Assembly: GCF_004217555.1 (NCBI RefSeq)
Contig: NZ_SHKW01000002.1
Location: forward strand, 372,001-436,000
Length of the DNA: 64,000 nucleotides
Reading direction: 5' to 3'
Source of the DNA: Edaphobacter modestus
Lineage (GTDB): Bacteria; Acidobacteriota; Terriglobia; Terriglobales; Acidobacteriaceae
Part shown: positions 1 through 64,000 of the stretch, piece after piece
How positions within the stretch are numbered: position 1 is the stretch's first letter
How the letters are laid out: every line of letters begins with the position of its first letter
The notes under the pieces: model-generated
Databases searched by the model: none
Seen by the model: the letters and a program-made list of their open reading frames with translations, nothing else
Told to the model about the DNA's origin: nothing
Made by a program: the position numbers and the translations under genes

Positions 1-465
1 CGAGGGCTCCTTACTGAGAGTGTCGACCAGCGGGGTCACAGGACCGGTCATGAGAAGAGTGAGCGGGCGGTTTGTGAGGATAGCTTCACGCAAGAGCTTT
101 GCCAGGAGGGCTTCGCCGTCGGGCGGTGGCGTGGGCACCTGCGGGTTGTAGCCTTTCAGAATAGAAAGCTCATTAAAGCAGACACAGTCCTTTCGGTAGG
201 CCCACGGAAAGGCATTCCATCCGCGGGCGCGGCTGAGCGCCACCGGGATTTCGGTGCGGCCCATGAACTGAAGAAGCCTGGAGGAGGCTTGCATGGCTGG
301 TTCAGCGATGCAGTCTGCATTGATGATAATGATGCCGAGCAAATCGATACCCGGCATGACACTAAGCAGCATCGATGAGATGAACTCATCGACGGCTGCA
401 TCATGGAGGAGGACAACCGGGATGCGGGTTCCGGAAGCGGGCATACTTTTTGAAGTTGTCATCAT
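1..465 (-). CDS. Nucleoside hydrolase (IU_nuc_hydro family), 3' end outside the window
   Basis: The reading frame is open from ATG at 465 to base 1 (155 codons), so the C-terminus is missing. The N-terminal part has the aspartate cluster LLHDAAVDEF, a shifted form of the family's DxDxGxDD Ca2+/ribose-binding site. It is followed by the strand LLGIIIINADC and, near residue 140, TLLMTGPVTPL, which corresponds to the TLVALGPLTNLA motif of nucleoside hydrolases. Family members cleave the N-glycosidic bond of nucleosides. The same frame is open upstream of 465 and encodes a hydrophobic, signal-peptide-like stretch (CTLYLFLSCSLA) without a start codon. An ATG at 574 would join it if one G of the GGG at 570-572 were absent. 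The gene may therefore be an exported protein with a 1-base indel. The family is inferred from motifs. Confidence 0.75.
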   Translation of the reverse strand, partial: MMTTSKSMPASGTRIPVVLLHDAAVDEFISSMLLSVMPGIDLLGIIIINADCIAEPAMQASSRLLQFMGRTEIPVALSRARGWNAFPWAYRKDCVCFNELSILKGYNPQVPTPPPDGEALLAKLLREAILTNRPLTLLMTGPVTPLVDTLSKEPS

Positions 466-1139
466 GTCCTGTACGCACAAGAGTTTGCTCAACGCAGGAC
501 AAGGGAAGGGAGCAAGCGAACAGGACAGAAAGAGGTACAGGGTGCAGCCTGCGAACGCCCGGCGGATATCCCATTGTTTGGCTCAACCCAACGGGAATCT
601 ACTCCGGCGAAGGAGTTCAATGTGGACGCGTGATCAGTACGCGTGTGACATGAGTGGAAGATGGGGAGAGAGTAAATTGAGGCAGGTAAGGAGTTACAGC
701 TCAGCAAATGAATCCTGACCGAGATGATCGCACGAGCTATTACGGGAACAATGCCCTAAAGGTTGTAGCGCTGATTTGTCATATTGTGACCGCCGAATGA
801 ACCGTTTGTTGACACGAGAGCATCCCAGCGAGAGTCTGACGCATGAACAGATCCTCGTCTCCGCTAACAAGTTGCGGTTATGGGTTTATAGAACTCGAGC
901 TGCTGATGTGCATACATAGGGGCATCACCTATTAGCTTGACGGTGATTGGGTCCTCTCCAACATCGTGAGGCATGAAATAAACGAGAGCTTCTGAGCATC
1001 AAGGGCTTGCGGCATTGGCGGAACCAATGTCGCAAGTACCGTCGCCAACCCAAAATTTTGGCGGTTTTCGTTATCAAAAAACTTTCCACCATCTAAAAGC
1101 AACATTCAGACATGTCAGCACAACAAAGGAGATTCGTTC
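466..1139. other. Long stretch without a convincing gene
   Basis: Apart from the signal-peptide-like frame at about 470-590 described for the nucleoside hydrolase, no reading frame here has a ribosome binding site or a recognisable product. No strong hairpin or repeat was seen. The end of the stretch holds the ribosome binding site AAGGAG (around 1128) of the next gene. Confidence 0.5.
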
Positions 1140-1394
1140 GTGAGTACAACTCTCAACAATGCTAAGCAGACTGACCCTCTAACCACGTCCGGCGCAATCA
1201 GCGGTGACGGAGGTGGCGGTGGCGTTCTATTCGATGGGCTACCGTCTGGAATACAGAGCGCCCTTTCAACGATTGCTGACTTACTCAACAATCCCGACAA
1301 TAACGGTCAAATTGCCGGATGTATCCGCTCGTATCAAAACGGAGCATCGGATTCGGACTGGTTTAGCGGCGAGATATCGCAGATCAAGGATTAG
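1140..1394 (+). CDS. Small glycine-rich protein of unknown function (84 aa)
   Basis: Starts at GTG, with AAGGAG about 7 bases upstream, which supports real translation. The first 20 residues are polar. They are followed by a pure glycine run (SGDGGGGGVLF) and a helix-prone segment (SGIQSALSTIADLLNN) with a single cysteine in AGCIRSYQNG. There is no membrane segment and no typical signal peptide. It lies 38 bases upstream of the broken SRAP gene. I do not recognise the family. A short Gly-rich hinge followed by an amphipathic segment could suit a secreted peptide or a small structural protein, but nothing here proves that. Confidence 0.5.
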   Translation: MSTTLNNAKQTDPLTTSGAISGDGGGGGVLFDGLPSGIQSALSTIADLLNNPDNNGQIAGCIRSYQNGASDSDWFSGEISQIKD

Positions 1395-1432
1395 TGAATA
1401 TGGTGGGGTGAGAAAGCTCCTTGGAGTAGCGC

Positions 1433-2086
1433 ATGTGCGGTCGGTACTGTCGACGGAGTGACAAACAGAAGATCGCAGAACACTTTCGCGCGAAGCCGGA
1501 ACCGGCCGAGCTGCCGATGCCTGACGCGGATTACAACATCGCGCCGACGACCTATCAGCCCATCATCCGGCAAAGTCGTGGGACCGGCGAGCGAGAAATG
1601 ATCCTGGCACGTTGGGGTCTTGTGCCGTTCTTCACGAAAGACCTGAACGACGTCAAAGGGCTTTCGACGATCAATGCTAGAGCGGAGACAATCACGAAGG
1701 CTCCGAGGTGGCGCGAGCCGTTGAAGAAACGTCGCTGCCTGGTCCCGGCCAGTTTGTTCCATGAGTGGCCGAAAGAAGGGAAGCCACCGAAGCAGCCCTA
1801 CGCAGGTTTGAATGCCCCATCGCTTATCTTCGAACTTTGCCCTTTGTTCTGGTTCGATATTCTTTATGAGAACGCTGCCGGAACCATCCCTGCCGAAAGG
1901 CACATGGCCGGGGCAACGGAACGAAGACGGGAGCCGAGAGGCTCCCGTTCTTTTTTACGACGAGTTTCTATGGGCGATAGACATGGCATGATTATGACAA
2001 ATCAGTTCAGTCCCAAAGTGCGAAGCATACGATTGCCCAATTCTTACCTATCCCCGGAAGGGCGCCTATATCGTAGCCGACGCTAA
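1433..2086 (+). pseudogene. SRAP-domain protein (YedK/HMCES family), 3' truncated
   Basis: SRAP proteins form a covalent thiazolidine crosslink to abasic sites in single-stranded DNA through Cys2. The start is intact (MCGRYCRRSD, Cys2 present). The asparagine motif DYNIAPTT and the glutamate motif LFHEWPK, near residue 109, are both recognisable. After PKQPYA (about base 1800) the similarity stops. The expected C-terminal part with the active-site histidine is missing and is replaced by unrelated sequence up to TGA at 2084-2086. That tail reads through a strong terminator at 1926-1956, so it is probably not native. The 5' half therefore looks like a remnant left by a recombination junction near 1800. 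Confidence 0.75.
1926..1956 (+). terminator. Rho-independent terminator
   Basis: The stem GGGAGCC/GGCTCCC has a 4-base loop and is followed directly by TTCTTTTTT on the + strand. It lies inside the open frame of the truncated SRAP gene. It probably belonged to the gene whose 3' end now lies between about 1800 and 1925. Confidence 0.8.
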
Positions 2087-2414
2087 CACCTTGTCCTGCT
2101 CCTACGTTGTCCGCAATAAATTCGCCACCGCCGAACAATTGAATGACAATCCTCTTGTTGTTTCCATCGTAGGACTGTAGATAACTAAGTATTTGATTGG
2201 CCATCGCGTCAACTTTGTTCACATCGAACATCTTTTGACCGGCAAATTGAAGTGCTGTGTATTGGACGAACGCTCCTAGAACGTCTACAGTTATTGCATT
2301 CCCGCCTGCATCTTTCGATTGCAAAGCTTTAAAAGCTTCGTTGATCTCACTCTCGCTAATGGGAGTGCTATTGAACTTAGACTTGGCGTCATTCACAGCG
2401 GTTGGAAATGCCAT
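2007..2414 (-). CDS. Conserved-looking protein of unknown function (135 aa)
   Basis: The frame is open further upstream to 2603. I place the start at ATG 2414 because AAAGGATCAGAGG precedes it, and because the upstream 63 codons are Thr/Pro/Val-rich and lack a ribosome binding site. The product begins MAFPTAVNDAKSKFN and has an amphipathic helical region (ISESEINEAFKALQSKD). It ends in a Gly-rich, beta-like segment (GAGQGVSVGYDIGALPGIG). There is no signal peptide or transmembrane helix. The gene converges with the truncated SRAP gene. I do not recognise the family. The long in-frame stretch and good start region support a real gene. Confidence 0.5.
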   Translation of the reverse strand: MAFPTAVNDAKSKFNSTPISESEINEAFKALQSKDAGGNAITVDVLGAFVQYTALQFAGQKMFDVNKVDAMANQILSYLQSYDGNNKRIVIQLFGGGEFIADNVGAGQGVSVGYDIGALPGIGKNWAIVCFALWD

Positions 2415-3018
2415 TGCCTCTGATCCTTTCGGGGTGAAGGTTGTGGTCGTACCGTGTCTAGGAACGGACACGCTGGGGAAAGCGGAGAGGAACCAAACCT
2501 TCCGCACAGCGATCATAGTTTTTGCGCTTGTAACAGGCGGTAAATCGGTAGTTACGGAGGTCTGTAGACCCTCGGGAACGATAGTCACACGCCGCTGCAT
2601 CACGCTCGTGCACTAGATCTTTGTTTCATGTGTCTTTACGCGAAAATCGACGTGCGTTGGCTGGTTATACGCCGCACGGATGACAGGTCCCTAGCTCCGC
2701 CATGTCCGGGGATAAACAGCGTTTTTCTTCACGATGTCTTCGACTGCTGCTTGGTTGAGGTAACGCATCGAAAACGACGGTTTATGAGTTCCTCTGAATC
2801 GCTCCATAAGCTATGTCACAAACAAACAGAGCGAGAGTCGAATGCATTGGGGAACCGAAACTCGGTTTGAATATCTTGGAAGAGTTGCTGAAAGGAAGCT
2901 GAACCAGCCGTTCCCTGAAAGTGGGCTTGGGAAGCGATAAGGCCGTAGTTTCCCAAAACGAGACTTTGCAGGAGGTTGGAGAAATGTATGATGAGCAAGG
3001 GCTGGGTTAGGCTTCCCG
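2415..3018. other. Stretch without a supported gene
   Basis: It contains short frames on both strands of up to 80 codons, none with a ribosome binding site or a recognisable motif. A minus-strand frame at 2816-3034 has protein-like composition (LLQSLVLGNYGLIASQAHF) but no identifiable family. It may be gene debris. Confidence 0.35.
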
Positions 3019-3381
3019 ATGAATGACGAGACATCGAACAGTGTATTCATAAATCTTTTGCAAATAGGGGCAGCCGCCGCTGGCTCGTTTATTTTCTTTT
3101 TCTTTGTCGTTCCTAATCAGCCGGGTAGAGGCGGCGCAGCGGTCGTCTTTGCGCTAGGCGGAATCATGGCGATGAGAGCATGCTGGAACCTAAGTCATCA
3201 TGCCTCGTTCTGGCTCACACTTGCCGCTATATTTGCCATCCAAGGAGGTCTGGTGTTCTTTCTCCCTTGGTCAACGGAGAGATTTCCCGGCATCATCCTT
3301 CTTCCACTCGGCCTTGCAGACTTTGTTATCGTGTACGGCATCCTAAAGCTCGTCCACAAATTCCACACCCACGGGTCTTGA
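3019..3381 (+). CDS. Small integral membrane protein, unknown function (120 aa)
   Basis: Four hydrophobic segments can be seen: residues 14-32 (AAAAGSFIFFFFVV), 40-56, 65-84 (FWLTLAAIFAIQGGLVFFL) and 91-110. The protein has no catalytic motif and no signal peptide apart from the first helix. It starts at ATG with no strong ribosome binding site. It is followed after 173 bases by a second small membrane protein on the same strand. The pair may be co-transcribed. The family is not recognised. Confidence 0.6.
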   Translation: MNDETSNSVFINLLQIGAAAAGSFIFFFFVVPNQPGRGGAAVVFALGGIMAMRACWNLSHHASFWLTLAAIFAIQGGLVFFLPWSTERFPGIILLPLGLADFVIVYGILKLVHKFHTHGS

Positions 3382-3554
3382 AAAGCCAAGTGCGAGATCT
3401 GCCCTTCTTCCTCTTGAATGTAAATCAGTTGCAGGCCCAACGTGTGCCAGAAGACGCACTTTCACTCGATGTGAGTGTTAGGCCCACCCTTCGCTACAAC
3501 AAGTGCAAAGCCATCCATCCCTGAAACGGGGTTTTCGGAAACTTCAAATCGAAC

Positions 3555-3896
3555 TTGCCGCAAACCGGACTTTCCGGGAGCTACACAGTGAATGCGACCT
3601 GCTACGATCCAGAAATGCATTCGGCCCCAGAGCGATTCATGCGCGGAACATTTCTTGCGTTTGGTATCGGAGCAGGTGTTCCAGCGTTTTGGGGCATTGT
3701 GGCCATGCTGCTCTTCAATCTTCCAGAGGGATTAGCCAGCCGTGTGTTCTGGAGCACTGTTTACATAACCTGCCCGTTTTGGGTTATCGAAGGGCCATCC
3801 GCAATTATCCTCATGCCACTTCTGAATGGGTGCTTATATGCGCTCTTAGCCTTTGGCGCGGCCAAGGGTTACGCCTCCTTGCGCGAGACGCAATAG
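3555..3896 (+). CDS. Small integral membrane protein, unknown function (about 93-113 aa)
   Basis: The frame can start at TTG 3555 or at ATG 3615 (MHSAPERFMRGTFLAF). The later start gives a cleaner N-terminus and 93 residues. There are two or three hydrophobic helices: FLAFGIGAGVPAFWGIVAML, a middle segment around VFWSTVYITCPFWVI, and IILMPLLNGCLYALLAFGA. No enzymatic motif is visible. Just downstream, around 3902-3923, lies an imperfect inverted repeat (GAAAACG/CGTTTTC) without a T-run. Function unknown. Confidence 0.5.
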   Translation: MPQTGLSGSYTVNATCYDPEMHSAPERFMRGTFLAFGIGAGVPAFWGIVAMLLFNLPEGLASRVFWSTVYITCPFWVIEGPSAIILMPLLNGCLYALLAFGAAKGYASLRETQ

Positions 3897-3977
3897 ACTC
3901 CCGAAAACGGCGTTTTCCGGAAACAACGCCAATTTATCGAGTCCACTATTGAGCTCTATCCAGAACCATAAACGGCT

Positions 3978-4451
3978 CTAACACCTCACAGCCATGAGAT
4001 AGTTTGCGATTGACGCAGCAGAGAGCCGAATCTGCGAAAGTTGTTCTTCAGAGGATATGCTTAATGTTCCAAGTTCCCATCCGTCACGTTTGACGGTCAG
4101 CGGGACCCCGCAGACGCCACGTATGGATGCCAACTCGCCGACCAAGACTACTTGGCCGTGAAGGGGGCGGGCATCGGTTCCTAAAGTCGCCGACAAGAAT
4201 CGCAAAGTCGCATTCGCTGTGGCATTTGGCGTGGAGTGTATAGCGTGCCCCGTAATCAGCGGCTGCGCAAAGATACGGGCGTCGGGAAGCGCGCGACGGG
4301 TTACTTCATACGCTTCCTCGATCTGTTCGCCTTGCAGCAGTTCAAAAACAACGGATTTTAATTTGGCAGCTCGTTGCGCAAGAGGTACTTCCTTGCTCCG
4401 CTCGATCAATGCCGCAAGTGAGTTCACGATGGTGGGGTCATTTGTCTCCAC
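3978..4451 (-). CDS. Unknown protein overlapping the 3' end of the integrase gene (157 aa)
   Basis: The coding-like part begins around GTG 4451, 14 bases inside the end of the recombinase gene in another frame. Everything upstream in this frame is a shadow of the recombinase. The product has a helical N-terminal half (LAALIERSKEVPLAQRAAK) and a beta-rich C-terminal half (GQVVLVGELASIRGVCGVPL, then GTLSISSEEQL). The C-terminal half faintly resembles the end of a GAF-like fold, but I do not make that assignment. In IS91-type elements a Y1 transposase would be expected at this position, and this is not one. It may be a passenger gene or the 3' remnant of an interrupted gene. Confidence 0.4.
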   Translation of the reverse strand: METNDPTIVNSLAALIERSKEVPLAQRAAKLKSVVFELLQGEQIEEAYEVTRRALPDARIFAQPLITGHAIHSTPNATANATLRFLSATLGTDARPLHGQVVLVGELASIRGVCGVPLTVKRDGWELGTLSISSEEQLSQIRLSAASIANYLMAVRC

Positions 4452-5289
4452 CTTTACACTGCTCCATAGCGGCACCATCCATATGCCGCCGGGAGAGGTG
4501 CAGATAGACGGTGGTGTGATCGAGCGAGGCATGGCCGAGCAGCACCTGGATGGTGCGCAGGTCCGCTCCTGCTTCAAGCAGGTGGGTCGCATAGCTGTGG
4601 CGCAGGGTGTGCGGGGAGATGTGCTTCTCGATCCCGGCAGCCCGTGCCGCGCTCTGACAGGCGAACCAGGCCACCTTGTCGGTGATGGGCACATCGGCTC
4701 GCCAGCCATCGACCAGACCCGGAAACAGAAAGGTCTTCGGCTTCATCCATCGCCAGTAGCCGCGCAGCTCTTCGAGCAGGGCGGGACTAAGCTGTACATC
4801 CCGGTCGCGCCTGCCCTTGCCCTGACGCACATGAACCACCATGCGCTCGCTGTCGATGTCCGAGGTCTTCAACTGGCATAGCTCGGTCCGGCGAACTCCG
4901 GTCGAGTACAACGTCATCAGCATGGTGCGGTGCAGCCGGTTGGCGGAGGCGGCCAGCAACCCGCCGACCTCCTCCCGGCTGAGCACGGTTGGGAGCCTCT
5001 CCGGCAAGCGGGGAAACGGCAGGTGCTCCAGCATGTGATGTCGCTTGAGCGTCTTGACGTAGAAGAACCGCAGCGCGGCCACTCGCTGCGCCACCGTCTT
5101 CGCAGCCAGCTTCCGCTCACGAAACAGGTAGAGCTGGTACTCCCGGATATGCTCCGCTCCAAGCCGGTCGGGAGTACGATGAAAGTGTTCGGCAAACTGC
5201 TTGACCGAAAACAAGTAGGCTTTTGCGGTTCCAGGGGAATAGTTGCGGCGCTCGAGTTCTTCGAGCATCCGGTCTCTGATCTGAGTCAT
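4438..5289 (-). CDS. Tyrosine recombinase / site-specific integrase of the IS91-associated type (283 aa)
   Basis: N-terminal SAM-like core-binding domain at about residues 1-85 (MTQIRDRMLEELERRNYSP...). The catalytic domain follows, with the first arginine in STGVRRTELC, a lysine in RQGKGRRDRDV, the box HTLRHSYATHLLEAG and the final His/Tyr in LLGHASLDHTTVYLHLS. All catalytic residues are visible, so the enzyme looks active. Family members cut and rejoin DNA through a 3'-phosphotyrosyl link. This subfamily usually sits beside an IS91-type Y1 transposase, which is absent here. The ribosome binding site AGGAGG lies 8 bases before ATG 5289, in the centre of a perfect inverted repeat that also contains the start codon. 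Confidence 0.9.
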   Translation of the reverse strand: MTQIRDRMLEELERRNYSPGTAKAYLFSVKQFAEHFHRTPDRLGAEHIREYQLYLFRERKLAAKTVAQRVAALRFFYVKTLKRHHMLEHLPFPRLPERLPTVLSREEVGGLLAASANRLHRTMLMTLYSTGVRRTELCQLKTSDIDSERMVVHVRQGKGRRDRDVQLSPALLEELRGYWRWMKPKTFLFPGLVDGWRADVPITDKVAWFACQSAARAAGIEKHISPHTLRHSYATHLLEAGADLRTIQVLLGHASLDHTTVYLHLSRRHMDGAAMEQCKGGDK

Positions 5290-5316
5290 AAGAAGTACCT
5301 CCTATGACTCAGATCA
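5277..5316. repeat. Perfect 14-bp inverted repeat around the integrase start codon
   Basis: TGATCTGAGTCATA (5277-5290) and TATGACTCAGATCA (5303-5316) are exact reverse complements separated by 12 bases. The left arm contains the integrase ATG on the minus strand. The spacer holds its AGGAGG. It could be a recombination core site with two arm-type half sites, an operator for autorepression, or an mRNA hairpin that hides the ribosome binding site. Confidence 0.75.
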
Positions 5317-5570
5317 TGCCGCCGCTCCAAGCCCTCCTTCCATCGCCACAAATGCAGCATCCGCCACGCCAGCGGCTTAGTTCAAACGGGGTTTTCGCCA
5401 AGTTCACCCGGCCCAGAGACGCGCCAACGCGAACTTGGTCAAAACCCGACATTTCAGAGAACATCAGGAAGTCCCGGCTCCATAGACGTTTCCAGTGATC
5501 ATCATCAGTGGCTCGATACCTTACGCAAACGCGTGATCAACCGCTCTCACAAAATACATATCCGGGGCGA

Positions 5571-7325
5571 TCATTCCGTTCCGGTTCGACTCTCTCCTGG
5601 AAATCGGAAGGAATTGTCGGCCCGAAGTTCGATCACGTGGCGAACAGTGGCGTTCTCCTTTCCGGCGTCAATGACGGCGTCGCCGGATAAGTAGGTCAAT
5701 TGTGTGGGTGCGGCAAGCCGAGTACCCGCGGCTTCGACAATCTCAGCGATCTTGAGGATGACGTCTTGGCGAATGGCCGTGAACTCTGCCCAGTTATTCG
5801 TTTTAACATACGCCCACAACTCCAGATCGAAGGAAGCACCGGCGAAATTCGCGACGCGAATTCTCGAGGTTCCAGTCTCGATCATAGGTTGTTGATCGAG
5901 CATGCTCTGCACGCGATCGAGCACAAGGCGTAACTGTTCGGCCTCCGTCTCAATTCGCAGAGAAAAGTGCTGATTGAGGAGGCATTTTTTACGAGGCCCA
6001 AAATTCTCGAACTGCATTTGGGAGAGCAATCCGTTCGGAACCACGAGCAGGCTTTGATCGAGGGTTCGCAGCTTTATAGAGCGTAGGCCGATGTCTTCGA
6101 CCGTGCCGAATTGATTACCGATTTTGCAAAAATTGCCAATATGTAAAGCCTTGTCCATTAGCAACGAGACCCCGCCCAGAAGATTCTCAAGCGTTTTTTG
6201 CGCAGCGAAGGCTATCGCCAGTCCTCCAATGCCGAAGCCAGCGAGTGCGGTCCCGACGTTCAATCCGAACAGAGCCAATGCGGCCACGAATGCAACGATG
6301 AACATTGCTACGCGCGTCAGTCGCTGCACCACGATCAGGATCGACTCTCCGCCGCGGCGATGCGCCTGAGTTCGTTTCACTGCGTGTTTGAAGCCTTGAT
6401 CAGTGATGTTGCTCACAAGCCACGCCACGCTAGCCACTAGGAGAGCAGCTATAAAACGAACGTAGAAGACGCGATACCGAAGCGGTGGCTGAAGCAGGTA
6501 AACAAAGAAGGTATGCAGCAGGATCGCAATGATGCACCGCAGCGGCAATCCGAGCGGTGTGTCCCAGATTGTTATGCAGGGAACCTTTCGGAGTCTGCAC
6601 CAGATCCGTCTGGGCATGCTCAACAGGAGCGCCAGCAGCCATACTACCAACCAAGAGACCAGGATCGAGAGCAGCCACCCGAGCCATTGCCTGAAGGACA
6701 TTCCTAGTAGTTGCACGCCGCCCAAAGTCCAAGCCGTGATTCGATCCTTCAATGCCGGCTTTTCGGCTTCCATCTGGGCGTAGAGCCCGGGTATTTTCGC
6801 AACCGTCTCCTTGGAAAGCAGCCAGATTTTTCCTGACTGCGGATCATCCACACGTACGAGGATCACGTCAACGGTCGTGCTACCTACTTTATAGACGCCA
6901 GCACGCACATGGTCGCTCGGCAGTCCAGCTTCAACCCAGCTGCTGGGCTCATTGCTCAACAATTCGATGTTGCCTTCGAACTTTGTGTGCAGTGCCAGAA
7001 GTTCTTTGCCTAGCTGCACCGGGTCCGCTCGCTGGCGACTATCCAGTTGCATGTAACGAGCAGCGGCCGCATAGTCCCGGCGTTCTTCTCCATACTTCGC
7101 AAGACCCATCATGGTGCCCCGGGGAGTTTCCCGTCCGAGCGGGTCGGCGATTGTAGCAGGCTCAGCTTTGGCGGGCGGAGGCGCAGAAGCCGGAATCTGG
7201 GCGAGAGACTGCGCACTTAATCCTATTAGCAAGAAAACCGACAGGACTATGCGGAGAGCACAGAAACTAATAAGCGGCTGGCTTACCCCTCGTCGTTGCT
7301 TTCTGGGAAAAACCATCTCTCTCAT
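5571..7325 (-). CDS. MscS-family mechanosensitive channel with periplasmic N-terminal domain (584 aa)
   Basis: A signal peptide at residues 1-43 (ends AQSLAQIP) is followed by a soluble periplasmic domain to about 200. Several transmembrane helices lie between 205 and 360 (WLGWLLSILVSWLVVWLLAL, FIAALLVASVAWLV, RVAMFIVAFVAALALF). The Ala/Gly-rich pore helix follows (GTALAGFGIGGLAIAFAAQ), then the MscS beta domain (IGNFCKIGNQFGTVEDIG, VVPNGLLSQ) and the C-terminal alpha/beta vestibule. The order and length match large MscS paralogues rather than the 286-residue E. coli MscS. The protein should open under membrane tension after hypo-osmotic shock. It stands alone on the minus strand. Confidence 0.9.
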   Translation of the reverse strand: MREMVFPRKQRRGVSQPLISFCALRIVLSVFLLIGLSAQSLAQIPASAPPPAKAEPATIADPLGRETPRGTMMGLAKYGEERRDYAAAARYMQLDSRQRADPVQLGKELLALHTKFEGNIELLSNEPSSWVEAGLPSDHVRAGVYKVGSTTVDVILVRVDDPQSGKIWLLSKETVAKIPGLYAQMEAEKPALKDRITAWTLGGVQLLGMSFRQWLGWLLSILVSWLVVWLLALLLSMPRRIWCRLRKVPCITIWDTPLGLPLRCIIAILLHTFFVYLLQPPLRYRVFYVRFIAALLVASVAWLVSNITDQGFKHAVKRTQAHRRGGESILIVVQRLTRVAMFIVAFVAALALFGLNVGTALAGFGIGGLAIAFAAQKTLENLLGGVSLLMDKALHIGNFCKIGNQFGTVEDIGLRSIKLRTLDQSLLVVPNGLLSQMQFENFGPRKKCLLNQHFSLRIETEAEQLRLVLDRVQSMLDQQPMIETGTSRIRVANFAGASFDLELWAYVKTNNWAEFTAIRQDVILKIAEIVEAAGTRLAAPTQLTYLSGDAVIDAGKENATVRHVIELRADNSFRFPGESRTGTE

Positions 7326-7623
7326 CCACGTCGGTCCGCATCCATTGTCTGTCAGTTCACGAGTTGCAGAGCCATCCGCTCATTGACGAACTATAGTGGC
7401 CCGAGGCTGCATAATCTGGTAATCACCGTTGTTGGCTCGAAAGTCTTGATCCAACAGCGGGTTGCCGACGAAGTGGCCTTCATCGATTACATAACAACAG
7501 CTTGCTTCGACTCTGTCAGCGCCGGCGTCGAGTAATCCATCTAATCAATCCATCGCTTCTGACAAGAGCGTTTAGCTCGACGATGCTACAAGCCGTCTGA
7601 TGCAGCTGTAGTTTGTGAAGGCT

Positions 7624-8529
7624 CTAGGTCCCTGCGATGCCTTTGTTCTGGAGGATTCTGACGACTACGCGGCGGTTCTCAGCCTGGCCTTCCGCTGTTT
7701 TGTCGGAATCTACCTGGGAGGAAGTACCCATGGCACCGGGGGCGAGTATGTTGGTGAGGGGAATACCGCCATCCTGCTCGAGAATCTCAGTGACGGCGTT
7801 TGCGCGTTCGCTGCTGAGTCTCTGGTTGAGGGCGGCGCTGCCGACCGCAGAGGCGTATCCCTGCACCTGCAGGATGTAGGCCGTGATTGCCTTCGCCTGC
7901 TGTGCCAGCTGCAGGAGCTTTGCCTTGTCTGCGCTGTCGACGGTGGTTTTGCCGTTGGCAAAGTAGACGGTGGCCTCGCCCAGGATGTTGTAATCACCAA
8001 GCTCGCCGAAGCGTTTGTTGGCGGCGGCGATTGCGGCTTTGTTGGCGGCAATCTTCTTCTGCTCGGCCGTGAGCTGGGCTTGTTGGGCCTGAAGAGCAGC
8101 CTTTTGCTGGTCGACCTGCTGCTGGGTTTGCTGAAGTTGCTGTGTGGTGGGCTTGAGGCCTGCCTGCGCGTCCATGGCGGCTTTGAGGTCGGAGCCTTTG
8201 AACTTGACGCTGTCGGCGGCGAGCTGGTTCTGGGCGTTCATGCTTCCGCTGACGTCAACAGGAAGACCGGGGATGAGAGAGGTCATCGGCATGTCTTTCT
8301 TGCGTCCGTGGAAGACGCCTTCAACCTCCTGCACATTAGTCGTGTCGGAGAGGAGAACCGTGGTGTCGGGGGAGTCGACTACCTTGATGGACATGGTGGC
8401 GCCGGTTCGTCCGTCGATGATTCCTTTGATCTGGGTGGATTGAGCGATGGCCGGGGAATTGGTTAGAAGGAAGGTTGTTATGAGGAGGCTGGGGAGCGTC
8501 AGGGACCCGGCGAGACGTGGCTTGCACAT
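7624..8529 (-). CDS. OmpA-family outer membrane/peptidoglycan-binding protein (301 aa)
   Basis: Start at ATG 8529, preceded by GAGG 7-10 bases upstream. The open frame continues upstream but is not coding there. Signal peptide: residues 1-30 (LPSLLITTFLLTNSPAIAQ). It is followed by a DUF5666-like beta region, a Gln/Ala-rich coiled coil at about 125-175 (QLQQTQQQVDQQKAALQAQQ) and an OmpA domain at about 185-300. That domain has ATVYFANGKTTVDSADKAKL and the YASAVGSAALNQRLSSERAN box, which normally binds diaminopimelate in peptidoglycan. The coiled coil probably spans the periplasm. It is monocistronic. Confidence 0.88.
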   Translation of the reverse strand: MCKPRLAGSLTLPSLLITTFLLTNSPAIAQSTQIKGIIDGRTGATMSIKVVDSPDTTVLLSDTTNVQEVEGVFHGRKKDMPMTSLIPGLPVDVSGSMNAQNQLAADSVKFKGSDLKAAMDAQAGLKPTTQQLQQTQQQVDQQKAALQAQQAQLTAEQKKIAANKAAIAAANKRFGELGDYNILGEATVYFANGKTTVDSADKAKLLQLAQQAKAITAYILQVQGYASAVGSAALNQRLSSERANAVTEILEQDGGIPLTNILAPGAMGTSSQVDSDKTAEGQAENRRVVVRILQNKGIAGT

Positions 8530-9010
8530 GGTCGTTACCTCGATTGCCGATAAGTGTACCGCAATGGCGAGATGGTGGCGGTTGCTGTGCGAGATGTCAG
8601 TGGAAGTGTCGCGGGATAAGCTAATTTCCGTGGGTGGGCCAGATCTTTGAACGGGGATAAGGAGCGATATGAAGAAGGGTGGCTCTGTTGCATTAGTTGG
8701 CGCAGACGCAACTCGCTCGTAACGATTTGCAGATCGGGCAGCAACATCGAACAGCTTGTTGATGAATTGAATTTCGCCGGCGACCTTAGGCTTGCAGAGG
8801 AGGCAATGGCGGCGGCGGATCCCAAGATAAGGGTCAAATCGCTCGTTTGAGTCACTCTTTCCGTTTTGAAACGCAACACCGGGAGCATCAACGCCTTTTC
8901 CCAGGATCAGTATCATCCTTAATGATGAGTGGGGCCGCGACAGCAAAGACAATGATGAGTGGGGCCCCGACAGCAAAGGCCATCTCCAGGGCCTTCAATC
9001 TCATGGGCAT
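8530..9010 (-). other. Upstream region of ompA with a possible 40-codon membrane ORF
   Basis: No clear gene. On the minus strand an ATG at 9010 opens a 40-codon frame to a stop at 8888. It encodes MPMRLKALEMAFAVGAPLII followed by a second copy of the hydrophobic unit and a charged tail (KDDTDPGKRR). It has no good ribosome binding site, and the repeat alone could generate it. I treat it only as a candidate small membrane protein. Confidence 0.25.
8921..8980. repeat. Two tandem 30-bp direct repeats
   Basis: The unit starting AATGATGAGTGGGGCC occurs at 8921-8950 and 8951-8980 with two mismatches. The period is a multiple of three, and the repeat stays in frame in the candidate small ORF on the minus strand. 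Confidence 0.85.
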
Positions 9011-9150
9011 ATGATCGCATTACTGCCGCGACAGTCAAAAGCTGAGGAGTTCTCAACCCTTGTGCATGAACTTGCGCACTTATGTTGCACAATGCCGAGC
9101 GGCGCACCGCCACCACCAAGACAGTTCGCGAAACTGAAATACACTTCAGG
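9011..9150 (+). pseudogene. Remnant of an ArdC/ImmA-like zinc peptidase gene
   Basis: Frame 1 reads SKAEEFSTLVHELAHL, the HExxH zinc-binding helix of ArdC/DUF955-type zincins. Two bases out of frame it continues as MLHNAERRTATTKTVRETE, the usual downstream part of the same domain. A frameshift after the codons for HELAH therefore breaks it, and both ends are missing. A second, larger ardC gene lies at 33888-34751. Confidence 0.65.
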
Positions 9151-9363
9151 ACGGCGGGGGACTTTTCAAGCCACCACGGGGACTGCTTGCGGATGGCCGC
9201 TACTCGGCTAAATCGATATGTCAAGGTACGGAAAGTTATGGTATTGTTCGAATCCGAGGGCATGCGCCTAATTCAGGGCGATTGTTCGCACCGGTAGTTC
9301 TCCCAGTAGCGCGGGTTGTTGTGTTCCTTATACATTTGTTCGTATTTGTGAGGTCAGGTAACC

Positions 9364-10743
9364 ATGACCCAGTCCAACGAACAAAATCCGAACAGCGTGA
9401 AGCGCGTCTTGATCGTAGGCGGTGGATTCGCCGGCCTGAACTGCGCCCGCAAGCTGGCTGCGAATCCGAATGTTCGAATCACGTTGCTTGACAAGAATAA
9501 CTATCAGCAGTTCCAGCCGCTGCTCTATCAAGTGGCCACCGCGATCCTGGGTCCGGGCAATATAGCTTTCAATTTGCGCGGAACGCTTAGGAGCCACCCG
9601 AACGTAGACGTGAAAATGACAGAGGTCGTCTCGATCGATCTCAACACGCGTACGGTGGACACCGCTGAGGGGCAGCACTATGAGGGTGACTTTCTGGTGC
9701 TGGCCGCCGGCTCGCAGGCAAACTTTTTCGGCACACCGGGAGCGGACGAGCACAGCTATCCACTGTACTCCCTGCACGATGCTGAGCGACTACGGTCACG
9801 CATCCTGGCCATGCTCGAATCCGCGGATCGCGATCCCTCGCTCGTTGCCAAGGGAGCGCTCAACTTCGTCATCGTAGGCGCTGGCGCTACGGGCACGGAG
9901 ATGGCAGGTGCGTTTGGGGACATGCTGCAGTCGTCGCTGAAGAGAGGGACCCGCGACAAGGCTTATAAGAACCTCGCCGTGGACCGGGGGCAGATTCTCC
10001 TGGTGGATGGGGGCCACGCGGTGTTAAGTACGTTTTCCCCAAAGGCCCAGACATACGCTGCCAAAATGCTTGAGGAACGCGGAGTGCAAATTCGCCTGGG
10101 CACACGGGTGAAGGAGGTTGGGAGTGGGCACGTGGTGCTCTCAGACGGCACCAGGATTTCTACGCACACCGTCATCTGGGCAGGAGGGCTCAAGGCTGCG
10201 TCGTTATCAGACAACTTGGGGGTCAAGACTGGGCATGGTGGCCGTATCGATGTTGAAGCCGACCTTACGGTGCCGGGTTTAACGGGTGTTTATGCCCTGG
10301 GAGACTTCGCCAATATCGCGGACAAGGACGGTAGACCGCTGCCCCAGCTTGCTTCTGTGGCGGAACAGTCTGGCAAATGGTCCGCCAGGAATATCTTGTC
10401 GGACATAGCAGGAAAGCCAAGAGACCCGTTCCACTATTTTGATAAAGGCATCATGGCGATGATCGGACGTAACTCGGCCGTGGCCGAAGTCGGTGAGCAT
10501 CGCCACGAACTTCAAGGTGCTATCGCGTTCGCGGCGTGGCTCGGAGTGCACGCCGCCCTGCTATCCTCCACTCGCGCGAAGATCGAGGCCTTTTTGGAGT
10601 GGGCCTGGGACTATTTCGGAGGGGCGCGCGGTGATGCGGTTCTAGACCGCGCCGAAGAATTGCAGATCAACTGGAACGATGACGGGGAAGAAAGGATTTC
10701 CGCAGTGTCGCCCGCAAGCAGCCAAACAGACAAGACGTCTTGA
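9364..10743 (+). CDS. ndh: Type II NADH dehydrogenase (NDH-2), 459 aa
   Basis: Single-subunit flavoprotein that moves electrons from NADH to quinone without pumping protons. FAD-binding motif at residues 16-21 (VLIVGGGFAGLNCARKL). The family signature FQPLLYQVATAILGPGNIA follows. The NADH-binding Rossmann motif is in the middle (FVIVGAGATGTEMAGAF), and the second FAD motif is near 310 (GVYALGDFANI). A hydrophobic C-terminal segment (AIAFAAWLGVHAALLSS) probably anchors it to the inner face of the membrane. It starts at ATG and is followed after 44 bases by the transaldolase gene. A paralogue lies at 50969-52240, and two decayed fragments of that type lie at 46744 and 56880. Confidence 0.9.
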   Translation: MTQSNEQNPNSVKRVLIVGGGFAGLNCARKLAANPNVRITLLDKNNYQQFQPLLYQVATAILGPGNIAFNLRGTLRSHPNVDVKMTEVVSIDLNTRTVDTAEGQHYEGDFLVLAAGSQANFFGTPGADEHSYPLYSLHDAERLRSRILAMLESADRDPSLVAKGALNFVIVGAGATGTEMAGAFGDMLQSSLKRGTRDKAYKNLAVDRGQILLVDGGHAVLSTFSPKAQTYAAKMLEERGVQIRLGTRVKEVGSGHVVLSDGTRISTHTVIWAGGLKAASLSDNLGVKTGHGGRIDVEADLTVPGLTGVYALGDFANIADKDGRPLPQLASVAEQSGKWSARNILSDIAGKPRDPFHYFDKGIMAMIGRNSAVAEVGEHRHELQGAIAFAAWLGVHAALLSSTRAKIEAFLEWAWDYFGGARGDAVLDRAEELQINWNDDGEERISAVSPASSQTDKTS

Positions 10744-10787
10744 CGTTATGGCAGGCGTGATACTTTCGGGCGCGGAGACTTTGAGGT

Positions 10788-11765
10788 GTGAAGATGAAGG
10801 CGACGCAACTGCTTCACGACCTAGGTCAGAGTTTGTGGCTGGATAACATCACTCGCGACCTGCTGGATAGCGGTACCTTAAAGCGTTATATTCACGAGCT
10901 ATCCGTAACCGGGCTGACCTCGAACCCCACAATCTTCGATCATGCCATCAAAAACAGCACATCGTACGACGCGGCGATTCGCCAAAAGTTAGGCGAAAGC
11001 AGGTCGGCAGAAGCGCTGTTCTTCGAACTTGCTATCGAGGACCTGCGACGCGCCGCCGATCTGTTCCACCCCATTCACGAGCAAACCAAGGGTGTAGACG
11101 GATGGGTCTCATTGGAAGTGTCGCCTTTGCTGGCCTACGACACCGCGAGTACCCTGACCGCAGCCAAGGACCTGCACAGCCGAGCGGCACGCCCCAACCT
11201 GTTCATCAAGATTCCTGGTACCCAGCAGGGCCTGCCCGCCATTGAAGAGGCGATCTTCGCCGGTGTATCGATCAATGTTACCCTGCTTTTCTCGCGTGAG
11301 CATTACCTGGCAGCGGCCGGAGCGTACCGGCGCGGCATCGAGCGCCGAATTGCCGCCGGGCTGCAACCCAACGTTGGCTCCGTGGCCTCGGTCTTTATCA
11401 GCCGCTGGGACGTGGCTGTCATGAACAAAGTGCCCGAAGCGCTGCGAGACCGTTTAGGAATCGCGATCGCCAAGCGTACGTACAAAGCATACCGTGACCT
11501 GCTGGACACGCCGGATTGGAAGCGAATTTCGCAAGCCGGTTACAACCCGCAACGGCTACTATGGGCCAGCACCGGAACCAAGGACCCCAAGGCCTCCGAC
11601 GTCCTCTACATCAAGGCCCTGGCCGCACCCAATACGGTGAACACGGCACCAACTCCACAATCCGGCGCTTCTCCGCCATGCTGCGATGTACCCGCTGCGT
11701 CCGCCTCCGCCCTACAACTTCCCCACGTTCCATGGCCGCATCATCACCCCGCAGCTAACAACTAA
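10788..11765 (+). pseudogene. tal: Transaldolase, C-terminally truncated
   Basis: The N-terminal 280 residues match the long bacterial transaldolase type: SVTGLTSNPTIFDHAI, EVSPLLAYD, and the Schiff-base lysine in NLFIKIPGTQQGLPAIEEA. Similarity runs to DVLYIKALAAPNTVNT and then changes abruptly to Pro/Ala/His-rich sequence until TAA at 11763-11765. The intact family is about 370 residues long and continues with helices here, so about 80 C-terminal residues are lost. The break lies near 11640, close to a truncated patatin gene on the other strand. A single deletion may have removed both 3' ends. The remaining barrel keeps the catalytic lysine but is unlikely to fold fully. This would affect the non-oxidative pentose phosphate pathway unless another copy exists. 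Confidence 0.85.
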
Positions 11766-11787
11766 TCCAGTGGGGAAGATCACACGC

Positions 11788-11970
11788 TTACTGCTCCTCC
11801 ATCCACGTTATGACTCCAATGTGGGCGAGGCCCAACGCGCCGCCGCCCTCAAGAACAAGTCCGAGTTTTGGATGCACCTTCTCGTGCTTGAAGAGTTCCT
11901 GGGAATGCACACTGCTAGCGGCTGCTATGACGCAAAGTGTGAGCCATGCTCGCGCGCCTCGACTTTTCAT
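11788..11970 (-). pseudogene. Patatin-like phospholipase, only the first 60 residues remain
   Basis: The protein starts with a signal peptide (ARAWLTLCVIAAASSVHSQ), then has KLGLVLEGGGALGLAHIGV, the glycine-rich oxyanion motif of patatin-like lipases. It ends in TAA at 11788, two residues after ITWMEE. The catalytic GxSxG serine and the Asp are absent. The gene is cut at the same junction that truncates the transaldolase gene. Confidence 0.8.
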
Positions 11971-12465
11971 GATTGCCTTTCCAATTTACGTCGTGTTGGA
12001 TAACGCGCTCACTGCTGCCTTCGGGCCCTTAGACAGAGATTTTTCGGTACGTTTCAGACAGGAACTTAAGGACTTGTGCCCTAACCCAGGGTGTCAGAAA
12101 GGGGGGACGACGAGCAACGAGGAAAATATAGAACCTCTCATCTTCATATAGTTTCCTCGCGAAAGCGTTTTAGTTTGATGCTCAATTTGACCAATGAGTG
12201 TATATGGCCATTTTTCCCCAATCAGAAGAGGTAAAGCGCAATGGGTACTCTCGTCCCCACGTAGGCCTAATCGTCGAGTAGTTGTCGGTATCTTGCAGAA
12301 TAGTGTGATTTCTGGCACTTGAGACACCTCAACCTAGACGCTCATGTACCCTTGTACCTCAAAGAGCATCCGATAGGAGGTTGCGATACAAATGAAATCT
12401 TTGAGTGTCGATAAGACCTAGTTACTGAGTCGCAGATGCAAAGGTAAAAAACGAGAGATGCTTAG
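11971..12465. other. Stretch without a supported gene
   Basis: Only short frames lacking ribosome binding sites and family motifs are present. It should hold the former promoter of the patatin gene (minus strand) and the promoter of the DUF4105 gene (plus strand). No clear -35/-10 pair or repeat was identified. Confidence 0.4.
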
Positions 12466-13515
12466 ATGATCGATAGCAAGACACTCGAGCTTCCACCTGC
12501 ACCCGCTAAGAGATCGAAGTTTCTCTTAAGAGCTTGTAAAGCGCTCGCCGTTGGGATTATGTGGTTCGGACTTCTGTTGCTTAATCTTTGGGCTGTTGCC
12601 GCTATTTACGTCGATTCTCGAATTGCATCAATGCGCATTGTGTTCGTTGTTATCTATCTTGTTGTAGAGATCTTGCTCCTAGTCACGACTAGGCGACGAA
12701 GGGGTTTCTATTCGCTCATCTGTCCTTGCGTGGTCCTGGTATGGTGGCTAAGCCTGAAGCCGGTAGATGATGCAAATTGGCGACAGGACGTAGCCCGAAG
12801 AGCGTGGGCCGAGATTGACGGAGACAAGGTTACGATACATAACCTTCGTAACTGCGACTACCGCTCCGAAGTTGAATACACGAATTGCTGGACTGACCGT
12901 ACATTCAGCCTTTCGGAGCTTCGGGGTACGGATTTTTTCTTCATCAATTGGGGAGTGCGTTGGATCGGTCACCCAATTGTGAGCTTTGATTTTGGCAATA
13001 ACCAACATCTTGCGTTTTCAATTGAAGCTCGCTACCGGCCGGGGCAGGCCTATTCGGCGATACTCGGTTTCTTCAGGCAATATGAATTGATCTTTATTGC
13101 GGCTGACGAACGCGATGTTATTCGGCTACGGACCAACTATCGCAAGAATGAGGAAGTCTATATGTACCGCACAAGCGCCCCCGCGGATATTGCTCGGAAG
13201 TTTTTCCTGACTTACCTGGTCTATCTTAACCATCTTCGTGATCATCCAGAGTGGTATAACGCAGCAACGAAGAACTGCACAACTACGCTCAGTGGTCAGC
13301 TGACTGCTGACCTCCCGAATCCGAAGCCCTGGACATATAGGCTCCTCCTAAACGGAAGTTTGGATGAATTGCTCTATGAGCGTGGGCGGCTGGTGACTGA
13401 TGGCCTACCCTTCGAGGAACTAAAACGGCGGGAGCACATTAACCCACTTGCACAAACCGTCGATCAATCTCCTGATTTCTCCGGGCTCATTCGAGCAGGG
13501 CGGGTGGGCTTCTGA
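12466..13515 (+). CDS. DUF4105 / Lnb-type N-terminal periplasmic domain protein (349 aa)
   Basis: Two or three N-terminal transmembrane helices (residues 25-52, 58-76 and about 82-98) are followed by a large extracytoplasmic domain. This domain contains FDFGNNQHLAFSIEARYRPG, with a conserved histidine, and later YNAATKNCTTTLSGQL, with a conserved cysteine. This His/Cys pair is the hallmark of DUF4105, which is part of the lipoprotein intramolecular transacylase Lnb that makes lyso-form lipoproteins. The C-terminal Lnb membrane domain is absent. The relation to lipoprotein processing is therefore an inference, and a papain-like hydrolase role in the envelope is equally possible. It starts at ATG after a weak GAGA region and stands alone. 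Confidence 0.75.
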   Translation: MIDSKTLELPPAPAKRSKFLLRACKALAVGIMWFGLLLLNLWAVAAIYVDSRIASMRIVFVVIYLVVEILLLVTTRRRRGFYSLICPCVVLVWWLSLKPVDDANWRQDVARRAWAEIDGDKVTIHNLRNCDYRSEVEYTNCWTDRTFSLSELRGTDFFFINWGVRWIGHPIVSFDFGNNQHLAFSIEARYRPGQAYSAILGFFRQYELIFIAADERDVIRLRTNYRKNEEVYMYRTSAPADIARKFFLTYLVYLNHLRDHPEWYNAATKNCTTTLSGQLTADLPNPKPWTYRLLLNGSLDELLYERGRLVTDGLPFEELKRREHINPLAQTVDQSPDFSGLIRAGRVGF

Positions 13516-14229
13516 ACCGTTCCGATCGTCGCTTGCTGAGGATACCCATGTCTTGGCTAAGTCAAGTTCGGAATTCGCATACTTCTACCGCTTCCTCGCC
13601 GACGAAGTGTGGCAGTCTGAGCCCAGCCTCGTCCTGACACAACCTCTCGTCGAGCACCCATACCTCGTGTGTGGCCACAACTACTATCACTCTCCGAAGA
13701 CCTCGCCGCCGACACCATTCCAATGGTTCCTTGAGCACAAGGCTTTTGAGCCCGCCAGAGATTTGCTTGGCTATCGGCTTCCCTGTTTCCGGCTCCGTCG
13801 GAGCCCCCACCAACAACCTCGGCGGCTCCACCACCGTGGGCTGGTCCTTTTACTAGGCTAAGATGGTGCGCACCTGATTCTGACCGCTTCTTCAGGCAGT
13901 CAAGAACGATCGCACTGTCCAGGAGATTATGGGCAAATAGCTTCGCACACAGAAAGCTGAGGGGGAACCAGTGGAACCGAGCACGCATCCGCACATCGAC
14001 CCGCCTACTCACCCAAAGACCCGCCCCTTCCTTCTCATGGAGTTCTGTCGTGGTCCTTTTTGCGAGGCTGCCAAACTTCACACTCGGCTACGACCTCAGC
14101 TACATTGCCCTGATTCCCTCGCCCACCGGCAAGATCCGATTCGCCGCCAACCGACCGATCAGATTCGGTGAAGCCTACAGCATGATGACAACGCCGGAAA
14201 TGTAAACACAATCAATTAAGAGAAAAACG
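13516..14229. other. Gene debris, probably outer membrane protein fragments
   Basis: No intact gene. Two short + strand pieces look like C-terminal beta-strands of outer membrane proteins. One ends at 13856 in GSTTVGWSFY plus stop. Another, at about 14035-14205, reads LPNFTLGYDLSYIALIPSPT and ends GEAYSMMTTPEM plus stop. Neither has a start. They suggest one or more lost barrel genes upstream of the porin. Confidence 0.35.
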
Positions 14230-15856
14230 ATGAAAATCACAAAAAGAGACACGAAGCGGATTGCCGCGGTTTGGGCCGTTGCGTGTGTCGTGTTCATACA
14301 GCTGGCCTCGGGACAGAACCTGCCGCCGGCGGGAGCCGTGCCTGTTGAGATCGAGCGGCGCCTTGAAGCGCAACAGCAACAGATCAACGACCTTCGCAGG
14401 CTCGTTGAAACGCAGCAAAGGTTGCTTGAAAAGGCGCTTTCGGCTGCGACACCTGTCCCGACACCCGTCCCGGCACCGGTGCTGGCACCTGTCCCGACAC
14501 CCGTCCCGGCAGCCGTAGTTCCCTCCTTTCCGGATTCGGCTCCCATCAAGGCCCCCCTCTCTCTGGAGATTGGCGGCACATCGATCACTCCGATTGGCTT
14601 CCTCGATTTCATGCAGGTCTGGCGTTCCCACGTTGTATCAAGCGGGGTGCCAACCAATTTTGCGGAGATCCCATTCAGCAACACCGTGTTCGGCGCCCGG
14701 CGCCAGACGATTTCTAGCGCCGCGAACTCACGGATGGGCGTACAGATAAATACCAAGGCGTTTGGTACGAATGTTTTGGGTGTGGTAGAGACGGATTTTT
14801 TGGGTTTTCAACCGGGCAATGCCACAACTACCTCCAACGCCTACGGGATGCGTCTGCGGCTTGCTTTCGCCGACCTCCAGAGAGGCAAATGGGAGATCCT
14901 TGCGGGTCAGGCCTGGAGTTTGTTGACGCCCGGCCGCAAGGGGATCCCTGCTTTGCCTGGCAATCTGTTCCTCACTCAAGATTTGGACCCGAACATCCAA
15001 TCAGGCCTTGTGTGGGCGCGTACTCCCCAATTCCGCGCACTTTACCATCCTTCTTCGATAGTATCGATGGGTGTGTCATTTGAATCCGGGGATGCGTACG
15101 CCGGCGGGTCGGCTGGGGCCGGCGCGATAACTCTCCCCGCAGCATTCGCTCCTGACTACTTCGGCCAGGTCAATACGGGGGAGCGGTGGTCTCGCGGTTC
15201 CGAATCCGAACTCGGATTTCATTACGAAAATAGCTGTCGATCCCAAGATTGGTGATCGCGCGATACATTTCGAGGTCGGGGGCCTGATAAATCGATTCAC
15301 TTTCTACAACCCGTCGGTGAGCAAGAGTTTCAGCACCGTCGGGGGCGGAGTCGCGTTCAATGCTGGGTTTGAGGTGTTGAAGAATCTGTCATTGTTCACG
15401 AACAACTTTTATAGCAATGGCGGCGGCCGTTTTATCTTTGGGGAGGGGCCGAACCTGATTATCAGGGCCGACGGCTCTCCATCGCTGGTGCAGGCCATGT
15501 CCACGGTGAACGGCCTCGAGTACCAAGTGAACCCGAAGTTGAAAGTCTTCAGCTACTACGGCGCCACGTACCTCGGCAGGAACGTGACGATCGATCCGTC
15601 GACCGGAAAGCCAGTCGGCTACGGGTACACAGGTTCTCCGAACAGCCAGAACAGAACTATCCAGCAGGTCACTGGAGGTTTCACACGGGTCTTTTGGAAA
15701 AACCCAAACTACGGCGCATTCCAGTTCAGCGGCCAGTACTCCTGGGTGGCTCGACATCCTTGGTACGTGGCGCCCCACCAACCTGATAGCGCCGATTTAA
15801 ACATGCTCTATCTTGGCCTTCGCTATGTGCTACCGGGAAGTCCGCCCGTAAAGTGA
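14230..15856 (+). pseudogene. DcaP-like porin with coiled-coil N-terminus, frameshifted in a G run
   Basis: Signal peptide at residues 1-29 (AVWAVACVVFIQLASGQ). A coiled coil follows at about 37-70 (EIERRLEAQQQQINDLRRLV). Next come a Pro/Val repeat linker (PVPTPVPAPVLAPVPTPVP) and a beta-barrel beginning SLEIGGTSITPIGFLDFM. This order is typical of DcaP-type trimeric porins, whose coiled coil extends into the periplasm. The first frame stops at 15255. The barrel continues in another frame from about 15190 to TGA 15856 and ends in LNMLYLGLRYVLPG. Removing one G from the GGGGG at 15177-15181 restores a single frame of about 541 codons. The cause is either a recent mutation, slippage-type phase variation or a sequencing error. 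Confidence 0.8.
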
Positions 15857-16052
15857 GCAGTTCTCCTAAGATCCGAATTGAAAACAGGTAGATGAAGTGA
15901 TTGGGATTAAGGATCCAGAGTATGCGGGACAACATGCCGCGGGTCGCTCTGTCCGTCGGAGGCCGAGGCGATGCGCAACAGCCGGGATCTCCCACTCTGG
16001 TGATGGAACATTCGGAGTTCGAGAGCGGTGGGATAAACGTGCTCTTCTAGAC

Positions 16053-16308
16053 TGTAGCTTTCGACTTTAAATGGCGCCGAGTTTCGGAATTATTTGGCGT
16101 AGTATTTCGGGATTAAGTGGCGTACATGGAGCCAACTTCTTCGCCAGGCTCCGCGTCAACCGACTCATGTGAAATGAGTTGAAGGTCTTTATGCCTTTTA
16201 AGCCTCGGACTAGTAAGAGTTGCTTTGACACGCAGTTCAACCCTTTGAAGCCAGTGTCTTGCGCCAAATAGCTCTGAAACTCTACGCCAAATAATTCTGA
16301 AAACTACA
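16053..16308. mobile_element. Mini-element with IS21-like iterated terminal repeats (256 bp)
   Basis: The left end begins TGTAGCTTTCGA and carries copies of TTTGGCG/AATGGCG (around 16070, 16094 and 16117). The right end, read inward on the minus strand, begins TGTAGTTTTCAGAATTATTT and carries TTTGGCGTAG and TTTGGCGC. The two ends share TTATTTGGCGTAG and GAGTTTC in inverted orientation. TG...CA termini with iterated internal repeats are the pattern of IS21-type ends. The roughly 120-bp interior has no gene, so this would be a non-autonomous MITE. No target duplication was recognised. Confidence 0.55.
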
Positions 16309-16437
16309 CCTTGAAGGAAACGCTTGTGCGATGCCGGATAGGAGGAAGGTGTGCGAATTGTCGAAAACGTTGGAGATTGTTTCAGCATTTGATTCTTTCT
16401 GCGCAGCAGATACCACTCCCGACCAAACGATTCTCCC

Positions 16438-18276
16438 TCACCATGTAAAGCTCGAGCGAAGAAGAAATACGTCCGCGTGGTGTTCATTGTTCGCCGCCCC
16501 AGCGGCCATAGGGTTCCAAATGTGCTGATAACTTGGAATCAGCCTGATCTCCGGAGTGATCGCGACATCGTAGAAGACCTCGAGACCATTCTCGTTTTTC
16601 ACAGTGGCTGCGGCTCCTGTGAGCCGCTTGATGTCATCTTTCAAAGGCTGACTAATTCCATTGTGATAGATTCCCAATCCAAAACTGTCATTGGGCCTGT
16701 GATCAGAGAGGCCATAGGCAAACAACGCTACGCTCGCATCACGCGTGATAGGGTTGGTGTGCTCTGGGGCATATCCGATGCGTCCGAACAGACCAATTCC
16801 TCTGAGCTCCTGGCCGCTCCCGAGTTTCTCAGCGACCGCCGCAGGGTGATCTTTCACAAAGAGATACTGCGAAAAGTTTCCGATCGTCACCCAACTCTTA
16901 CCCTTATAGTTGATGGGCAAAGCCTGAGCTGAAGGAGTCCCCAACAGAACTCCGACAGCCTGGGGAACTTCCGACGGCGACAACTGCCCAAATGGTGACG
17001 TCAAATCGATTTTCGGCTTGTTCGTCCAGTTGGCCTGCGCCCAGGATTTACCCGGTAAGTTGCCGATCTTGTATGAAAAGATTGTGATGCCATAGATGTT
17101 TACCCGATCGAAGGCATTCGTGGCCAAATTATCCGCCTGGCTATTGGGATCGAACACGCCGGCAGCAGTGGTTAGCCATTTTGACGGCGTCCACACCCCA
17201 ATCGCTGCCAACGAAGTGGTGTTGTAAAAATTGAGGGCCATCGGATTCTTGTTGAAGTTTAGGTTGGCGAAGTCGTACTTGTAGCTGTTGCCGAAAAAGG
17301 TCTGGTCGGCGTGGGTGAGCACGTTGACCTTTCCCAAGATGACGGAGAATTTCGGCGTCAGAGACTGAAATAGGAAATACTCCGTGGGGAGGACATCATG
17401 GACGAAGAAGGGACCTGGGAAGGCCAGCCCGGTGTACTGAGGCACGATGGAGCCCACGGTAAAAGTATTCTGCGGTGAAGAGCTTCCATTCCTGGCTTCC
17501 AAGGTGATATGGAATACGCCGCCCGGCCAGAGTCCCGCGCGCCCGGTATCCACATTGATCGAGAGCTGGGTGTTTTGTATGAAGGCGCTTCCGGTTTTGA
17601 GACCACCTGACGCTACGTCTTGATATGCACTCGTTGAGTAAAGATCAAAGAAAAATCCATGACGAGCTAGATCTGTTCGCAGCCCGCCCCAATCGCCACT
17701 CAATTGAGTGCGATAGCGGAAATCTCTCGAGTCGGTTCCTGGCAGCCCGAACACGGGTCCGTTGTTGAAGTATGGCAGGAGGTAGGGTGCCAAATTAGCA
17801 ACAGAAGCTTTTTTTGTTGGAACTGGACCCCAAGAGTCAGTTGCATTCGCGCGGGAAGGCGTAGTTTTCTCTTCGTTCGGCTTATTGTCATGAGTTGGGT
17901 CGGAGATCTGGTTCTGAGTCGCATGCACATCAGCCGTCATTGCATTCTCGGACGTGGCAGGGGTACTGGCCGACGGCGACTGCGCATGACACGTTGTCGG
18001 ATCAGCGATGATCCCTGCTAACGCGAGGCAGAGCGCGATCGTACAGGCGAACCTGCTAGAGGGGGAGGGCGACTGGCAGATGCAGATTGATGCCGCTTGA
18101 ATTGCTTCTCCCTGAGTGCGCGTAGGCCCACTGAACTTGCTTTGAGGTGACGGAACAACATCGGCCAAAGGTTGAAGAAAGACTCCGGACTCACCGCGCG
18201 TAGTCAAAGACCGCGCATTCGCCCGCGGGTTGGATTTAATCGCGCCACTAAAGACTTCGTCCGCATGCTCTGTCAT
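16438..18276 (-). CDS. OprB-type carbohydrate-selective porin (up to 612 aa)
   Basis: Outer membrane channel for sugars and small hydrophilic compounds. The hydrophobic signal segment FACTIALCLALAGIIADPTT sits at about residues 78-96, so the true start may be internal. The ATG at 18276 gives an unusually long, charged leader. After a low-complexity linker the OprB core begins with QLSGDWGGLRTDLARHGFFF, a family signature. It continues with the strands SVILGKVNVLTHADQTFFGN and GIGLFGRIGYAPEHTN, and ends in an aromatic residue (LLRSSFTW), as barrels do. The gene follows cassette 1 (dehydrogenase gene end 18374) on the same strand. A shared uptake and catabolism role is plausible. An inverted repeat lies between them. 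Confidence 0.85.
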   Translation of the reverse strand: MTEHADEVFSGAIKSNPRANARSLTTRGESGVFLQPLADVVPSPQSKFSGPTRTQGEAIQAASICICQSPSPSSRFACTIALCLALAGIIADPTTCHAQSPSASTPATSENAMTADVHATQNQISDPTHDNKPNEEKTTPSRANATDSWGPVPTKKASVANLAPYLLPYFNNGPVFGLPGTDSRDFRYRTQLSGDWGGLRTDLARHGFFFDLYSTSAYQDVASGGLKTGSAFIQNTQLSINVDTGRAGLWPGGVFHITLEARNGSSSPQNTFTVGSIVPQYTGLAFPGPFFVHDVLPTEYFLFQSLTPKFSVILGKVNVLTHADQTFFGNSYKYDFANLNFNKNPMALNFYNTTSLAAIGVWTPSKWLTTAAGVFDPNSQADNLATNAFDRVNIYGITIFSYKIGNLPGKSWAQANWTNKPKIDLTSPFGQLSPSEVPQAVGVLLGTPSAQALPINYKGKSWVTIGNFSQYLFVKDHPAAVAEKLGSGQELRGIGLFGRIGYAPEHTNPITRDASVALFAYGLSDHRPNDSFGLGIYHNGISQPLKDDIKRLTGAAATVKNENGLEVFYDVAITPEIRLIPSYQHIWNPMAAGAANNEHHADVFLLRSSFTW

Positions 18277-18291
18277 ATCAGTTGCCGAGCG

Positions 18292-18333
18292 GTACAGCCA
18301 TCGCAGCCCAGGTTCGAGCTACGATGGCTGTAC
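18292..18333. promoter_or_regulatory. 12-bp inverted repeat upstream of the OprB gene
   Basis: GTACAGCCATCG (18292-18303) and CGATGGCTGTAC (18322-18333) are exact reverse complements with an 18-base spacer. There is no T-run on either side, so an operator is more likely than a terminator. It sits between the dehydrogenase stop (18374) and the porin start (18276). Confidence 0.6.
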
Positions 18334-18373
18334 TTGGCTCAAGGTCTTCTCGCTTGTGGAATGAAATGAGTAC

Positions 18374-19348
18374 TCAGTACGGCAGCCTTTTGTCTCCAAC
18401 CTTTGCCTTGAGGATCTGCAACAAGACATTGTCACGCGCCGCTGCAATGTCGTTGGCCGTGTGAACCTTGAGAATCTCATTGATTCCAGCTTCGGCCTTC
18501 TCAGCCATCTGCGGAGTTACGTGCTCGATGCGACCGAGATCCGCCCACCAACCTTCCATCGCTGGACCGAGATGCTCGAGGAGATGTTTGATTCCCGCGT
18601 CTCCACCGCCCAGATTCGCGTTCATGAACTGGCCAAGGATGGCCCATCGCAGCCCAGGACCGTGTGCCATAGCGATGTCGATGTCGGCCAGGCTGGCCGC
18701 ATCTTGATCCAGCAAATAGAGCACCTCACGGAACACCGCGGCCTGAATTCGGTTCGCGATATGACCTTTCATTTCCTTCTTCATGCGAATCGGCTTCTTG
18801 CCGATCTGTGCATAGAATTTGACAGCACGTGTAACGTTCTCAGCGGATGTTAGCTTGCCTCCGACGACTTCGACCAGCGGGACGACGTGTGGTGGGTTGA
18901 AAGGATGCCCAAGCAGGATACGCGCCGGGTTGGTCGCCTCAGTTTGGAAATTCGAAACAGGAATGCCCGAAGAACTACTCGCAATGATGACATCGGGACC
19001 AACCGCGTCAGAAATGTCTTTGAAGAGCTTGAGCTTGAGATCTACCCGCTCTGGGCCGTTTTCCTGGACAAAGTCGACGCCTCTCAAAGATTCCTTCAGA
19101 TTCGTAGAAAACGTCAGGGTGTTCTTATCGGCACCTGGCTCAAGACCCATTTCCTCCAACAGCGGCCATGCGCTATCGATATACGCGCGCAACTTCTCCT
19201 CGGCGTTGGCCACGGGATCGGTTGCGCGCACCGCAAATCCTTTCGCGAGATAGTAAGCCGCCCAACTCATCCCGATCAGCCCACAACCCACGATACCGAC
19301 TGTTCTTACATTGAGATCATTTTTCATATTCTCCTCGATTGCGTTCAT
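18374..19348 (-). CDS. 3-hydroxyacyl-CoA / carnitine-gulonate type dehydrogenase, cassette 1 (324 aa)
   Basis: NAD-dependent oxidation of a 3-hydroxy group, judged by family. The N-terminal Rossmann fold has GIVGCGLIGMSWAAYYLAKG, followed by an aspartate (RATDP) that favours NAD. Catalytic residues of the family are all visible: serine in ASSSSGIP, histidine and glutamate in GHPFNPPHVVPLVEVVGG, and asparagine in KGHIANRIQAAV. The C-terminal helical dimerisation domain runs from about 190 to 324. The length and the DSAWPLLEEMGL segment resemble L-carnitine 3-dehydrogenase and L-gulonate 3-dehydrogenase more than fatty acid FadB. It is third in the minus-strand cassette after the CoA-transferase and propeller genes. 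Its paralogue at 48900 shares most motifs. A 115-bp vestige of the same type lies at 60522. The substrate is unknown. Confidence 0.88.
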   Translation of the reverse strand: MNAIEENMKNDLNVRTVGIVGCGLIGMSWAAYYLAKGFAVRATDPVANAEEKLRAYIDSAWPLLEEMGLEPGADKNTLTFSTNLKESLRGVDFVQENGPERVDLKLKLFKDISDAVGPDVIIASSSSGIPVSNFQTEATNPARILLGHPFNPPHVVPLVEVVGGKLTSAENVTRAVKFYAQIGKKPIRMKKEMKGHIANRIQAAVFREVLYLLDQDAASLADIDIAMAHGPGLRWAILGQFMNANLGGGDAGIKHLLEHLGPAMEGWWADLGRIEHVTPQMAEKAEAGINEILKVHTANDIAAARDNVLLQILKAKVGDKRLPY

Positions 19349-19423
19349 TACGCATGCTTCAGCCGGCTTCCATCCCGGCTCGAAGGTCGCGGTTTAGAAG
19401 ATCAGAAAGACGAGCCTCGCCGC

Positions 19424-20326
19424 TTACGCAACGTAGGCAATTCCAGTTAGGATTCCTAACTTTGCAATCGTGGTGAATTGCGCTTTGGCTTCGAGCGGGG
19501 CTACGCGTACTTCTCCACCGAGTTCTGTCGTAAACGCACGCTGATTGGCGTGATCGATGGCAAGCCCAATACCTTCCTGCAGTCCAGTTGCGAGTACCTC
19601 GTGGTTTTCCAGTTGCTTGGTACCGATACGGGCGCGGTTTAGCGAGTTGCCGCCATCGAGGTTGCCTCGGTCAGTCCAGTAGAGAAGGTTGTTCTTGGTG
19701 TCGAGTTCGAGATCGATCGGCTCAGGCAAGTGATCGATCAGTAGTTCGATATCCGTGCGGTTCTCGGGCTGCTGATCCGCCGGAATTTCAAGCCCGGCTC
19801 GGAAGATGCGCCCCTTGCCACCATCCGGTGGACCCTTTTGCGTCCAGTAGATATAGCGGTTCACCGGATCAACGGCAATGCCGACGCAGTGACGCATTAC
19901 GTCCTGCGAATCGGCAGGGAACACACCGTTGCGAACGAGAACAGTCACGTTTGAACCGTCGAGGTTCGAGCGCATCACGCGCATGGCCTCGCGATCACAC
20001 CAATACAAGAATCCCGCGCCGAAGTCGGCCGCTACCTGCTTGGGTGTCACCGTGAGGCCATGACCGACCAACATACGACGATTGGCACCGTTTAGCCCGA
20101 TGCACTCGATCGAACCGTCAGCCTGAAAAAAATCACCTTCACGTGGACCCATTGCCGGTCCCATGTTTGTCCAGTACAACGTCTTGGTCCTCTTGTCGAT
20201 AACGATTCCGTCTACGTTGTCGAGCAGATTCCCAAGCAGAGTGCGGCGATTGCTACCATCGGGATCCATCTCAATGATTTCGCCGCCTGGTCGGAGCTGG
20301 AGCATGTAGAGTTTTCCGGAATTCAT
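19424..20326 (-). CDS. YWTD-repeat beta-propeller protein, cassette 1 (300 aa)
   Basis: LDL-receptor class B (YWTD) repeats can be seen at LYWTNMG, LYWCDRE, IYWTQKG and LYWTDRG, each followed by the typical xxxLDGSN turn (MDPDGSNRRTLL, SNLDGSNVTVLV). They are spaced 40-50 residues apart, as in a six-bladed propeller. No signal peptide or membrane segment is present, so it should be cytosolic. This is unusual for this repeat class, which is mainly known from extracellular receptors. It sits between the CoA-transferase and the dehydrogenase genes with gaps of 158 and 75 bases. It could be a lactonase-like or other hydrolytic propeller, or a scaffold. No catalytic residues can be assigned by eye. 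Confidence 0.82.
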   Translation of the reverse strand: MNSGKLYMLQLRPGGEIIEMDPDGSNRRTLLGNLLDNVDGIVIDKRTKTLYWTNMGPAMGPREGDFFQADGSIECIGLNGANRRMLVGHGLTVTPKQVAADFGAGFLYWCDREAMRVMRSNLDGSNVTVLVRNGVFPADSQDVMRHCVGIAVDPVNRYIYWTQKGPPDGGKGRIFRAGLEIPADQQPENRTDIELLIDHLPEPIDLELDTKNNLLYWTDRGNLDGGNSLNRARIGTKQLENHEVLATGLQEGIGLAIDHANQRAFTTELGGEVRVAPLEAKAQFTTIAKLGILTGIAYVA

Positions 20327-20484
20327 GTTGTCCTCTCTTCTTCAAATTGCGATCAATGCCCGTTCAACTAAAGCCGGTTGCCAGGAACCCAACGATTCGT
20401 TCCCTTAACCGCCGACCATCGCCTAAGCGGGCTGTTGTCAAATCCGAACTGCTGACAGTCCGAAATGGGATACAAATATCCGAA

Positions 20485-22011
20485 TCAACTCAGCCACTCA
20501 GGTTTGTTCGATCCTCGCGGAACGATCACGGTCCGATACGACCCAGGAGACTTGGACAGGTAGACCTGCTCGTCGAGCCCCTGGTACGTGCCGAGCGGGG
20601 TCTCTGCGGTGAACAGATCCGGGGCGACATTTGTGTGCTCTTCAGAGGAGCCGGCCGTCGTATGAGCGTAGGCCCTGTCGAAGATGCCGAGCGAGAGCTG
20701 CCAGAGCACAGTGCGAGTGAGCGAGACGACGACCTTGTAGCTTCCTCCCTCCACGGCTCGCCTGCGCAGCGCTGCGAGAACGCCCACAGTGCCGAGCCAA
20801 CCCACAACGTTGTCGCAGATGGGTACAATGGGCGGCTGCTTCGGGCTGGTGAGCGACCCTTCCAGGGCGAAAACGCCCGCCACCGTTGCACCAATCTCAT
20901 CAAAGCCTGGCCGGTTCGCCCACGGACCATTTTCTCCGTGAAGAACGACGGTAGCGTGGATCAGTCCGGGCTTTTTTGCGCATAACTCTTCCGCATCCAG
21001 TCCGTGGGATTTCAAATAGCCAGGGCGCTTATTTGCGAAGAAGATGTCGGCATCCTTGAGTAACGCATCGAACTTGGCGCGATCCTCTTTAGAGGAATCC
21101 AGAATGGTAGAGCGCATGCCAACCTGAACGTCCCAGAAGAAGCCCTCTACTTCGGTGTCGTTGGGCCTCCAGATATTCAGGACGTCGGCACCATAGAAGG
21201 CTAGGTCTCGCCCAATTGCCGCGCCGGCAATCACATGACCCATTCCGAAGGCTCGAATTCCGTCGAGTGGAGATTTGGCGTCTGGCTTGAAAGGAATGGG
21301 CTCGCTTTCACCGATCTTCTCGACGGAAATTAGGGGCATCCCTGCGAGCACTTCGGTGTACTGCAACTCCTCGCGCAACTCTTCAAACGTACGAACTTTA
21401 GCAAGGACTAATCCCTCTTCGGCAGCAGCCGCCTCCAAGTCATCTGCACGCCATTGCAGAATGGAATTCTGGAGCGATTCGACGTTGTCGCTGCATCGGA
21501 AGAAGTTGAGTGCACGTTGATGCAGCTTAGGGTAGAAGTTCAGAGTCACGACATGCCGGCCATCGCGTGTTTCACGGAAGAGTGGAAATTTAAAGAAGGG
21601 ATTGTTGTCGAAGAAGCCCATTGCGGGAGAGCGCCCGTTCATGGTCTCCCAGATCCCTTCGAAGAAGCCGCCGAAGCGTCGAAAGGCTTTGCGAACGTCG
21701 ACATGAACGTCCTGGACCTGTCCAGTTCGGTCCCTCCACACCGCGGCAGCAGCAATAGTTTTGGCAGCGAGGCCTATGCCTGCCATCGTTGCAAATCGGA
21801 TCCGGCTAGGAACAATGGGATCTTGGCCATAGAAAGTTAGTTGCCCGCCGCTGTCTGCTGCTGACATTCCAACGTCTGCCAAAACTTGATTCACTCCTTC
21901 GTGGAAGTCGAAAGCTGAGGAGGTGGAAGGATTGTTTAGTTTGTCGACGATAGTCTCGGTTAAACGATCTGGGGCTTGAGTTTCTTCCTTAACCACGGAT
22001 ACATACCTCAT
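20485..22011 (-). CDS. Family III CoA-transferase with rearranged domain order, cassette 1 (508 aa)
   Basis: Residues 249-440 are the standard N-terminal CaiB/BaiF part: DGIRAFGMGHVIAG, FYGADVLNIWRP, ADIFFANKRPGYL, NRPGFDEIGATVAG. The expected catalytic aspartate is Asp400 in VPICDNVVGWLG. Residues 65-245 resemble the middle and C-terminal part of the same family (GIGLAAKTIAAAAVWRDRTG, then FRETRDGRHVVTLNFYP and a small domain). They come first and lack an aspartate at the equivalent position (RFATMAGIG). The protein thus looks like a truncated, inactive family unit fused in front of an active one. It probably moves CoA from an acyl-CoA donor to a hydroxy acid. It is first in the cassette. 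The ribosome binding site AGGAGTCTAAGTA before ATG is almost the same as in cassette 2. Confidence 0.85.
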   Translation of the reverse strand: MRYVSVVKEETQAPDRLTETIVDKLNNPSTSSAFDFHEGVNQVLADVGMSAADSGGQLTFYGQDPIVPSRIRFATMAGIGLAAKTIAAAAVWRDRTGQVQDVHVDVRKAFRRFGGFFEGIWETMNGRSPAMGFFDNNPFFKFPLFRETRDGRHVVTLNFYPKLHQRALNFFRCSDNVESLQNSILQWRADDLEAAAAEEGLVLAKVRTFEELREELQYTEVLAGMPLISVEKIGESEPIPFKPDAKSPLDGIRAFGMGHVIAGAAIGRDLAFYGADVLNIWRPNDTEVEGFFWDVQVGMRSTILDSSKEDRAKFDALLKDADIFFANKRPGYLKSHGLDAEELCAKKPGLIHATVVLHGENGPWANRPGFDEIGATVAGVFALEGSLTSPKQPPIVPICDNVVGWLGTVGVLAALRRRAVEGGSYKVVVSLTRTVLWQLSLGIFDRAYAHTTAGSSEEHTNVAPDLFTAETPLGTYQGLDEQVYLSKSPGSYRTVIVPRGSNKPEWLS

Positions 22012-22611
22012 TACTTAGACTCCTGGATGATGTCAGCTCTTCGACTGAGTGATACTAGCAACCGTGAGTGGTCCGAATAAATTACATGTTCCTTGTAGGA
22101 ATCATTCAGATGCTGCGGAATATCGGTAACATTTCATTCCTGAGCTGCACAACCAACTCAAACGCAGCCCTTCCTTGCTCTGCATTCCTTATCGCGACAA
22201 ATCCGAGCTAATTTGTCAGCACGTATTTTCAAATAGGTGGGCAATGAGATGTTTGGAGTTCCACCTACGCCAGCGATTACTTAGTCGCTGAGATCCGCAA
22301 ATCGAGTCTGAATTAAACGCAGAATGACGGCAAAAATCATCGCGGTCGACACCCCGAACATCAGTGATCCATCTGCTGCCTCGAGTGGTCGCAGCAATTT
22401 CCCGAGCAGGATATCGAGATCGCGGTGAACGACAACCTGGGACTGTAGTGGAGACCGCGACTTCTCGCGGATTTTGGGGACGCCACAATTTGACGAGCGG
22501 GGTGCTAATATGCAAACACCTTGCACGGGAACAAGTTTGGTTTCAGCAAAGATGCGACCCGAACCCCAATTTGACTGAGCATGGCAACAGATGAGAACCG
22601 AGGAAAACACG
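22012..22611. other. Divergent upstream region of cassette 1 and the cold shock gene
   Basis: It should contain the cassette 1 promoter (minus strand) and the long cold shock leader (plus strand). A small dyad TTCCT-TGT-AGGAA lies near 22088. A minus-strand piece ending at 22281 reads GSLMFGVSTAMIFAVILRLI followed by QTRFADLSD and a stop. This looks like the C-terminal membrane helix of a lost protein. The 16-bp palindrome found before cassette 2 is not present here. Confidence 0.4.
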
Positions 22612-22812
22612 ATGGAACAGGGAACAGTGAAGTGGTTTAACGATGCCAAGGGGTTTGGCTTCATCAGCCGTCAAAACGGCGAAGACGTTTTCGCACATTA
22701 CTCCGCAATCACCTCGAGCGGCTTCAAGAGCCTCCAAGAGGGTCAGGCTGTGCAGTTCAATGTGATTAAGGGGCCTAAGGGCTGGCAGGCAGCCGACATT
22801 CAGCCTCTTTAA
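22612..22812 (+). CDS. CspA-family cold shock protein (66 aa)
   Basis: A complete cold shock domain, with RNP1 (KGFGFISR) and RNP2 (DVFAHYSAI) for binding single-stranded RNA and DNA. Start at ATG 22612, preceded by GAGGA about 8 bases upstream. An in-frame ATG at 22591 would add seven residues not typical of the family. The region upstream is long and unannotated, as is usual for cold-inducible leaders, but I cannot show a thermosensor. Members melt RNA secondary structure and act as antiterminators or RNA chaperones. Confidence 0.93.
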
Positions 22813-22910
22813 ATTGCTTACTTCTTTGCGAAAGGGCTATTAATGCCCAACCTTTCTGCGGAACGTCGGCTCAAGCTATTCTGAAGAACCTGGGGTGGAG
22901 ATTTTGTACC

Positions 22911-23441
22911 ATGGCAAAGCTCGTCTATGGAATGAACCAGTCCTTGGATGGCTACGTCGACCATCTGGAATTTAGGCCAAGCCCGGCGCTCTTTCGTCAC
23001 TTCATAGAGCAAGCGCGCGACCTGACGGGCAGTGTGTACGGTCGCCGCATGTACGAGGTAATGCGTTATTGGGACGAAGACTGCCCGGATTGGGGCGCGG
23101 AGGAACACGACTTCGCGGCGGCGTGGCGGAGCCAGCCGAAGTGGGTTGTGTCGCGCACGTTGAAGTCGGTCGGACCCAACGCCACACTTGTCGAGGATGA
23201 CATCGAGGCGGTGATACGTGGGCTGAAGGCACAGCCAGTTGGGGAGATTGAAGTGGCCGGACCAGACTTGGCAGGAAGCCTAACCAACCTTGGTCTTATT
23301 GATGAGTATCGACTTTACCTCCACCCCATCGTACTTGGTCGCGGCAAGCCATTCTTCTCCGGCCCTCGGCCGCCGCTCCGCCTTGTGACCAGCGATCTCG
23401 TTGGCGAGGAAGTGATTAGGTTGACGTACGTTCCCGCTTAA
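22911..23441 (+). CDS. RibD C-terminal / dihydrofolate reductase-like protein (176 aa)
   Basis: The fold is shared by DHFR and the reductase part of RibD. Features are MAKLVYGMNQSLDGYVD at the N-terminus, the SVYGRRMYEVM helix, and EIEVAGPDLAGSLTNLGLID followed by LHPIVLGRGKPFF, the usual NADPH-binding half. The protein is full length for the single-domain stand-alone group, most of which have unknown substrates. ATG at 22911. It sits 98 bases behind the cold shock gene, with no reason to assume joint function. Confidence 0.85.
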   Translation: MAKLVYGMNQSLDGYVDHLEFRPSPALFRHFIEQARDLTGSVYGRRMYEVMRYWDEDCPDWGAEEHDFAAAWRSQPKWVVSRTLKSVGPNATLVEDDIEAVIRGLKAQPVGEIEVAGPDLAGSLTNLGLIDEYRLYLHPIVLGRGKPFFSGPRPPLRLVTSDLVGEEVIRLTYVPA

Positions 23442-24027
23442 TCGCGCGACTCGCCCGACGGATTGCGCCGGGGCGTCAGGTCCGCTTTGGGTCATCAAAG
23501 TAGAAAAGTCCCGGTGGCGCAGCGGCGCAGCATTCGACCAAAACTGACGCTGCCCGTCAGATCGAATGCGTGCAGGACAGCTCCTTACCTATTTTTACCT
23601 TTTCGAGGGGTTGGGCATTAATCCTTGATGCCTTTGATCCCATGGCGCCAAACGCATTGCCCAGATGCAAAACCGCGCCATGACGGTGAGCGACAAAGTC
23701 TAATTTACCTGTTCGAGGCGTTGGGCTTAATGGGGCCAGTCTCAGAATACGGACACCCTTGCCGAATGTATGGTCCGCCGTGTGAATGCAAGGGAAAAGT
23801 TTCGAATGAAGGAAAGTCTGCGTCAATGTATTCGGCCTTTAGGTGGAGAGTTTTCTCCTGGCCTTGATGAGATACGCCGCGTACCTGTCCTTTGAAAACG
23901 CCCGGCCTCGTATTGGCCATTTCGGCAAGCAGGTTTCAGGTGCGCCGTTTTAACTGTTCTTTCATCTTCACTTATCCGGTGCAGACCTCGGTGGGGAGAA
24001 CTTGATGTTGCTGGTGGCTAAGCCTGC
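23442..24027. other. Non-coding stretch next to the IS110 transposase, possible guide-RNA region
   Basis: 586 bases without a supported gene. They lie downstream of the minus-strand IS110 transposase, where IS1111-type members of the family encode their guide RNA (seekRNA). An imperfect direct repeat is visible: TTTTCGAGGGGTTGGGCATTAA (around 23602) against CTGTTCGAGGCGTTGGGCTT (around 23707). Element ends were not located, so the assignment is a suggestion. Confidence 0.25.
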
Positions 24028-25059
24028 TTACACTGTCAGTGCCTCGGGTACTGCGCGATAGTCCTGGCCCGTCGAGAGCACTGCCCACGCGATCCGCGCC
24101 AGTTTGTGTGCTGTTGCCACGATCAATACGTTTCGTGGCGCCCTCGTCTCAAGCGAGGTCATCCAGGCGCCCATCGCGATTCGGTCCCGCTTGGATCGCA
24201 ATACGACCGCGCGTGCTCCATGAATCAGGATCTTGCGCAGGTAAGAGTTACCGCGCTTGCTGATTCCATACAGCCTCACCTTGCCACCGGTCGAATGCTG
24301 GTTCGGTAGTAGCCCCAACCAGGCCGCGAACTCTCGTCCCTTGCGGAAGGCTGCGCCGTTACCGATGGAGGCCACGATCGCGGTTGCAACCAGCGGTCCG
24401 ATGCCAGGGATCTGCAGCAGTCTCCGACACGCAGCATCGCTCGAAGCGATCCGTTCCACTTCGTCGTTCATCTGCACGATCTGAAGCTCCAGGTCCTTCC
24501 ACTCGCTCCACAGCATGGCAACCAGGTTCCGCATCCTAGGGGTGAGGTTCTCGTTGACGTTCTCAAGCACCTCAGGCAGAGCTTCCCTCAGCCGAATCGG
24601 GCTCTTGGCGAACACGATGCCCCGCTCCAGCAGGAACGCACGAATCTGGTTGATCAGAGAAGTTCTTCGCGCCATGAGCCGGTCACGCACGCGATGGAGA
24701 GCTTGCAGGTCGAGCTGGTCATCTGTCTTGATCGGCACGAAGCGCATGTTCTCGCGATCCACAGCCTCAGCAATCGCTTCAGCGTCGATGAAATCGTTCT
24801 TGTTCGACTTCACAAACGGCTTCACGAACTGGGCTGGAATCAACTTCACATCATGGCCTTGTTCCCGTAAAGCACGGCCGAGGAAGTGCGACCCCGAACA
24901 TGCTTCCATCCCGATCAAGCAGGTCTGCATGTTCGCGGTGAAGGCAATCAACTGCTTCTGGGTAAACTTCTTCTTCAGCAGCACCTTGCCGTTATCACCA
25001 AGTGCCACCAGGTGAAAGGTCGTCTTGCCAAGGTCAATACCAACCGATCGAATCTGCAT
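24028..25059 (-). mobile_element. IS110-family transposase (343 aa)
   Basis: DEDD-type recombinase of IS110/IS1111 elements, which are directed by an RNA guide. The RuvC-like N-terminal domain shows SVGIDLGKTTFH (first Asp), CLIGMEACSGSHF (Glu) and KSNKNDFIDAEAIAEAV (paired Asp). The C-terminal Tnp2 domain has LLQIPGIGPLVATAIVASIG, GREFAAWLGLLPNQHSTGGK and the conserved serine region ISKRGNSYLRKIL. The gene is intact and of normal length. ATG 25059 lies close to the topoisomerase gene. Little room is left on that side for a 5' guide RNA, while 586 bases are free on the 3' side. Confidence 0.93.
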
Positions 25060-25089
25060 GTCGATGATCCTCCTTGAATCTGCCTACAA

Positions 25090-25175
25090 GATCTTCCGGG
25101 GAAGATCAAGCGGCGGACCATCTTAGTAAACTCACGTTCGATCGTAGCAAGCAGAGGTCGACAATTTACGATCGA
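25090..25175. promoter_or_regulatory. Two inverted repeats between IS110 and the topoisomerase-RecQ gene
   Basis: GATCTTCC/GGAAGATC (25090-25107, 2-base spacer) may belong to the IS110 end or its target. TCGATCGTA (25138-25146) with TACGATCGA (25167-25175) is a 9-bp dyad just upstream of the start at 25203 and could be an operator. No promoter boxes were assigned. Confidence 0.4.
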
Positions 25176-25202
25176 GTTGAGCGTCTAGACCTGAAGGTAC
25201 AA

Positions 25203-28200
25203 ATGAAAGCAAGCGAATCCAGTACCGTTGCGGTCCTGACTGAAAAGCCATCTGTCGCACGAGACATTGCCCGTGTCCTCGGAGCCGACAAGCGAGGCGA
25301 AGGCTATCTCCAGGGAAACGGCTATGTGGTCACCTGGGCGATTGGACATCTGGTTTCCCTCGCACAACCGCACGAAATCAATCTTCAATGGCGGCAATGG
25401 CGCATGGATCTGTTGCCGATCCTGCCCGAGCAGTGGCCACTGGTTGTCTACGAGCGAACCAAAGATCAGTTCGAAGTGGTGCGAAAGATTCTAACGTCGG
25501 CGCGTGTGTCGCGGATAGTATGCGCGACGGATGCTGGGCGGGAAGGCGAACTGATCTTCCGCTACATCTACGATGCGGCTGAAAGCAAAAAGCCGGTCAG
25601 CCGACTTTGGATTTCTTCGCTGACTCCGGATGCCATCCGAAAAGGGTTCGACAATCTTCGCCCAGGCAGTCAATATGATCGATTGGCGGACGCGGCCAGT
25701 GGCCGAAGCCGAGCCGATTGGCTTGTTGGCATGAATCTGTCACGGGCCTATTCACTTTTCTATAGTGAGGAGCTTTCCGTCGGACGGGTGCAGACGCCGA
25801 CTCTGGCCATGCTTGTCGATCGCGAACTTACCCTCCGCAATTTTGTCTCCGAAGACTACATCGAGGTTGTCGCGACGTTTCAGGGACGGGAAAATCAGGA
25901 TAAGGAAACCTATCAAGGCACATGGTTCCGTCCGCAAACAGGGTCGAAAAAGGGCAACAACGCTCAGGCCAACAACTCGCGATTGCCTGCCGATGGCCAG
26001 GATGCCAAAAGCATCATCCTTCGCGCTCGTGCGGGAGAAGCGGTCATTGAGTCACTCTCTTCCGAGACGCAGCGGATGCAACCACCCCTGCTTTACGACC
26101 TCACTGAGCTGCAGCGGCATGCGAATCGTCTGTTTGGCTTTAGTGCCCAAGAGACTCTTGATATCGCGCAGGCACTCTATGAACGGAACAAACTGATCAG
26201 CTATCCAAGGACGGATAGTCGTCATCTCTCTGTTGACGTTGCCGCTACAGCTCCAGGCATTGTCGCCGCAGTTTCCGCAAGCTATCAGAAGCAACTGGCT
26301 GCAGGAACAGGGGAGCGCCCACTTGGAAAGCGATTTGTCGACGACAGTAAGGTGAGCGACCATCACGCCATCATTCCCAATGCAGTTTCCCCCGAGAAGG
26401 CCAACCTGACGGAAAAGGAACGCAAGATTTACGGTTTGATCTGCAGCCGCTTCCTCATGATGTGGCATGACGATCACATTCAGTCCGTGACGACCGTGAT
26501 TACCGCAATCACGCATGAGGAATTCGTGGACCGCTATCGAACCACGGGGACTGTCGTGCAACAGTTGGGTTGGAAGGTCCTTGACGTTGGGTCGGAGGGG
26601 CGAAAGAGAGAGGCAAAGGGCAGGGATGAGGAGAAAACTCCGGAGCAGATCTTGCCAGTAAATCTTGCCATAGGACAGCCACAGGACATCGCGAATATAG
26701 AGGCCAAGAAAAAGAAGACCAAACCCCCGAAGCGATTTACCGAGGGCACACTCTTGACCGCGATGCAGACGGCGGGTCAAAGCCTCGACGAGAAAGAACT
26801 GTCCGAGGTGATGAAAGAGACGGGCCTCGGTACGCCTGCCACACGGGCGGCCACGATCGAAGTGCTATTGAAGCGTGGCTATATCGTTCGCTCGGGGAAG
26901 GTTCTAGAGGCAACAGAAAAGGGGATCCATCTTATAGAAGTGGTTCATCCCGAAGTCAAGAGTCCTGCGATGACCGGCCAATGGGAGGCCTTTCTCAAGA
27001 AGATCCAACTTGGTGAATCCCAGCTGGAGCCATTCCTGGATGGCATCTGTCAATACGTGCGTTCGGTTGTCAGCAAGGTTCGTCAGACTTCGCCAGTTCA
27101 ACTTGCGCCGCCGCGCCCCGCATCGACAAAGACTTCCGATCCTTCTGGTCTCCCCAGTCCAAAGAAATTCCTCAACAGCACAAGTCTCCCCGAACTCTTG
27201 CAAAACGCGTTCGGCTTCGCCCAGTTTCGCCCTAACCAGGAAGCCGTCTGTCGGGCAGTAACCGCGGGAAAAGACGCGCTGCTTGTCATGCCGACCGGCT
27301 CGGGCAAGTCGCTTTGTTACCAGCTGCCTGGATTGGCACGAGGTGGAACCACTCTCGTGATCAGTCCACTCATAGCATTGATGGACGATCAGGTGCAGAA
27401 GCTGAAAGAGAAAGGCCTCGCTGTTGAATGCATCCATTCAGGTCGTGATCGTGAAACTTCGCGCCGTATCTGTTCCGACTACCTCGGCGGCAAATTGCAG
27501 TTTCTCTTCATTGCTCCCGAACGACTTCGGGTGGCAGGCTTTCCCGAAATGCTGGCCAAGCGAAAACCATCACTGATCGCGATCGATGAAGCGCACTGCA
27601 TCTCGCAATGGGGCCACGATTTTCGACCTGACTATCGGATGCTTGGCCAGTATCTACCTGGTCTTCGTCCTGCTCCGATGCTGGCGCTCACGGCCACAGC
27701 AACACCGCTGGTCCAGAACGACATTGCAACTCAGCTAGGCTTGACTGAGCCCGCACACTTCATCCATGGTTTCCGCCGCGAAAACATCGGCATCGAGCTT
27801 GTAGAAGCTTTGCCTTCGCAACGGTCTCAGCTCGCTCGGGAGATCCTGCTCGAAGGCAAACACCGCCCAGCCATCGTGTACACCCCTACGCGCAAGCAGG
27901 CTGACGCTCTGGCGGAAGAGTGGGCAAGCGAGTTTGCCGTAGCCGTATACCACGCCGGACTGGATGCCGAGCGACGGCGGCAAGTGCAGGAAGAATTCAT
28001 GGCGGGCAAACTGGACGTCATGGTGGCAACCACGGCGTTCGGTATGGGGATCGATAAGACGAATATCCGAACCGTGATTCACACCGCCCTTCCAGGCAGT
28101 CTGGAAGGGTATTACCAGGAGATCGGCCGCGCGGGGCGCGACGGAAAAGCGAGTCGCGCCATTTTGATGCACTCGTATGGAGACCGTCATACCCATGACT

Positions 28201-29231
28201 TCTTCTTCAGTCGGGATTACCCGGCCGTTCCACTGCTGGATCGAGTATTTGCAAGTCTTCGTACAGAACCCCAACCGAAGGAGGCGCTGCGCAAATCCTT
28301 GGCGATGGAGGGAGAACTCTTCGACAAAATCATCGAGAAGCTTTGGATCCATAAGGGGGCCGTGCTGGACTTTGCGGAGAATGTCAGCCAGGGCGAGGGG
28401 CTATGGCGCGCGTCCTACATCCTGCAGGGCGAGCAGAAGCGGGCGCAGATCGATCAGATGATTCGTTTTGCGGAAAGCAATCAATGCCGCATGACGTCCC
28501 TTGTTCGTCACTTCGGCGATACGTCGGATAGTGCCAGAGCTTGTGGCGTGTGCGATTTCTGTGCTCCCGCCAAGTGCGTTGCCCAAAGATTCCGAACCGC
28601 GACGGAAGAGGAACGAACAACTCTTCATCGAGTGTTGCGCGCCTTGCAGACCGTCTCCAACAAATCGACCGGCAAGCTGCACGCCGAGCTTTGTCCCGGA
28701 GGAGAGATGAGCCGAGACAACTTCGAAGAAGTCCTTGGAGCCATGGCCCGGGCAGAACTCATCAAGTTTGCGGATGCTGTCTTCGAAAAACAAGGCAAAC
28801 AGATTCCCTACCGCACTGTCAGCCTTACTCCAGCGGGGCGATCCACCGATCAGACTACGCCGGTGCTCTTCGTTATGAAGGACGCTGGACGGCCAGTTTC
28901 CAAGCGCAAGCGCCAGAAGAAATCCAGTAAGTCTAACGCTTCTCCAAACACCACCGGTCGAACCCAATCCAGGCCGCCAAGAACAAGAACGACTGCGTCC
29001 GAGCCAGAGAAAGAGACTCGCATTGAACAGGCTTTACGTGCCTGGCGCCTGAGCGAGGCGGAGCGCAGAAACATTCCGGCATTTCGGATCTTTGGCGATC
29101 GAGCGCTGAAAGGTATCGCTACCAACTGTCCCCACAACGATGCGGAGTTACTGGCTGTGCCGGGCATTGGCATGAGTATCGTGCAAAAATATGGAGCACA
29201 TATCTATCGTCTGATTGCAGGTTCACGTTGA
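25203..29231 (+). CDS. Fused DNA topoisomerase III - RecQ helicase (1342 aa)
   Basis: One polypeptide with two enzymes. Residues about 8-640 form a type IA topoisomerase: Toprim start VLTEKPSVARDIARVLG, acidic motif CATDAGREGELIF, SVGRVQTPTLAMLVDRE, and the active-site tyrosine near 334 in LISYPRTDSRHLS. Residues about 675-1190 are RecQ: Walker A MPTGSGKSLCYQLP near 698, DEAH box IDEAHCISQWGHDFRPDYR near 795, motif VI EIGRAGRDGK, and the RQC zinc cluster CGVCDFCAPAKC near 1115. The end (about 1273-1342) is an HRDC domain. A basic linker precedes it. Start chosen at ATG 25203 with GAAGG just upstream. Topo III and RecQ cooperate in dissolving double Holliday junctions, and the fusion would fix them one to one. 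Confidence 0.93.
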   Translation: MKASESSTVAVLTEKPSVARDIARVLGADKRGEGYLQGNGYVVTWAIGHLVSLAQPHEINLQWRQWRMDLLPILPEQWPLVVYERTKDQFEVVRKILTSARVSRIVCATDAGREGELIFRYIYDAAESKKPVSRLWISSLTPDAIRKGFDNLRPGSQYDRLADAASGRSRADWLVGMNLSRAYSLFYSEELSVGRVQTPTLAMLVDRELTLRNFVSEDYIEVVATFQGRENQDKETYQGTWFRPQTGSKKGNNAQANNSRLPADGQDAKSIILRARAGEAVIESLSSETQRMQPPLLYDLTELQRHANRLFGFSAQETLDIAQALYERNKLISYPRTDSRHLSVDVAATAPGIVAAVSASYQKQLAAGTGERPLGKRFVDDSKVSDHHAIIPNAVSPEKANLTEKERKIYGLICSRFLMMWHDDHIQSVTTVITAITHEEFVDRYRTTGTVVQQLGWKVLDVGSEGRKREAKGRDEEKTPEQILPVNLAIGQPQDIANIEAKKKKTKPPKRFTEGTLLTAMQTAGQSLDEKELSEVMKETGLGTPATRAATIEVLLKRGYIVRSGKVLEATEKGIHLIEVVHPEVKSPAMTGQWEAFLKKIQLGESQLEPFLDGICQYVRSVVSKVRQTSPVQLAPPRPASTKTSDPSGLPSPKKFLNSTSLPELLQNAFGFAQFRPNQEAVCRAVTAGKDALLVMPTGSGKSLCYQLPGLARGGTTLVISPLIALMDDQVQKLKEKGLAVECIHSGRDRETSRRICSDYLGGKLQFLFIAPERLRVAGFPEMLAKRKPSLIAIDEAHCISQWGHDFRPDYRMLGQYLPGLRPAPMLALTATATPLVQNDIATQLGLTEPAHFIHGFRRENIGIELVEALPSQRSQLAREILLEGKHRPAIVYTPTRKQADALAEEWASEFAVAVYHAGLDAERRRQVQEEFMAGKLDVMVATTAFGMGIDKTNIRTVIHTALPGSLEGYYQEIGRAGRDGKASRAILMHSYGDRHTHDFFFSRDYPAVPLLDRVFASLRTEPQPKEALRKSLAMEGELFDKIIEKLWIHKGAVLDFAENVSQGEGLWRASYILQGEQKRAQIDQMIRFAESNQCRMTSLVRHFGDTSDSARACGVCDFCAPAKCVAQRFRTATEEERTTLHRVLRALQTVSNKSTGKLHAELCPGGEMSRDNFEEVLGAMARAELIKFADAVFEKQGKQIPYRTVSLTPAGRSTDQTTPVLFVMKDAGRPVSKRKRQKKSSKSNASPNTTGRTQSRPPRTRTTASEPEKETRIEQALRAWRLSEAERRNIPAFRIFGDRALKGIATNCPHNDAELLAVPGIGMSIVQKYGAHIYRLIAGSR

Positions 29232-29552
29232 CGCCGTGAGTCCCATCAAGTCGCACCCACAGCCCCGGTTCGCGTGAACACGTCCTCAACCTGTATTCCC
29301 AGCGCGGCGCCGATGTCGTTATTCCTTAACCTGTAGAAATATTCCTTTACCAGTACAAACCACAGCCTCGCGCATCCCGGGGATCTGTGCGGGGGGCGAT
29401 CAGCGATGATCGTTCCTACCGCGACAGTTGACTGACGAGAAGCCGACTTCGCATTACAAATCTGCTCTTCGGCGTCTGCAGTGGCGATGGCGTTCCATAG
29501 CAGAGTGTCGTGAACGACGCACATACCGGCGAGCCTCTCAGCTGAACGAGAC
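29232..29552. other. Intergenic stretch without a supported gene
   Basis: Convergent region between the topoisomerase-RecQ gene and the PRiA4-type gene. Frames on both strands are short and lack ribosome binding sites. No T-rich terminator hairpin was seen. Confidence 0.4.
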
Positions 29553-30116
29553 CTACTTTACAGCCAGAGACCGATTTTTCTGGAGACGTTCGTTTGGGGC
29601 ATTGACGGAGAAGACCTCCGCGTTGAAGTGAGGGCCTGCCCATTCGCGCATGTGTTCAAACTCCTCATGCGTCGGATCCAGAAGGATTTCAAGCAGATCG
29701 GCGTAGCCGCCCGCTCCGCCGCAGTCTTCTGGCGGGCAGTTCCGCGCGCCATCGAGAATTCGGGGATACTTTATATCCGACTCCGGCGGAAAAGCTGCCT
29801 CCAGTCGGACATCATGTTGCCAGTAGTCTCCGAAATCATAAACATAGAGGATCTCGGCGCCGGGCTCTGGTAACACGGTCGCGATCCGAACGCCTGTCTC
29901 GCGAACGATCTCCCCAGGGTCGTCATATGCCGGATCCGGTGTTCCGTAGCGCCGCCCGTCGACGATGTACTCGTGCAGGTGATCATTCCGCCATCCCATG
30001 GCTATCTGCAAGATGCGGTGAAGCTGCTTGAGCGTTATTTGGCTGGAGAGCTCGATGCGCCTCCAGATGGCTGGCTCGATATCCCGGAGCGACACATGCA
30101 CTCGATAGATGTCCAT
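29553..30116 (-). CDS. PRiA4-ORF3-type protein (187 aa)
   Basis: Matches the domain named after ORF3 of plasmid pRiA4b, often seen as a passenger of plasmids and transposons. Visible features are the N-terminus IYRVHVSLRDIEPAIWRRI, the helix TLKQLHRILQIAMGW followed by HLHEYIVDGRRYG, the core LYVYDFGDYWQHDVRLEA, and the Cys-containing NCPPEDCGGAGGYADLLEIL. The biochemical role of the family is not established. It is the second gene of a two-gene minus-strand unit, 14 bases behind the next protein. It lies next to other plasmid-like genes. Confidence 0.88.
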   Translation of the reverse strand: MDIYRVHVSLRDIEPAIWRRIELSSQITLKQLHRILQIAMGWRNDHLHEYIVDGRRYGTPDPAYDDPGEIVRETGVRIATVLPEPGAEILYVYDFGDYWQHDVRLEAAFPPESDIKYPRILDGARNCPPEDCGGAGGYADLLEILLDPTHEEFEHMREWAGPHFNAEVFSVNAPNERLQKNRSLAVK

Positions 30117-30130
30117 TACTTTCCTCTGCC

Positions 30131-30643
30131 TCAGTCTTCTGCTTCGAGCGAGAATCCAATTGCCGGTAGATGCTTCGGAGGAGCTTCGGTCCGCTCCTCG
30201 GCTTCTGCAGCATCGCCGAAGACTTCTTCACGAATAATCCGCTCGGTGGCCTCATTCAGATAGTCGTCGAGTGCCCGCGAGATCTCCAGATACTCGGGCC
30301 ACAGCGTCTCCTTAATGAAGGACTCGGGTGCGCGCAGGACAACCGTCGAATAACGTTGGCGCGGATAGCGGTAAGGTCTGAGCCCATATCGGCGGCAAAG
30401 GGCCAGGAAAAGCCGGCGGCCCCAGCGGTCCGGCAGGCGAAAGTTCATCTCGATGGTTCGTTCGGTATTTTCCGCAGCGCTAAGCGCCGCACGAATGCGG
30501 TTGAGCGCGGCTGCGGCATCACGCTCGCCTGTAGTCGTCGCGCCCTCGAACAGCGCTGCGATTTTACGCAGCTTCTGGCGAAGCTCCTGTTCACTGGTCA
30601 ATGTTGCAATTCTCGTCTCGTGAGGTTGATCGAAGGGGAGCAA
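30131..30643 (-). CDS. Unknown protein with DUF2786-like N-terminus (170 aa)
   Basis: The first part, LRQKLRKIAALFEGATTTGE followed by AAALNRIRAAL, resembles the helical DUF2786 repeat. The second part (MNFRLPDRWGRRLFLALCRR, YGLRPYRYPRQRYSTVVLRA) is compact and basic, with TLWPEYLEISRALDDYL after it. No catalytic motif is visible. The gene is probably co-transcribed with the PRiA4-type gene 14 bases downstream. Such pairs occur in accessory regions. Function unknown. Confidence 0.65.
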   Translation of the reverse strand: MLPFDQPHETRIATLTSEQELRQKLRKIAALFEGATTTGERDAAAALNRIRAALSAAENTERTIEMNFRLPDRWGRRLFLALCRRYGLRPYRYPRQRYSTVVLRAPESFIKETLWPEYLEISRALDDYLNEATERIIREEVFGDAAEAEERTEAPPKHLPAIGFSLEAED

Positions 30644-30989
30644 CTTGTATCAATTTGAGTTTACCCTCACACCAAGCCTCATTTCGATGCATCGCCAACT
30701 GTCATGGCTAAGAGCCAGAGGCAACCACTTCTCCGTCCGGCAATTCCAGGCTATGTGCGTGAACTCGCCGCATCATTGTGTTCCGATCGATACCGGCACT
30801 CTGCCTGGAACTGGCCCCAAGCGCACCTCCCCGAAATCCGGGACACTGGCCGACTTCCCATTACCGAATCGTTAGCAAGACTAGCCCGCTGAGGTAACTC
30901 TGCCGGCTATGGCTTATCTCAGGCGCTCAAGCTCGCACTACGCAGCGTCCTCAGGCACGGCTGAAGTCTGACCTGACGAAACCCGGGAC
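30644..30989. other. Intergenic stretch without a supported gene
   Basis: Only small frames without family similarity. It separates the PRiA4-type unit from the VOC genes, both on the minus strand. No clear terminator was seen. Confidence 0.4.
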
Positions 30990-31484
30990 CTACTTCACAG
31001 TGACGGCATTCAGCGGCTGCCATAGCTCGATTGGGTTGCCTTCTGGATCATGAATGCGTGCAAAGCGACCGTACGGATATATCGTGGGGTCCACCTTCAC
31101 CGCGATGCCCGCTGCTTCAAGCTGTCCAGCCATCTTGTCAAGATCGCCCACACGAAAGTTGATCATCCACTGCTTCGTCGCGTCGCCAAAGTAATTGGTC
31201 TTCTCGGGAAAGGGTGAAAAACTCGTCGGTCCGGCTTGCTGATTCCACACTGGATCGTTGGAGCTCTGCGGAGTTACGAAGACACCAAGGTGGTCCTGAT
31301 ACCATTGCGCCAACGCCTTGGGATCACGCGCGCGAAAGAATACGCCGCCGATACCAGTCACCCTCTCCTTCGGCAGATGGTTCGCAGCGGGCGTTTGCTC
31401 TGCGGCGGCAAAAGACCCCGGCAGTAATGCCGATCCGGCAGCGGCGGTGAGCACCCCAAGCACTTCACGGCGTTGCATTTTCAT
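30990..31484 (-). CDS. VOC-family (glyoxalase-like) protein with Tat-type signal (164 aa)
   Basis: Start at ATG 31484, 8 bases behind GGAGG. An upstream in-frame ATG (31508) would add eight residues. A twin-arginine leader MQRREVLGVLTAAAGSALLP is followed by a cleavage-like AAAEQ, so export of a folded protein is likely. The VOC fold is seen in GIGGVFFRARDPKALAQWYQ, WMINFRVGDLDKMAGQLEAA and GRFARIHDPEGNPIELWQPL. The last contains the metal-ligand glutamate. Family members include glyoxalase I, dioxygenases and drug-binding proteins, and the substrate is unknown. A broken paralogue follows upstream at 31561. Confidence 0.85.
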   Translation of the reverse strand: MKMQRREVLGVLTAAAGSALLPGSFAAAEQTPAANHLPKERVTGIGGVFFRARDPKALAQWYQDHLGVFVTPQSSNDPVWNQQAGPTSFSPFPEKTNYFGDATKQWMINFRVGDLDKMAGQLEAAGIAVKVDPTIYPYGRFARIHDPEGNPIELWQPLNAVTVK

Positions 31485-31560
31485 GACGTCCTCCATGTTT
31501 GCCCACATGTACGGTTATCTCGACCGCGACCTATGGGGACCAATCTGGGTCGGCACGGCA

Positions 31561-31927
31561 TCAGTCAATTGCGACAGGCTGCCAAAGCTCGACACGATTT
31601 CCTTCCGGATCGTTGATCCAGCCAAACTTTCCGAAGTCATAGCTTTCGCGTTTTGGATCGACGATGACACCTTCGTCTATCAGACGGTCCAGCACACCAT
31701 CCAGGTCGTCCACCTGGAGATTGATCATTGCTTTCTGTGCCGGAGGGAAGTATGCATCGTCTTGTTTGAAAAAGGCGAAGACGACCTGAGCGCGTTGCGT
31801 CGGGGCAGGAAACGCGAAAGATCCGTCGGACTTCACCAGATCGAGATGCCGCTCGTACCATTTCATACAGAGCTTTTGGATCATCCGCTCGCAAAAATAT
31901 ACCGCCAAAGCCAGTAATTGAAGCCAT
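31561..31927 (-). pseudogene. VOC-family (glyoxalase-like) gene with a 1-base frameshift
   Basis: ATG 31927, with AGGAG upstream, opens ASITGFGGIFLRADDPKALY, the normal VOC start. The frame is then lost and resumes one base off as WYERHLDLVKSDGSF, ending in GKFGWINDPEGNRVELWQP. Deleting one A from the run at 31861-31863 (minus-strand AAA) rejoins the two parts into an intact protein of about 121 residues. A homopolymer indel, real or a sequencing error, explains it. It is adjacent to and similar in sequence to the Tat-exported VOC protein, so the two are probably a tandem duplication. Confidence 0.8.
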
Positions 31928-32146
31928 GCAGTCTCCTATGAGCAACATTTCTCCAGAGCTTACGCCTCAAGAATCATTGTGTACCGGACAGTTCGAATAG
32001 CACCGATGGAATAGTAACGCAAAACGCCGATGTCGCCAGGAACGATTCTCGGTTGATGCAATGGAGCAAACCCAGCAACGCTGACACACCCGAGACGATC
32101 TGAGCCTACTCGATCTCACAGCCAGCCTCTATCTTGACAACAAATT

Positions 32147-32175
32147 GTGGATGAGACCTTCTCTGTCTCATCCAC
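32147..32175 (-). terminator. Strong hairpin just downstream of ssb
   Basis: GTGGATGAGAC (32147-32157) and GTCTCATCCAC (32165-32175) form a perfect 11-bp stem with a 7-base loop, 15 bases after the ssb stop on the minus strand. The T-run that follows is weak (AATTTGTTG), so termination is likely but not certain. Confidence 0.6.
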
Positions 32176-32189
32176 CTGAAAGCCGGCGA

Positions 32190-32750
32190 TTACTCGTCGC
32201 CGGCTCCGTCTGCTGGATCATCAGCGGCTTCGATCTTTGAAAGCCGCTTCATGCTGGTGGCGTGGATCTCAGCGATCCGGTGCTTGAACGTGGTGCCCTC
32301 AACCTCATCTTCGACCTCGCGATACCGCAAAGTGCCTTCGAGAGTGATGAGCTGCCCCTTCTGGAGCGTCTTGGCGAACTTCGAGAGATTCCTCCAGGCA
32401 AAGACGCGGTGCCATTCGGTGCGGGTTTCGTAGTCGTCTTTGTCGTTCTTCCAGCTTTCCTGGGTTGCGATGTTGAGGACGACGTACTCGCGGTTGTTCT
32501 GAGCGGTTTTGGCTTCTGCGTTCTGTCCGAGGCGGCCTGGCTCCGTTTCTTTTGGTTTGTCCGCTGTCTGCGGTACATGCTTGCCCAACGGGTGTGCCGT
32601 CGCGACCCACTCCCTCGGCGACTGGACAGAATCTGAGGAAGGGGACCCAAACTTGCTTTGGGGCAGGAGTCCGCACCTTGCAGAGGCGCGTAGCGGATTC
32701 TGGGAAGGAGAGCGTGCGTCCGAAGGGCGGGGGTGCTTTGAGCGCGGCAC
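32190..32750 (-). CDS. ssb: Single-stranded DNA-binding protein, atypical N-terminus (up to 186 aa)
   Basis: The OB-fold is clear from GRLGQNAEAKTAQNN on: EYVVLNIATQESW, then the aromatic TEWHRVFAWRNLSKFAKTLQ and KGQLITLEGTLRYRE. The acidic tail (DDPADGAGDE) is shorter than the usual DDDIPF tip. The first beta strand of SSB (normally MxNxxxLIGR) is not present. The frame instead extends about 80 codons upstream into Pro/Ser-rich sequence that looks non-native, so the 5' end has probably been rearranged. The intact start is not visible. Together with the RepB-like primase and ardC genes upstream it forms a plasmid/ICE-type block. It binds ssDNA during transfer or replication of such elements. 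Confidence 0.8.
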   Translation of the reverse strand: MPRSKHPRPSDARSPSQNPLRASARCGLLPQSKFGSPSSDSVQSPREWVATAHPLGKHVPQTADKPKETEPGRLGQNAEAKTAQNNREYVVLNIATQESWKNDKDDYETRTEWHRVFAWRNLSKFAKTLQKGQLITLEGTLRYREVEDEVEGTTFKHRIAEIHATSMKRLSKIEAADDPADGAGDE

Positions 32751-32899
32751 GCTGAACGCAGATAGAAAGGCAAACTAGAAGGGAGCCGCTCTGTTCAACG
32801 ACCTCTCTCATGGCGCGAGTAGCAAAAGCCAGCTCAGAAACTAGAAGAGTCACTCACAAGCTGGGAGGAAGAATGACAAGGCGAATCGAAGCAATGATG

Positions 32900-33763
32900 C
32901 TATCGCTCGGCCCATCTCCTCGCCTTCTCCATAGTTCTCCGGATGTAGGTAGCTCGCTTTGAAGTGCTGGGATCGCGGGATAAATAGTCGTCTTCAAGGG
33001 CACGCTCGATACGGTCCTCGGTCATGCCATTGGCATAAGCGGCGACGCAGAACGCTATGTCTGCGGCGGCGGGTCGGTCCTGGTACTTGGTGGAGGTGCG
33101 GAAACGTTCAAGAGACAGATTAGATAACCTCGGTCCCCGTTGGGGAGAAAGAGAGGCCTGCAGGCGTCTCGCCTCGCGCTCCTGTTCGCGCTCTTCATAG
33201 AGTTTCGTGATTTCCTGCACGAAGACTTCGGCCATTGGGTACTGTTCGCCGCTGTTACTTTTGAGCCGAACGAAAGGGAAGAGACCATCGGGCTTGCGGT
33301 ACTTGGGTTTGCAATTAGTGAAGCCAGGGAGCCGCTCGAACCGCCTCCAGTCCGCCGCGCTTGGATCGGCATCGTAGCGACTGGCAAGCGTCTGTGCGGC
33401 GAAAGATCCGATGAGCTTTGGAAACACAGCGGAGTGCTTCAGCCAGGCTTGGAAGTTGCCGGCACTTGTCTCAACGACGGCGCAAGGATTGAAGCCATCC
33501 GCCGCGAGTCGCGCGAGCGTGGCCTCGTTGAGGTCGTCAAGTACGGTGAAACGATGCTCACCTGAAGGACGGATATAGATATGGGAGCCGCGAACGTTGC
33601 GATACTTGAGTGGCGAAAGCCGGTCGAGCACCGCCGCGGCGGGGATGCTGTCGAGACTGGGAAGCATTCCCCGATCGCTCAGGACGCCGACATCGTAGAG
33701 CGGCGCTTCTACTGCTGTGAGCATGTTGCGAACTGTGGATTCGGTCTTGTCCATCGACGTCAC
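32900..33763 (-). CDS. RepB-like DNA primase domain protein (287 aa)
   Basis: The sequence resembles primase/replication proteins of mobilisable plasmids and ICEs: LSPLKYRNVRGSHIYIRPSG, FTVLDDLNEATLARLAADGF, CAVVETSAGNFQAWLKH and RRFERLPGFTNCKPKYRKPD. Paired acidic residues (VLDDLN) correspond to the AEP-type primase catalytic centre. The C-terminal third is helical and ends in RRTMEKARRWAER. It starts at ATG 33763 after two stacked hairpins. The likely role is primer synthesis for a mobile element. No relaxase is present in the window, so the element is incomplete. Confidence 0.78.
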   Translation of the reverse strand: MTSMDKTESTVRNMLTAVEAPLYDVGVLSDRGMLPSLDSIPAAAVLDRLSPLKYRNVRGSHIYIRPSGEHRFTVLDDLNEATLARLAADGFNPCAVVETSAGNFQAWLKHSAVFPKLIGSFAAQTLASRYDADPSAADWRRFERLPGFTNCKPKYRKPDGLFPFVRLKSNSGEQYPMAEVFVQEITKLYEEREQEREARRLQASLSPQRGPRLSNLSLERFRTSTKYQDRPAAADIAFCVAAYANGMTEDRIERALEDDYLSRDPSTSKRATYIRRTMEKARRWAER

Positions 33764-33792
33764 CCTTCAAATGTATTTCACCGTGGGAGGGG

Positions 33793-33860
33793 TGCCGGGG
33801 AAGGAACGGCCCCGGCAAAAGGGGTTTGGGCGACCCTTTCCATTAGTGGGAAGGGTCGCC
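33793..33860. repeat. Two consecutive hairpins between ardC and the primase gene
   Basis: TGCCGGGG/CCCCGGCA (33793-33817, 9-base loop) is followed by GGCGACCCTT/AAGGGTCGCC (33829-33860, 12-base loop). On the minus strand they follow the ardC stop by 27 bases and precede the primase start by 29 bases. They could attenuate transcription or be an origin-type structure. There is no clear T-run. Confidence 0.6.
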
Positions 33861-33887
33861 GCGTTTGCTCGCGGGCAGGGAGCGCGT

Positions 33888-34751
33888 CTAGGCGGGGATG
33901 ACGAGCGGGGCGGGGGACTGTTCGCCCTCGCCCTCCTCGATCTGTTTGCCTGAGTTCTCTATCAGGCTGATAATCTTTTTCGCGGCGTTGCCGATCGACT
34001 GAAGGGAAGCGGTCAGCATCTCGGCGGTTACGTCATAAGTTGCAAGATAGAAGCGGCTTTCGGAGTGGATACCGAAGTGAGCGAGGACGGCATAGGATAC
34101 GGACTCGGCCTCAAGCTCTCTCTGCTGGCGTGTGGTGCCTTCGCGGTTGGTTCGGTGCATCAATTCGTGGCCGATTTCATGGGCGATTACTCCGCAACGT
34201 GCGGGGGTGTCTAACGTCTCCTCGATCTCGATCAAACCGCCTTTGCTATAGCCTTCTGCGCTACCGGCGATGGCCTTTTAAACGAGCGTGATGTTGAGCT
34301 CGGCCGCTGCCCTCTCCAAAAGCGGGAGAAGGGTTTCGCCCCCTTCTGTGGCGTTGGTGTTCAGTTCGGGGAGTGGTTGTCCGTCCGTCTGTTCCTGAGC
34401 GAAGACCGACACGGAACGGAAACCAAAGGGCCGGGATAACTTCTCCGTGGTGCCGTCTTTCTCCTCGTCCACCTTACGAACAATGGGAGCAAGGATGCGG
34501 ATGCCGGTCTCGCCCTTCTTCACAAATCGGCCTAATGATTTCCAAGTGTTGAACCCGGCAACGCGGGTTGCCTCTGGTGCTTGCGTCCAGATGAGGAGGC
34601 AATTGCCAAACGAATATTTATAAAAGCGGCTCACGGTGGAAAGCCATGCGAGATAAGTTTCTGACTGCTTCGCGGCGTCGGTCTCGGCGCATAGTGCGGT
34701 GATAGATTCGTTGATCCTTGCGGTGAGTTCCTGTGCTTTGTCGTTGCTCAT
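33888..34751 (-). pseudogene. ardC: ArdC-type antirestriction protein, split by an in-frame TAA
   Basis: Residues 1-157 form the ssDNA-binding N-terminal domain (ETYLAWLSTVSRFYKYSFGN, CLLIWTQAPEATRVAGFNTW, FVKKGETGIRILAPI). TAA at 34278-34280 interrupts the frame. The same frame then continues AIAGSAEGYSKGGLIEIEET, with CGVIAHEIGHELMHRTNRE, the HExxH zinc peptidase motif, to 33888. The two halves together (about 288 codons) equal a normal ArdC, so a single nonsense change inactivated it. An internal ATG at 34235 could still allow the metallopeptidase half to be made. ArdC protects incoming plasmid DNA from host restriction. The neighbours, ssb and a primase gene, fit a plasmid/ICE origin. Confidence 0.85.
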
Positions 34752-35083
34752 GTTCAGTGCTCCTTGGCTTTGAATGGTTTGGCCGTGGCTGTTCTCACAG
34801 ACACGCCTTGGCCCCCGGCCATCCGGGTGTGGGTAGCAAGCGCAAGGGGAGGGGAATCACCCACCCTTGTCGGCGGAGCAGAAGGCGGAGACGCAAGGGC
34901 AAGCGCAGCGAAGGTCTGCACAAGCGCAGCGCGGAAGACTGCGGGAAACCCCTTGCACGCGCGGGGAGCGAAGCTCCTGAGCGTACTTAGCACTTGCGTT
35001 ACAAAACAGACCAAAGACATGCGTTACAGCGAAGAGAAACCCTGATGGTTCCTCAGCTTTGGTCTTACGCACGATGATGCGGT
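34752..35083. other. Upstream region of ardC, no supported gene
   Basis: Several short repeats of a CAAGCGCAGCG-like motif occur around 34840-34945, and the composition is G/A-rich. No reading frame with a plausible start was found. It should include the ardC promoter on the minus strand and the end of the IS481 fragment on the plus strand. Confidence 0.35.
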
Positions 35084-35576
35084 ATGCCCTGGAAAGAGAG
35101 TCGGATCGTGGATCAACGCCTGCAGTTCCTTTCGAGTTACCAAAAGAAGGAGATGTCTCTATCGGATCTTTGCCGTGAGTTTGGGGTGTCACGGCCAACG
35201 GGGCTATCGTTGGATCAACGGCTACAAGGAAGTTGGTCCGGAGGGGCTTCTGGACAGGAGCCGTAAGCCAGACGGGTGACTCTCACGCAACTTCAGAGAA
35301 CGCGATCCTAGCGCTTCGGAGCAAGCAACCGAGTTGGGGAGCACGGAAGCTAAAGGCACGCTTGGAGAAGGTTCAACCTCGTGTGAACTGGCCGGCAGCA
35401 AGCACCTTCGGCAACATCCGCACAGGGCCGGCCTAACTAATCCCAGGCAGAAGAAGCGCAGGACGACTCCTTGCTTGGAGCCCTTCTCTGAGGTCAACGC
35501 ACCAAATCAGCTTTGGTGCATGGATTTCAAGGGCTACTTGGGGTTTGAGGCGCAGTGGAACGGAAAACCGGGTTAA
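35084..35576 (+). pseudogene. IS481-family transposase remnant
   Basis: The start MPWKESRIVDQRLQFLSSYQ and the helix-turn-helix segment SLSDLCREFGVSRPTG are typical of IS481 transposases. After that the frame shifts several times: RSRKPD, then ALRSKQPSWGARKLKARLEK, then LTNPRQKKRRTTPCLEPFSE and NQLWCMDFKGYL with the first catalytic aspartate. The rest of the DDE domain is absent. Only about 160 of roughly 380 codons remain, so it is dead. Confidence 0.85.
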
Positions 35577-35758
35577 GGTCTGTATGTTGCGCAATTACTG
35601 CAGTTTGCAGCAGTCCAGTAATTCCGGGGAGGATCGTGCCACGCTGGATTATTTCCTAAGCTTCGCATTAGCCACTTCCGTCAGTCGCCAAACGTGGTCT
35701 TCCTCTTTACCAATGAAGATACGCAACCCTGCATCCTCGCGGCGAGTCGCGCCACACC

Positions 35759-38482
35759 TCACTCCATCCGCAGCGCCTCCAGCGGCTCAATCGCCGAGGC
35801 CCGCCGCGCCGGAAAGTAACTCGCCAGCACCGCCGCCACCACCATCGCGCCGCACGCCGCAGCAAGCGCCGTCGCCGTACTCCACGACACCGCCGAGGCT
35901 CCCGCACCGGCCGTGTACATGCTGCTGTCCAGCAGAGAGCGCAGGAGCCGAGGCAGCATAAGGCTGGCTCCGGTGCCTACCACCAACCCCACCATCGTCA
36001 GTAACAATCCACGCCGCAGTACAAAGCCCAGAATCCTCGCGCGTGTAGCCCCCAGCGCAATTCGCACGCCGATCTCCCGCGTGCGCTCCGACACTTGGTA
36101 GCTCAGCAGGCCGAACAGCCCGATCACCGTCAGCACCAGCGCAAACCCCGCAAACACCGTCACCAGGGATGAGAAGAACTTCGGCCGCGCCAGCGAGTGG
36201 TCGATGATCGCCTGCATTGTCGTATAGCGCGAGATCGGAATCCCCGCATCCGCCTCGCGAATCGCAGCCTCAGCCCCGGCGGCCATATCGACATCGGCCG
36301 CGCTGCGTATCGCAAAGCTCGTGCGGAACCATCCGTTCAACGCCTTCATCGTCTTGTCCGGCTGCTGCTGAAACGCCTCGTAGATCAACAGCGCCGGCGG
36401 CTCCGCCAGCGAGTGCGAGCGCGCATCGCCCACCACCCCCACCACCACCGGCGAGCCCCCCACCGTGTCGCCCAGTCGGTCGATATGCTCGCCGATGGCG
36501 GACTTTCCTGGCCACAGCTTCTTCGCGAATGCCTCGCTCACCACCACCGCCATAGGGCCGCCCGCCTTGTCCGTCTCAGCAATATCGCGGCCCGCCAGCA
36601 GCAGCGTGCCCACGGCAGCAAAGTACCCCGGCGTCACCAGCCGAAGCTCTATGATGTACAGTTTCTGGTCCTTGCCCTTCGGCGGGATCGCGATATTCAA
36701 CCCACGATCCAGGAGAAGCCCATTTATCGCGGCCACGTGCTTCACACCCGGCTCACGCTCCAGCCTTCCCAGCACCTTGTCGATAAACTGCGTCGTCGCC
36801 AGCGTCGAAGCATACCCCGCGCCCTTCAGGTTCACCTGCGCCACCGTCAGATGCTCCGGCTGCACTCCCGAAGGCGTTGCGCGCAGCCGCAGAAACACCG
36901 CCAGCAGCAGCGAAGCCGCCGACAGCAGCACCACTGCAATCGCCGTCTGCGAGACCAGCAACACTTTGCTCATACGCCCATCCGCCGCCGAAGCTCCCAC
37001 GGTGTGCCCCGCCTTCAGATTCGCTGCCGTGTTGCGCCGCAGCACCATCCACGACGGAGCCAGCCCACACACCAGCGTCACCGCAAACACCAGCAGCGGC
37101 GTCAGCAACGCAGTCGCGGCTATGCTCGCACCCGCACGCAGAATCGGAACCGGCGAACTGGCCAACAGCACACGCAGCATCGGCACCGACGCCGCAATGC
37201 CCAGCACCGAGCCGCACATTGCCAGCAGAAAACTCTCTGCCAGCAGCAGCCGCACCACTGCACCCCGCGAAGCTCCCAGCGCGCTGCGCAGAGCCATCTC
37301 TCTCTGCCTCCGGCTCGCCCGCGCCGCATTCAACCCCGCAAGATTCAGGCACGCCACCAGCAACACCGCCACAACCGCGGCCGTCAGCGTAACGATGCTC
37401 GAGCGAACATTGCTCACCATCACCTCCCGCAGCGGCCGGACGACGAACACAGGCAACTCCTTCGAGACCGTCAGCCAATCCTTCAGATAAGGAAACCTCT
37501 CATAGAGCGGCTTATCCAGCGCGGATACCTCCTCCTGCGCCTGGGTCACCGTCACCCCATCACGCAGCCGCGCAATCATGTTGTAGTTCTTGCCCGGATA
37601 TCCCGGGTTCTTCTCATCGAGCTTCAGCGGCTGCCACACATCGGCCACCGCACTCAGCGACCGCGGATCGTCGCTGCCGAACGCCATGCTCTCCGGCATC
37701 ACGCCCGCAATCACGAAGCTCTCGCCGTTCAGGTGGACTACGCGGTCCACCACGCCGCGATCGCCGCCGAACATCCTCTGCCACAACCCATAGCTCAGGA
37801 TGATCGCCTTCGGCCCGGTCGCGCGGTCCTCCTCCGCCGTAAAGTTCCTCCCCACCACCGGCACTACGCCAAGCGTCGGAAAGAAGTTGTGATCGACCGC
37901 CTGCACCGCGACCTGCACCGCACCCTGTGCGTTGTCATTACCCACCGCAAGGTTCGCGCCCGAGGTCGTATCGGCGTACACCGCAGTTGCCGCAAACGAC
38001 CGCGCATGCTCGATCAGAAAGTCCGCCGTAGCGCCCGTCTGCTCATCGTTAGCCGGCTGCCCCGGCTGCGTAAACGCCACTCCCACCAGCCGGTCTTGCT
38101 GCGGATACGGCAACGGAGCCAGCAGCACCGTGCGTACAAGGCTCACCATCGTAATCGTCGCGCCGATCGCAAGCGCCAGCGTCACCAGCGCCGTCAGCGT
38201 GTACACCGGCGAGCGCCTCAACTGCCGCAGCGCAAAGCGCATGTCACGCACAACATCATCCACAAGCCGCACGCCGCGCCCATCGCGAACCTGCTGCCGC
38301 ACCTGCTCCGCGCCGCCAAAAGATAAACGGGCACGACGCATCGCCTCAGCTTCAGGCACGCCCGCACGGCGATGCTTCTCCGCCTCACGCTCCAGGTGAT
38401 ACGCCAGCTCTTCGTCCAACTCGCCGTCGAACCTCTCGCGGCCCAGCAACACCCGCAGCCGATACAGCAGATCGTTACCCAT
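35759..38482 (-). CDS. ADOP-type orphan ABC transporter permease (907 aa)
   Basis: Two fused FtsX/MacB permease units. The N-terminal soluble segment (YRLRVLLGRERFDGELDEEL) is the acidobacterial ADOP leader. It is followed by TM1 (LTALVTLALAIGATITMVSL), a MacB-like periplasmic core, three TMs (around 365-480: LTAAVVAVLLVACLNLAGLN, VAASVPMLRVLL), a second core, and three C-terminal TMs (LVTVFAGFALVLTVIGLFGL, GVRIALGATRARILG). There is no ATPase gene nearby, which is why these permeases are called orphan. The PadR gene 11 bases upstream is the standard partner. Substrates are unknown, and export of lipophilic compounds or envelope stress functions are suggested by MacB kinship. GC is high and typical of native chromosomal genes. 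Confidence 0.92.
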   Translation of the reverse strand: MGNDLLYRLRVLLGRERFDGELDEELAYHLEREAEKHRRAGVPEAEAMRRARLSFGGAEQVRQQVRDGRGVRLVDDVVRDMRFALRQLRRSPVYTLTALVTLALAIGATITMVSLVRTVLLAPLPYPQQDRLVGVAFTQPGQPANDEQTGATADFLIEHARSFAATAVYADTTSGANLAVGNDNAQGAVQVAVQAVDHNFFPTLGVVPVVGRNFTAEEDRATGPKAIILSYGLWQRMFGGDRGVVDRVVHLNGESFVIAGVMPESMAFGSDDPRSLSAVADVWQPLKLDEKNPGYPGKNYNMIARLRDGVTVTQAQEEVSALDKPLYERFPYLKDWLTVSKELPVFVVRPLREVMVSNVRSSIVTLTAAVVAVLLVACLNLAGLNAARASRRQREMALRSALGASRGAVVRLLLAESFLLAMCGSVLGIAASVPMLRVLLASSPVPILRAGASIAATALLTPLLVFAVTLVCGLAPSWMVLRRNTAANLKAGHTVGASAADGRMSKVLLVSQTAIAVVLLSAASLLLAVFLRLRATPSGVQPEHLTVAQVNLKGAGYASTLATTQFIDKVLGRLEREPGVKHVAAINGLLLDRGLNIAIPPKGKDQKLYIIELRLVTPGYFAAVGTLLLAGRDIAETDKAGGPMAVVVSEAFAKKLWPGKSAIGEHIDRLGDTVGGSPVVVGVVGDARSHSLAEPPALLIYEAFQQQPDKTMKALNGWFRTSFAIRSAADVDMAAGAEAAIREADAGIPISRYTTMQAIIDHSLARPKFFSSLVTVFAGFALVLTVIGLFGLLSYQVSERTREIGVRIALGATRARILGFVLRRGLLLTMVGLVVGTGASLMLPRLLRSLLDSSMYTAGAGASAVSWSTATALAAACGAMVVAAVLASYFPARRASAIEPLEALRME

Positions 38483-38493
38483 GCGCCCGCTCC

Positions 38494-38829
38494 TTAAGTC
38501 GTGCGGAGAATCTCGCTCACCGCGACCGCCAACCGGTTCCAGTCGCTCGCCTCAAGCGCAAGCTGCTTGCTGCCCTTCGCCGTCAGCTCGTAGAACTTCG
38601 CCCTGCGGCTGTTCTCGCTGATCGCCCACTGTGCCTTGATCCATCCGCGCCGCTCCAGGCGGTGCAGCGCCGGATACAGCGACCCCTGCTGCACCTGGAT
38701 CGCATCCCGCGACCTCTGCTGCAGCCGCTCCGAGATCCCCCACCCATGCATCGGTTGGAGCTCAAGCGTCTTCAGGATCAGCAGGTCCAGCGTCCCCTGC
38801 GGCAGCTCCAATCTCTTCTCGCCCATCAC
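38494..38829 (-). CDS. PadR-family transcriptional regulator (111 aa)
   Basis: Winged helix protein with KRLELPQGTLDLLILKTLEL at the start, the recognition part ISERLQQRSRDAIQVQQGSL followed by YPALHRLERRGWI, and RAKFYELTAKGSKQLA at the wing and end. This is the short PadR-s type common before ADOP permeases. It probably represses its own operon and responds to a hydrophobic ligand. It ends 11 bases before the permease start. Confidence 0.93.
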   Translation of the reverse strand: MMGEKRLELPQGTLDLLILKTLELQPMHGWGISERLQQRSRDAIQVQQGSLYPALHRLERRGWIKAQWAISENSRRAKFYELTAKGSKQLALEASDWNRLAVAVSEILRTT

Positions 38830-39195
38830 TCACATCTCCCCTGTTACTTCGACAACAGCAACCTAACAGAGCGTGCTGTCGAAGCGCAAGGGGGAAGAAA
38901 TTGTGGAAGAAAGAGGGGGCCTTTGCCTTCTCGACCTAGGGCCGCAGTGCCTCGACCGCTTTAGATCCGTACTTGCGAACTTCAGCGATCGCACGTCCGA
39001 CGGTTACTACTTTCTCCTGGACCATCACCTGGACCTGCTTGTGATCTCTGGTTTACTTGTGATCTTTTCAGGTTGAAAGACTGCAACCATCCTCGCAGCC
39101 AAGATGAATAGCCAAAATCGGGGTAGCCAAGTAGAGTTGGCATTCGCTCGTGTTGGCTAGATGGTTTAGAGTAGGTCGATTGATGTGTACCCATT
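38830..39195. other. Region between padR and the resolvase gene
   Basis: No supported gene. It must contain the PadR-ADOP promoter (minus strand) and perhaps the res site of the Tn3-like element. CTTGTGATCT occurs twice (around 39039 and 39056). No 38-bp Tn3 terminal repeat was recognised. Confidence 0.35.
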
Positions 39196-39828
39196 TTGGC
39201 TAGCCTTTCCATTAAAGTCGCCCGCATCTACCTGCGCGTCAGCACGGAAGAGCAGGATCTCACTCGTCAGGCGGAGATTGAGCAGAGCACACGGGGTGCC
39301 GGCTACTACGTCGCCGGTGTATACCGGGAAAAGGCTTCAGGTGCTCGCTTCGACCGACCTGAGCTACTGCGAATGATCGGTGATCTGCAGCCCGGCGAAG
39401 TCGTTGTTGCTGAAAAGATCGACCGCATCAGCCGACTTCCCCTCCCGGAGGCGGAACAGTTGGTCCAGTCGATCCGGGCCAAGGGGGCGAAGCTGGCCGT
39501 TCCGGGTCTGGTCGATCTGTCCGACTTGGCAGCCGAGGCCGATGGTGTCGCAAAAATCGTATTGGAGTCGGTACAGGCGCTGCTTCTTAAGTTGGCACTG
39601 CAAATGGCCAGGGACGACTATTAGACGCGCCGCGAGCGGCAACGCCAAGGGGTCCAGCTCGCCAAAGCCGGAGGCAAATACGCCGGCCGGACACCTGACA
39701 TCGCCAACCATCAACGAATCGTTGCGCTGCGCGGTGCCGGTCAAACCATCCAGCGAACTGCCGAGTTGACTGGTTCGAGCGCAAGTCAGGTCAAGCGAAT
39801 CTGGGCAATTCATCTGGCCAAACCGTAA
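39196..39828 (+). pseudogene. Serine resolvase of a Tn3-type transposon, interrupted by TAG
   Basis: From TTG 39196 the frame reads ARIYLRVSTEEQDLTRQAEI, with the catalytic serine, then VAEKIDRISRLPLPEAEQLV and the long E helix. It stops at TAG 39622-39624 after ALQMARDDY. The same frame continues without a break as RRERQRQGVQLAKAGGKYAG, RTPDIANHQRIVALRGAGQT and a helix-turn-helix (AELTGSSASQVKRIWAIHL) to TAA 39826-39828. One nonsense change therefore separates the catalytic domain from the DNA-binding domain. It lies directly before the truncated tnpA. Confidence 0.88.
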
Positions 39829-39885
39829 AGCGGTGCGTAGAGCTGTGTTTCCATCCAACTGGAAGCTAAGGAAAAGGAAAGCACG

Positions 39886-41028
39886 ATGCCTGTTAGCTTC
39901 CTCTCGAACGAACAGCGCGAGAACTATGGCCGCTACACCGGAGTTCCTTCGCTTGACGACCTCGCCCGCTACTTTCATCTGGACGATGCCGATCATGCGG
40001 TGATCGCAAAAAAGCGCGGCGACCACAACCGGCTCGGCTTCGCCGTGCAACTCAGCACGGTCCGCTACCTCGGCACTTTTCTTGACGATCCGATGGCTGT
40101 GCCCGCGGTGGTACTTCACACGCTGGCTAAACAACTGTGCATGAACGTTGGGGAAGGCGGGTTGACTTACAGTGCCGGCGAACAGCGCTGGCTGCATGCA
40201 ACGGAGATCCGCGTTGCTTACGGTTATGTAGAAATCACCGAGCAGAGGGCAGCCTTCCGTCTTACCCGCTGGCTTTATGCGTTGTGCTGGACAGGAACCG
40301 ATCGGCCAAGTGTGCTGTTTGAGCGGGCGACTACATGGCTGGTGATGCACAAGGTGCTGCTACCAGGTTGTACGACCCTTGAACGTTATATCGCTCGCCT
40401 GCGCAGTCGGGTCGAGGAGAGGCTATGGCGTTCTCTCGCCGATGGCATTGGCAAGGAACAACAGACGAAACTTGAAGATTTACTGGCCGTGCCAGCGGGC
40501 AGCCGCGGTTCGCAACTCGACCGTCTGCGCACGGGACCGGTAACCGTGAGCGGTCCATCGTTGATTGAAGCCTTGCTGCGTCTGCGCTCGGTGCGCGAAC
40601 TACGCATCAAATTGCCGCCGGCCACGCACATCCCGGCGGTTAGGATAGCAGCCTTGGCGCGTTTTGCCGGTGCCGCAAAGGCAAGTGCGGTTCTGCGCTT
40701 ACCGAACCCACGCCGCTTGGCCACGCTGGTTGCCTTCGTGTATTGCCTGGAAGCGACCGCACTCGATGACGCGCTGGAGGTGCTCGAAGGCCTGCTGCGA
40801 GATTTGTTTGGTGATGCCGTCAAGGCCGACAAGAAATCACGCCTGCGTACGCTGAAGGATCTTGACCAGGCCGCGGCGACTCTGGCCATTGCCTGCCGCA
40901 TGCTGATCGACCCTGAACTGCGGGATGCCGAGGTCCGCTGGCGGTTGTTTGAGGTGATCCATCATCGTTGCGGCTTCCCCGTACAGAATTTGACAAAATC
41001 GAGGGCATCTTCGTATTTTAGATATTAA
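39886..41028 (+). pseudogene. Tn3-family transposase TnpA, N-terminal third only
   Basis: The DUF4158-type N-terminal DNA-binding region is intact: MPVSFLSNEQRENYGRYTGV, DDLARYFHLDDADHAVIAKK, YGYVEITEQRAAFRLTRWLY. It is followed by the helical middle region to about residue 365. Similarity ends near 40985 and the frame closes at 41028 within unrelated promoter DNA. A full TnpA has about 990 residues with a C-terminal DDE domain, and all catalytic residues are missing. The element is therefore immobile. Its truncation point touches the repeated operator region before the isochorismatase gene. Confidence 0.88.
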
Positions 41029-41029
41029 G

Positions 41030-41045
41030 TCGAGGGTCTCCTCAA
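41030..41045 (+). promoter_or_regulatory. Palindromic operator copy A (before the isochorismatase gene)
   Basis: TCGAGGGTCTCCTCAA matches the perfect palindromes at 47081 and 57123, with one arm mismatch (CCTCAA instead of CCTCGA). It lies 14 bases before the TTG start at 41060. GGAGCTACGTTGAACTCATT after it is shared with copy B. Confidence 0.6.
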
Positions 41046-41059
41046 TTTTTGGAGCTACG

Positions 41060-41629
41060 TTGAACTCATTGAATCTCGACTCAAAAAAAACCGCTCTCGT
41101 CATCATCGACCTGCAGAATGCTATCGTCGGCATGAATACTGCGCCCCATCCCGCCGCTCAGATCGTTGAAAATTCAAAAAAACTTGCCGAAGCCTTCCGC
41201 GCCAAGGGCGCATCGGTCGTTTATGTTCGCGTCGACCTGAATGATTTGCTAAAGTTTCAAGTCGACGAGCCGCACAACATGGGTGATAAGCCAATACCCG
41301 CTGTGGCCTCGGAGATCGCCGCTTCCGCGGGTTTCCAACCCAGCGACATCCTCATCACAAAGCGCCACTGGGGCGCCTTTGCCGGCACAGACCTTGAGCA
41401 ACAGCTCAAGAGCCGTGGCGTCGACACAGTTGTCCTCACCGGTATCTCCAGTAACGTCGGCGTCGAATCCACCGCCCGCCAGGGCACCGGATTCGGCTTC
41501 GCCTTTGTGGTTGTCGAGGACGCCTGCTCTGCTCAGGACGCTGATCAGCACCGCTTCGCCTTCGAGAAGACCTTTCCGCGTCTGGCGAGGGTAAGGAAGA
41601 CCGATGAGGTCATCGCTGCCCTTGCTTAA
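41060..41629 (+). CDS. Isochorismatase-like hydrolase (189 aa)
   Basis: Cysteine-hydrolase/isochorismatase fold: catalytic aspartate in LVIIDLQNAIVG, lysine in ILITKRHWGAFAGTDLEQQL and a cis-peptide segment VLTGISSNVGVESTARQ. At the position where amidase-type members have cysteine (NVCVE) this protein has glycine. That is as in true isochorismatases and argues against nicotinamidase-like chemistry. Start TTG 41060 with GGAG 5 bases upstream and an operator copy. A truncated copy of its first codons precedes cassette 2, which shows that this promoter-start unit has been duplicated. The gene is followed by an MFS exporter 75 bases downstream, likely the same operon. Confidence 0.85.
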   Translation: MNSLNLDSKKTALVIIDLQNAIVGMNTAPHPAAQIVENSKKLAEAFRAKGASVVYVRVDLNDLLKFQVDEPHNMGDKPIPAVASEIAASAGFQPSDILITKRHWGAFAGTDLEQQLKSRGVDTVVLTGISSNVGVESTARQGTGFGFAFVVVEDACSAQDADQHRFAFEKTFPRLARVRKTDEVIAALA

Positions 41630-41704
41630 GGTGTCCAGTGAAATCGGAAGGGGGTATGCATCCCTCGTTTCCACCGTCGAATTGATCCGGCGTTTGGAGC
41701 CCTC

Positions 41705-43117
41705 GTGAGCCTCGATCCGGCTACCGACGTCGAGCAGGCAAATGAATCTTCTTCAAGGCATCACGCAGACTTCGGCTTTCGTTTCGTCACGCCGCTCGCG
41801 CTCGGGTCGACGCTAAATCCGATCAATTCGACGATGATTTCAACGGCGCTGGTAGCGATCGCGAGGGACTATCAGGCGAGCGTGACTCAGACCGGATGGC
41901 TCATCGCGGGCCTCTATCTAACCAGCGCCATTGCCCAGCCCGCGATGGGGCGCCTGGCGGACCTGTTTGGTCCGCGCCGAGTCTATCTTTTCTCGCTCTG
42001 TGTCGTGGCGGTCGCTGGCATGGCCGGGGCAATCGCTCCGTCATTGGGCACGCTGATCGCTGTCCGTGTCTTGCTCGGAATAGGAACCTCGGGGGCCTAT
42101 CCGTCTGCGATGCGCATCTTCCGCACGCAGGCTGACCGTATTGGTGCGGACCCGCCGCGTCTCGCCATGGGCTTTATGTCGTTTGCCGGGGCCGCGACGA
42201 CTGCCATCGGGCCTGTGCTTGGCGGGGTTCTGACCGGATACTTCGGGTGGCACTCGATCTTCACGGTGAACCTTCCCCTCTCGCTCCTCACCATCCTCCT
42301 CGTTCTACTGTGGGTTCCCAAAGATGAGCAACCCGCCGGCAGCTTTGTGCTCCTGTTGGAGGAACTTGATCTGATTGGCATCGCACTGTTCGCGGCCTTT
42401 CTGTTGAGCCTGATGCTGTTCCTGATGAATCTCGACCATCCCATGTGGCTGGTCTTGCCTGTTGCCGCCGTTTTTGGAGTCATGCTGGTCATTCACTCCT
42501 TGCGCCGAAAGCAGCCATTCATCGACGTGCGCATGCTGGTCCGCAACCGCCCTCTGACTGTGACTTATCTGCGTATTGCCGCGATCCTGCTGATCGTCTA
42601 TTGCATCCTCTACGGCTTTGCTCAATGGCTTGAGGCCGGAGCTGGCTTCAGCAGTTCCAGAGCAGGCCTCGTCACACTGCCGATGTCCGTCCTAGCCGTT
42701 GTGGCGTCGCTCGCGGGCGCGCGCACCAAGGGAATCCGAACCCCCTTCATCGTGAGCACCGCAGCAGCCCTGATCGGCTGCTTGTGCCTGTTCCTTATCA
42801 ACCACGAGACGCCTGTGTGGATGATCGCTGCGGCCGTCATGCTCTTCGGCCTGCCGACTGGTCTAGCATCCACCGCAACGCAGGCAGCGGTCTATATCCA
42901 GGCGCCGGTGAACGAGATCGGCACTGCCTCCGGCTTGCAACGAACGGCGACTTATATCGGCGCGATGACCTCGACCAGTCTTCTCGGTCTCATGTACGGT
43001 CGCCACGCGACCGACCACGGCCTCCATAACCTCGCCCTGGTTATGGGAGCGCTGAGCGTAGTTCTTCTCGTCGGAACTATCTTCGACAGAACGCTTCCGC
43101 GCGGTTACATCGGCTAA
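41705..43117 (+). CDS. MFS transporter (470 aa)
   Basis: Twelve to fourteen hydrophobic helices. Motif A is visible in the first loop (GRLADLFGPRRVYLFSLCVV), and antiporter motif C is seen around GPVLGGVLTGYFGWHSIFTV. The N-terminal 30 residues are polar and cytoplasmic. This places it near the DHA2 drug/H+ antiporters. The start is GTG 41705, since no ATG fits. It lies 75 bases behind the isochorismatase-like gene and may export a related compound. A second, divergent MFS gene lies on the opposite strand downstream (43559-45169). Confidence 0.88.
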   Translation: MSLDPATDVEQANESSSRHHADFGFRFVTPLALGSTLNPINSTMISTALVAIARDYQASVTQTGWLIAGLYLTSAIAQPAMGRLADLFGPRRVYLFSLCVVAVAGMAGAIAPSLGTLIAVRVLLGIGTSGAYPSAMRIFRTQADRIGADPPRLAMGFMSFAGAATTAIGPVLGGVLTGYFGWHSIFTVNLPLSLLTILLVLLWVPKDEQPAGSFVLLLEELDLIGIALFAAFLLSLMLFLMNLDHPMWLVLPVAAVFGVMLVIHSLRRKQPFIDVRMLVRNRPLTVTYLRIAAILLIVYCILYGFAQWLEAGAGFSSSRAGLVTLPMSVLAVVASLAGARTKGIRTPFIVSTAAALIGCLCLFLINHETPVWMIAAAVMLFGLPTGLASTATQAAVYIQAPVNEIGTASGLQRTATYIGAMTSTSLLGLMYGRHATDHGLHNLALVMGALSVVLLVGTIFDRTLPRGYIG

Positions 43118-43558
43118 CCGCTGGTGCACCGTGAGGTTTTCACTGAGCATTTTGATCGCTCTCTCAAGTCGGCCACAATGACGACATAAGGAGAGATTGC
43201 ATCAACATGAAAGAATGTCTTCGCCGAATGCCAGAAACAAGAAGCATATGTGCCATCATTTCCGAGCGATGTAGATATCCATCTAAATTGGGACGATACC
43301 TATTTGAGACACTCTTCTCCCCAAACCCACTCACAGCAACCGCTCAAACCAGCCCTTAACGATTCAGCATCTTCCAAAGTTCGTTTGTACGCCAGGCTAC
43401 CAAGTGGATGAACCTTGGTGAGGTGCCCGGAGTCATGCCGAAGGGTCTGAGTGTTCGCCGCTGCACAGTCTTGGTAAGGGACAGCGCGTACTGGTAATCG
43501 GGAGAGCGCCAACGCAGACCGAAGAACTCGCTCCGCCTCGGTTATATCGAGGCTCGAT
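43118..43558. other. Convergent intergenic stretch without a supported gene
   Basis: 441 bases between two convergent MFS genes. A minus-strand frame of 93 codons (43300-43581) overlaps the end of the second MFS gene but shows no family motif and no ribosome binding site. I leave it uncalled. Confidence 0.4.
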
Positions 43559-45169
43559 TCATTGCATCTTGCTAAGGTCATTGAAGGTGATCTTGCCTGG
43601 CCTTAGAAACAGCATTAGTAGGAGATAGGCAATCACCACCCACACGATGAGGACGAATCCATCTGACGTCGCCAGCGTGTAGGCCTGCGCCCGCACTTGC
43701 AGGCCAAGAATAGCGGCTGCACGTTGCTGTGCCTCTAGCCCATCCGTGGACCGCGACAGTACTCCGCCCGTCAGCATCCGTAACCGTTGATCGGTAAGCC
43801 AGCTCCCCCTTTGTACATAAAGTCCCAGCATGTTGGAGTGAAACTGCTCCCGCACGGCAATGAAGCGAGTCATAGCAGCTACGCCGATCTGGCCGCCGAA
43901 GAGTCTCATCAGGTGCATGAAGCCGGAGTATGTGGCGACGTTGGAGGCGCTTGTCAGCGCTCCCGATTCGAGCGCTTCTAAGACAATGCTACCGACCAAA
44001 CCGATGTATGCGCCTGCCAATCCGAGAGACAGCAGAAGCTCCACTATTTCGAAGCTATTTCCTGACCACGAAGTATCCACGCGGGACCAAAGCCAACAGC
44101 ATATCCCGCACATGGTAAGTCCCAGGACCAGGACCGGCCGCGAGTTCGTGTAGATGATGATTGTTGCCGCCACCCACACCATCGCGAACATCGGTAGGGC
44201 CACCCAGGCAAGCGCATGTCCGGTCTCCAGCGGCCGGTAGAGTTGAATGTTGGCGAGGAAGCCTGGTACAAGCACCATCGTGGCCAGGTGCATGAACTTG
44301 AACACGAAGATGGATGTGGCCAGGATGATGATGTTCCGGGTGTTCAGGAATTTTAGATTCACGATTGGATTGGGCTGGACGAGACGTCTCAGGATGGTTG
44401 CCCCAAACAGAAAGAGTCCTGCGACGAGCATGCCGACGATCGTAGCGGAGTTTAGCCAGTCCAGCCGCTGTCCTTGATCCAGAGCCCCGTATAAAAGAGC
44501 AAGGCTCAAGCTGAAGTAAGTGAATCCGCGCCAACTCGGCCTTGGTTCCGTATTGGTCCGATGTGGAATGCCGAAGTGGACACAGACCATCATCAATGGG
44601 GTGAATAGTGCGGCGGTCCAGAAGATCCAGCGCCAGGAAAGATAGTAGATGTACCATCCCTCCAGCAAAGATGCAAAGTTGCTGACGAAGACGATGTCCG
44701 CTGCATAGGCCGCAATCCCGAAGATGATCAGCCGCTTCGGAAGGTTGGTCAAGACGAAGGTCATCGTGAGGGAGTAGAAGGTGCCTGACGCGAGGCCTGC
44801 GACGATCACCGGCGCCAACATCACTTGGTAGTTCGGCGCAAAGGGGAGCAGAAAAGATGCTGCCGCGAAGATCCCAGCAGCGGGCAGGAGAATCCTACGC
44901 GGACCCCAGAAGGCGTTTACGAAGACGACAAATACGCCACTGAACATCGTCGCCATGTTGAATGCGGTTGGAAGCCAGGAGGCATCATCGAAACTTATGC
45001 CGAGGGCGCCTCGAAGATCGGGGAGACCGACGCTAAGTAATCGGCTGCTCAGTGTAGCGAGCCCCGCGCCCAAGAAGACCGCCAAAATTCCTACGTATGG
45101 GTTGGTGGTGGATTGGGGCTGAACCGGTTTTGAAGGGGGAGATTGACCTGGGGTCTCTGAGGTCGTCAT
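43559..45169 (-). CDS. DHA2-family (EmrB-like) MFS exporter (536 aa)
   Basis: Fourteen predicted membrane helices, as in EmrB/QacA. Visible motifs are GLPDLRGALGISFDDASWLP (helix 2 region, typical of EmrB), NAFWGPRRILLPAAGIFAAA (motif A), and LVGSIVLEALESGALTSASN with GFMHLMRLFGGQIGVAAMTR near the end. EmrB-type exporters normally work with an HlyD-type EmrA and TolC, but none is adjacent here. The start ATG 45169 lies just beside a tRNA fragment, so the gene may be carried on an island. The likely role is multidrug or solvent efflux. Confidence 0.9.
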   Translation of the reverse strand: MTTSETPGQSPPSKPVQPQSTTNPYVGILAVFLGAGLATLSSRLLSVGLPDLRGALGISFDDASWLPTAFNMATMFSGVFVVFVNAFWGPRRILLPAAGIFAAASFLLPFAPNYQVMLAPVIVAGLASGTFYSLTMTFVLTNLPKRLIIFGIAAYAADIVFVSNFASLLEGWYIYYLSWRWIFWTAALFTPLMMVCVHFGIPHRTNTEPRPSWRGFTYFSLSLALLYGALDQGQRLDWLNSATIVGMLVAGLFLFGATILRRLVQPNPIVNLKFLNTRNIIILATSIFVFKFMHLATMVLVPGFLANIQLYRPLETGHALAWVALPMFAMVWVAATIIIYTNSRPVLVLGLTMCGICCWLWSRVDTSWSGNSFEIVELLLSLGLAGAYIGLVGSIVLEALESGALTSASNVATYSGFMHLMRLFGGQIGVAAMTRFIAVREQFHSNMLGLYVQRGSWLTDQRLRMLTGGVLSRSTDGLEAQQRAAAILGLQVRAQAYTLATSDGFVLIVWVVIAYLLLMLFLRPGKITFNDLSKMQ

Positions 45170-45205
45170 TTAGAAAGGCCCTTTTCTTTGCACCTTCACG
45201 CGGTG

Positions 45206-45238
45206 GAAGTCGTAGGTTCGAATCCTGCTGTGCCCACA
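45206..45238 (+). tRNA. 3' half of a tRNA gene (partial, possibly tRNA-Val)
   Basis: Bases 45206-45238 contain CACCTTCACGCGGTG, which folds as an anticodon arm with CAC in the loop. A T-arm GTAGG-TTCGAAT-CCTGC and the 3' acceptor strand TGTGCCC plus A follow. No 5' acceptor strand (GGGCACA) or D-arm lies upstream, so the gene is truncated. Such 3' halves are typical attachment-site duplicates left by integrating elements. Confidence 0.65.
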
Positions 45239-45647
45239 TTCGAGCCCGGGCGGTCTTGTCTCACGGTGAAAGCCAGAGGGTGGATGAAGATGGTACATAG
45301 AACCGCGTCAGCACCCACGGTCAAAGGACTGACGACGGCGACTTGAAGAACCTCGGTCATCGATCTCTAGCTTGTCGTGATATTAGATACAGCGCAGCAA
45401 CTGCGCCTATTACATAAAGCTGGTATCGCACGGCTAGGTTCTTGGTTATAGAGTTTTTTCAAGGACCAGTTTTAGGTGGTATCTGGCACTAGCGGTCGCA
45501 TCTGCCGGGCAATGTGGATATTCCATGTTTCGATCGAGCAATCGAGTGTCCGCAGTATGAAAGCGTCTGATCGAGGTTTAGGGAACTCACTGCGGTTGGC
45601 ATTTTGAAGTTTATAGGATTCGTACTTCTCGACGTGGAGCATCGTTC
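45239..45647. other. Intergenic stretch beside the tRNA fragment
   Basis: 409 bases with no supported gene, AT-richer than the surroundings. No integrase follows the tRNA fragment directly. Nothing else was recognised. Confidence 0.4.
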
Positions 45648-45860
45648 ATGAAGCCGCAACCTGAAATCGGCGATACTCAGTTCTCGGGAGAAGAAAACAA
45701 ACTTGCCGAACTTGAGCGTCAGAAAAGCATAATCGAGACTGAGGAACATCGCGGATTCGGCGATGCCATTCGCCTTATCCAGCTTAAGAGTGAGATGGAA
45801 GCTCTCGAAAAAAACATTATGCACGACGAGCGACGAGCCAAAGACAATCGTGCCGGATGA
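45648..45860 (+). CDS. Small coiled-coil protein of unknown function (70 aa)
   Basis: Short, highly charged protein rich in Glu, Lys and Arg (ENKLAELERQKSIIETEEHR, KSEMEALEKNIMHDERRAKD) with heptad-like spacing. It is therefore probably helical and oligomeric. ATG 45648 follows a GTGGAG sequence by 8 bases. No family is recognised. It lies 82 bases upstream of the PEBP gene on the same strand. Confidence 0.45.
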   Translation: MKPQPEIGDTQFSGEENKLAELERQKSIIETEEHRGFGDAIRLIQLKSEMEALEKNIMHDERRAKDNRAG

Positions 45861-45942
45861 GAATAGTTATCCCGATACCGCTGGCCGAGTTTTAGTCTGA
45901 CCGGTCCCGCCTCAACGGAAGTTACGAAAGGGAAAATTCTCC

Positions 45943-46593
45943 ATGCAGCTAAGCAGTCAAAGCTTTCAAAACGGGAGTCCAATACCCGCCGAGTTCGCCT
46001 TCGGACGGATTGATCCGATCCACCACTTCGCGTTCAGCCAGAACCGCAATCCCCAACTCGAGTGGAAAGATGTTCCCGAGCCCACTAAATCCTTCGTCCT
46101 CATCTGCCATGACGTGGATGTCCCCAGCCGACCCGATGACGTAAACCAGGAGAGCCGCGAGGTTCCCGCTTCTCTTCCTCGTATTGAGTTCTTTCATTGG
46201 CTTCTCCTGGATATTCCCGTTGCGACTCGACAAATTGCTGCTGGCAGTTACAGCGACGGAGTAACGGCGCGCGGCAAGAAGGGCCCCGAGGCTCCTGACG
46301 GCCTGCGGCAAGGTATCAATGACTTTACAGGTTGGTTCGCGAACGACCCCAACATGAAGGGCACCTACTTTGGATACGACGGCCCCGCTCCCCCCTGGAA
46401 CGACTCCGTCGTTCACCATTACATATTTACCCTTTACGCTATCGACGTGGCTAAGGTTGAAGTGAAGGGTGATCTCACAGGCACCAACGTCCGCGAAGCT
46501 CTGAATGGCCATATTCTGGCGCAGGCCAAGATCTCGGGCACCTATACGCTTACCCCCCGACTGGAAAGGTCTAAACACGACCTCTTGCAGTAA
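45943..46593 (+). CDS. YbhB/YbcL-type PEBP (Raf kinase inhibitor-like) protein (216 aa)
   Basis: Phosphatidylethanolamine-binding protein fold. QNRNPQLEWKDVPEPTKSFV and LICHDVDVPS form the ligand-pocket DPDxP-like region. FFHWLLLDIPVATRQIAAGS corresponds to the HWL(V/A)xxIP motif. TYFGYDGPAPPWND and HHYIFTLYAIDV correspond to the GxHRY segment. It has no signal peptide and is cytosolic. The length is somewhat above that of YbhB (158 aa) because of insertions around 60-75 and 125-140. Function in bacteria is poorly known, and small-molecule or anion binding is suggested by structures of relatives. It lies just before the decayed tetR-ndh module. Confidence 0.85.
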   Translation: MQLSSQSFQNGSPIPAEFAFGRIDPIHHFAFSQNRNPQLEWKDVPEPTKSFVLICHDVDVPSRPDDVNQESREVPASLPRIEFFHWLLLDIPVATRQIAAGSYSDGVTARGKKGPEAPDGLRQGINDFTGWFANDPNMKGTYFGYDGPAPPWNDSVVHHYIFTLYAIDVAKVEVKGDLTGTNVREALNGHILAQAKISGTYTLTPRLERSKHDLLQ

Positions 46594-46623
46594 ACTTCCC
46601 GACACGCACAGAAGGTTCGCATT

Positions 46624-46672
46624 TGATGAGACGTTCATGGAACGCCTCATCGAGTTCCTATGGGACCCTTCC
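46624..46672 (+). pseudogene. tetR fragment
   Basis: The translation ETFMERLIEFLWDPSA matches AETFLERVVEFLRERPA of the intact TetR protein at 56136-56783, and the DNA is similar as well. The rest of the gene is missing here. Confidence 0.6.
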
Positions 46673-46743
46673 GCGATTCATTGAGGACTGCTCGGATCGG
46701 CGAAAGCTCCACTGCTGGGAATGGTGCGCTGATCCTTTCGGCA

Positions 46744-46978
46744 GGTGACCAAGGAATCACAGCGTCCTCCTTTTCGTTACTTCGACAAGAGCAACCTCGC
46801 CGAAGTCGTCAAGAATTCTGACGCGTTGCATAGCGGTACGTGATGATGAGCGGTCTCCTTGCTTGGCTCATCTGGATATTGATCCACATACAGTCTCTGG
46901 CTGAGGGCAGCTTGCGGTTCAGCGTCTTTTTTCACTGGGTCGGGGACGTACCTCGGTGCAAGCCCGGCTGTCTTTGAA
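46744..46978 (+). pseudogene. Decayed 3' end of an ndh (NDH-2) gene
   Basis: Pieces read PPFRYFDKSNLAEVVKNSDA and, after a break, LAWLIWILIHIQSLAEGSLR followed by FSVFFHWV. They match PPFRYFDKGNLAVVGKNFAV and VAWLVWALIHIQFLAETSLR of the intact NDH-2 at 50969-52240. Stops and indels interrupt it. A similar fragment lies at 56880-57032. Confidence 0.75.
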
Positions 46979-46984
46979 GTGCTC

Positions 46985-47165
46985 ATAACTGCAAATCTGC
47001 GCCATCAGCTCAACATCATGCTTGCCATAAACATGTAATAGATCAAGGGTGTCCAGTGACATATTGTCTTATTCATAAAGTCGAGGTGGACCTCGATTAT
47101 GGAGCTACGTTGAACTCATTGGATCTCGAACGACAAAAGACCGCCTTCGCATCCAACGGGCGTCC
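46985..47165 (+). repeat. Duplicated regulatory module copy B with leader of the isochorismatase gene
   Basis: This stretch is closely similar to 57035-57145 and, inverted, to about 55950-56125. Shared parts include AACATGTAATAGAT, AGTGACATATTGTCT and ATTCATAAAGTCGAGG. Its end (47105-47165) repeats GGAGCTACGTTGAACTCATT and the first codons of the isochorismatase gene (LNSLDLERQKTAF), which then runs into unrelated DNA. It now precedes cassette 2 and may supply its promoter. Confidence 0.7.
47081..47096 (+). promoter_or_regulatory. Palindromic operator copy B (before cassette 2)
   Basis: TCGAGGTGGACCTCGA is a perfect 7-2-7 palindrome, directly behind ATTCATAAAG, a possible -10 region. Copies occur at 41030, 56012 and 57123. 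The CoA-transferase start follows at 47232. Confidence 0.7.
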
Positions 47166-47231
47166 GGAACTGAGACGAGGCGTAGCGTTTCAGAAAAACA
47201 CGTTGCACTCACATCATCCAGGAGTCTAGAC

Positions 47232-48758
47232 ATGCGATCTGTATCCGCGATTAAGGAAGAAACGCAAGCCTCATCTCATTTGACTGAGACTATCGTCGAC
47301 AAATTAAGCAATCCCTCCACCTCTTCGGATTTTGATTTACATGCAGGAGTGAATCAAGTGCTTGCAGATGTGGGAATGTCAGCCGCGGACAGCGGTGGGC
47401 AACTAACTTTCTATGGCCAGGACCCGATCGTTCCCAGTCGGATCCGGTTTGCTACGACGGCAGGCATAGGACTTGCCGCAAAAACCATTGCTGCCGCGGC
47501 GATTTGGAGAGACCGAACCGGGCAGGGCCAGGACATTCATGTCGACATCCGAAAGGCGTATCGACGCTTCAGCGGCTTCTTCGATGGGATCTGGGAGACC
47601 ATAAACGGGCGCTCTCCCGCAATGGGAGTCTTTGAAAATAGTCCCTTCTTAAAGTTTCCCCTCTTCCGTGAGACACGTGATGGCCGGCATATCACGTGTC
47701 TGAGTTTCTATCCTAAAGCGCATCAACGCGCACTCAAGTTCTTCCGTTGCAGCGACAGCCTCGAATCACTTCAGAATTCCATTCTGCAGTGGCGCGCCGA
47801 TGACCTTGAGGTCGCTGCAGCGGAAGAGGGTTTGATCCTTGGCAAAGTTCGCACATTTGAAGAGTTCAGCAAAGAGCTGCAGTACACCGAAGTGCTTGCG
47901 AAGATGCCCCTGATCTCCGTCGAGAAGATCGGTGAAAGCGAGCCTGTTCCATTCAAGCCAGACGCCAAAGCACCACTTGACGGCATTCGGGCCTTCGGAA
48001 TGGGCCATGTGATTGCTGGCGCTGGAATGGGGCGGGATCTGGCCTTCTATGGTGCCGACGTCCTGAATATCTGGAGGCCTGACAACGCCGAAGTAGAGGC
48101 CTTCTTCTGGGACGTTCAGGTTGGCATGCGTTCTACCATTCTGGACTCCTCTAAGGAAGATCGCGCCAAATTCGATACCTTGCTCAAGGATGCCGACATC
48201 TTCTTCGCAAACAAACGCCCTGGCTATTCGAAGTCCAACGGGCTGGATGCGGAAGAATTATGTGCGAAAAAGCCAGGACTGATCCACGCCAGCATCGTTC
48301 TTCACGGAGAAACAGGGCCGTGGTCGAACCGGCCTGGCTTTGACGAGACTGGTGCAACGGTGGCGGGTATTTTTGCTGCCGAAGGGTCTCTCGCCAGTCC
48401 GAAGCAGCCGCCTATTAAGCCCATCTGCGACAACGTTGTGGGCTGGCTCGGCACTGTGGGCATTCTCGCAGCGCTGCGCAGGCGCGCCGTGGAGGGAGGA
48501 AGCTACAAGGTTGTTGTCTCGCTCACTCGCACTGTGCTCTGGCAGCTGTCGCTCGGCCTCTTCGATAAAACTTTTGCGCAAACGGCGGCCGGCTCCACGG
48601 AAGAACGGACCAATGTCGCCCCGGATGTGTTCACCGCAGAGACTCCGCTCGGCACCTACCAGGGGCTCGACGAGCAGGTCTACCTGTCCAAATCACCCGG
48701 ATCGTTTAGGACCGTGCTCGTTCCGCGAGGATCGAACAAACCTGAGTGGCGGAGTTGA
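47232..48758 (+). CDS. Family III CoA-transferase with rearranged domain order, cassette 2 (508 aa)
   Basis: Same length as the cassette 1 protein and collinear with it throughout. By eye, most residues are identical. The active CaiB/BaiF part is in the second half: DGIRAFGMGHVIAGAGMGRD, GADVLNIWRPDNAE, and Asp400 in KPICDNVVGWLG. The first half again lacks the aspartate (IRFATTAGIG) but keeps RDRTGQGQDIHVDIRKAYRR. The ribosome binding site CCAGGAGTCTAGAC precedes ATG 47232. An operator module of the tetR-linked type lies upstream, unlike in cassette 1. The predicted role is CoA activation of a hydroxy acid that the next gene's dehydrogenase oxidises. The exact substrates of both copies are unknown, and slight divergence could mean different specificity. 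Confidence 0.87.
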   Translation: MRSVSAIKEETQASSHLTETIVDKLSNPSTSSDFDLHAGVNQVLADVGMSAADSGGQLTFYGQDPIVPSRIRFATTAGIGLAAKTIAAAAIWRDRTGQGQDIHVDIRKAYRRFSGFFDGIWETINGRSPAMGVFENSPFLKFPLFRETRDGRHITCLSFYPKAHQRALKFFRCSDSLESLQNSILQWRADDLEVAAAEEGLILGKVRTFEEFSKELQYTEVLAKMPLISVEKIGESEPVPFKPDAKAPLDGIRAFGMGHVIAGAGMGRDLAFYGADVLNIWRPDNAEVEAFFWDVQVGMRSTILDSSKEDRAKFDTLLKDADIFFANKRPGYSKSNGLDAEELCAKKPGLIHASIVLHGETGPWSNRPGFDETGATVAGIFAAEGSLASPKQPPIKPICDNVVGWLGTVGILAALRRRAVEGGSYKVVVSLTRTVLWQLSLGLFDKTFAQTAAGSTEERTNVAPDVFTAETPLGTYQGLDEQVYLSKSPGSFRTVLVPRGSNKPEWRS

Positions 48759-48899
48759 CTCGGATATTCGTATTCCATTTCGGACCGCCATCAGTCGGAT
48801 TTGACAAGAGAGCGTGCAGGCAAAGGTAGGCGGTCAAGGGAACGCAATCGTAATTCTTGCGGCCCTCGCTGAGAAATTCAAACAACAAGGAGAATTATT

Positions 48900-49841
48900 A
48901 TGGCAAAAATCGAAGAGATTCAGAATATAGCTATAGTCGGCACAGGAGTCATCGGTGCAAGCTGGGCGGCTTATTACCTGTCCCGCGGATTCAGCATAGT
49001 TGCAACCGACCCCGCGCCGAATGCGGAGGCTAATCTTCGCAAGTATGTTGACGAGGCCTGGACAATCCTCAGCAAAAGCGGCCTGTCCCCCAACGCTTCG
49101 CGTGCCCGGTTGAGCTTCGCGCCAAGCATGGCTCAGGCGCTCGCGAAAGCGGACTTTGTTCAGGAAAACGGACCCGAACGCCCTGACTTCAAGGTGAAGT
49201 TATTCGCAGAGATAGACGATGCCACCCCTGCTGGCTCGATCATCGCCTCAAGTTCCTCAGGCATCACGATGGATGTTATCCAGTCCGGGTGCAAGCGTCC
49301 CGAGAGGTGTGTGATCGGACATCCGTTCAATCCGCCTCACGTCATTCCGTTGGTTGAAGTGGTAGGCGGAGCCAAAACGTCGCCCGAAACGATCGAGAGG
49401 GCCATGGCGTTTTATAAGTCGATTGGGAAAAAGCCGATTCGTCTGTTTAAGGCGCTTCCCGGTCACGTCGCCAACCGGCTGCAGGCGGCTCTCTATAGAG
49501 AGGTGCTCTACCTAATTCAGCAGGGCGTACTGAGCGTCGCCGATGCCGACATCGCAGTGAGCTATGGGCCCGGACCTCGATGGGGCGTGATGGGACCTAG
49601 CCTCCAGTGGCACCTCGGCGGAGGGCAGGGCGGGATTCAGCATTTTATGGACCACATCATGGGTCCTATGGAGTCCTGGATGAAGGCTCTCGGCACCCCT
49701 GACATTACGCCGGAGTTGAAGCAGACCGTCATCGACGCCGTCCTGCAAATAGCGGGCAATCGCACGGTCGAGCAGCTGGCTGCAAAAGAGAACGAAGTCG
49801 TTACTGGGCTCCTCAGCAGTCGCACGAAGGCCGGTCTCTAG
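48900..49841 (+). CDS. 3-hydroxyacyl-CoA / carnitine-gulonate type dehydrogenase, cassette 2 (313 aa)
   Basis: Rossmann motif AIVGTGVIGASWAAYYLSRG with aspartate in VATDPAPNAEANLR (NAD preference). Catalytic set: serine (ASSSSGITMD), histidine and glutamate (IGHPFNPPHVIPLVEVVGGA) and asparagine (PGHVANRLQAALYREVLYLI). The C-terminal helical domain reaches residue 313. ATG 48900 has AAGGAG 8 bases upstream. It is second in this cassette, while in cassette 1 the dehydrogenase is third. The gene order has therefore changed while the three partners stayed together. It resembles the carnitine 3-dehydrogenase and L-gulonate 3-dehydrogenase groups, but the substrate could also be a CoA ester because of the CoA-transferase neighbour. 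Confidence 0.88.
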   Translation: MAKIEEIQNIAIVGTGVIGASWAAYYLSRGFSIVATDPAPNAEANLRKYVDEAWTILSKSGLSPNASRARLSFAPSMAQALAKADFVQENGPERPDFKVKLFAEIDDATPAGSIIASSSSGITMDVIQSGCKRPERCVIGHPFNPPHVIPLVEVVGGAKTSPETIERAMAFYKSIGKKPIRLFKALPGHVANRLQAALYREVLYLIQQGVLSVADADIAVSYGPGPRWGVMGPSLQWHLGGGQGGIQHFMDHIMGPMESWMKALGTPDITPELKQTVIDAVLQIAGNRTVEQLAAKENEVVTGLLSSRTKAGL

Positions 49842-49886
49842 CCTTTGCTTCGAAGGACATTGAAAACACAACAAGGAGATTTGTAC

Positions 49887-50834
49887 ATGAATACGGTAAC
49901 TTCAACACCAATCAACGCAGGAGCTGATAAGTCAACTGCGCCCGGGCGCCTCTTTTTCCTGGATAACGGAGCCGGCCGCGTGTTGACCGCAAACCCGGAC
50001 GGTTCTGATTTGAGGACCCTCATCGACAAAGGCCCCAAAGGGCCGGACGGAGTGGTGGTCGACGCCGCCGCCGGACACATCTACTGGACCAACATGGGCA
50101 ATTTTAAAGAGAATGATGGCGCCATCCTCCGCTCGGATCTCGATGGCAAAAACGTCATCACCATCGTTCCTCCAGGTGGCACATTCACGCCCAAGCAGAT
50201 CAAACTCGAGAAGAAGAGCGGCAAGCTCTACTGGACAGACCGCGAAGGAATGCGGGTGATGCGAGCAAACCTGGATGGGTCGAAGATCGAAACTCTCGTG
50301 GACACGAGCCACGGGGATTTACGCCCCGGACAGGACGTGAGGAAATGGTGTGTCGGCATCGCCGTGGACGCTGAAGGCGGCAAGTTTTATTGGACCCAGA
50401 AAGGGCCTGCCAACGCCGGTGATGGCCGAATCTTTCGGGCTAACATCAGTATCCATAAAGGTCAGTCACCCTCGAATCGCACTGACATTGAACTTCTTTA
50501 TGAAAAGCTGCCTGAGCCAATCGATCTCGACTTCGACCTCGCCAATCGGAACCTTTATTGGACCGACCGCGGTGATCCGCCGCGTGGCAACACGGTGAAT
50601 CGTGCGCCCATGGACCCGCTTCCAGGAAATCGCAAGGAGCCTGAGATCCTTTTCACCCATTTAGAGGAAGGCATAGGGCTGGCTTTAGACCTGAAAGGCG
50701 GTCGCATGTTTATCACGGATTACGCCGGCTCGCTCTACAGCGCCAATCTCGACGGATCAAACCGGAAAACGTTGGCGTATGCGGAAGGCAACCTCACTGG
50801 CATCGCATATGTAGAGCTGCCGGCCTGGCACTAA
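49887..50834 (+). CDS. YWTD-repeat beta-propeller protein, cassette 2 (315 aa)
   Basis: YWTD motifs at IYWTNMG, LYWTDRE, FYWTQKG and LYWTDRG, with LDG-type turns (RVMRANLDGSKIETLVD, SANLDGSNRKTLAY). The start is ATG 49887 behind AAGGAG. The frame extends 14 codons further upstream without a ribosome binding site. It has no signal peptide, so it is cytosolic. It differs from the cassette 1 copy by a longer N-terminus. The conserved association with the CoA-transferase and dehydrogenase in both copies argues that it is a functional partner, perhaps a lactone hydrolase or a complex scaffold. That is inference from context only. A nested inverted repeat follows at 50861. Confidence 0.83.
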   Translation: MNTVTSTPINAGADKSTAPGRLFFLDNGAGRVLTANPDGSDLRTLIDKGPKGPDGVVVDAAAGHIYWTNMGNFKENDGAILRSDLDGKNVITIVPPGGTFTPKQIKLEKKSGKLYWTDREGMRVMRANLDGSKIETLVDTSHGDLRPGQDVRKWCVGIAVDAEGGKFYWTQKGPANAGDGRIFRANISIHKGQSPSNRTDIELLYEKLPEPIDLDFDLANRNLYWTDRGDPPRGNTVNRAPMDPLPGNRKEPEILFTHLEEGIGLALDLKGGRMFITDYAGSLYSANLDGSNRKTLAYAEGNLTGIAYVELPAWH

Positions 50835-50860
50835 CCCAAAAGCCGGAGTTCACCCTAATC

Positions 50861-50939
50861 GACAGTACATGCTTACGAGCTCGTAATGCGGGACAAGCAT
50901 TACGAGCCTGGAAGCAATCTTCCAAGGCAAAGTACTGTC
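50861..50939. promoter_or_regulatory. Nested inverted repeats between cassette 2 and ndh
   Basis: The outer arms GACAGTAC (50861-50868) and GTACTGTC (50932-50939) enclose the hairpin GCTCGTAATGC/GCATTACGAGC (50879-50907, 7-base loop). The palindrome TTACGAGCTCGTAA (50873-50886) overlaps its left arm. There are three TTACGAG half-sites in total and no T-run. It looks like a regulator-binding or cruciform site, with termination less likely. Confidence 0.65.
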
Positions 50940-50968
50940 TCAAAAACTAAAGATCTGAGAGCAAAGAG

Positions 50969-52240
50969 ATGACAACGAAAGCTCCTCTTGTGGTAATTGT
51001 TGGCGGCGGATTTGGCGGACTAGCCGCAGCAAAGGGATTAAAGTGCTCTCCGGTCGAAGTGCTACTCATCGATCGCTCCAATCATCACGTCTTCCAGCCC
51101 CTTCTATATCAGGTGGCAACCTCGGTCTTGGCCCCGGGTCAGATCGCATCGCCCATCCGAAGCCTCCTGGCTGAGCAGGCAAATACATCGGTGATGTTGG
51201 GTGACGTGACCGGGGTCGATTCAGTTTCAAAGCAGGTGATCGTGGATGCCGACGACAAGGTCGGAATCAGGATCAGCTATGACTATCTGATTCTTGCGAC
51301 TGGGGCGACTCACAGCTACTTCGGTCATGACGAGTTCGCCGCGTTCGCACCGGGACTCAAGAGCCTCGCGGATGCCGAATCTCTCCGGAACCATTTACTG
51401 GAGGTCTTTGAGAAAGCTGAGATCGAAGACGATCCGGCACGGCGCCAGGCTTTGATGACCTTTGTGATGGTCGGCGCAGGACCGACCGGGGTCGAGATGG
51501 CGAGCGCGATTGCAGTGATGACTCGAACCACACTACGAAAAGACTTCCGTCGAATCGATCCGAAGTCGGCCCACATCGTTCTTGCGGATATGGCATCCCG
51601 CCCTCTTGGCACCTTTTCGGAGAAGCTGTCTGAAGCCTCGAGGCAGCACCTGGTGTCGCTTGGTATCGATGTCCGTCTGGGAAAGCCGGTTAAGACAATC
51701 AACGAAGATGGCGTGGTGATTGGAGATGAGCGCATTCAGGCAAAAACAGTAGTATGGACGGCCGGTGTTGCTCCTTCGCCGGCGGGAAAATGGCTTGGGT
51801 GTGAAGTGGACCGTGCGGGGCGCGTTCGAATTCAGCCCGATCTTACAGTGCCCAACCATCCGGACGTCTTTGTCGTTGGAGACACAGCATCGCTCGATCA
51901 GGGCGGACGGCCGCTCCCCGGGGTCGCGCAGGTCGCGATGCAGCAAGGCAAATATGCAGCCTCTTCCATCTTCCGCATGGCGGCTGGCCAACCTCCACTG
52001 CCACCATTTCGTTATTTCGATAAGGGCAATCTTGCTGTTGTGGGCAAGAATTTCGCGGTGCTGCAGAGCGCCGGATTCCAGTTCAGCGGCTTTGTGGCAT
52101 GGCTCGTATGGGCTCTCATCCACATTCAATTCCTGGCCGAGACCAGTTTGAGGTTCAGCGTCTTTCTGCAATGGGTGTGGACCTATCTGAGCGGTAAGCG
52201 CGGTGATCGGCTGATCATCCGACAGCGGTCAGGCAGTTGA
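50969..52240 (+). CDS. ndh: Type II NADH dehydrogenase (NDH-2), 423 aa
   Basis: FAD motif VVIVGGGFGGLAAAKGL at residues 8-22, then FQPLLYQVATSVLAPGQIAS. NADH motif TFVMVGAGPTGVEMASAIAV near 170, second flavin motif DVFVVGDTASLDQGGRPLPG near 300, and C-terminal membrane-anchor helix FSGFVAWLVWALIHIQFLAE. The protein is complete. It reoxidises NADH with quinone, which would serve the NAD-linked dehydrogenase of cassette 2 134 bases upstream. An inverted repeat lies between the two. Fragments of a closely similar ndh gene lie at 46744 and 56880, next to operator copies. This type of ndh therefore seems to have been part of the duplicated unit. Confidence 0.92.
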   Translation: MTTKAPLVVIVGGGFGGLAAAKGLKCSPVEVLLIDRSNHHVFQPLLYQVATSVLAPGQIASPIRSLLAEQANTSVMLGDVTGVDSVSKQVIVDADDKVGIRISYDYLILATGATHSYFGHDEFAAFAPGLKSLADAESLRNHLLEVFEKAEIEDDPARRQALMTFVMVGAGPTGVEMASAIAVMTRTTLRKDFRRIDPKSAHIVLADMASRPLGTFSEKLSEASRQHLVSLGIDVRLGKPVKTINEDGVVIGDERIQAKTVVWTAGVAPSPAGKWLGCEVDRAGRVRIQPDLTVPNHPDVFVVGDTASLDQGGRPLPGVAQVAMQQGKYAASSIFRMAAGQPPLPPFRYFDKGNLAVVGKNFAVLQSAGFQFSGFVAWLVWALIHIQFLAETSLRFSVFLQWVWTYLSGKRGDRLIIRQRSGS

Positions 52241-52514
52241 TGGACAATTGATCTAAAACTTGATCGTCCCGTAGAAATGGGGAAGAGGGAACGGCACCAG
52301 CCCTAAGCAATTATTTGCTAAAGGCTGCGCAGCCTGTTTCATAGGCGCCGTGAGAGTTGCTGCGGACTAGCGCCACATCCGGATACTGGAGAAGTTAGCA
52401 GTTGACTCAGCTGTCTCTTTTGACCCTCGCGCGGGAAGAACTGAAAATTCGGTATCTCCAGTCGCGGTAGGCGGACGGCAATCTTGAAGCGCGGAGCGAT
52501 GTTAGGAGGAAACA

Positions 52515-53162
52515 GTGAGGAATGAAGTGACCGATATCCTGGTGGTCGACGATAACCCGCTGCTTGCTAACGTGATCTCGGAGATATTCAAAGAGTGCGG
52601 TTGTACAGCTCGAACGGCCTCAGATGGGTTTGCGGCACTCGCGACAATACGCGATCGTGTTCCGGATATTCTGATTTCGGATTTAAACATGCCTCGCATG
52701 TCGGGGTTTGAACTTTTATCAATTGTGCGACGGCGCTTTCCTGCGATTGCCGTAATCGCGATGAGCGGAGCTTATTCAGGCATGGCCATTCCTCAAGGAG
52801 TTGCAGCCGATGCGTTTTATGCCAAAGGCACAAGTAGCGTGGCTCAACTTTTCGAGATACTGAGTGCCATTAAGGATGAGGTGACGCGCCATTCCGTACG
52901 CGTCGCGGCACCAATCTGGATACCCGGTGTGCCGATCCACCGTGGCTGTCTTGCAACTATTGCGGTCGCATGCCCAGAGTGTTTTAGGACGTTTCCTCAC
53001 CGCCTCCATGACGCGAAGTTGTTGGCCACCGAATGCTGTTGCCCCCACTGCCATCATGTGATGCAGCTAGCGATGGTCAGGCCGGCGGCCGATATGGATC
53101 AAACCGGCTTCGGAATACCAGCTAGGACAGTGCAGATCACCGTGCCTGCATATATACGCTGA
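52515..53162 (+). CDS. Response regulator with C-terminal zinc-ribbon-like domain (215 aa)
   Basis: The receiver domain spans residues 1-125: acidic pair in ILVVDDNPLLANVI, phospho-acceptor aspartate in DILISDLNMPRMSGFELLSI, serine/threonine in AVIAMSGAY and lysine in FYAKGTSS. The second domain has no DNA-binding helix-turn-helix. It instead shows paired cysteines (VACPECFRTF and CCCPHCHHVM) that can bind zinc. GTG 52515 lies 6 bases behind AGGAGG. The likely partner is the multi-PAS histidine kinase on the opposite strand. Output is probably by protein-protein interaction or by an unrecognised nucleic-acid contact. Confidence 0.8.
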   Translation: MRNEVTDILVVDDNPLLANVISEIFKECGCTARTASDGFAALATIRDRVPDILISDLNMPRMSGFELLSIVRRRFPAIAVIAMSGAYSGMAIPQGVAADAFYAKGTSSVAQLFEILSAIKDEVTRHSVRVAAPIWIPGVPIHRGCLATIAVACPECFRTFPHRLHDAKLLATECCCPHCHHVMQLAMVRPAADMDQTGFGIPARTVQITVPAYIR

Positions 53163-53225
53163 GTATGTTGAGGTCACCATGCGAATCATAAAATCGGCAC
53201 TGTCGCGCTGGCGAGCCGCGCCGTT

Positions 53226-53300
53226 GCTAGCAGAGCTCTTCGCAGAGATCGGCTATGAAGCTACAACGATGGAATGGTGTCGCCGAGCCAAGGGGATTTC
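53226..53300 (+). pseudogene. tetR fragment (N-terminal helix region)
   Basis: The translation LLAELFAEIGYEATTMEW matches VAEVLFVEIGYEATTMTA of the TetR gene at 56136, with closely similar DNA (GAGATCGGCTATGA). The flanking helix-turn-helix is lost. It lies between the response regulator and histidine kinase genes. Confidence 0.65.
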
Positions 53301-53316
53301 TGCGCTCAACTACTGG

Positions 53317-55869
53317 TCAGCTTTCAAGGCGGGGCACTCGCCGCGCGCCACAGGGAAGTTTAACGCTGAACTTGGCTCCATAGTCTGGATTATTCTCAGC
53401 CCATAATTGTCCATCGTGCGCTTCAACAATAGATCGTGAAACGGCGAGACCTATCCCCATGCCCTTTTCTTTGGTAGTGACGAAGGCGTCAAAAATACTC
53501 TGAGTATCCTTCAGGCCTGATCCATTGTCTATAACTTCAATTAGAAGCTCGCTTTCATTGACGAGAGTGGCCCTAATCATGAGACGGGGCGGTCGGGCCC
53601 TGCTTTCCATCGCCTCGATTCCGTTCGAGATCAAGTTGATCAATACTTCCTGAATTTGAATTTGTTCAACTACGATTGGCGGAAGATTACCCGCAATTTG
53701 TACATCGATTGGAATCTCAGTTCTGTTCGCGTCCTCTTGAACAAATCGTATGGCTTCGCGGATGATCTGCGAAGGCCAGGCGTGCTTCTTCCTGAGCGGT
53801 TGCTGTTTGAACAATGCCCGAATGTGCTGCATCCTCTCGTCGGCAACGCGCCCGTCGCGCAGCACTCGTTCTATGGAAGTCATCGCTTCATTGAAATTCG
53901 GTGGACTGTTTGATAGCCACCGCCGGGATGCTTGCGCGTTTGCCATTACAGCAGTCAGAGGCTGGTTCAGTTCGTGCGCGATAGATGCGGACAACTCTGC
54001 TACAGTGGCGACGCGCGATGCTCGCGCCAGTTTGTCACGAGTTTCCCGTAAATGATCCTCCGTTCGTTTTCGCTCGTCGATATCAATGTCGAGCCCAAAC
54101 CACTGTACGATCTGCCCGTCTTCGTCTCGCAGGGGTTCTCCGCGACATATATGCCATCGATAAATCCCGTCCGCTCGCCGGGTCCGATGTTCGATTCCGA
54201 AGGAGCTCCCGCTTGCAAGAGCTTTCTTAAATTCCTGGACAACGTATTCCCGCTCCTCCGGGTGAATGACTTGAATCCATCCCCAATCCTGGATCTGATC
54301 CACTGTTAATCCGATATAGTCTCGTGCCTTCTTGTTGATGAACACGGTTCTGCCATCAGGTGCCACCGACCATAAGATCGAAGGAACCGTGTCCATCATC
54401 CGTTGCATCTGCTGCTCAGATTCTTGGAGGGCAAGTTCTGCAGCCTTCTGGTCAGTCGTATCGAGCATGATTCCGTGAAACGCGATGGTCTTTCCGGTGT
54501 CATCGCGGTAAGCGGCAACGCTGGTGTGAAACCATCGGTATTGCCCGTCAGCGCCGATGAAGCGATTGACTGTATCATATCCAACGTTTTCTGTGAGCAA
54601 TCGATTGCAAAGGTTTGAAGTTTCCTCAAAATCATCCGGATGGATCAGATCGGTCCAACCCTTCTGCTGTAGATCCTCAGCTGTTCTTCCGCAGTATTCG
54701 ATCCCTTTTTGATTGATGTAGACGATCGACCCGTCCAGTGCCGCCTTAAACAGAACCGCAGGAAGATTCTCGGTAAGAAGATTCAGTTGTAGCTCTCTCT
54801 CCCTGAGCAACTCTCTTGAGCGGTAGAGCTCATCGATATCTGTCGCGACGCCGTACCAGCAATAGGACTTTCCATCCGCGCTTGGATATGGTTCTGCGAT
54901 CGTCCGGAACCAGCGATACGCCCCATCCGCTCCTCGGAGCCGGTATAAGTGATCCATGGGTTCCACTTCTTCTGTTGAACGTGTCTGATTTGCCAACGTA
55001 CGTTCGCGATCTTCAGGATGGATATACTTCTGCCAACCCGCACCTCGTAATTCTTCCTGTCCAACTCCGATGTAGTTGTGAATACGTTGATTTGTGTACG
55101 CAATACCTGCTGCAGTTCGAAGAGAAATCAATGCAGGCACACGTTCCAGTAATTCTCGCGCCTCATGCTCCGCGGCACGCAGCTCTTCCTCGGCCCGTTT
55201 GCGATCTTCGATGTCGGTGCCAATGCCGTACCACTTTAGAATCCGTCCCTGCTTGTCCCGGAACGGCTCGGCAGCAACAACAAACCAACGGAATTCCCCG
55301 TCGGCGCGACGGAGCCGTACCTCATCCTCAAAGGGCACGCCTGCAGCCGAGCACTTTAGGAAAGCGGCAAAATGCCGTTCAAGATCGTCGGGGTGAACTG
55401 CGGCCTGCCAGTTCAAACCGGTCGGGGAGAGACCCGCATACTCGATCCAACGCCTGCTTATAGATACCACCGAGCCGTCGGGAAGCGCGATGCACACCAT
55501 TGCCGGAACGGTGTCAATTGCCTCGCGCAGCTCTTTCTCGCTTCGGCGAATGACCTCTTCGGCACTATCGCGTTCCTTTGCGATCGCGATGGTGATCCAG
55601 ATACAAGCGATGGACAGGGCAGTTTCTGGGAACCCTCCATCGACTTTGAACTGAGAATGAGGTGCGAGTGCAAAGAGGACTGCCACAACGGTAAAGGTAG
55701 TCGCAGCTAGGTGCGCCTCGAATTTGCCAAAACGCTTGACAAGGACCGAGATGAAGAGAACAGCAACTACTCCGATTGCTTGAACAAACCAGCCGAACGT
55801 TGCTGCCAAGAGCATGATGAGTAGCGGTTTACCGAACTGTCTCAGTTTCCGGGAACTCGTGTTCATCAC
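53317..55869 (-). CDS. Multi-PAS sensor histidine kinase (850 aa)
   Basis: An N-terminal membrane region with about three helices (residues 15-105: PLLIMLLAATFGWFVQAIGV, HLAATTFTVVAVLFAL) is followed by four PAS-PAC units at about 115-230, 235-355, 362-483 and 490-612. Each ends in the GxxxDIxxRK-type linker (YGIGTDIEDRKRAEEELRAA, HGIMLDTTDQK). The phospho-acceptor histidine near residue 633 is in SIAHELNQPLTAVMANAQAS. The ATPase domain has the N box NLISNGIEAM, G1 DNGSGL and G2 GMGIGLAVSRSIVEAHDG. The HELNQPL type is shared with FixL/TodS-like sensors. It may sense redox or aromatic ligands through the PAS domains. An operator copy lies about 140 bases upstream of the start. Confidence 0.9.
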   Translation of the reverse strand: MMNTSSRKLRQFGKPLLIMLLAATFGWFVQAIGVVAVLFISVLVKRFGKFEAHLAATTFTVVAVLFALAPHSQFKVDGGFPETALSIACIWITIAIAKERDSAEEVIRRSEKELREAIDTVPAMVCIALPDGSVVSISRRWIEYAGLSPTGLNWQAAVHPDDLERHFAAFLKCSAAGVPFEDEVRLRRADGEFRWFVVAAEPFRDKQGRILKWYGIGTDIEDRKRAEEELRAAEHEARELLERVPALISLRTAAGIAYTNQRIHNYIGVGQEELRGAGWQKYIHPEDRERTLANQTRSTEEVEPMDHLYRLRGADGAYRWFRTIAEPYPSADGKSYCWYGVATDIDELYRSRELLRERELQLNLLTENLPAVLFKAALDGSIVYINQKGIEYCGRTAEDLQQKGWTDLIHPDDFEETSNLCNRLLTENVGYDTVNRFIGADGQYRWFHTSVAAYRDDTGKTIAFHGIMLDTTDQKAAELALQESEQQMQRMMDTVPSILWSVAPDGRTVFINKKARDYIGLTVDQIQDWGWIQVIHPEEREYVVQEFKKALASGSSFGIEHRTRRADGIYRWHICRGEPLRDEDGQIVQWFGLDIDIDERKRTEDHLRETRDKLARASRVATVAELSASIAHELNQPLTAVMANAQASRRWLSNSPPNFNEAMTSIERVLRDGRVADERMQHIRALFKQQPLRKKHAWPSQIIREAIRFVQEDANRTEIPIDVQIAGNLPPIVVEQIQIQEVLINLISNGIEAMESRARPPRLMIRATLVNESELLIEVIDNGSGLKDTQSIFDAFVTTKEKGMGIGLAVSRSIVEAHDGQLWAENNPDYGAKFSVKLPCGARRVPRLES

Positions 55870-56011
55870 GGTTCGTCTTATTTCCTATCCACATTTCGTT
55901 TGGCGTTGGCTGATTCGCTTCCAGGAAGAACCACTAACGCGGCGGTGGCATTCTGGTCGCCCGCTGGATGCATTGTGATTCTTTTCGGTTCGAGATCCGA
56001 CAAGTTCAGAA

Positions 56012-56027
56012 GCGAGGACATCCTCTA
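56012..56027 (-). promoter_or_regulatory. Palindromic operator copy D (inverted, between the kinase and tetR)
   Basis: Read on the minus strand this is TAGAGGATGTCCTCGC, with the core GAGGATGTCCTC identical to copy C. It lies within an inverted copy (about 55950-56125) of the repeated module. That copy also holds a remnant of the isochorismatase start (GGATCTCGAACC). It sits between the divergent tetR and kinase genes. Confidence 0.65.
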
Positions 56028-56135
56028 CTTTATGTAGATAAACGATATGTCACTCGGCACCATTGGATCCATTACATGTTTATGTCAGCATGATGTTGAG
56101 CTGAGAGGAGATTTGCGGCTTTGTTCGCATAAAAT

Positions 56136-56783
56136 GTGAGAATGCTCTCGACTGTCCCAAATTCTGTCCGAGTGGAGCCGCAGCAGGAGCGTTCAACACG
56201 GCGGCTTGCGAATTTTCTGGATGTTGCAGAGGTTCTCTTCGTAGAGATCGGCTATGAGGCCACAACGATGACTGCTATCGCCGAGCGTAGCGGTTCCGGG
56301 ATTGGCACGCTTTATCACTATTTCCCAGACAAACAATCCATGGCCTTCGCTCTTTTCAACCAATACACACAGAAGGTCGAGGCTTATTGGAAGCCTTTGA
56401 TAGAGCATGCAGAGACGCTGTCCCACACCGCCTTTGCGGAGACCTTCTTGGAACGAGTCGTTGAATTCCTAAGGGAACGTCCCGCTTATCTGCAGTTATT
56501 GGCAGCGCCGATCCGGTTTTCTCGTGATCCGGCTGCGCGCAGGGCTTTGCGCATTGCTATCGCTGACTCCTTTAGAGCGAAGGACCCATCGCTAACCAGC
56601 GAAAAGGCTATGTTGGCCGCAAACATCAGTCTCCAGATGGTCAAAGGGATGACAACTCTCTATGCGGAAGCTTCTTTGAGGGAGAAGCCTCTGATCATCG
56701 CAGAGTTTAAGAAAGCCCTGACGCTGTACCTGGGAAGCGTTTTGTCCGAAGACGAGCGGTCTTCAACAGAGAGACGACGGTAA
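56136..56783 (+). CDS. TetR-family transcriptional regulator (215 aa, or 213 from ATG 56142)
   Basis: The helix-turn-helix domain is ANFLDVAEVLFVEIGYEATT followed by AIAERSGSGIGTLYHYFPDK, a good TetR signature. The ligand-binding domain has a conserved-looking EKAMLAANISLQMVKGMTTL. The start may be GTG 56136 or ATG 56142. It is divergent from a copy of the palindromic operator, the usual place for TetR autoregulation. Two fragments of sister genes lie at 46624 and 53226. It is the only intact TetR gene in the window and the best candidate to bind the TCGAGG-N4-CCTCGA sites. The ligand is unknown. Confidence 0.9.
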   Translation: MRMLSTVPNSVRVEPQQERSTRRLANFLDVAEVLFVEIGYEATTMTAIAERSGSGIGTLYHYFPDKQSMAFALFNQYTQKVEAYWKPLIEHAETLSHTAFAETFLERVVEFLRERPAYLQLLAAPIRFSRDPAARRALRIAIADSFRAKDPSLTSEKAMLAANISLQMVKGMTTLYAEASLREKPLIIAEFKKALTLYLGSVLSEDERSSTERRR

Positions 56784-56879
56784 GGTTGGCCGTTTCTCGA
56801 CACAACACTGCTAGCGTTGAGGTGCTCGCAGTGGGGGAACCTTGCCGTATTCGTGGAGAATTTGCCTTGTGCAGTTCGC

Positions 56880-57032
56880 GAGCGTGATGATGAGCGTTGC
56901 GTGGCTTGGCTCATCTGGGTCTTGATATACCTACAGTTTCTGGCTGAAGACAGCTTGCGGTTCAGGGTCTTTTTCCAGTGGGGTCTGGACGTATCTCAGT
57001 GCAAAGCGCGGTTATCTTGGATGCGCTCCTAA
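56880..57032 (+). pseudogene. Decayed 3' end of an ndh (NDH-2) gene
   Basis: The frame reads MMSVAWLIWVLIYLQFLAED, then SLRFRVFFQWGLDVSQCKAR. It is clearly related to FVAWLVWALIHIQFLAETSL and RFSVFLQWVWTYLSGKRGDR of the intact gene at 50969. All upstream domains are missing. Confidence 0.75.
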
Positions 57033-57034
57033 CG

Positions 57035-57145
57035 CAAATCTCCGCCATCCACTCCACATCAAGATGCCATAAATATGTAATAGATTGATGGGGCCAAGTG
57101 ACATATTGTCTCATTCATAAAGTCGAGGATGTCCTCGAGTGCGGG
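57035..57145 (+). repeat. Duplicated regulatory module copy C
   Basis: This copy aligns with 46985-47100 over ATATGTAATAGAT, CAAGTGACATATTGTCT and CATTCATAAAGTCGAGG. It follows an ndh remnant, as copy B does, and precedes the quinone reductase gene. Confidence 0.7.
57123..57138 (+). promoter_or_regulatory. Palindromic operator copy C (before the quinone reductase operon)
   Basis: TCGAGGATGTCCTCGA is a perfect 7-2-7 palindrome 25 bases before ATG 57164, placed just behind CATTCATAAAG. It probably overlaps the transcription start. Confidence 0.7.
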
Positions 57146-57163
57146 GAGGTATGTTGAACTGGC

Positions 57164-58150
57164 ATGCGGGCCATTCGTTTTGAAAACGCAGGCAATGCAG
57201 ACGTGGTCAAGCTGGTGGAAGAACCAATTCCTCAAGTGCGACCACACGATCTTCTGATCCGCGTCCGCGCAGCCGGGCTGAATCGCGCCGACATTCTCCA
57301 GCGCCAGGGATTCTACGGAGAACGACCGGACTTCGGCGACTCTGTCATTCCCGGTCTGGAAATCGCCGGCGAGGTAGTTGATGTGGGCACTGCGACGACG
57401 GGCTTCCGGAACGGTGACCGCGTGATGGCCATCGTCGGCGGCGGAGCGCACGCGGAGTATGCCCGCGTTGACTCACGCATGGCCATGGCGGTTCCTGACC
57501 GGCTCGATTTTGCCGCCGCCGCCGCAATCCCCGAAGTCTTTGTCACGGCACACGAAGCACTAATCCATCTCGGAAAACTGACTTCGGGCGGATGGGCGCT
57601 TATCCATGCAGCAGCAGGCGGTGTTGGTTCCGCAGCAGTCATACTTGCGTACGCGCTTGGCGCAAAGACCGTTTTCACAGCTTCCGGTCAAAAACGCATC
57701 GAACGCGTCACCGAACTGGGCGGTACGGTCGGGGTGGACTACCGCAAACACAACTTCCTCGATGCTGCGCTTGATGCTACAGACCATCGAGGTGTTGATG
57801 TGGCTGTGGACTTCATCGGCGGCCCCTATCTGGACCGGAATCTGCGCGCTCTGGCGCCGGGTGGCAGGCTCATCCAGGTAGGAACGCTGCAAGGTGGTGA
57901 AGGCCAACTATCGCTGGATCTGCTGCTACACAACCATCTGCGGGTTATCGGCACAGTCATGAAATCACGCAGTTTTGATGAAAAGCTGGCTATGACGAAT
58001 CGATTTCGCGAGCGTTGGCTTTCAGCCTTTGAGACAGGACAACTTGCACCGCTGATTGACCGCGTCTTCCCGCTGGCGCAGGCCGCAGAGGCTCATCGCT
58101 ACATGGAAGCGTCGGGCAACCTGGGCAAGATTGTTCTCGCTATCGACTGA
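57164..58150 (+). CDS. NAD(P)H:quinone oxidoreductase, zinc-free MDR type (PIG3-like, 328 aa)
   Basis: Medium-chain dehydrogenase/reductase. The N-terminal GroES-like domain shows VRAAGLNRADILQRQGFYG and PGLEIAGEVVDVG, without the zinc-binding Cys/His set of alcohol dehydrogenases. The Rossmann part has WALIHAAAGGVGSAAVILAY (AAxGGVGxxA, NADPH binding) and VDVAVDFIGGPYLDRNL. It closely resembles human PIG3/TP53I3 and bacterial quinone reductases, which reduce quinones by one or two electrons. It is the first gene of a four-gene unit controlled by operator copy C. Start ATG 57164, with GGGGAGG upstream. Confidence 0.88.
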   Translation: MRAIRFENAGNADVVKLVEEPIPQVRPHDLLIRVRAAGLNRADILQRQGFYGERPDFGDSVIPGLEIAGEVVDVGTATTGFRNGDRVMAIVGGGAHAEYARVDSRMAMAVPDRLDFAAAAAIPEVFVTAHEALIHLGKLTSGGWALIHAAAGGVGSAAVILAYALGAKTVFTASGQKRIERVTELGGTVGVDYRKHNFLDAALDATDHRGVDVAVDFIGGPYLDRNLRALAPGGRLIQVGTLQGGEGQLSLDLLLHNHLRVIGTVMKSRSFDEKLAMTNRFRERWLSAFETGQLAPLIDRVFPLAQAAEAHRYMEASGNLGKIVLAID

Positions 58151-58201
58151 TATCTCCTTGCTACTCCCACGTGAGACTCAATAACCGGAAAGAAGAACAC
58201 T

Positions 58202-58747
58202 ATGACCAGTGACCGCAGCCTCTCCAATTCAACTGTTACCGCCATCATGCACGTCCCCCTTGAGAAGGTGAACATTGCCGACTGGCTCTTGACTCTTCCC
58301 GACGCTGAGTACCAGCGCTGCTCCCATGCGCATATCGCCGCCGGCACTTCCACCACGGACGACGGCAGGATCATGTCCATCAATGTGGAGACTATTGGAG
58401 ATGCGTTGATTGTGCAGCACTATGTGGCCGAAGTGAAAGAGCCTGCGCTCTGCCGCATGGTGTCGATATCGGATGCGATCAATAAGAAGGGACGCACTAA
58501 GGTGAAGGTGGAGTGGACGCTCAGTGCGCGGAGAATCGACGATCAGACGACCGAGTACACCAATTACATCCATGCCTCGGCCACGGACGAATTCATGGTC
58601 TTCATCCAGGAGCATGGAATCACACTTGAACAGGCTGCAGCGGCCCGCCAGATTGCATCCGATGCACACAACCGGGAAGAAACGCCCAACTTCGCAGCGA
58701 GCATCGAACGCTATGCGCTTAAGCAAAGCGCGGAGGGATCTCATTGA
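58202..58747 (+). CDS. Unknown protein, possibly SRPBCC-like (181 aa)
   Basis: Begins MTSDRSLSNSTVTAIMHVPL. The core EYQRCSHAHIAAGTSTTDDG, IVQHYVAEVKEPALCRMVS and VKVEWTLSARRIDDQTTEYT suggests alternating strands, as in ligand-binding SRPBCC folds. The end is helical (LEQAAAARQIASDAHNREE). There is no signal peptide and no recognised catalytic motif. The gene overlaps the next one by four bases (TTGA), so the two are translationally coupled. It may bind or transform the substrate of the hydrolase. Confidence 0.6.
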   Translation: MTSDRSLSNSTVTAIMHVPLEKVNIADWLLTLPDAEYQRCSHAHIAAGTSTTDDGRIMSINVETIGDALIVQHYVAEVKEPALCRMVSISDAINKKGRTKVKVEWTLSARRIDDQTTEYTNYIHASATDEFMVFIQEHGITLEQAAAARQIASDAHNREETPNFAASIERYALKQSAEGSH

Positions 58748-59604
58748 AAATCTCTAGTCGGGCAGTACACGCGAATGGGATACGCCAACATTACCTTGAG
58801 GCGGGTGATGGCCCTCCGGTTGTCTTATTGCACGGCTTTCCCGAAACGAGTTACGCATGGCGTTATCAGATTCCCGAACTTGCGAAGAAGTACCATGTGA
58901 TCGCGCCCGATCTTCGCGGATACGGAGAGACTGACAAACCTTCATCAGGCTACGACAAGCGCACGATGGCAATGGACTTGCGCGAGTTGATGCTCGCATT
59001 GAATCTGCCGAAGATTTCGCTGGTGTCGCATGATCGTGGCTCTCGTGTCGCAACGCGCTTCGCCAAGGATCATCCGGAAGTTCTCGACCGTCTGGTCGTG
59101 ATGGACAATGTACCGACCCGAATCGTTGGTCGAGAACTTGATGCGGCAAAAGCGAAGGGTTATTGGTTTTTTCTCTTTCACCTGGTTCCAGACCTTCCCG
59201 AGGCACTCATCACTGGCCGTGAGGACATCTGGTTGCGTCATTTCTTCTCCGACTGGTGCTTTGACCCACTGACAATTCGGGGCGAGGCGTTTGAGACGTA
59301 TGTCAAAGCGTATCGGGCACCTGGCGCGATACGCGGCGCCATGGAGGATTATCGCGCCAACGCCTCCGATGTTGCCCAGGACAACGCCGATGCTTCAGTT
59401 AAGATCGCCTGCCCGGTAATGTCGCTTTGGGGGCGCGACTTTAAGTTAGTCGGCGAGATGTTCGACATGCCTCGTGTATGGGCGGAGATGGCAAGCGATC
59501 TTGTCACTCACGCCATTCCTGAATGCGGGCATCTCCCTCATGAGGAGAAGCCTGAAGAAATCAATCGTCTCCTGATCGACTTCCTCGCAGGCTGGAAAGG
59601 GTGA
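58744..59604 (+). CDS. Alpha/beta hydrolase of the haloacetate dehalogenase / epoxide hydrolase type (286 aa)
   Basis: PPVVLLHGFPETSYAWRYQI gives the HGFPE oxyanion segment. The nucleophile is aspartate (Asp97) in LVSHDRGSRVATRFAKDHPE, and the following Arg98 and Arg101 match the HDRxxR pattern of fluoroacetate dehalogenases, which bind the carboxylate. The catalytic histidine is in PECGHLPHEEKPEE. The cap domain is at about 130-215. An Asp nucleophile excludes ordinary esterases and points to dehalogenase or epoxide hydrolase activity. It starts with TTG overlapping the previous stop. The substrate is unknown. Confidence 0.85.
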   Translation: MKISSRAVHANGIRQHYLEAGDGPPVVLLHGFPETSYAWRYQIPELAKKYHVIAPDLRGYGETDKPSSGYDKRTMAMDLRELMLALNLPKISLVSHDRGSRVATRFAKDHPEVLDRLVVMDNVPTRIVGRELDAAKAKGYWFFLFHLVPDLPEALITGREDIWLRHFFSDWCFDPLTIRGEAFETYVKAYRAPGAIRGAMEDYRANASDVAQDNADASVKIACPVMSLWGRDFKLVGEMFDMPRVWAEMASDLVTHAIPECGHLPHEEKPEEINRLLIDFLAGWKG

Positions 59605-59770
59605 CTGCAATGAGAAACCGCTGCATACAGGAACATGTGATTGTTTCGGCACGATGTGATTGCTACTCTCTGGCGGGAAGGTGCGCGCAGTATTGGTCAC
59701 TTCGAGAAAGTCTAGGAAAGCAATCTACGAACGCTCAGCTTCACGGCCGGGCGCAACGGAGGAAATCGCT

Positions 59771-60481
59771 ATGAACATACCAACGCAGACGAATGATGTG
59801 AAATCACGGATATCCCCGGACTCAGATCAAGAATCGAGCTGTTTATCCCGACGTAACGTGATTCTTGGCGCTGCAGCAGTTGTAGCAGCCATAAGTCTGC
59901 CGAAGAATAGCCCGGCATCAACGCCACTTTCAATGAAAGACCAGCCATTGAAGAACAACAATGAAAAGGATAGCAACATGAATTCGACAATAGACATACC
60001 GGAAACCGCGCAGACCTTTGACCCCACCAACTTCACCGTCGTACCTGCGCGAACGTTTGACGACCTGCGCGTCGGCGAAATCTTCCGCGCACCAAGCCGC
60101 ACACTCACCGATGCGCATGCCACTGCTTTCCAAGCTGTTTCAGCTGACAATCATCCTATTCACTACGACGTAGAGTATGCGCAGCGTCATGGACACACAG
60201 CCCCGGTAGTACATGGCCTGCAGGTACTCGCGTTTACAGCTCCCGGTGCAACCCTCTTTCCTCAGTACATCGGAGACGTGTTCATCTCGTTTACCGAGGC
60301 GTCCTGCAAGTTTCTGAAGGAAGTACATGCCGGAGATACGCTCTATTCTGCTCTCGAAATCATTGCTCTCGCCCCGCAGGGAGATAGCGGTCAGGTAACG
60401 ACCAGGGCCACAATCCATAACCAGCGCGGTGAACTCGTGCTCACTGGGGAACACAAGTATCTTCTACGCCGACACGCCTAA
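59771..60481 (+). CDS. MaoC-like hot-dog hydratase with Tat-like leader (236 aa; internal start 59978)
   Basis: The hot-dog domain covers about residues 90-236: FDDLRVGEIFRAPSRTLTDA, then the MaoC signature AVSADNHPIHYDVEYAQRHG and PVVHGL, and a C-terminal RHA. ATG 59771 has GGAGG upstream and gives a leader with a twin-arginine motif (CLSRRNVILGAAAVVAAISL). An in-frame ATG 59978 (MNSTIDIPET) with an AAGGAT ribosome binding site would give a plain cytosolic enzyme of 167 residues. Export of a MaoC hydratase would be odd. The Tat leader may therefore come from a fused gene piece, or two forms may be made. Family role: reversible hydration of enoyl-CoA. Confidence 0.8.
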   Translation: MNIPTQTNDVKSRISPDSDQESSCLSRRNVILGAAAVVAAISLPKNSPASTPLSMKDQPLKNNNEKDSNMNSTIDIPETAQTFDPTNFTVVPARTFDDLRVGEIFRAPSRTLTDAHATAFQAVSADNHPIHYDVEYAQRHGHTAPVVHGLQVLAFTAPGATLFPQYIGDVFISFTEASCKFLKEVHAGDTLYSALEIIALAPQGDSGQVTTRATIHNQRGELVLTGEHKYLLRRHA

Positions 60482-60521
60482 TTAACTTCGAGCCCTTGTA
60501 TGACGGCGCGCTTGCACTTGC

Positions 60522-60637
60522 TCAGGCGCCGATAGGAACAACCTGACGTTTTCGATGAATCTGAAGGCCTCTTTGAGAGGCGTCGACTTTGTCCAAGAAA
60601 ACGGACCAGGGCGGTGGATCTCAAGCTCAGATAAGGA
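60522..60637 (+). pseudogene. Vestige of a third hydroxyacyl dehydrogenase copy
   Basis: The stretch encodes NLKASLRGVDFVQENGPGR and is nearly identical to NLKESLRGVDFVQENGPER in the cassette 1 dehydrogenase. At DNA level the shared block is about 115 bp, including GCCGATA..GAACA..CCTGACGTTTTC upstream. The same bases form the first codons of the annotated TolC frame. Confidence 0.8.
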
Positions 60638-62123
60638 GAACACTCATATCTCTTTCCGGTCACAGTTGAGCTTCTGGAGGCCGCACCTTAGGCGGCTGTG
60701 TCTCGTAGTTGGGACACTGGTCATCTCCTGTCGCAGTCTGACGTGGTCCCAAACAGCCCCGATGTCACCGAACCTTCCCTGGCACCCGTGGCAGGAGAAC
60801 TCCATACGCGACGAAGCAAAGCAGATTGCGTCTGAGAGGGTTACAGTAAACGCCTCGTCCACTTATTCTCTTGCCGAATTGATCGATTTGGCCGAATCGC
60901 ACAATCCGGAGACGCGCGCCGCATGGGAAAGAGCCCGTTCGCTGGTGGATGCCTTCGGCGTCGCCCGCAGCGAGCTCTACCCAACGTTGGTTGCCGTGGC
61001 GCTCTCCCAAACAAGCCGTCAGCAAGCATTCCTCAATACGAGTTTTTTCCGGCAAGTCGTGCAATCCTCCGATCTGGCGTTCGACTTGAATTACACAATC
61101 TTCGATTTTGGGGGTCGGTCTGGTCGCATCGATCAGGCCAAGGCACGGCTACTTGCCTCTGACTTTGACTTCAACGATGTGCATCGGCGGGTGATTTATC
61201 AGACCCAAACGGCCTACTACCTATTGCTTAATGCTATCGGACAGGAGGAGGCAGCTCGTGCAAACCTGGCAAATGCGAATGCTGTACAACAAGCAGCCGA
61301 ATCCTCCTTGAAGAATGGGCTCGCTACGCTGCCCGATGTCCTGGAGGCCAGAAGTGCCGTTGCCGAAGCAGTTTACAACGTGCAGGCGGCCATTGGTACC
61401 GAAGATGTGGATCGCGGAAATCTTGCAACCGCGCTGGGAACATCTCCGTTACAGCCGGTATCGGTGCAGTCGATGGATCAGATCTCAAATCCCGCAGAGA
61501 TCGAGCCGTCTCTCGACTATGCTATCGATCGTGCGATACAACAGCGTCCTGATCTCTTGAAGGAAGTGGCCGAAATTCGCTCTGCGGACGCACGCGTGAA
61601 AGAAGCAAAATCTGCATACTTTCCTACTCTTCGCATGCATGCTTATCCCGACTTTCAGTCGCTCTATGGAATGCAACAGACACAGCCCTGGGGGCACACC
61701 GCAAGTCTCGATGGGCAAATCAACTTCAGTTTGGACTGGACGGTATTCGATGGAGGCGCCAGAAAACATGCCCTGGCGCAAGCCGAGCACGACGCACAAG
61801 CATTACGAGCACAGAGCATGGCCATGCGAGATCAGATTGAAAATAGCGTCTGGGCCGCTTACTCCGATCTGAAAACTGCCTTCCGCCAGCGGGAGGCAGC
61901 AAAGGCTCTCTTAGACGCAGCCACGCAGTCTTATGATGCCGCGTTCCAGTCCTATCACTATGGAGTCCGCAATCTGCTCGATGTAACCGAGGCACAAAAA
62001 ACATTGGCGCGTGCAAGGTCGAAGGACATCCTTGCACGCACGCAGGTGCTGACCGCACTTGCAGACCTTTCCTTCCAAACCGCCGACTCCATTCAGTCAG
62101 TCAGTGGGAGTCGCCAACCATGA
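60555..62123 (+). CDS. TolC-family outer membrane efflux protein (up to 522 aa)
   Basis: Outer membrane channel of a tripartite exporter. The open frame starts in the dehydrogenase vestige, so the first 25 or so residues are not native. AAGGAG at 60633 suggests a start near 60648-60666, where only ATC or TTG is available in frame. The export signal RPHLRRLCLVVGTLVISCRS follows. Two OEP repeats can be seen. The first is SLAELIDLAESHNPETRAAW with FDLNYTIFDFGGRSGRIDQA. The second is LDYAIDRAIQQRPDLLKEVA with FSLDWTVFDGGARKHALAQA. It ends with the coil AQKTLARARSKDILARTQVL. Its stop overlaps the ytcA start by four bases. It plays the MdtP role of this operon. Confidence 0.88.
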   Translation: MNLKASLRGVDFVQENGPGRWISSSDKENTHISFRSQLSFWRPHLRRLCLVVGTLVISCRSLTWSQTAPMSPNLPWHPWQENSIRDEAKQIASERVTVNASSTYSLAELIDLAESHNPETRAAWERARSLVDAFGVARSELYPTLVAVALSQTSRQQAFLNTSFFRQVVQSSDLAFDLNYTIFDFGGRSGRIDQAKARLLASDFDFNDVHRRVIYQTQTAYYLLLNAIGQEEAARANLANANAVQQAAESSLKNGLATLPDVLEARSAVAEAVYNVQAAIGTEDVDRGNLATALGTSPLQPVSVQSMDQISNPAEIEPSLDYAIDRAIQQRPDLLKEVAEIRSADARVKEAKSAYFPTLRMHAYPDFQSLYGMQQTQPWGHTASLDGQINFSLDWTVFDGGARKHALAQAEHDAQALRAQSMAMRDQIENSVWAAYSDLKTAFRQREAAKALLDAATQSYDAAFQSYHYGVRNLLDVTEAQKTLARARSKDILARTQVLTALADLSFQTADSIQSVSGSRQP

Positions 62124-62377
62124 TGCGCAAGACTGGAATTTCCGCAGCGATATCTTTTGTTCTGATGACGGTCATCGGTTGCTCACAGGCGCCGGCCGTC
62201 GACGTGATGGGATCGCTATTTCCGGCGTGGCTTTTGTGTATCGCCTTGGGGGCGATCTTCTCGACTGTTACGCACTGGATTCTGACGCGGCGCGTGATCA
62301 ACCTCCCTTTCCCCTTTCTTACGTATCCCTGTCTTGGGGCCGTCTATGCCTTCACCATTTGGCTCGCTTTCTTCTGA
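62120..62377 (+). CDS. ytcA: YtcA-family lipoprotein (85 aa)
   Basis: The lipobox VLMTVIGCSQAPAVDVMGSL gives a lipid-modified Cys21, followed by PAWLLCIALGAIFSTV, one helix, and a second helix ending in YAFTIWLAFF. The PAxxVxGxxxPxW pattern and the WLAFF end match E. coli YtcA, whose gene precedes mdtNOP. Coupling by a 4-bp ATGA overlap with the TolC gene supports one operon. Function unknown, perhaps assembly of the exporter. Confidence 0.85.
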   Translation: MMRKTGISAAISFVLMTVIGCSQAPAVDVMGSLFPAWLLCIALGAIFSTVTHWILTRRVINLPFPFLTYPCLGAVYAFTIWLAFF

Positions 62378-62391
62378 TCTAAGGAGTTGGG

Positions 62392-63609
62392 ATGACAATA
62401 TTCGATAATGCCGGTCCTACGCATCGTTCGCCAGAACATTGGGCGAGCGCTGGGATCATTGTGGCTGCCCTATTGCTAGGCGTCATCGTATTCTGGCGAG
62501 CAGAGCGTCATCCGCGTACCGACGATGCAGAAGTTTTTGCGAACTTGATTGGCATTGCACCTCAGGTCGAGGGCCCTATCGTTGAACTGAAAGTCCACGA
62601 TAACCAGTTCGTCAGGAAAGGCGATCTCCTGTTCATGATCGATCCACGTCCATACCAGTACGCGCTGGAAAAGGCGGAATCTGTCCAATCGTCGCTGGAA
62701 GGTCAGATCTCGGATGAACAGCGCAGAATTGCAGCTCAGGTGAGCGAAGTGTCTGTCGCTAACGCCGGTATCGGCACAGCTCAAGCCGATGTGAGCCATT
62801 GGGCAGCAGGAATTGAGCAGGCGGAAGCCGACATCTCCAATGCCGAGCGCGGTGTAGATAAGGCAAAGGCTGAGTGGCAATACGCGAGCAACAATCGGCA
62901 CCGTCTGGAGCCTTTGCTCGAAAAGCAATTTGTTACGGTGGATCAGGTTGACCGTGCACAGAGTTCAGAGGAGGCGGACGCCCAGTCGCTGAAGCAGGCA
63001 GAGACCCAATTACTTGTTGCAAAAGCCGCTTTAAAATCGGCTCATGCGCAGTATCAGCGCGCCGAAGCCTCACTGGAGGAGAGTCGCGCACATCACCAAC
63101 AGACGCAGCACGCGGTCCTTACTCTCGAACCCCTGGTGAACCAGCGCGGTGAGCGCACCGCGGAAGTGAAGAATGCAAGCTACAACCTTAACAACTGCCG
63201 AATCTACGCTCCATTCGATGCGATCGTCACCAATCTTACGCTTGCCGAAGGGCAATATGCACACGTTGGCACGCAGGTTTTTACACTCATCGATGCACGT
63301 ACCTGGTGGGCGCTTGCAAACTTCCGCGAGGGACAATTACGTCATATCCGGCCCGGTATGCATGCATCCGTATATCTGATGTCCCGGCCTAATGAGAGGT
63401 TCAACGGCGTGGTCGATAGCATTGGCTACGGCGTAACTCCCGACCCTGACGTCGTCGGTCGTTTCGGTCAAGGCTTACCGGATGTGCAACGAACTCTGAA
63501 TTGGGTCCATCTCGCTGCCCGTTATCCGGTTCGGGTGCGAATCGAGAACCCACCGGTAGACATCTTTCGCATGGGTGAAACGGCGGTTGTTACGCTGGAC
63601 AGGCGCTAG
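62392..63609 (+). CDS. mdtN: HlyD/EmrA-type membrane fusion protein (MdtN-like, 405 aa)
   Basis: Periplasmic adaptor of a tripartite pump. N-terminal anchor helix at about residues 20-41 (ASAGIIVAALLLGVIVFW). The first half of the lipoyl domain reads RTDDAEVFANLIGIAPQVEG and VHDNQFVRKGDLLFMIDPRP. A long coiled coil follows at about 95-240 (QAEADISNAERGVDKAKAEW). The second lipoyl half and beta barrel are NCRIYAPFDAIVTNLTLAEG and VFTLIDARTWWALANFREGQ. ATG 62392 lies behind AAGGAG. With YtcA and FUSC neighbours it resembles MdtN. Confidence 0.87.
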   Translation: MTIFDNAGPTHRSPEHWASAGIIVAALLLGVIVFWRAERHPRTDDAEVFANLIGIAPQVEGPIVELKVHDNQFVRKGDLLFMIDPRPYQYALEKAESVQSSLEGQISDEQRRIAAQVSEVSVANAGIGTAQADVSHWAAGIEQAEADISNAERGVDKAKAEWQYASNNRHRLEPLLEKQFVTVDQVDRAQSSEEADAQSLKQAETQLLVAKAALKSAHAQYQRAEASLEESRAHHQQTQHAVLTLEPLVNQRGERTAEVKNASYNLNNCRIYAPFDAIVTNLTLAEGQYAHVGTQVFTLIDARTWWALANFREGQLRHIRPGMHASVYLMSRPNERFNGVVDSIGYGVTPDPDVVGRFGQGLPDVQRTLNWVHLAARYPVRVRIENPPVDIFRMGETAVVTLDRR

Positions 63610-63611
63610 TA

Positions 63612-64000
63612 ATGGCCACGGCAGCCTCCCCGATATCGCCTCGTCCCAATTCACTGGCCTGGTTGCGCGATTTGTTGCGCGAAGAGTTGTCCCCCTATCC
63701 GGGTCGAGGAGCGTTAGTTGCTCGAATGGTTTCTGCCGCGAGCATCGTCATGGTCATTAATATGACCTTTCAGATCCCGTACGGTATATATGGTGCAGTC
63801 TACGCCCTGATTCTCTCGCGTGAACACCCGGGTGCGACACTCCAGGCCACAAAGAACTTGATTGTCTCATTTTCATTTGCGGCTGTTTATGCACTCGTAG
63901 GAGCAGTGTTCTTCTCCGGAGAACCCATGCTTCGTCTTCTTTGGGTCTTGGCAACCCTGTTTCTGATCTTCTTTGCGCTCAAAGCGGTATCCAACTACAC
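63612..64000 (+). CDS. FUSC-family (MdtO/AaeB-like) inner membrane protein, 5' part
   Basis: Begins at ATG 63612, two bases after the adaptor stop, and is still open at the window end (129 codons). A polar start (LAWLRDLLREELSPYPGRGA) is followed by membrane segments MVSAASIVMVINMTFQIPYG, LIVSFSFAAVYALVGAVFF and LRLLWVLATLFLIFFALKAV. SPYPGRGALVARM is a typical start of FUSC/MdtO proteins (about 650 residues). It completes an efflux operon for small, perhaps aromatic-acid-like, compounds. The rest is not visible. Confidence 0.85.
   Translation, partial: MATAASPISPRPNSLAWLRDLLREELSPYPGRGALVARMVSAASIVMVINMTFQIPYGIYGAVYALILSREHPGATLQATKNLIVSFSFAAVYALVGAVFFSGEPMLRLLWVLATLFLIFFALKAVSNY

Follow-up and report, generated by a model that had tools for sequence, protein, structure and literature searches.

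A gene trio of CoA-transferase, dehydrogenase and YWTD propeller in Edaphobacter modestus that recurs across phyla, often beside respiratory genes

The window analysed here is a stretch of 64,000 nucleotides of the Edaphobacter modestus genome (contig NZ_SHKW01000002.1, positions 372,001 to 436,000). It holds two copies of a trio of genes, encoding a family III CoA-transferase, a 3-hydroxyacyl dehydrogenase (HCDH) and a YWTD propeller (Table 1). Copy 1 is on the minus strand and is transcribed in the order CoA-transferase, propeller, HCDH. Copy 2 is on the plus strand, with the order CoA-transferase, HCDH, propeller. Both copies score above the Pfam gathering thresholds for CoA_transf_3, for 3HCDH_N and 3HCDH, and for Ldl_recept_b.

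The two copies had been described in an earlier note made from the sequence alone, and its positions, strands and gene orders are borne out by the open reading frames and Pfam profiles. That note also mentioned OprB and NDH-2 genes as flanks. The OprB gene is indeed found 3' of copy 1, but the NDH-2 gene looks like a part of the module and not a mere flank.

Table 1 Features of the window, with positions counted from its first base.
Feature	Position	Strand	Evidence and remarks
OprB porin, 3' of copy 1	16438..18276	-	PF04966 9e-28
HCDH, copy 1 (lambda-crystallin / carnitine-dehydrogenase-like 3-hydroxyacyl dehydrogenase)	18374..19348	-	PF02737 7e-42, PF00725
YWTD propeller, copy 1 (deep branch in tree)	19424..20326	-	PF00058 1.8e-9
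CoA-transferase, copy 1 (apparently order-swapped family III)	20485..22011	-	PF02515 3e-39 over aa 249-467
Operator-like palindrome, two mismatches	41026..41045
Isochorismatase-family hydrolase	41060..41629	+	PF00857; NF008517 196.1 bits, cut-off 195
EmrB-like (DHA2) MFS transporter	41705..43117	+	PF07690; TIGR00711 128.5 of 230.2 bits
NDH-2 relic (C-terminal part), just 5' of copy 2	46736..46941	+	tblastn
Intergenic element 5' of copy 2	46946..47231	+	parts recur at 10 other genomic sites
Operator-like palindrome, perfect arms, 5' of copy 2	47077..47096
CoA-transferase, copy 2 (apparently order-swapped family III)	47232..48758	+	PF02515; expected nucleophile Asp400, by homology
HCDH, copy 2	48900..49841	+	PF02737 1.6e-45
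YWTD propeller, copy 2	49887..50834 (alternative TTG start 49845)	+	PF00058 2.3e-11
NDH-2-like NADH:quinone reductase, 134 bases 3' of copy 2	50969..52240	+	PF07992 3.6e-48
Response regulator	52515..53162	+	PF00072
Multi-PAS histidine kinase	53317..55869	-	PAS_3, HisKA, HATPase_c
Operator-like palindrome, two mismatches, between histidine kinase and TetR genes	56012..56031
TetR-family regulator	56136..56783	+	PF00440, PF17918
Second NDH-2 relic (aa 353-402)	56835..56981	+	tblastn
Operator-like palindrome, perfect arms	57119..57138
PIG3-family NAD(P)H:quinone oxidoreductase	57164..58150	+	TIGR02824 351.6 bits, cut-off 296.8
Alpha/beta hydrolase	58744..59604	+	PF00561 1.8e-27
MaoC-like dehydratase	59660..60481	+	PF01575 5e-14
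HCDH relic ahead of efflux genes	60525..60614	+	30 aa, 83%; 108 nt, 89%, to copy 1
Outer-membrane efflux protein	60555..62123	+	PF02321 3.6e-52; true start probably inside ORF, past HCDH relic
HlyD-type membrane fusion protein	62392..63609	+	PF16576, PF13437
FUSC-family pump, start	63612..64000	+	runs past window end (C2:435612-437816)

The CoA-transferases score 135.5 and 134.4 bits against PF02515, where the cut-off is 23.3. This match comes from the C-terminal half of the 508-residue enzyme, which covers PF02515 positions 1-233 and also matches solved structures of the Frc/YfdE/CaiB type. In 24 of the 26 sequences, the N-terminal half matches PF02515 at about positions 161-268, with a best E-value of 3e-7. 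In the window member it reaches 19.1 bits, which is under the cut-off, and on its own it has no significant solved relative. The halves thus appear to be swapped compared to the canonical family III domain order, with the second half before the first and the middle kept twice. The enzyme shares with family III (CaiB/BaiF, Frc) CoA-transferases the C-terminal match and a conserved Asp400, which by homology is expected to be the nucleophile. This residue is present in 31/31 sequences, lines up with an Asp of each of the four solved relatives that were compared, and is presumably equivalent to Asp169 of Frc.

The best solved relatives of the HCDH are 3ado, 4om8 and 3f3s, from the lambda-crystallin / L-gulonate 3-dehydrogenase and L-carnitine dehydrogenase group. 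Residues His141, Glu153 and Asn192 are conserved in 73/73 HCDH sequences. Families and conserved residues fit the earlier suggestion of CoA activation followed by NAD-linked oxidation of a 3-hydroxy compound. Carnitine as the substrate is not supported by the carnitine dehydrogenase models. L-carnitine dehydrogenase is the best NCBIfam model for both HCDH copies, at 280 and 289 bits; the cut-off is 414. A second carnitine dehydrogenase model yields 237 and 225 bits against 592. The HCDH also differs from this whole group of relatives in being paired with a propeller, and usually with a CoA-transferase.

The propellers score 38.3 (copy 1) and 44.4 bits (copy 2) against PF00058, with a cut-off of 21. 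Like the LDL-receptor class B YWTD propellers they consist of PF00058 repeats, and solved LRP2/4/6 and designed Pizza proteins match them. Unlike those receptors, each is a free single propeller of about 305 residues, apparently cytosolic, with invariant polar residues: Asp54, Lys103, Gln104, Glu210 and Glu261 are conserved in 87/87 propeller sequences, and Cys155 is nearly invariant. This suggests an enzyme or a ligand-binding protein. The lactonase-type (SMP-30/gluconolactonase) profile PF08450 stays below its cut-off for copy 2 (23 vs 26.3 bits), and no match is listed for copy 1. Rhizobial plasmid records label the propeller as '3-hydroxyacyl-CoA dehydrogenase', a label not supported by the Pfam match.

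Besides the window copies, the Edaphobacter genome contains a third trio and also a fourth, related cluster. Copy 3 also has an OprB relative on its 3' side, 93% identical to the one in the window (contig C1, L016 13955-15676). In the tree, the CoA-transferases of copies 1-3 form one clade (100/100), whereas the HCDH and propeller of copy 1 are placed far from those of copy 2. Pairwise identities between copies 1 and 2 are 86% for the CoA-transferase, 48% for the HCDH and 46% for the propeller. Calling these 'rearranged copies' is therefore too simple, since the CoA-transferases are recent duplicates and the HCDH-propeller pair is of an older lineage. This suggests that in copy 1 a recently copied CoA-transferase was joined to an old HCDH-propeller pair. 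Judged by tree and identities the window copies are chimeric, not simple duplicates, and the earlier argument from retention of all three genes after reshuffling does not hold up.

The trio is not specific to this window; it is carried by soil and root-nodule bacteria of several phyla. Loci were picked solely by propeller similarity, as the best 80 of 411 in GTDB genomes. Counts are based on tblastn and HMM annotation, because picking ORFs greedily produced antisense ones in high-GC loci. Among these best 80 of 411, an HCDH is found on the same strand in 68, with a gap of less than 300 bases in 65 of those (median 25 bases). Both HCDH and a family III CoA-transferase are present in 63 of the best 80, here called complete loci; one of them, L025, has its CoA-transferase divided between two ORFs. 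Taxa include Acidobacteriota, Alpha-, Beta- and Gammaproteobacteria, bins labelled Mycobacterium and Olavius symbiont, and rhizobial plasmids. The idea that the three families might co-occur only in this window thus fails, and the common pathway that the earlier note proposed for them is well supported by their recurrence in several phyla and on plasmids.

It is very improbable that the trio has no shared function and merely hitch-hikes on mobile DNA. The surroundings of the copies are rich in relics and repeated blocks, and a transposase-like ORF, judged by eye, is found near copy 1 (24028-25059), as might be expected of hitch-hiking genes. Against this stand the very short same-strand gaps over several phyla, the conserved active-site residues and the independent re-assembly from different lineages.

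Two types of cluster exist. One has the order-swapped 508-residue CoA-transferase. The other has a standard CoA-transferase, to which the long enzyme is about 27% identical, plus an acyl-CoA dehydrogenase (ACAD) and an enoyl-CoA hydratase (ECH). For 36 loci of this second type with an HCDH, ACAD is present in 31 and ECH in all 36.

The cai operon has the same enzyme classes as the second cluster type. This invites a carnitine or betaine-type pathway, in which CoA-transferase, ACAD and hydratase would be the counterparts of CaiB, CaiA and CaiD and the HCDH would oxidise carnitine or a close analogue. The carnitine dehydrogenase model is, as noted, the best one for both HCDH copies. Such a pathway is nevertheless improbable, given that all models stay far below their cut-offs: besides those for the dehydrogenase, the long enzyme reaches 28 bits and the standard one (L018) 80 bits where the CaiB-type model has its cut-off at 413, and the CaiA-type model yields 140 of 540 and the CaiD-type model 169 of 500. 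The module is further set apart from cai and beta-oxidation sets by its added propeller, by the frequent NDH-2 and/or quinol oxidase, and by the lack of a nearby match to a thiolase probe. For this probe one PF00108 thiolase of this genome was used, and no match at E<=1e-5 was found in 87 sequences (80 loci, 4 plasmid loci, the window, L015 and L016).

The window NDH-2-like protein scores 26.4 bits for NDH2_C (PF22366), just below the cut-off of 27.7, and shares 90% identity with the NDH-2 that adjoins the fourth cluster. An NDH-2, a bd/bo3 quinol oxidase or both are found within about 10 kb in 36 of the 63 complete loci (NDH-2 in 30, quinol oxidase in 25), against 3 of the 17 other propeller loci. 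Counted by organism label this is 18/32, and without Bradyrhizobium 19/39 loci. Over all 80 loci NDH-2 was seen 31 times, where 1.3 would be expected by a chance estimate from the six full copies in this genome.

In a Granulicella locus (L042), for example, one strand reads NDH-2, HCDH, propeller, CoA-transferase, CydA, CydB, (response regulator), HlyD, FUSC and outer-membrane efflux protein. Rhizobial plasmids have propeller, HCDH, CoA-transferase, NDH-2, a hypothetical gene, heme o synthase and cyoABCD; one such stretch ends in cyoC, with the same order up to there. A divergent trio in Paraburkholderia caribensis (38-47% identical to the window proteins) adjoins cyoAB. Neither NDH-2 nor a quinol oxidase is found in 27 of the 63 complete loci; of the 8 Burkholderiaceae loci that carry the long CoA-transferase, 7 belong here. 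Some loci are cut by contig ends. In five Paraburkholderia replicons an additional sdh set adjoins a distant propeller, which was considered as well and dropped: the species are close kin, and no HCDH or CoA-transferase matched there.

FUSC pumps are present in 5/80 loci, with a tail probability of 0.05, or 0.36 at twice the copy number. For the 27 loci of the long type the count is 4, with tail probabilities of 0.004 and 0.042, respectively. The best NCBIfam model for the window pump is MdtO, at 220 of 821 bits. This recurrent respiratory and efflux context was overlooked in the earlier note.

A 20-base palindrome links several of these genes. With at most one mismatch it occurs at eight sites (nine rows), which lie on contigs C2 and C3; the 6.1-Mb C1 has none. 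Beside TetR genes, it precedes the unit of copy 2 and NDH-2, the quinone-reductase/FUSC efflux unit, aromatic-acid decarboxylases and PoxB. A muconate cycloisomerase is also among the linked genes. We infer that TetR binds this putative operator. Copy 1 has its nearest match at position 23190, about 1.2 kb upstream and inside another ORF, where a 17-base pattern is matched at all bases but one. In the copy 3 element the palindrome is preserved only in part, and the fourth cluster stretch has only three-mismatch matches.

A palindrome before several units and also beside the regulator gene was found in this genome only. No TetR relative (E<=1e-15, 60% coverage) was found in 80 loci and 4 plasmid loci, a count that leaves the window, L015 and L016 aside. 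The 80 loci hold no perfect palindrome match and 28 with one mismatch; 30 permuted arms gave a mean of 6.8 matches (sd 12.9), and 2 of the 30 reached 28. Just one of the matches in the 80 loci is within 300 bases 5' of a module gene, before the NDH-2 of L032. The regulon is thus one-genome evidence, because this placement of palindrome and TetR gene is not seen in relatives. Promoter and terminator scans showed no excess over shuffles.

The efflux genes at some loci could also be read as export from a biosynthetic or tailoring cassette for a signal or secondary metabolite. Sensor kinases near some of the best 80 of 411 loci (a large type in 28, a PAS type in 8) and the presence of the trio on conjugative plasmids would suit this. 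The idea is still an improbable one: among the annotated plasmid stretches and the recurrent gene clusters, no gene for building a scaffold, such as a PKS or NRPS, came to notice, and the palindrome-linked decarboxylases and muconate cycloisomerase point to breakdown.

The reading that is tentatively preferred, and that falls somewhat short of probable, is that the trio is central to a breakdown module, CoA-dependent and horizontally moving, which acts on a respiration-disturbing, probably aromatic-related carboxylic acid or a family of such acids and is bundled with a respiratory bypass. The CoA-transferase, assigned by profile, would charge the acid, its putative substrate, with CoA taken from a donor, for example succinyl-CoA. 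In the second cluster type only, ACAD and ECH would then put in a 3-hydroxyl, which the HCDH would oxidise with NAD+ to a 3-keto compound. In what is the weakest step, the propeller may bind or act on the product. NDH-2 and the bd/bo3 quinol oxidase would form a short chain from NADH via quinone to oxygen, around complex I and bc1/aa3. The module would remove the acid while this bypass keeps electron flow going.

The acid would most likely be one that disturbs respiration, and probably aromatic or aromatic-derived, because the module is often packed with the bypass, and in some genomes with FUSC pumps, and because in this genome the palindrome beside TetR genes is also placed before genes for efflux, a quinone reductase, aromatic-acid decarboxylases and PoxB. 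Candidate substrates were dropped for lack of evidence; these were fusaric acid and usnic acid, and, from general knowledge, 3-nitropropionate, rotenoids, mimosine and phenazines.

NADH reoxidation or a role at low oxygen would explain NDH-2 and quinol oxidases equally well. It is possible, if somewhat doubtful, that the module serves ordinary catabolism of a carbon source such as a humic acid or one from plants, through its CoA ester, with the two enzymes draining NADH when catabolism is fast or oxygen low, and with no toxicity involved. NADH is an expected HCDH product. In the second cluster type a beta-oxidation set is largely present, sometimes with an AMP-ligase (11/80 loci, best 80 of 411). 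OprB porins lie 3' of copies 1 and 3, and a bile-acid-type symporter 3' of the trio in L044. What speaks against plain catabolism is that NDH-2 and a terminal oxidase recur across phyla, while to our knowledge catabolic operons seldom carry their own, and that in this genome the palindrome also stands before efflux, quinone-reductase and PoxB genes.

The breakdown module with its bypass could be taken one step further, into a mobile system of resistance by degradation against a carboxylic acid that poisons the respiratory chain. In this self-contained system the swapped CoA-transferase, the HCDH and a propeller with a new catalytic function would destroy the poison, while a spare, inhibitor-tolerant mini-chain of NDH-2 plus bd or bo3 oxidase and an efflux pump would see the cell through. 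As a whole this is speculative and rather doubtful.

No description of the trio was found in the titles and abstract starts of the open-access literature, which within that scope agrees with the earlier note, whose author knew of no described pathway with this set. As far as these titles and abstract starts go, the gene set is apparently undescribed. Its strong conservation across phyla and plasmids then points to a common soil compound of unknown microbial fate. Two further novelties are the apparently swapped-half CoA-transferase and a YWTD propeller whose invariant residues suggest catalysis or ligand binding. Should the acid prove to be a respiratory poison, this would be an unusual case of degradation and a spare respiratory chain travelling together, and the compound could be traced via the operator and the enzymes.

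The window holds two copies of a gene trio coding for a family III CoA-transferase, a 3-hydroxyacyl dehydrogenase (HCDH) and a YWTD propeller. Coordinates, gene orders and Pfam families agree with the earlier note, which had reported this two-copy cassette; the observation is confirmed, and was understated. The proteins of the two copies are 86% (CoA-transferase), 48% (HCDH) and 46% (propeller) identical. At DNA level a strong match (85.5%) spans the CoA-transferase gene and the sequence directly on either side of it; elsewhere there is only a single weak stretch of 102 bases, in the propeller.

The Edaphobacter modestus genome measures 7.4 Mb, with the window on contig C2 (372001-436000). A third trio, on contig C1, is nearly identical to copy 1 (propeller 98.7%, HCDH 98.1%, CoA-transferase 97%, OprB 93%), and OEP-HlyD-FUSC efflux genes diverge from it. 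C1 also carries a fourth cluster, whose NADH:quinone reductase (NDH-2) shares 90% identity with the copy 2 enzyme. Contig C3 holds a partly decayed block syntenic to the window, with a histidine kinase, relics of NDH-2 and HCDH, and efflux genes. Near this block (stretches L151 and L135) are a malate:quinone oxidoreductase, two class II fumarases, malic enzyme, a DASS anion symporter and CydAB.

Features of the trio, its relics and its surroundings (genes at palindrome sites are those downstream)
Feature	Position	Genes or remarks
Copy 1	window, minus strand	CoA-transferase, propeller, HCDH, then OprB porin
Copy 2	window, plus strand	CoA-transferase, HCDH, propeller, NDH-2
Copy 3	C1:828712	
Fourth cluster	C1:56.5-65.8 kb	HCDH, propeller, acyl-CoA dehydrogenase (ACAD), AMP-ligase, standard CoA-transferase, enoyl-CoA hydratase (ECH) genes, NDH-2
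NDH-2 relics	window 46736-46941; 56835-56981	
HCDH relic	window 60525-60614	directly 5' of an OEP-HlyD-FUSC set; same frame as start of OEP ORF
HCDH relic	L134:14006-14134	directly 5' of a near-identical OEP-HlyD-FUSC set
Second NDH-2-like gene	window 9364-10743	38% identical to copy 2's NDH-2; no adjoining module genes
1385-aa ORF	window 25074-29231	by eye, topoisomerase-like part fused to RecQ-like helicase part
cydA, broken (two more genome sites)	L153:9215-9588; L154:9365-9756	
Rhizobial plasmid propellers	L009:9004-9918; L010:8983-9897; L018:11980-12885; L022:10001-10936	recorded as '3-hydroxyacyl-CoA dehydrogenase'
3' of trio, Olavius symbiont bin	L044:13463-16732	bile-acid-type symporter, SMP-30 gluconolactonase, glucose-dehydrogenase-like enzyme
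Palindrome site		copy 2 and NDH-2
Palindrome site		PIG3 quinone reductase, hypothetical gene, hydrolase, MaoC, OEP-HlyD-FUSC
Palindrome site	C3	hydrolase, MaoC, efflux genes (second occurrence)
Palindrome site	C3	UbiD-type decarboxylase, then muconate cycloisomerase
Palindrome site	C3	AHSA1 gene, then hydroxyarylic acid decarboxylase subunit (VdcC)
Palindrome site	C3	PoxB; PAS kinase
Palindrome site, twice		isochorismatase-family hydrolase and EmrB-like transporter

Within the Acidobacteriota the parts of the trio are rare and patchy. Counting this genome, the CoA-transferase is found in 2 of 297 genomes (E<=1e-60), the propeller in 7 of 396 (E<=1e-40) and HCDH in 4 of 396 (E<=1e-60). The HCDH match at that threshold is absent from three of the seven propeller-bearing genomes, and these three represent another family. 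Beyond the phylum, HCDH and a CoA-transferase also lie beside the propeller in Alpha-, Beta- and Gammaproteobacteria and Streptomyces and, by bin label, in Mycobacterium, Streptosporangiaceae, Verrucomicrobiales and an Olavius symbiont. They do so on rhizobial plasmids too, two annotated ones of which are typed conjugative. The name given to the propeller in rhizobial plasmid records is probably a misnomer carried over from the neighbouring gene. In five Paraburkholderia replicons (L019, L020, L137, L138, L139) a distant propeller lies less than 3 kb from sdhAB (annotated sdhCDAB in L020), accompanied by a LysR gene and, upstream, a small ORF.

A scan of GTDB genomes gave 434 pattern matches, 411 of which encode a propeller relative. 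Neighbourhoods were counted by HMM annotation of the best 80 of these 411, so the counts describe the loci closest to the query. HCDH is present in 68 of the 80, always on the propeller's strand (68/68) and within 300 bases of it in 65; in 58 loci the propeller precedes HCDH, in 10 it follows. Both HCDH and CoA-transferase occur in 63 loci, or 32 of 45 organism labels. The CoA-transferase is a long, 508-aa form in 27 loci, the standard form in 39, and both in 1. Long-type loci (n=27) contain no ACAD, FUSC in 4, HlyD in 7, NDH-2 in 15, quinol oxidase in 13 and either of the last two in 18. For standard-type loci with HCDH (n=36) the numbers are ACAD 31, ECH 36, NDH-2 15, quinol oxidase 12, and either 18. 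In 21 of 30 loci the gap between NDH-2 and the closest core gene is below 400 bases, and in 25 of 30 NDH-2 is on the same strand as a core gene. Among the remaining 17 propeller loci, one has NDH-2 and two have an oxidase; this contrast with the 63 complete loci is weakened because several of the 17 are truncated by contig ends. Bradyrhizobium supplies 28 of the 80 loci; leaving it out, NDH-2 or oxidase is still found in 19 of 39 complete loci. NDH-2 was seen in 31 of 80 loci versus 1.3 expected by chance, a rate that is based on the six full copies in Edaphobacter modestus and ignores relatedness and between-genome differences.

From aa 245 on, the C-terminal half of the long CoA-transferase matches family III enzymes at their start; the N-terminal half (roughly aa 60-220) matches them in the middle and at the end. 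Pfam CoA_transf_3 matches this N-terminal half in 24 of the 26 members, at positions 161-268 in the case of the window's enzyme. Profile comparison with standard enzyme positions 176-335 gave E 8e-4 at a probability of only 24%; residues 293-338 of 4ed9 give a second, weak match, and a solved-structure search with this half alone returned nothing significant. From these matches we infer that the halves are in swapped order, with the middle present twice.

Upstream of copy 2 is an intergenic element, parts of which are found at 10 other places in the genome. It contains the palindrome AAAGTCGAGG-N4-CCTCGA. Allowing one mismatch there are nine rows, or eight sites, each of them on C2 or C3; allowing two, there are 33 rows versus 12 for a reversed control. 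The table gives the downstream genes for sites with 0-2 mismatches; divergent TetR genes stand at four sites. Scores above the respective NCBIfam cut-offs were obtained for VdcC, muconate cycloisomerase, PoxB and PIG3. Mainly because of these downstream genes, which are one genome's evidence, an aromatic or aromatic-derived acid is proposed. In the 84 other loci (the 80 plus four plasmid loci) TetR relatives number 0, and other genes of the putative regulon are scarce near the module (PIG3 relatives 3, PoxB 2, hydrolase 2). The palindrome was not found upstream of the module in relatives, save once before NDH-2 in L032.

Trees were made from 20, 33 and 37 sequences picked from the loci. All three CoA-transferases (copies 1-3) form one group with full support. 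HCDH and propeller of copy 2 group with those from further clusters of Acidobacteriota and Proteobacteria (nearest L025); those of copy 1 are placed far outside. The copy 1 propeller joins that of a Pantoea plasmid (support 97/78, not starred); the exact placement of the copy 1 HCDH is unsure because of a long-branch warning for it on the HCDH tree. Long CoA-transferases of a separate, very divergent clade, found in L042 (Granulicella) and L044 (Olavius symbiont), are likewise encoded next to HCDH and propellers of the main groups. Judging by these sequences, the three families seem to have been united more than once. The earlier note had argued for a shared pathway from the retention of all three after reshuffling. 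That pathway is supported, and such repeated assembly would be stronger evidence for a common function than reshuffling.
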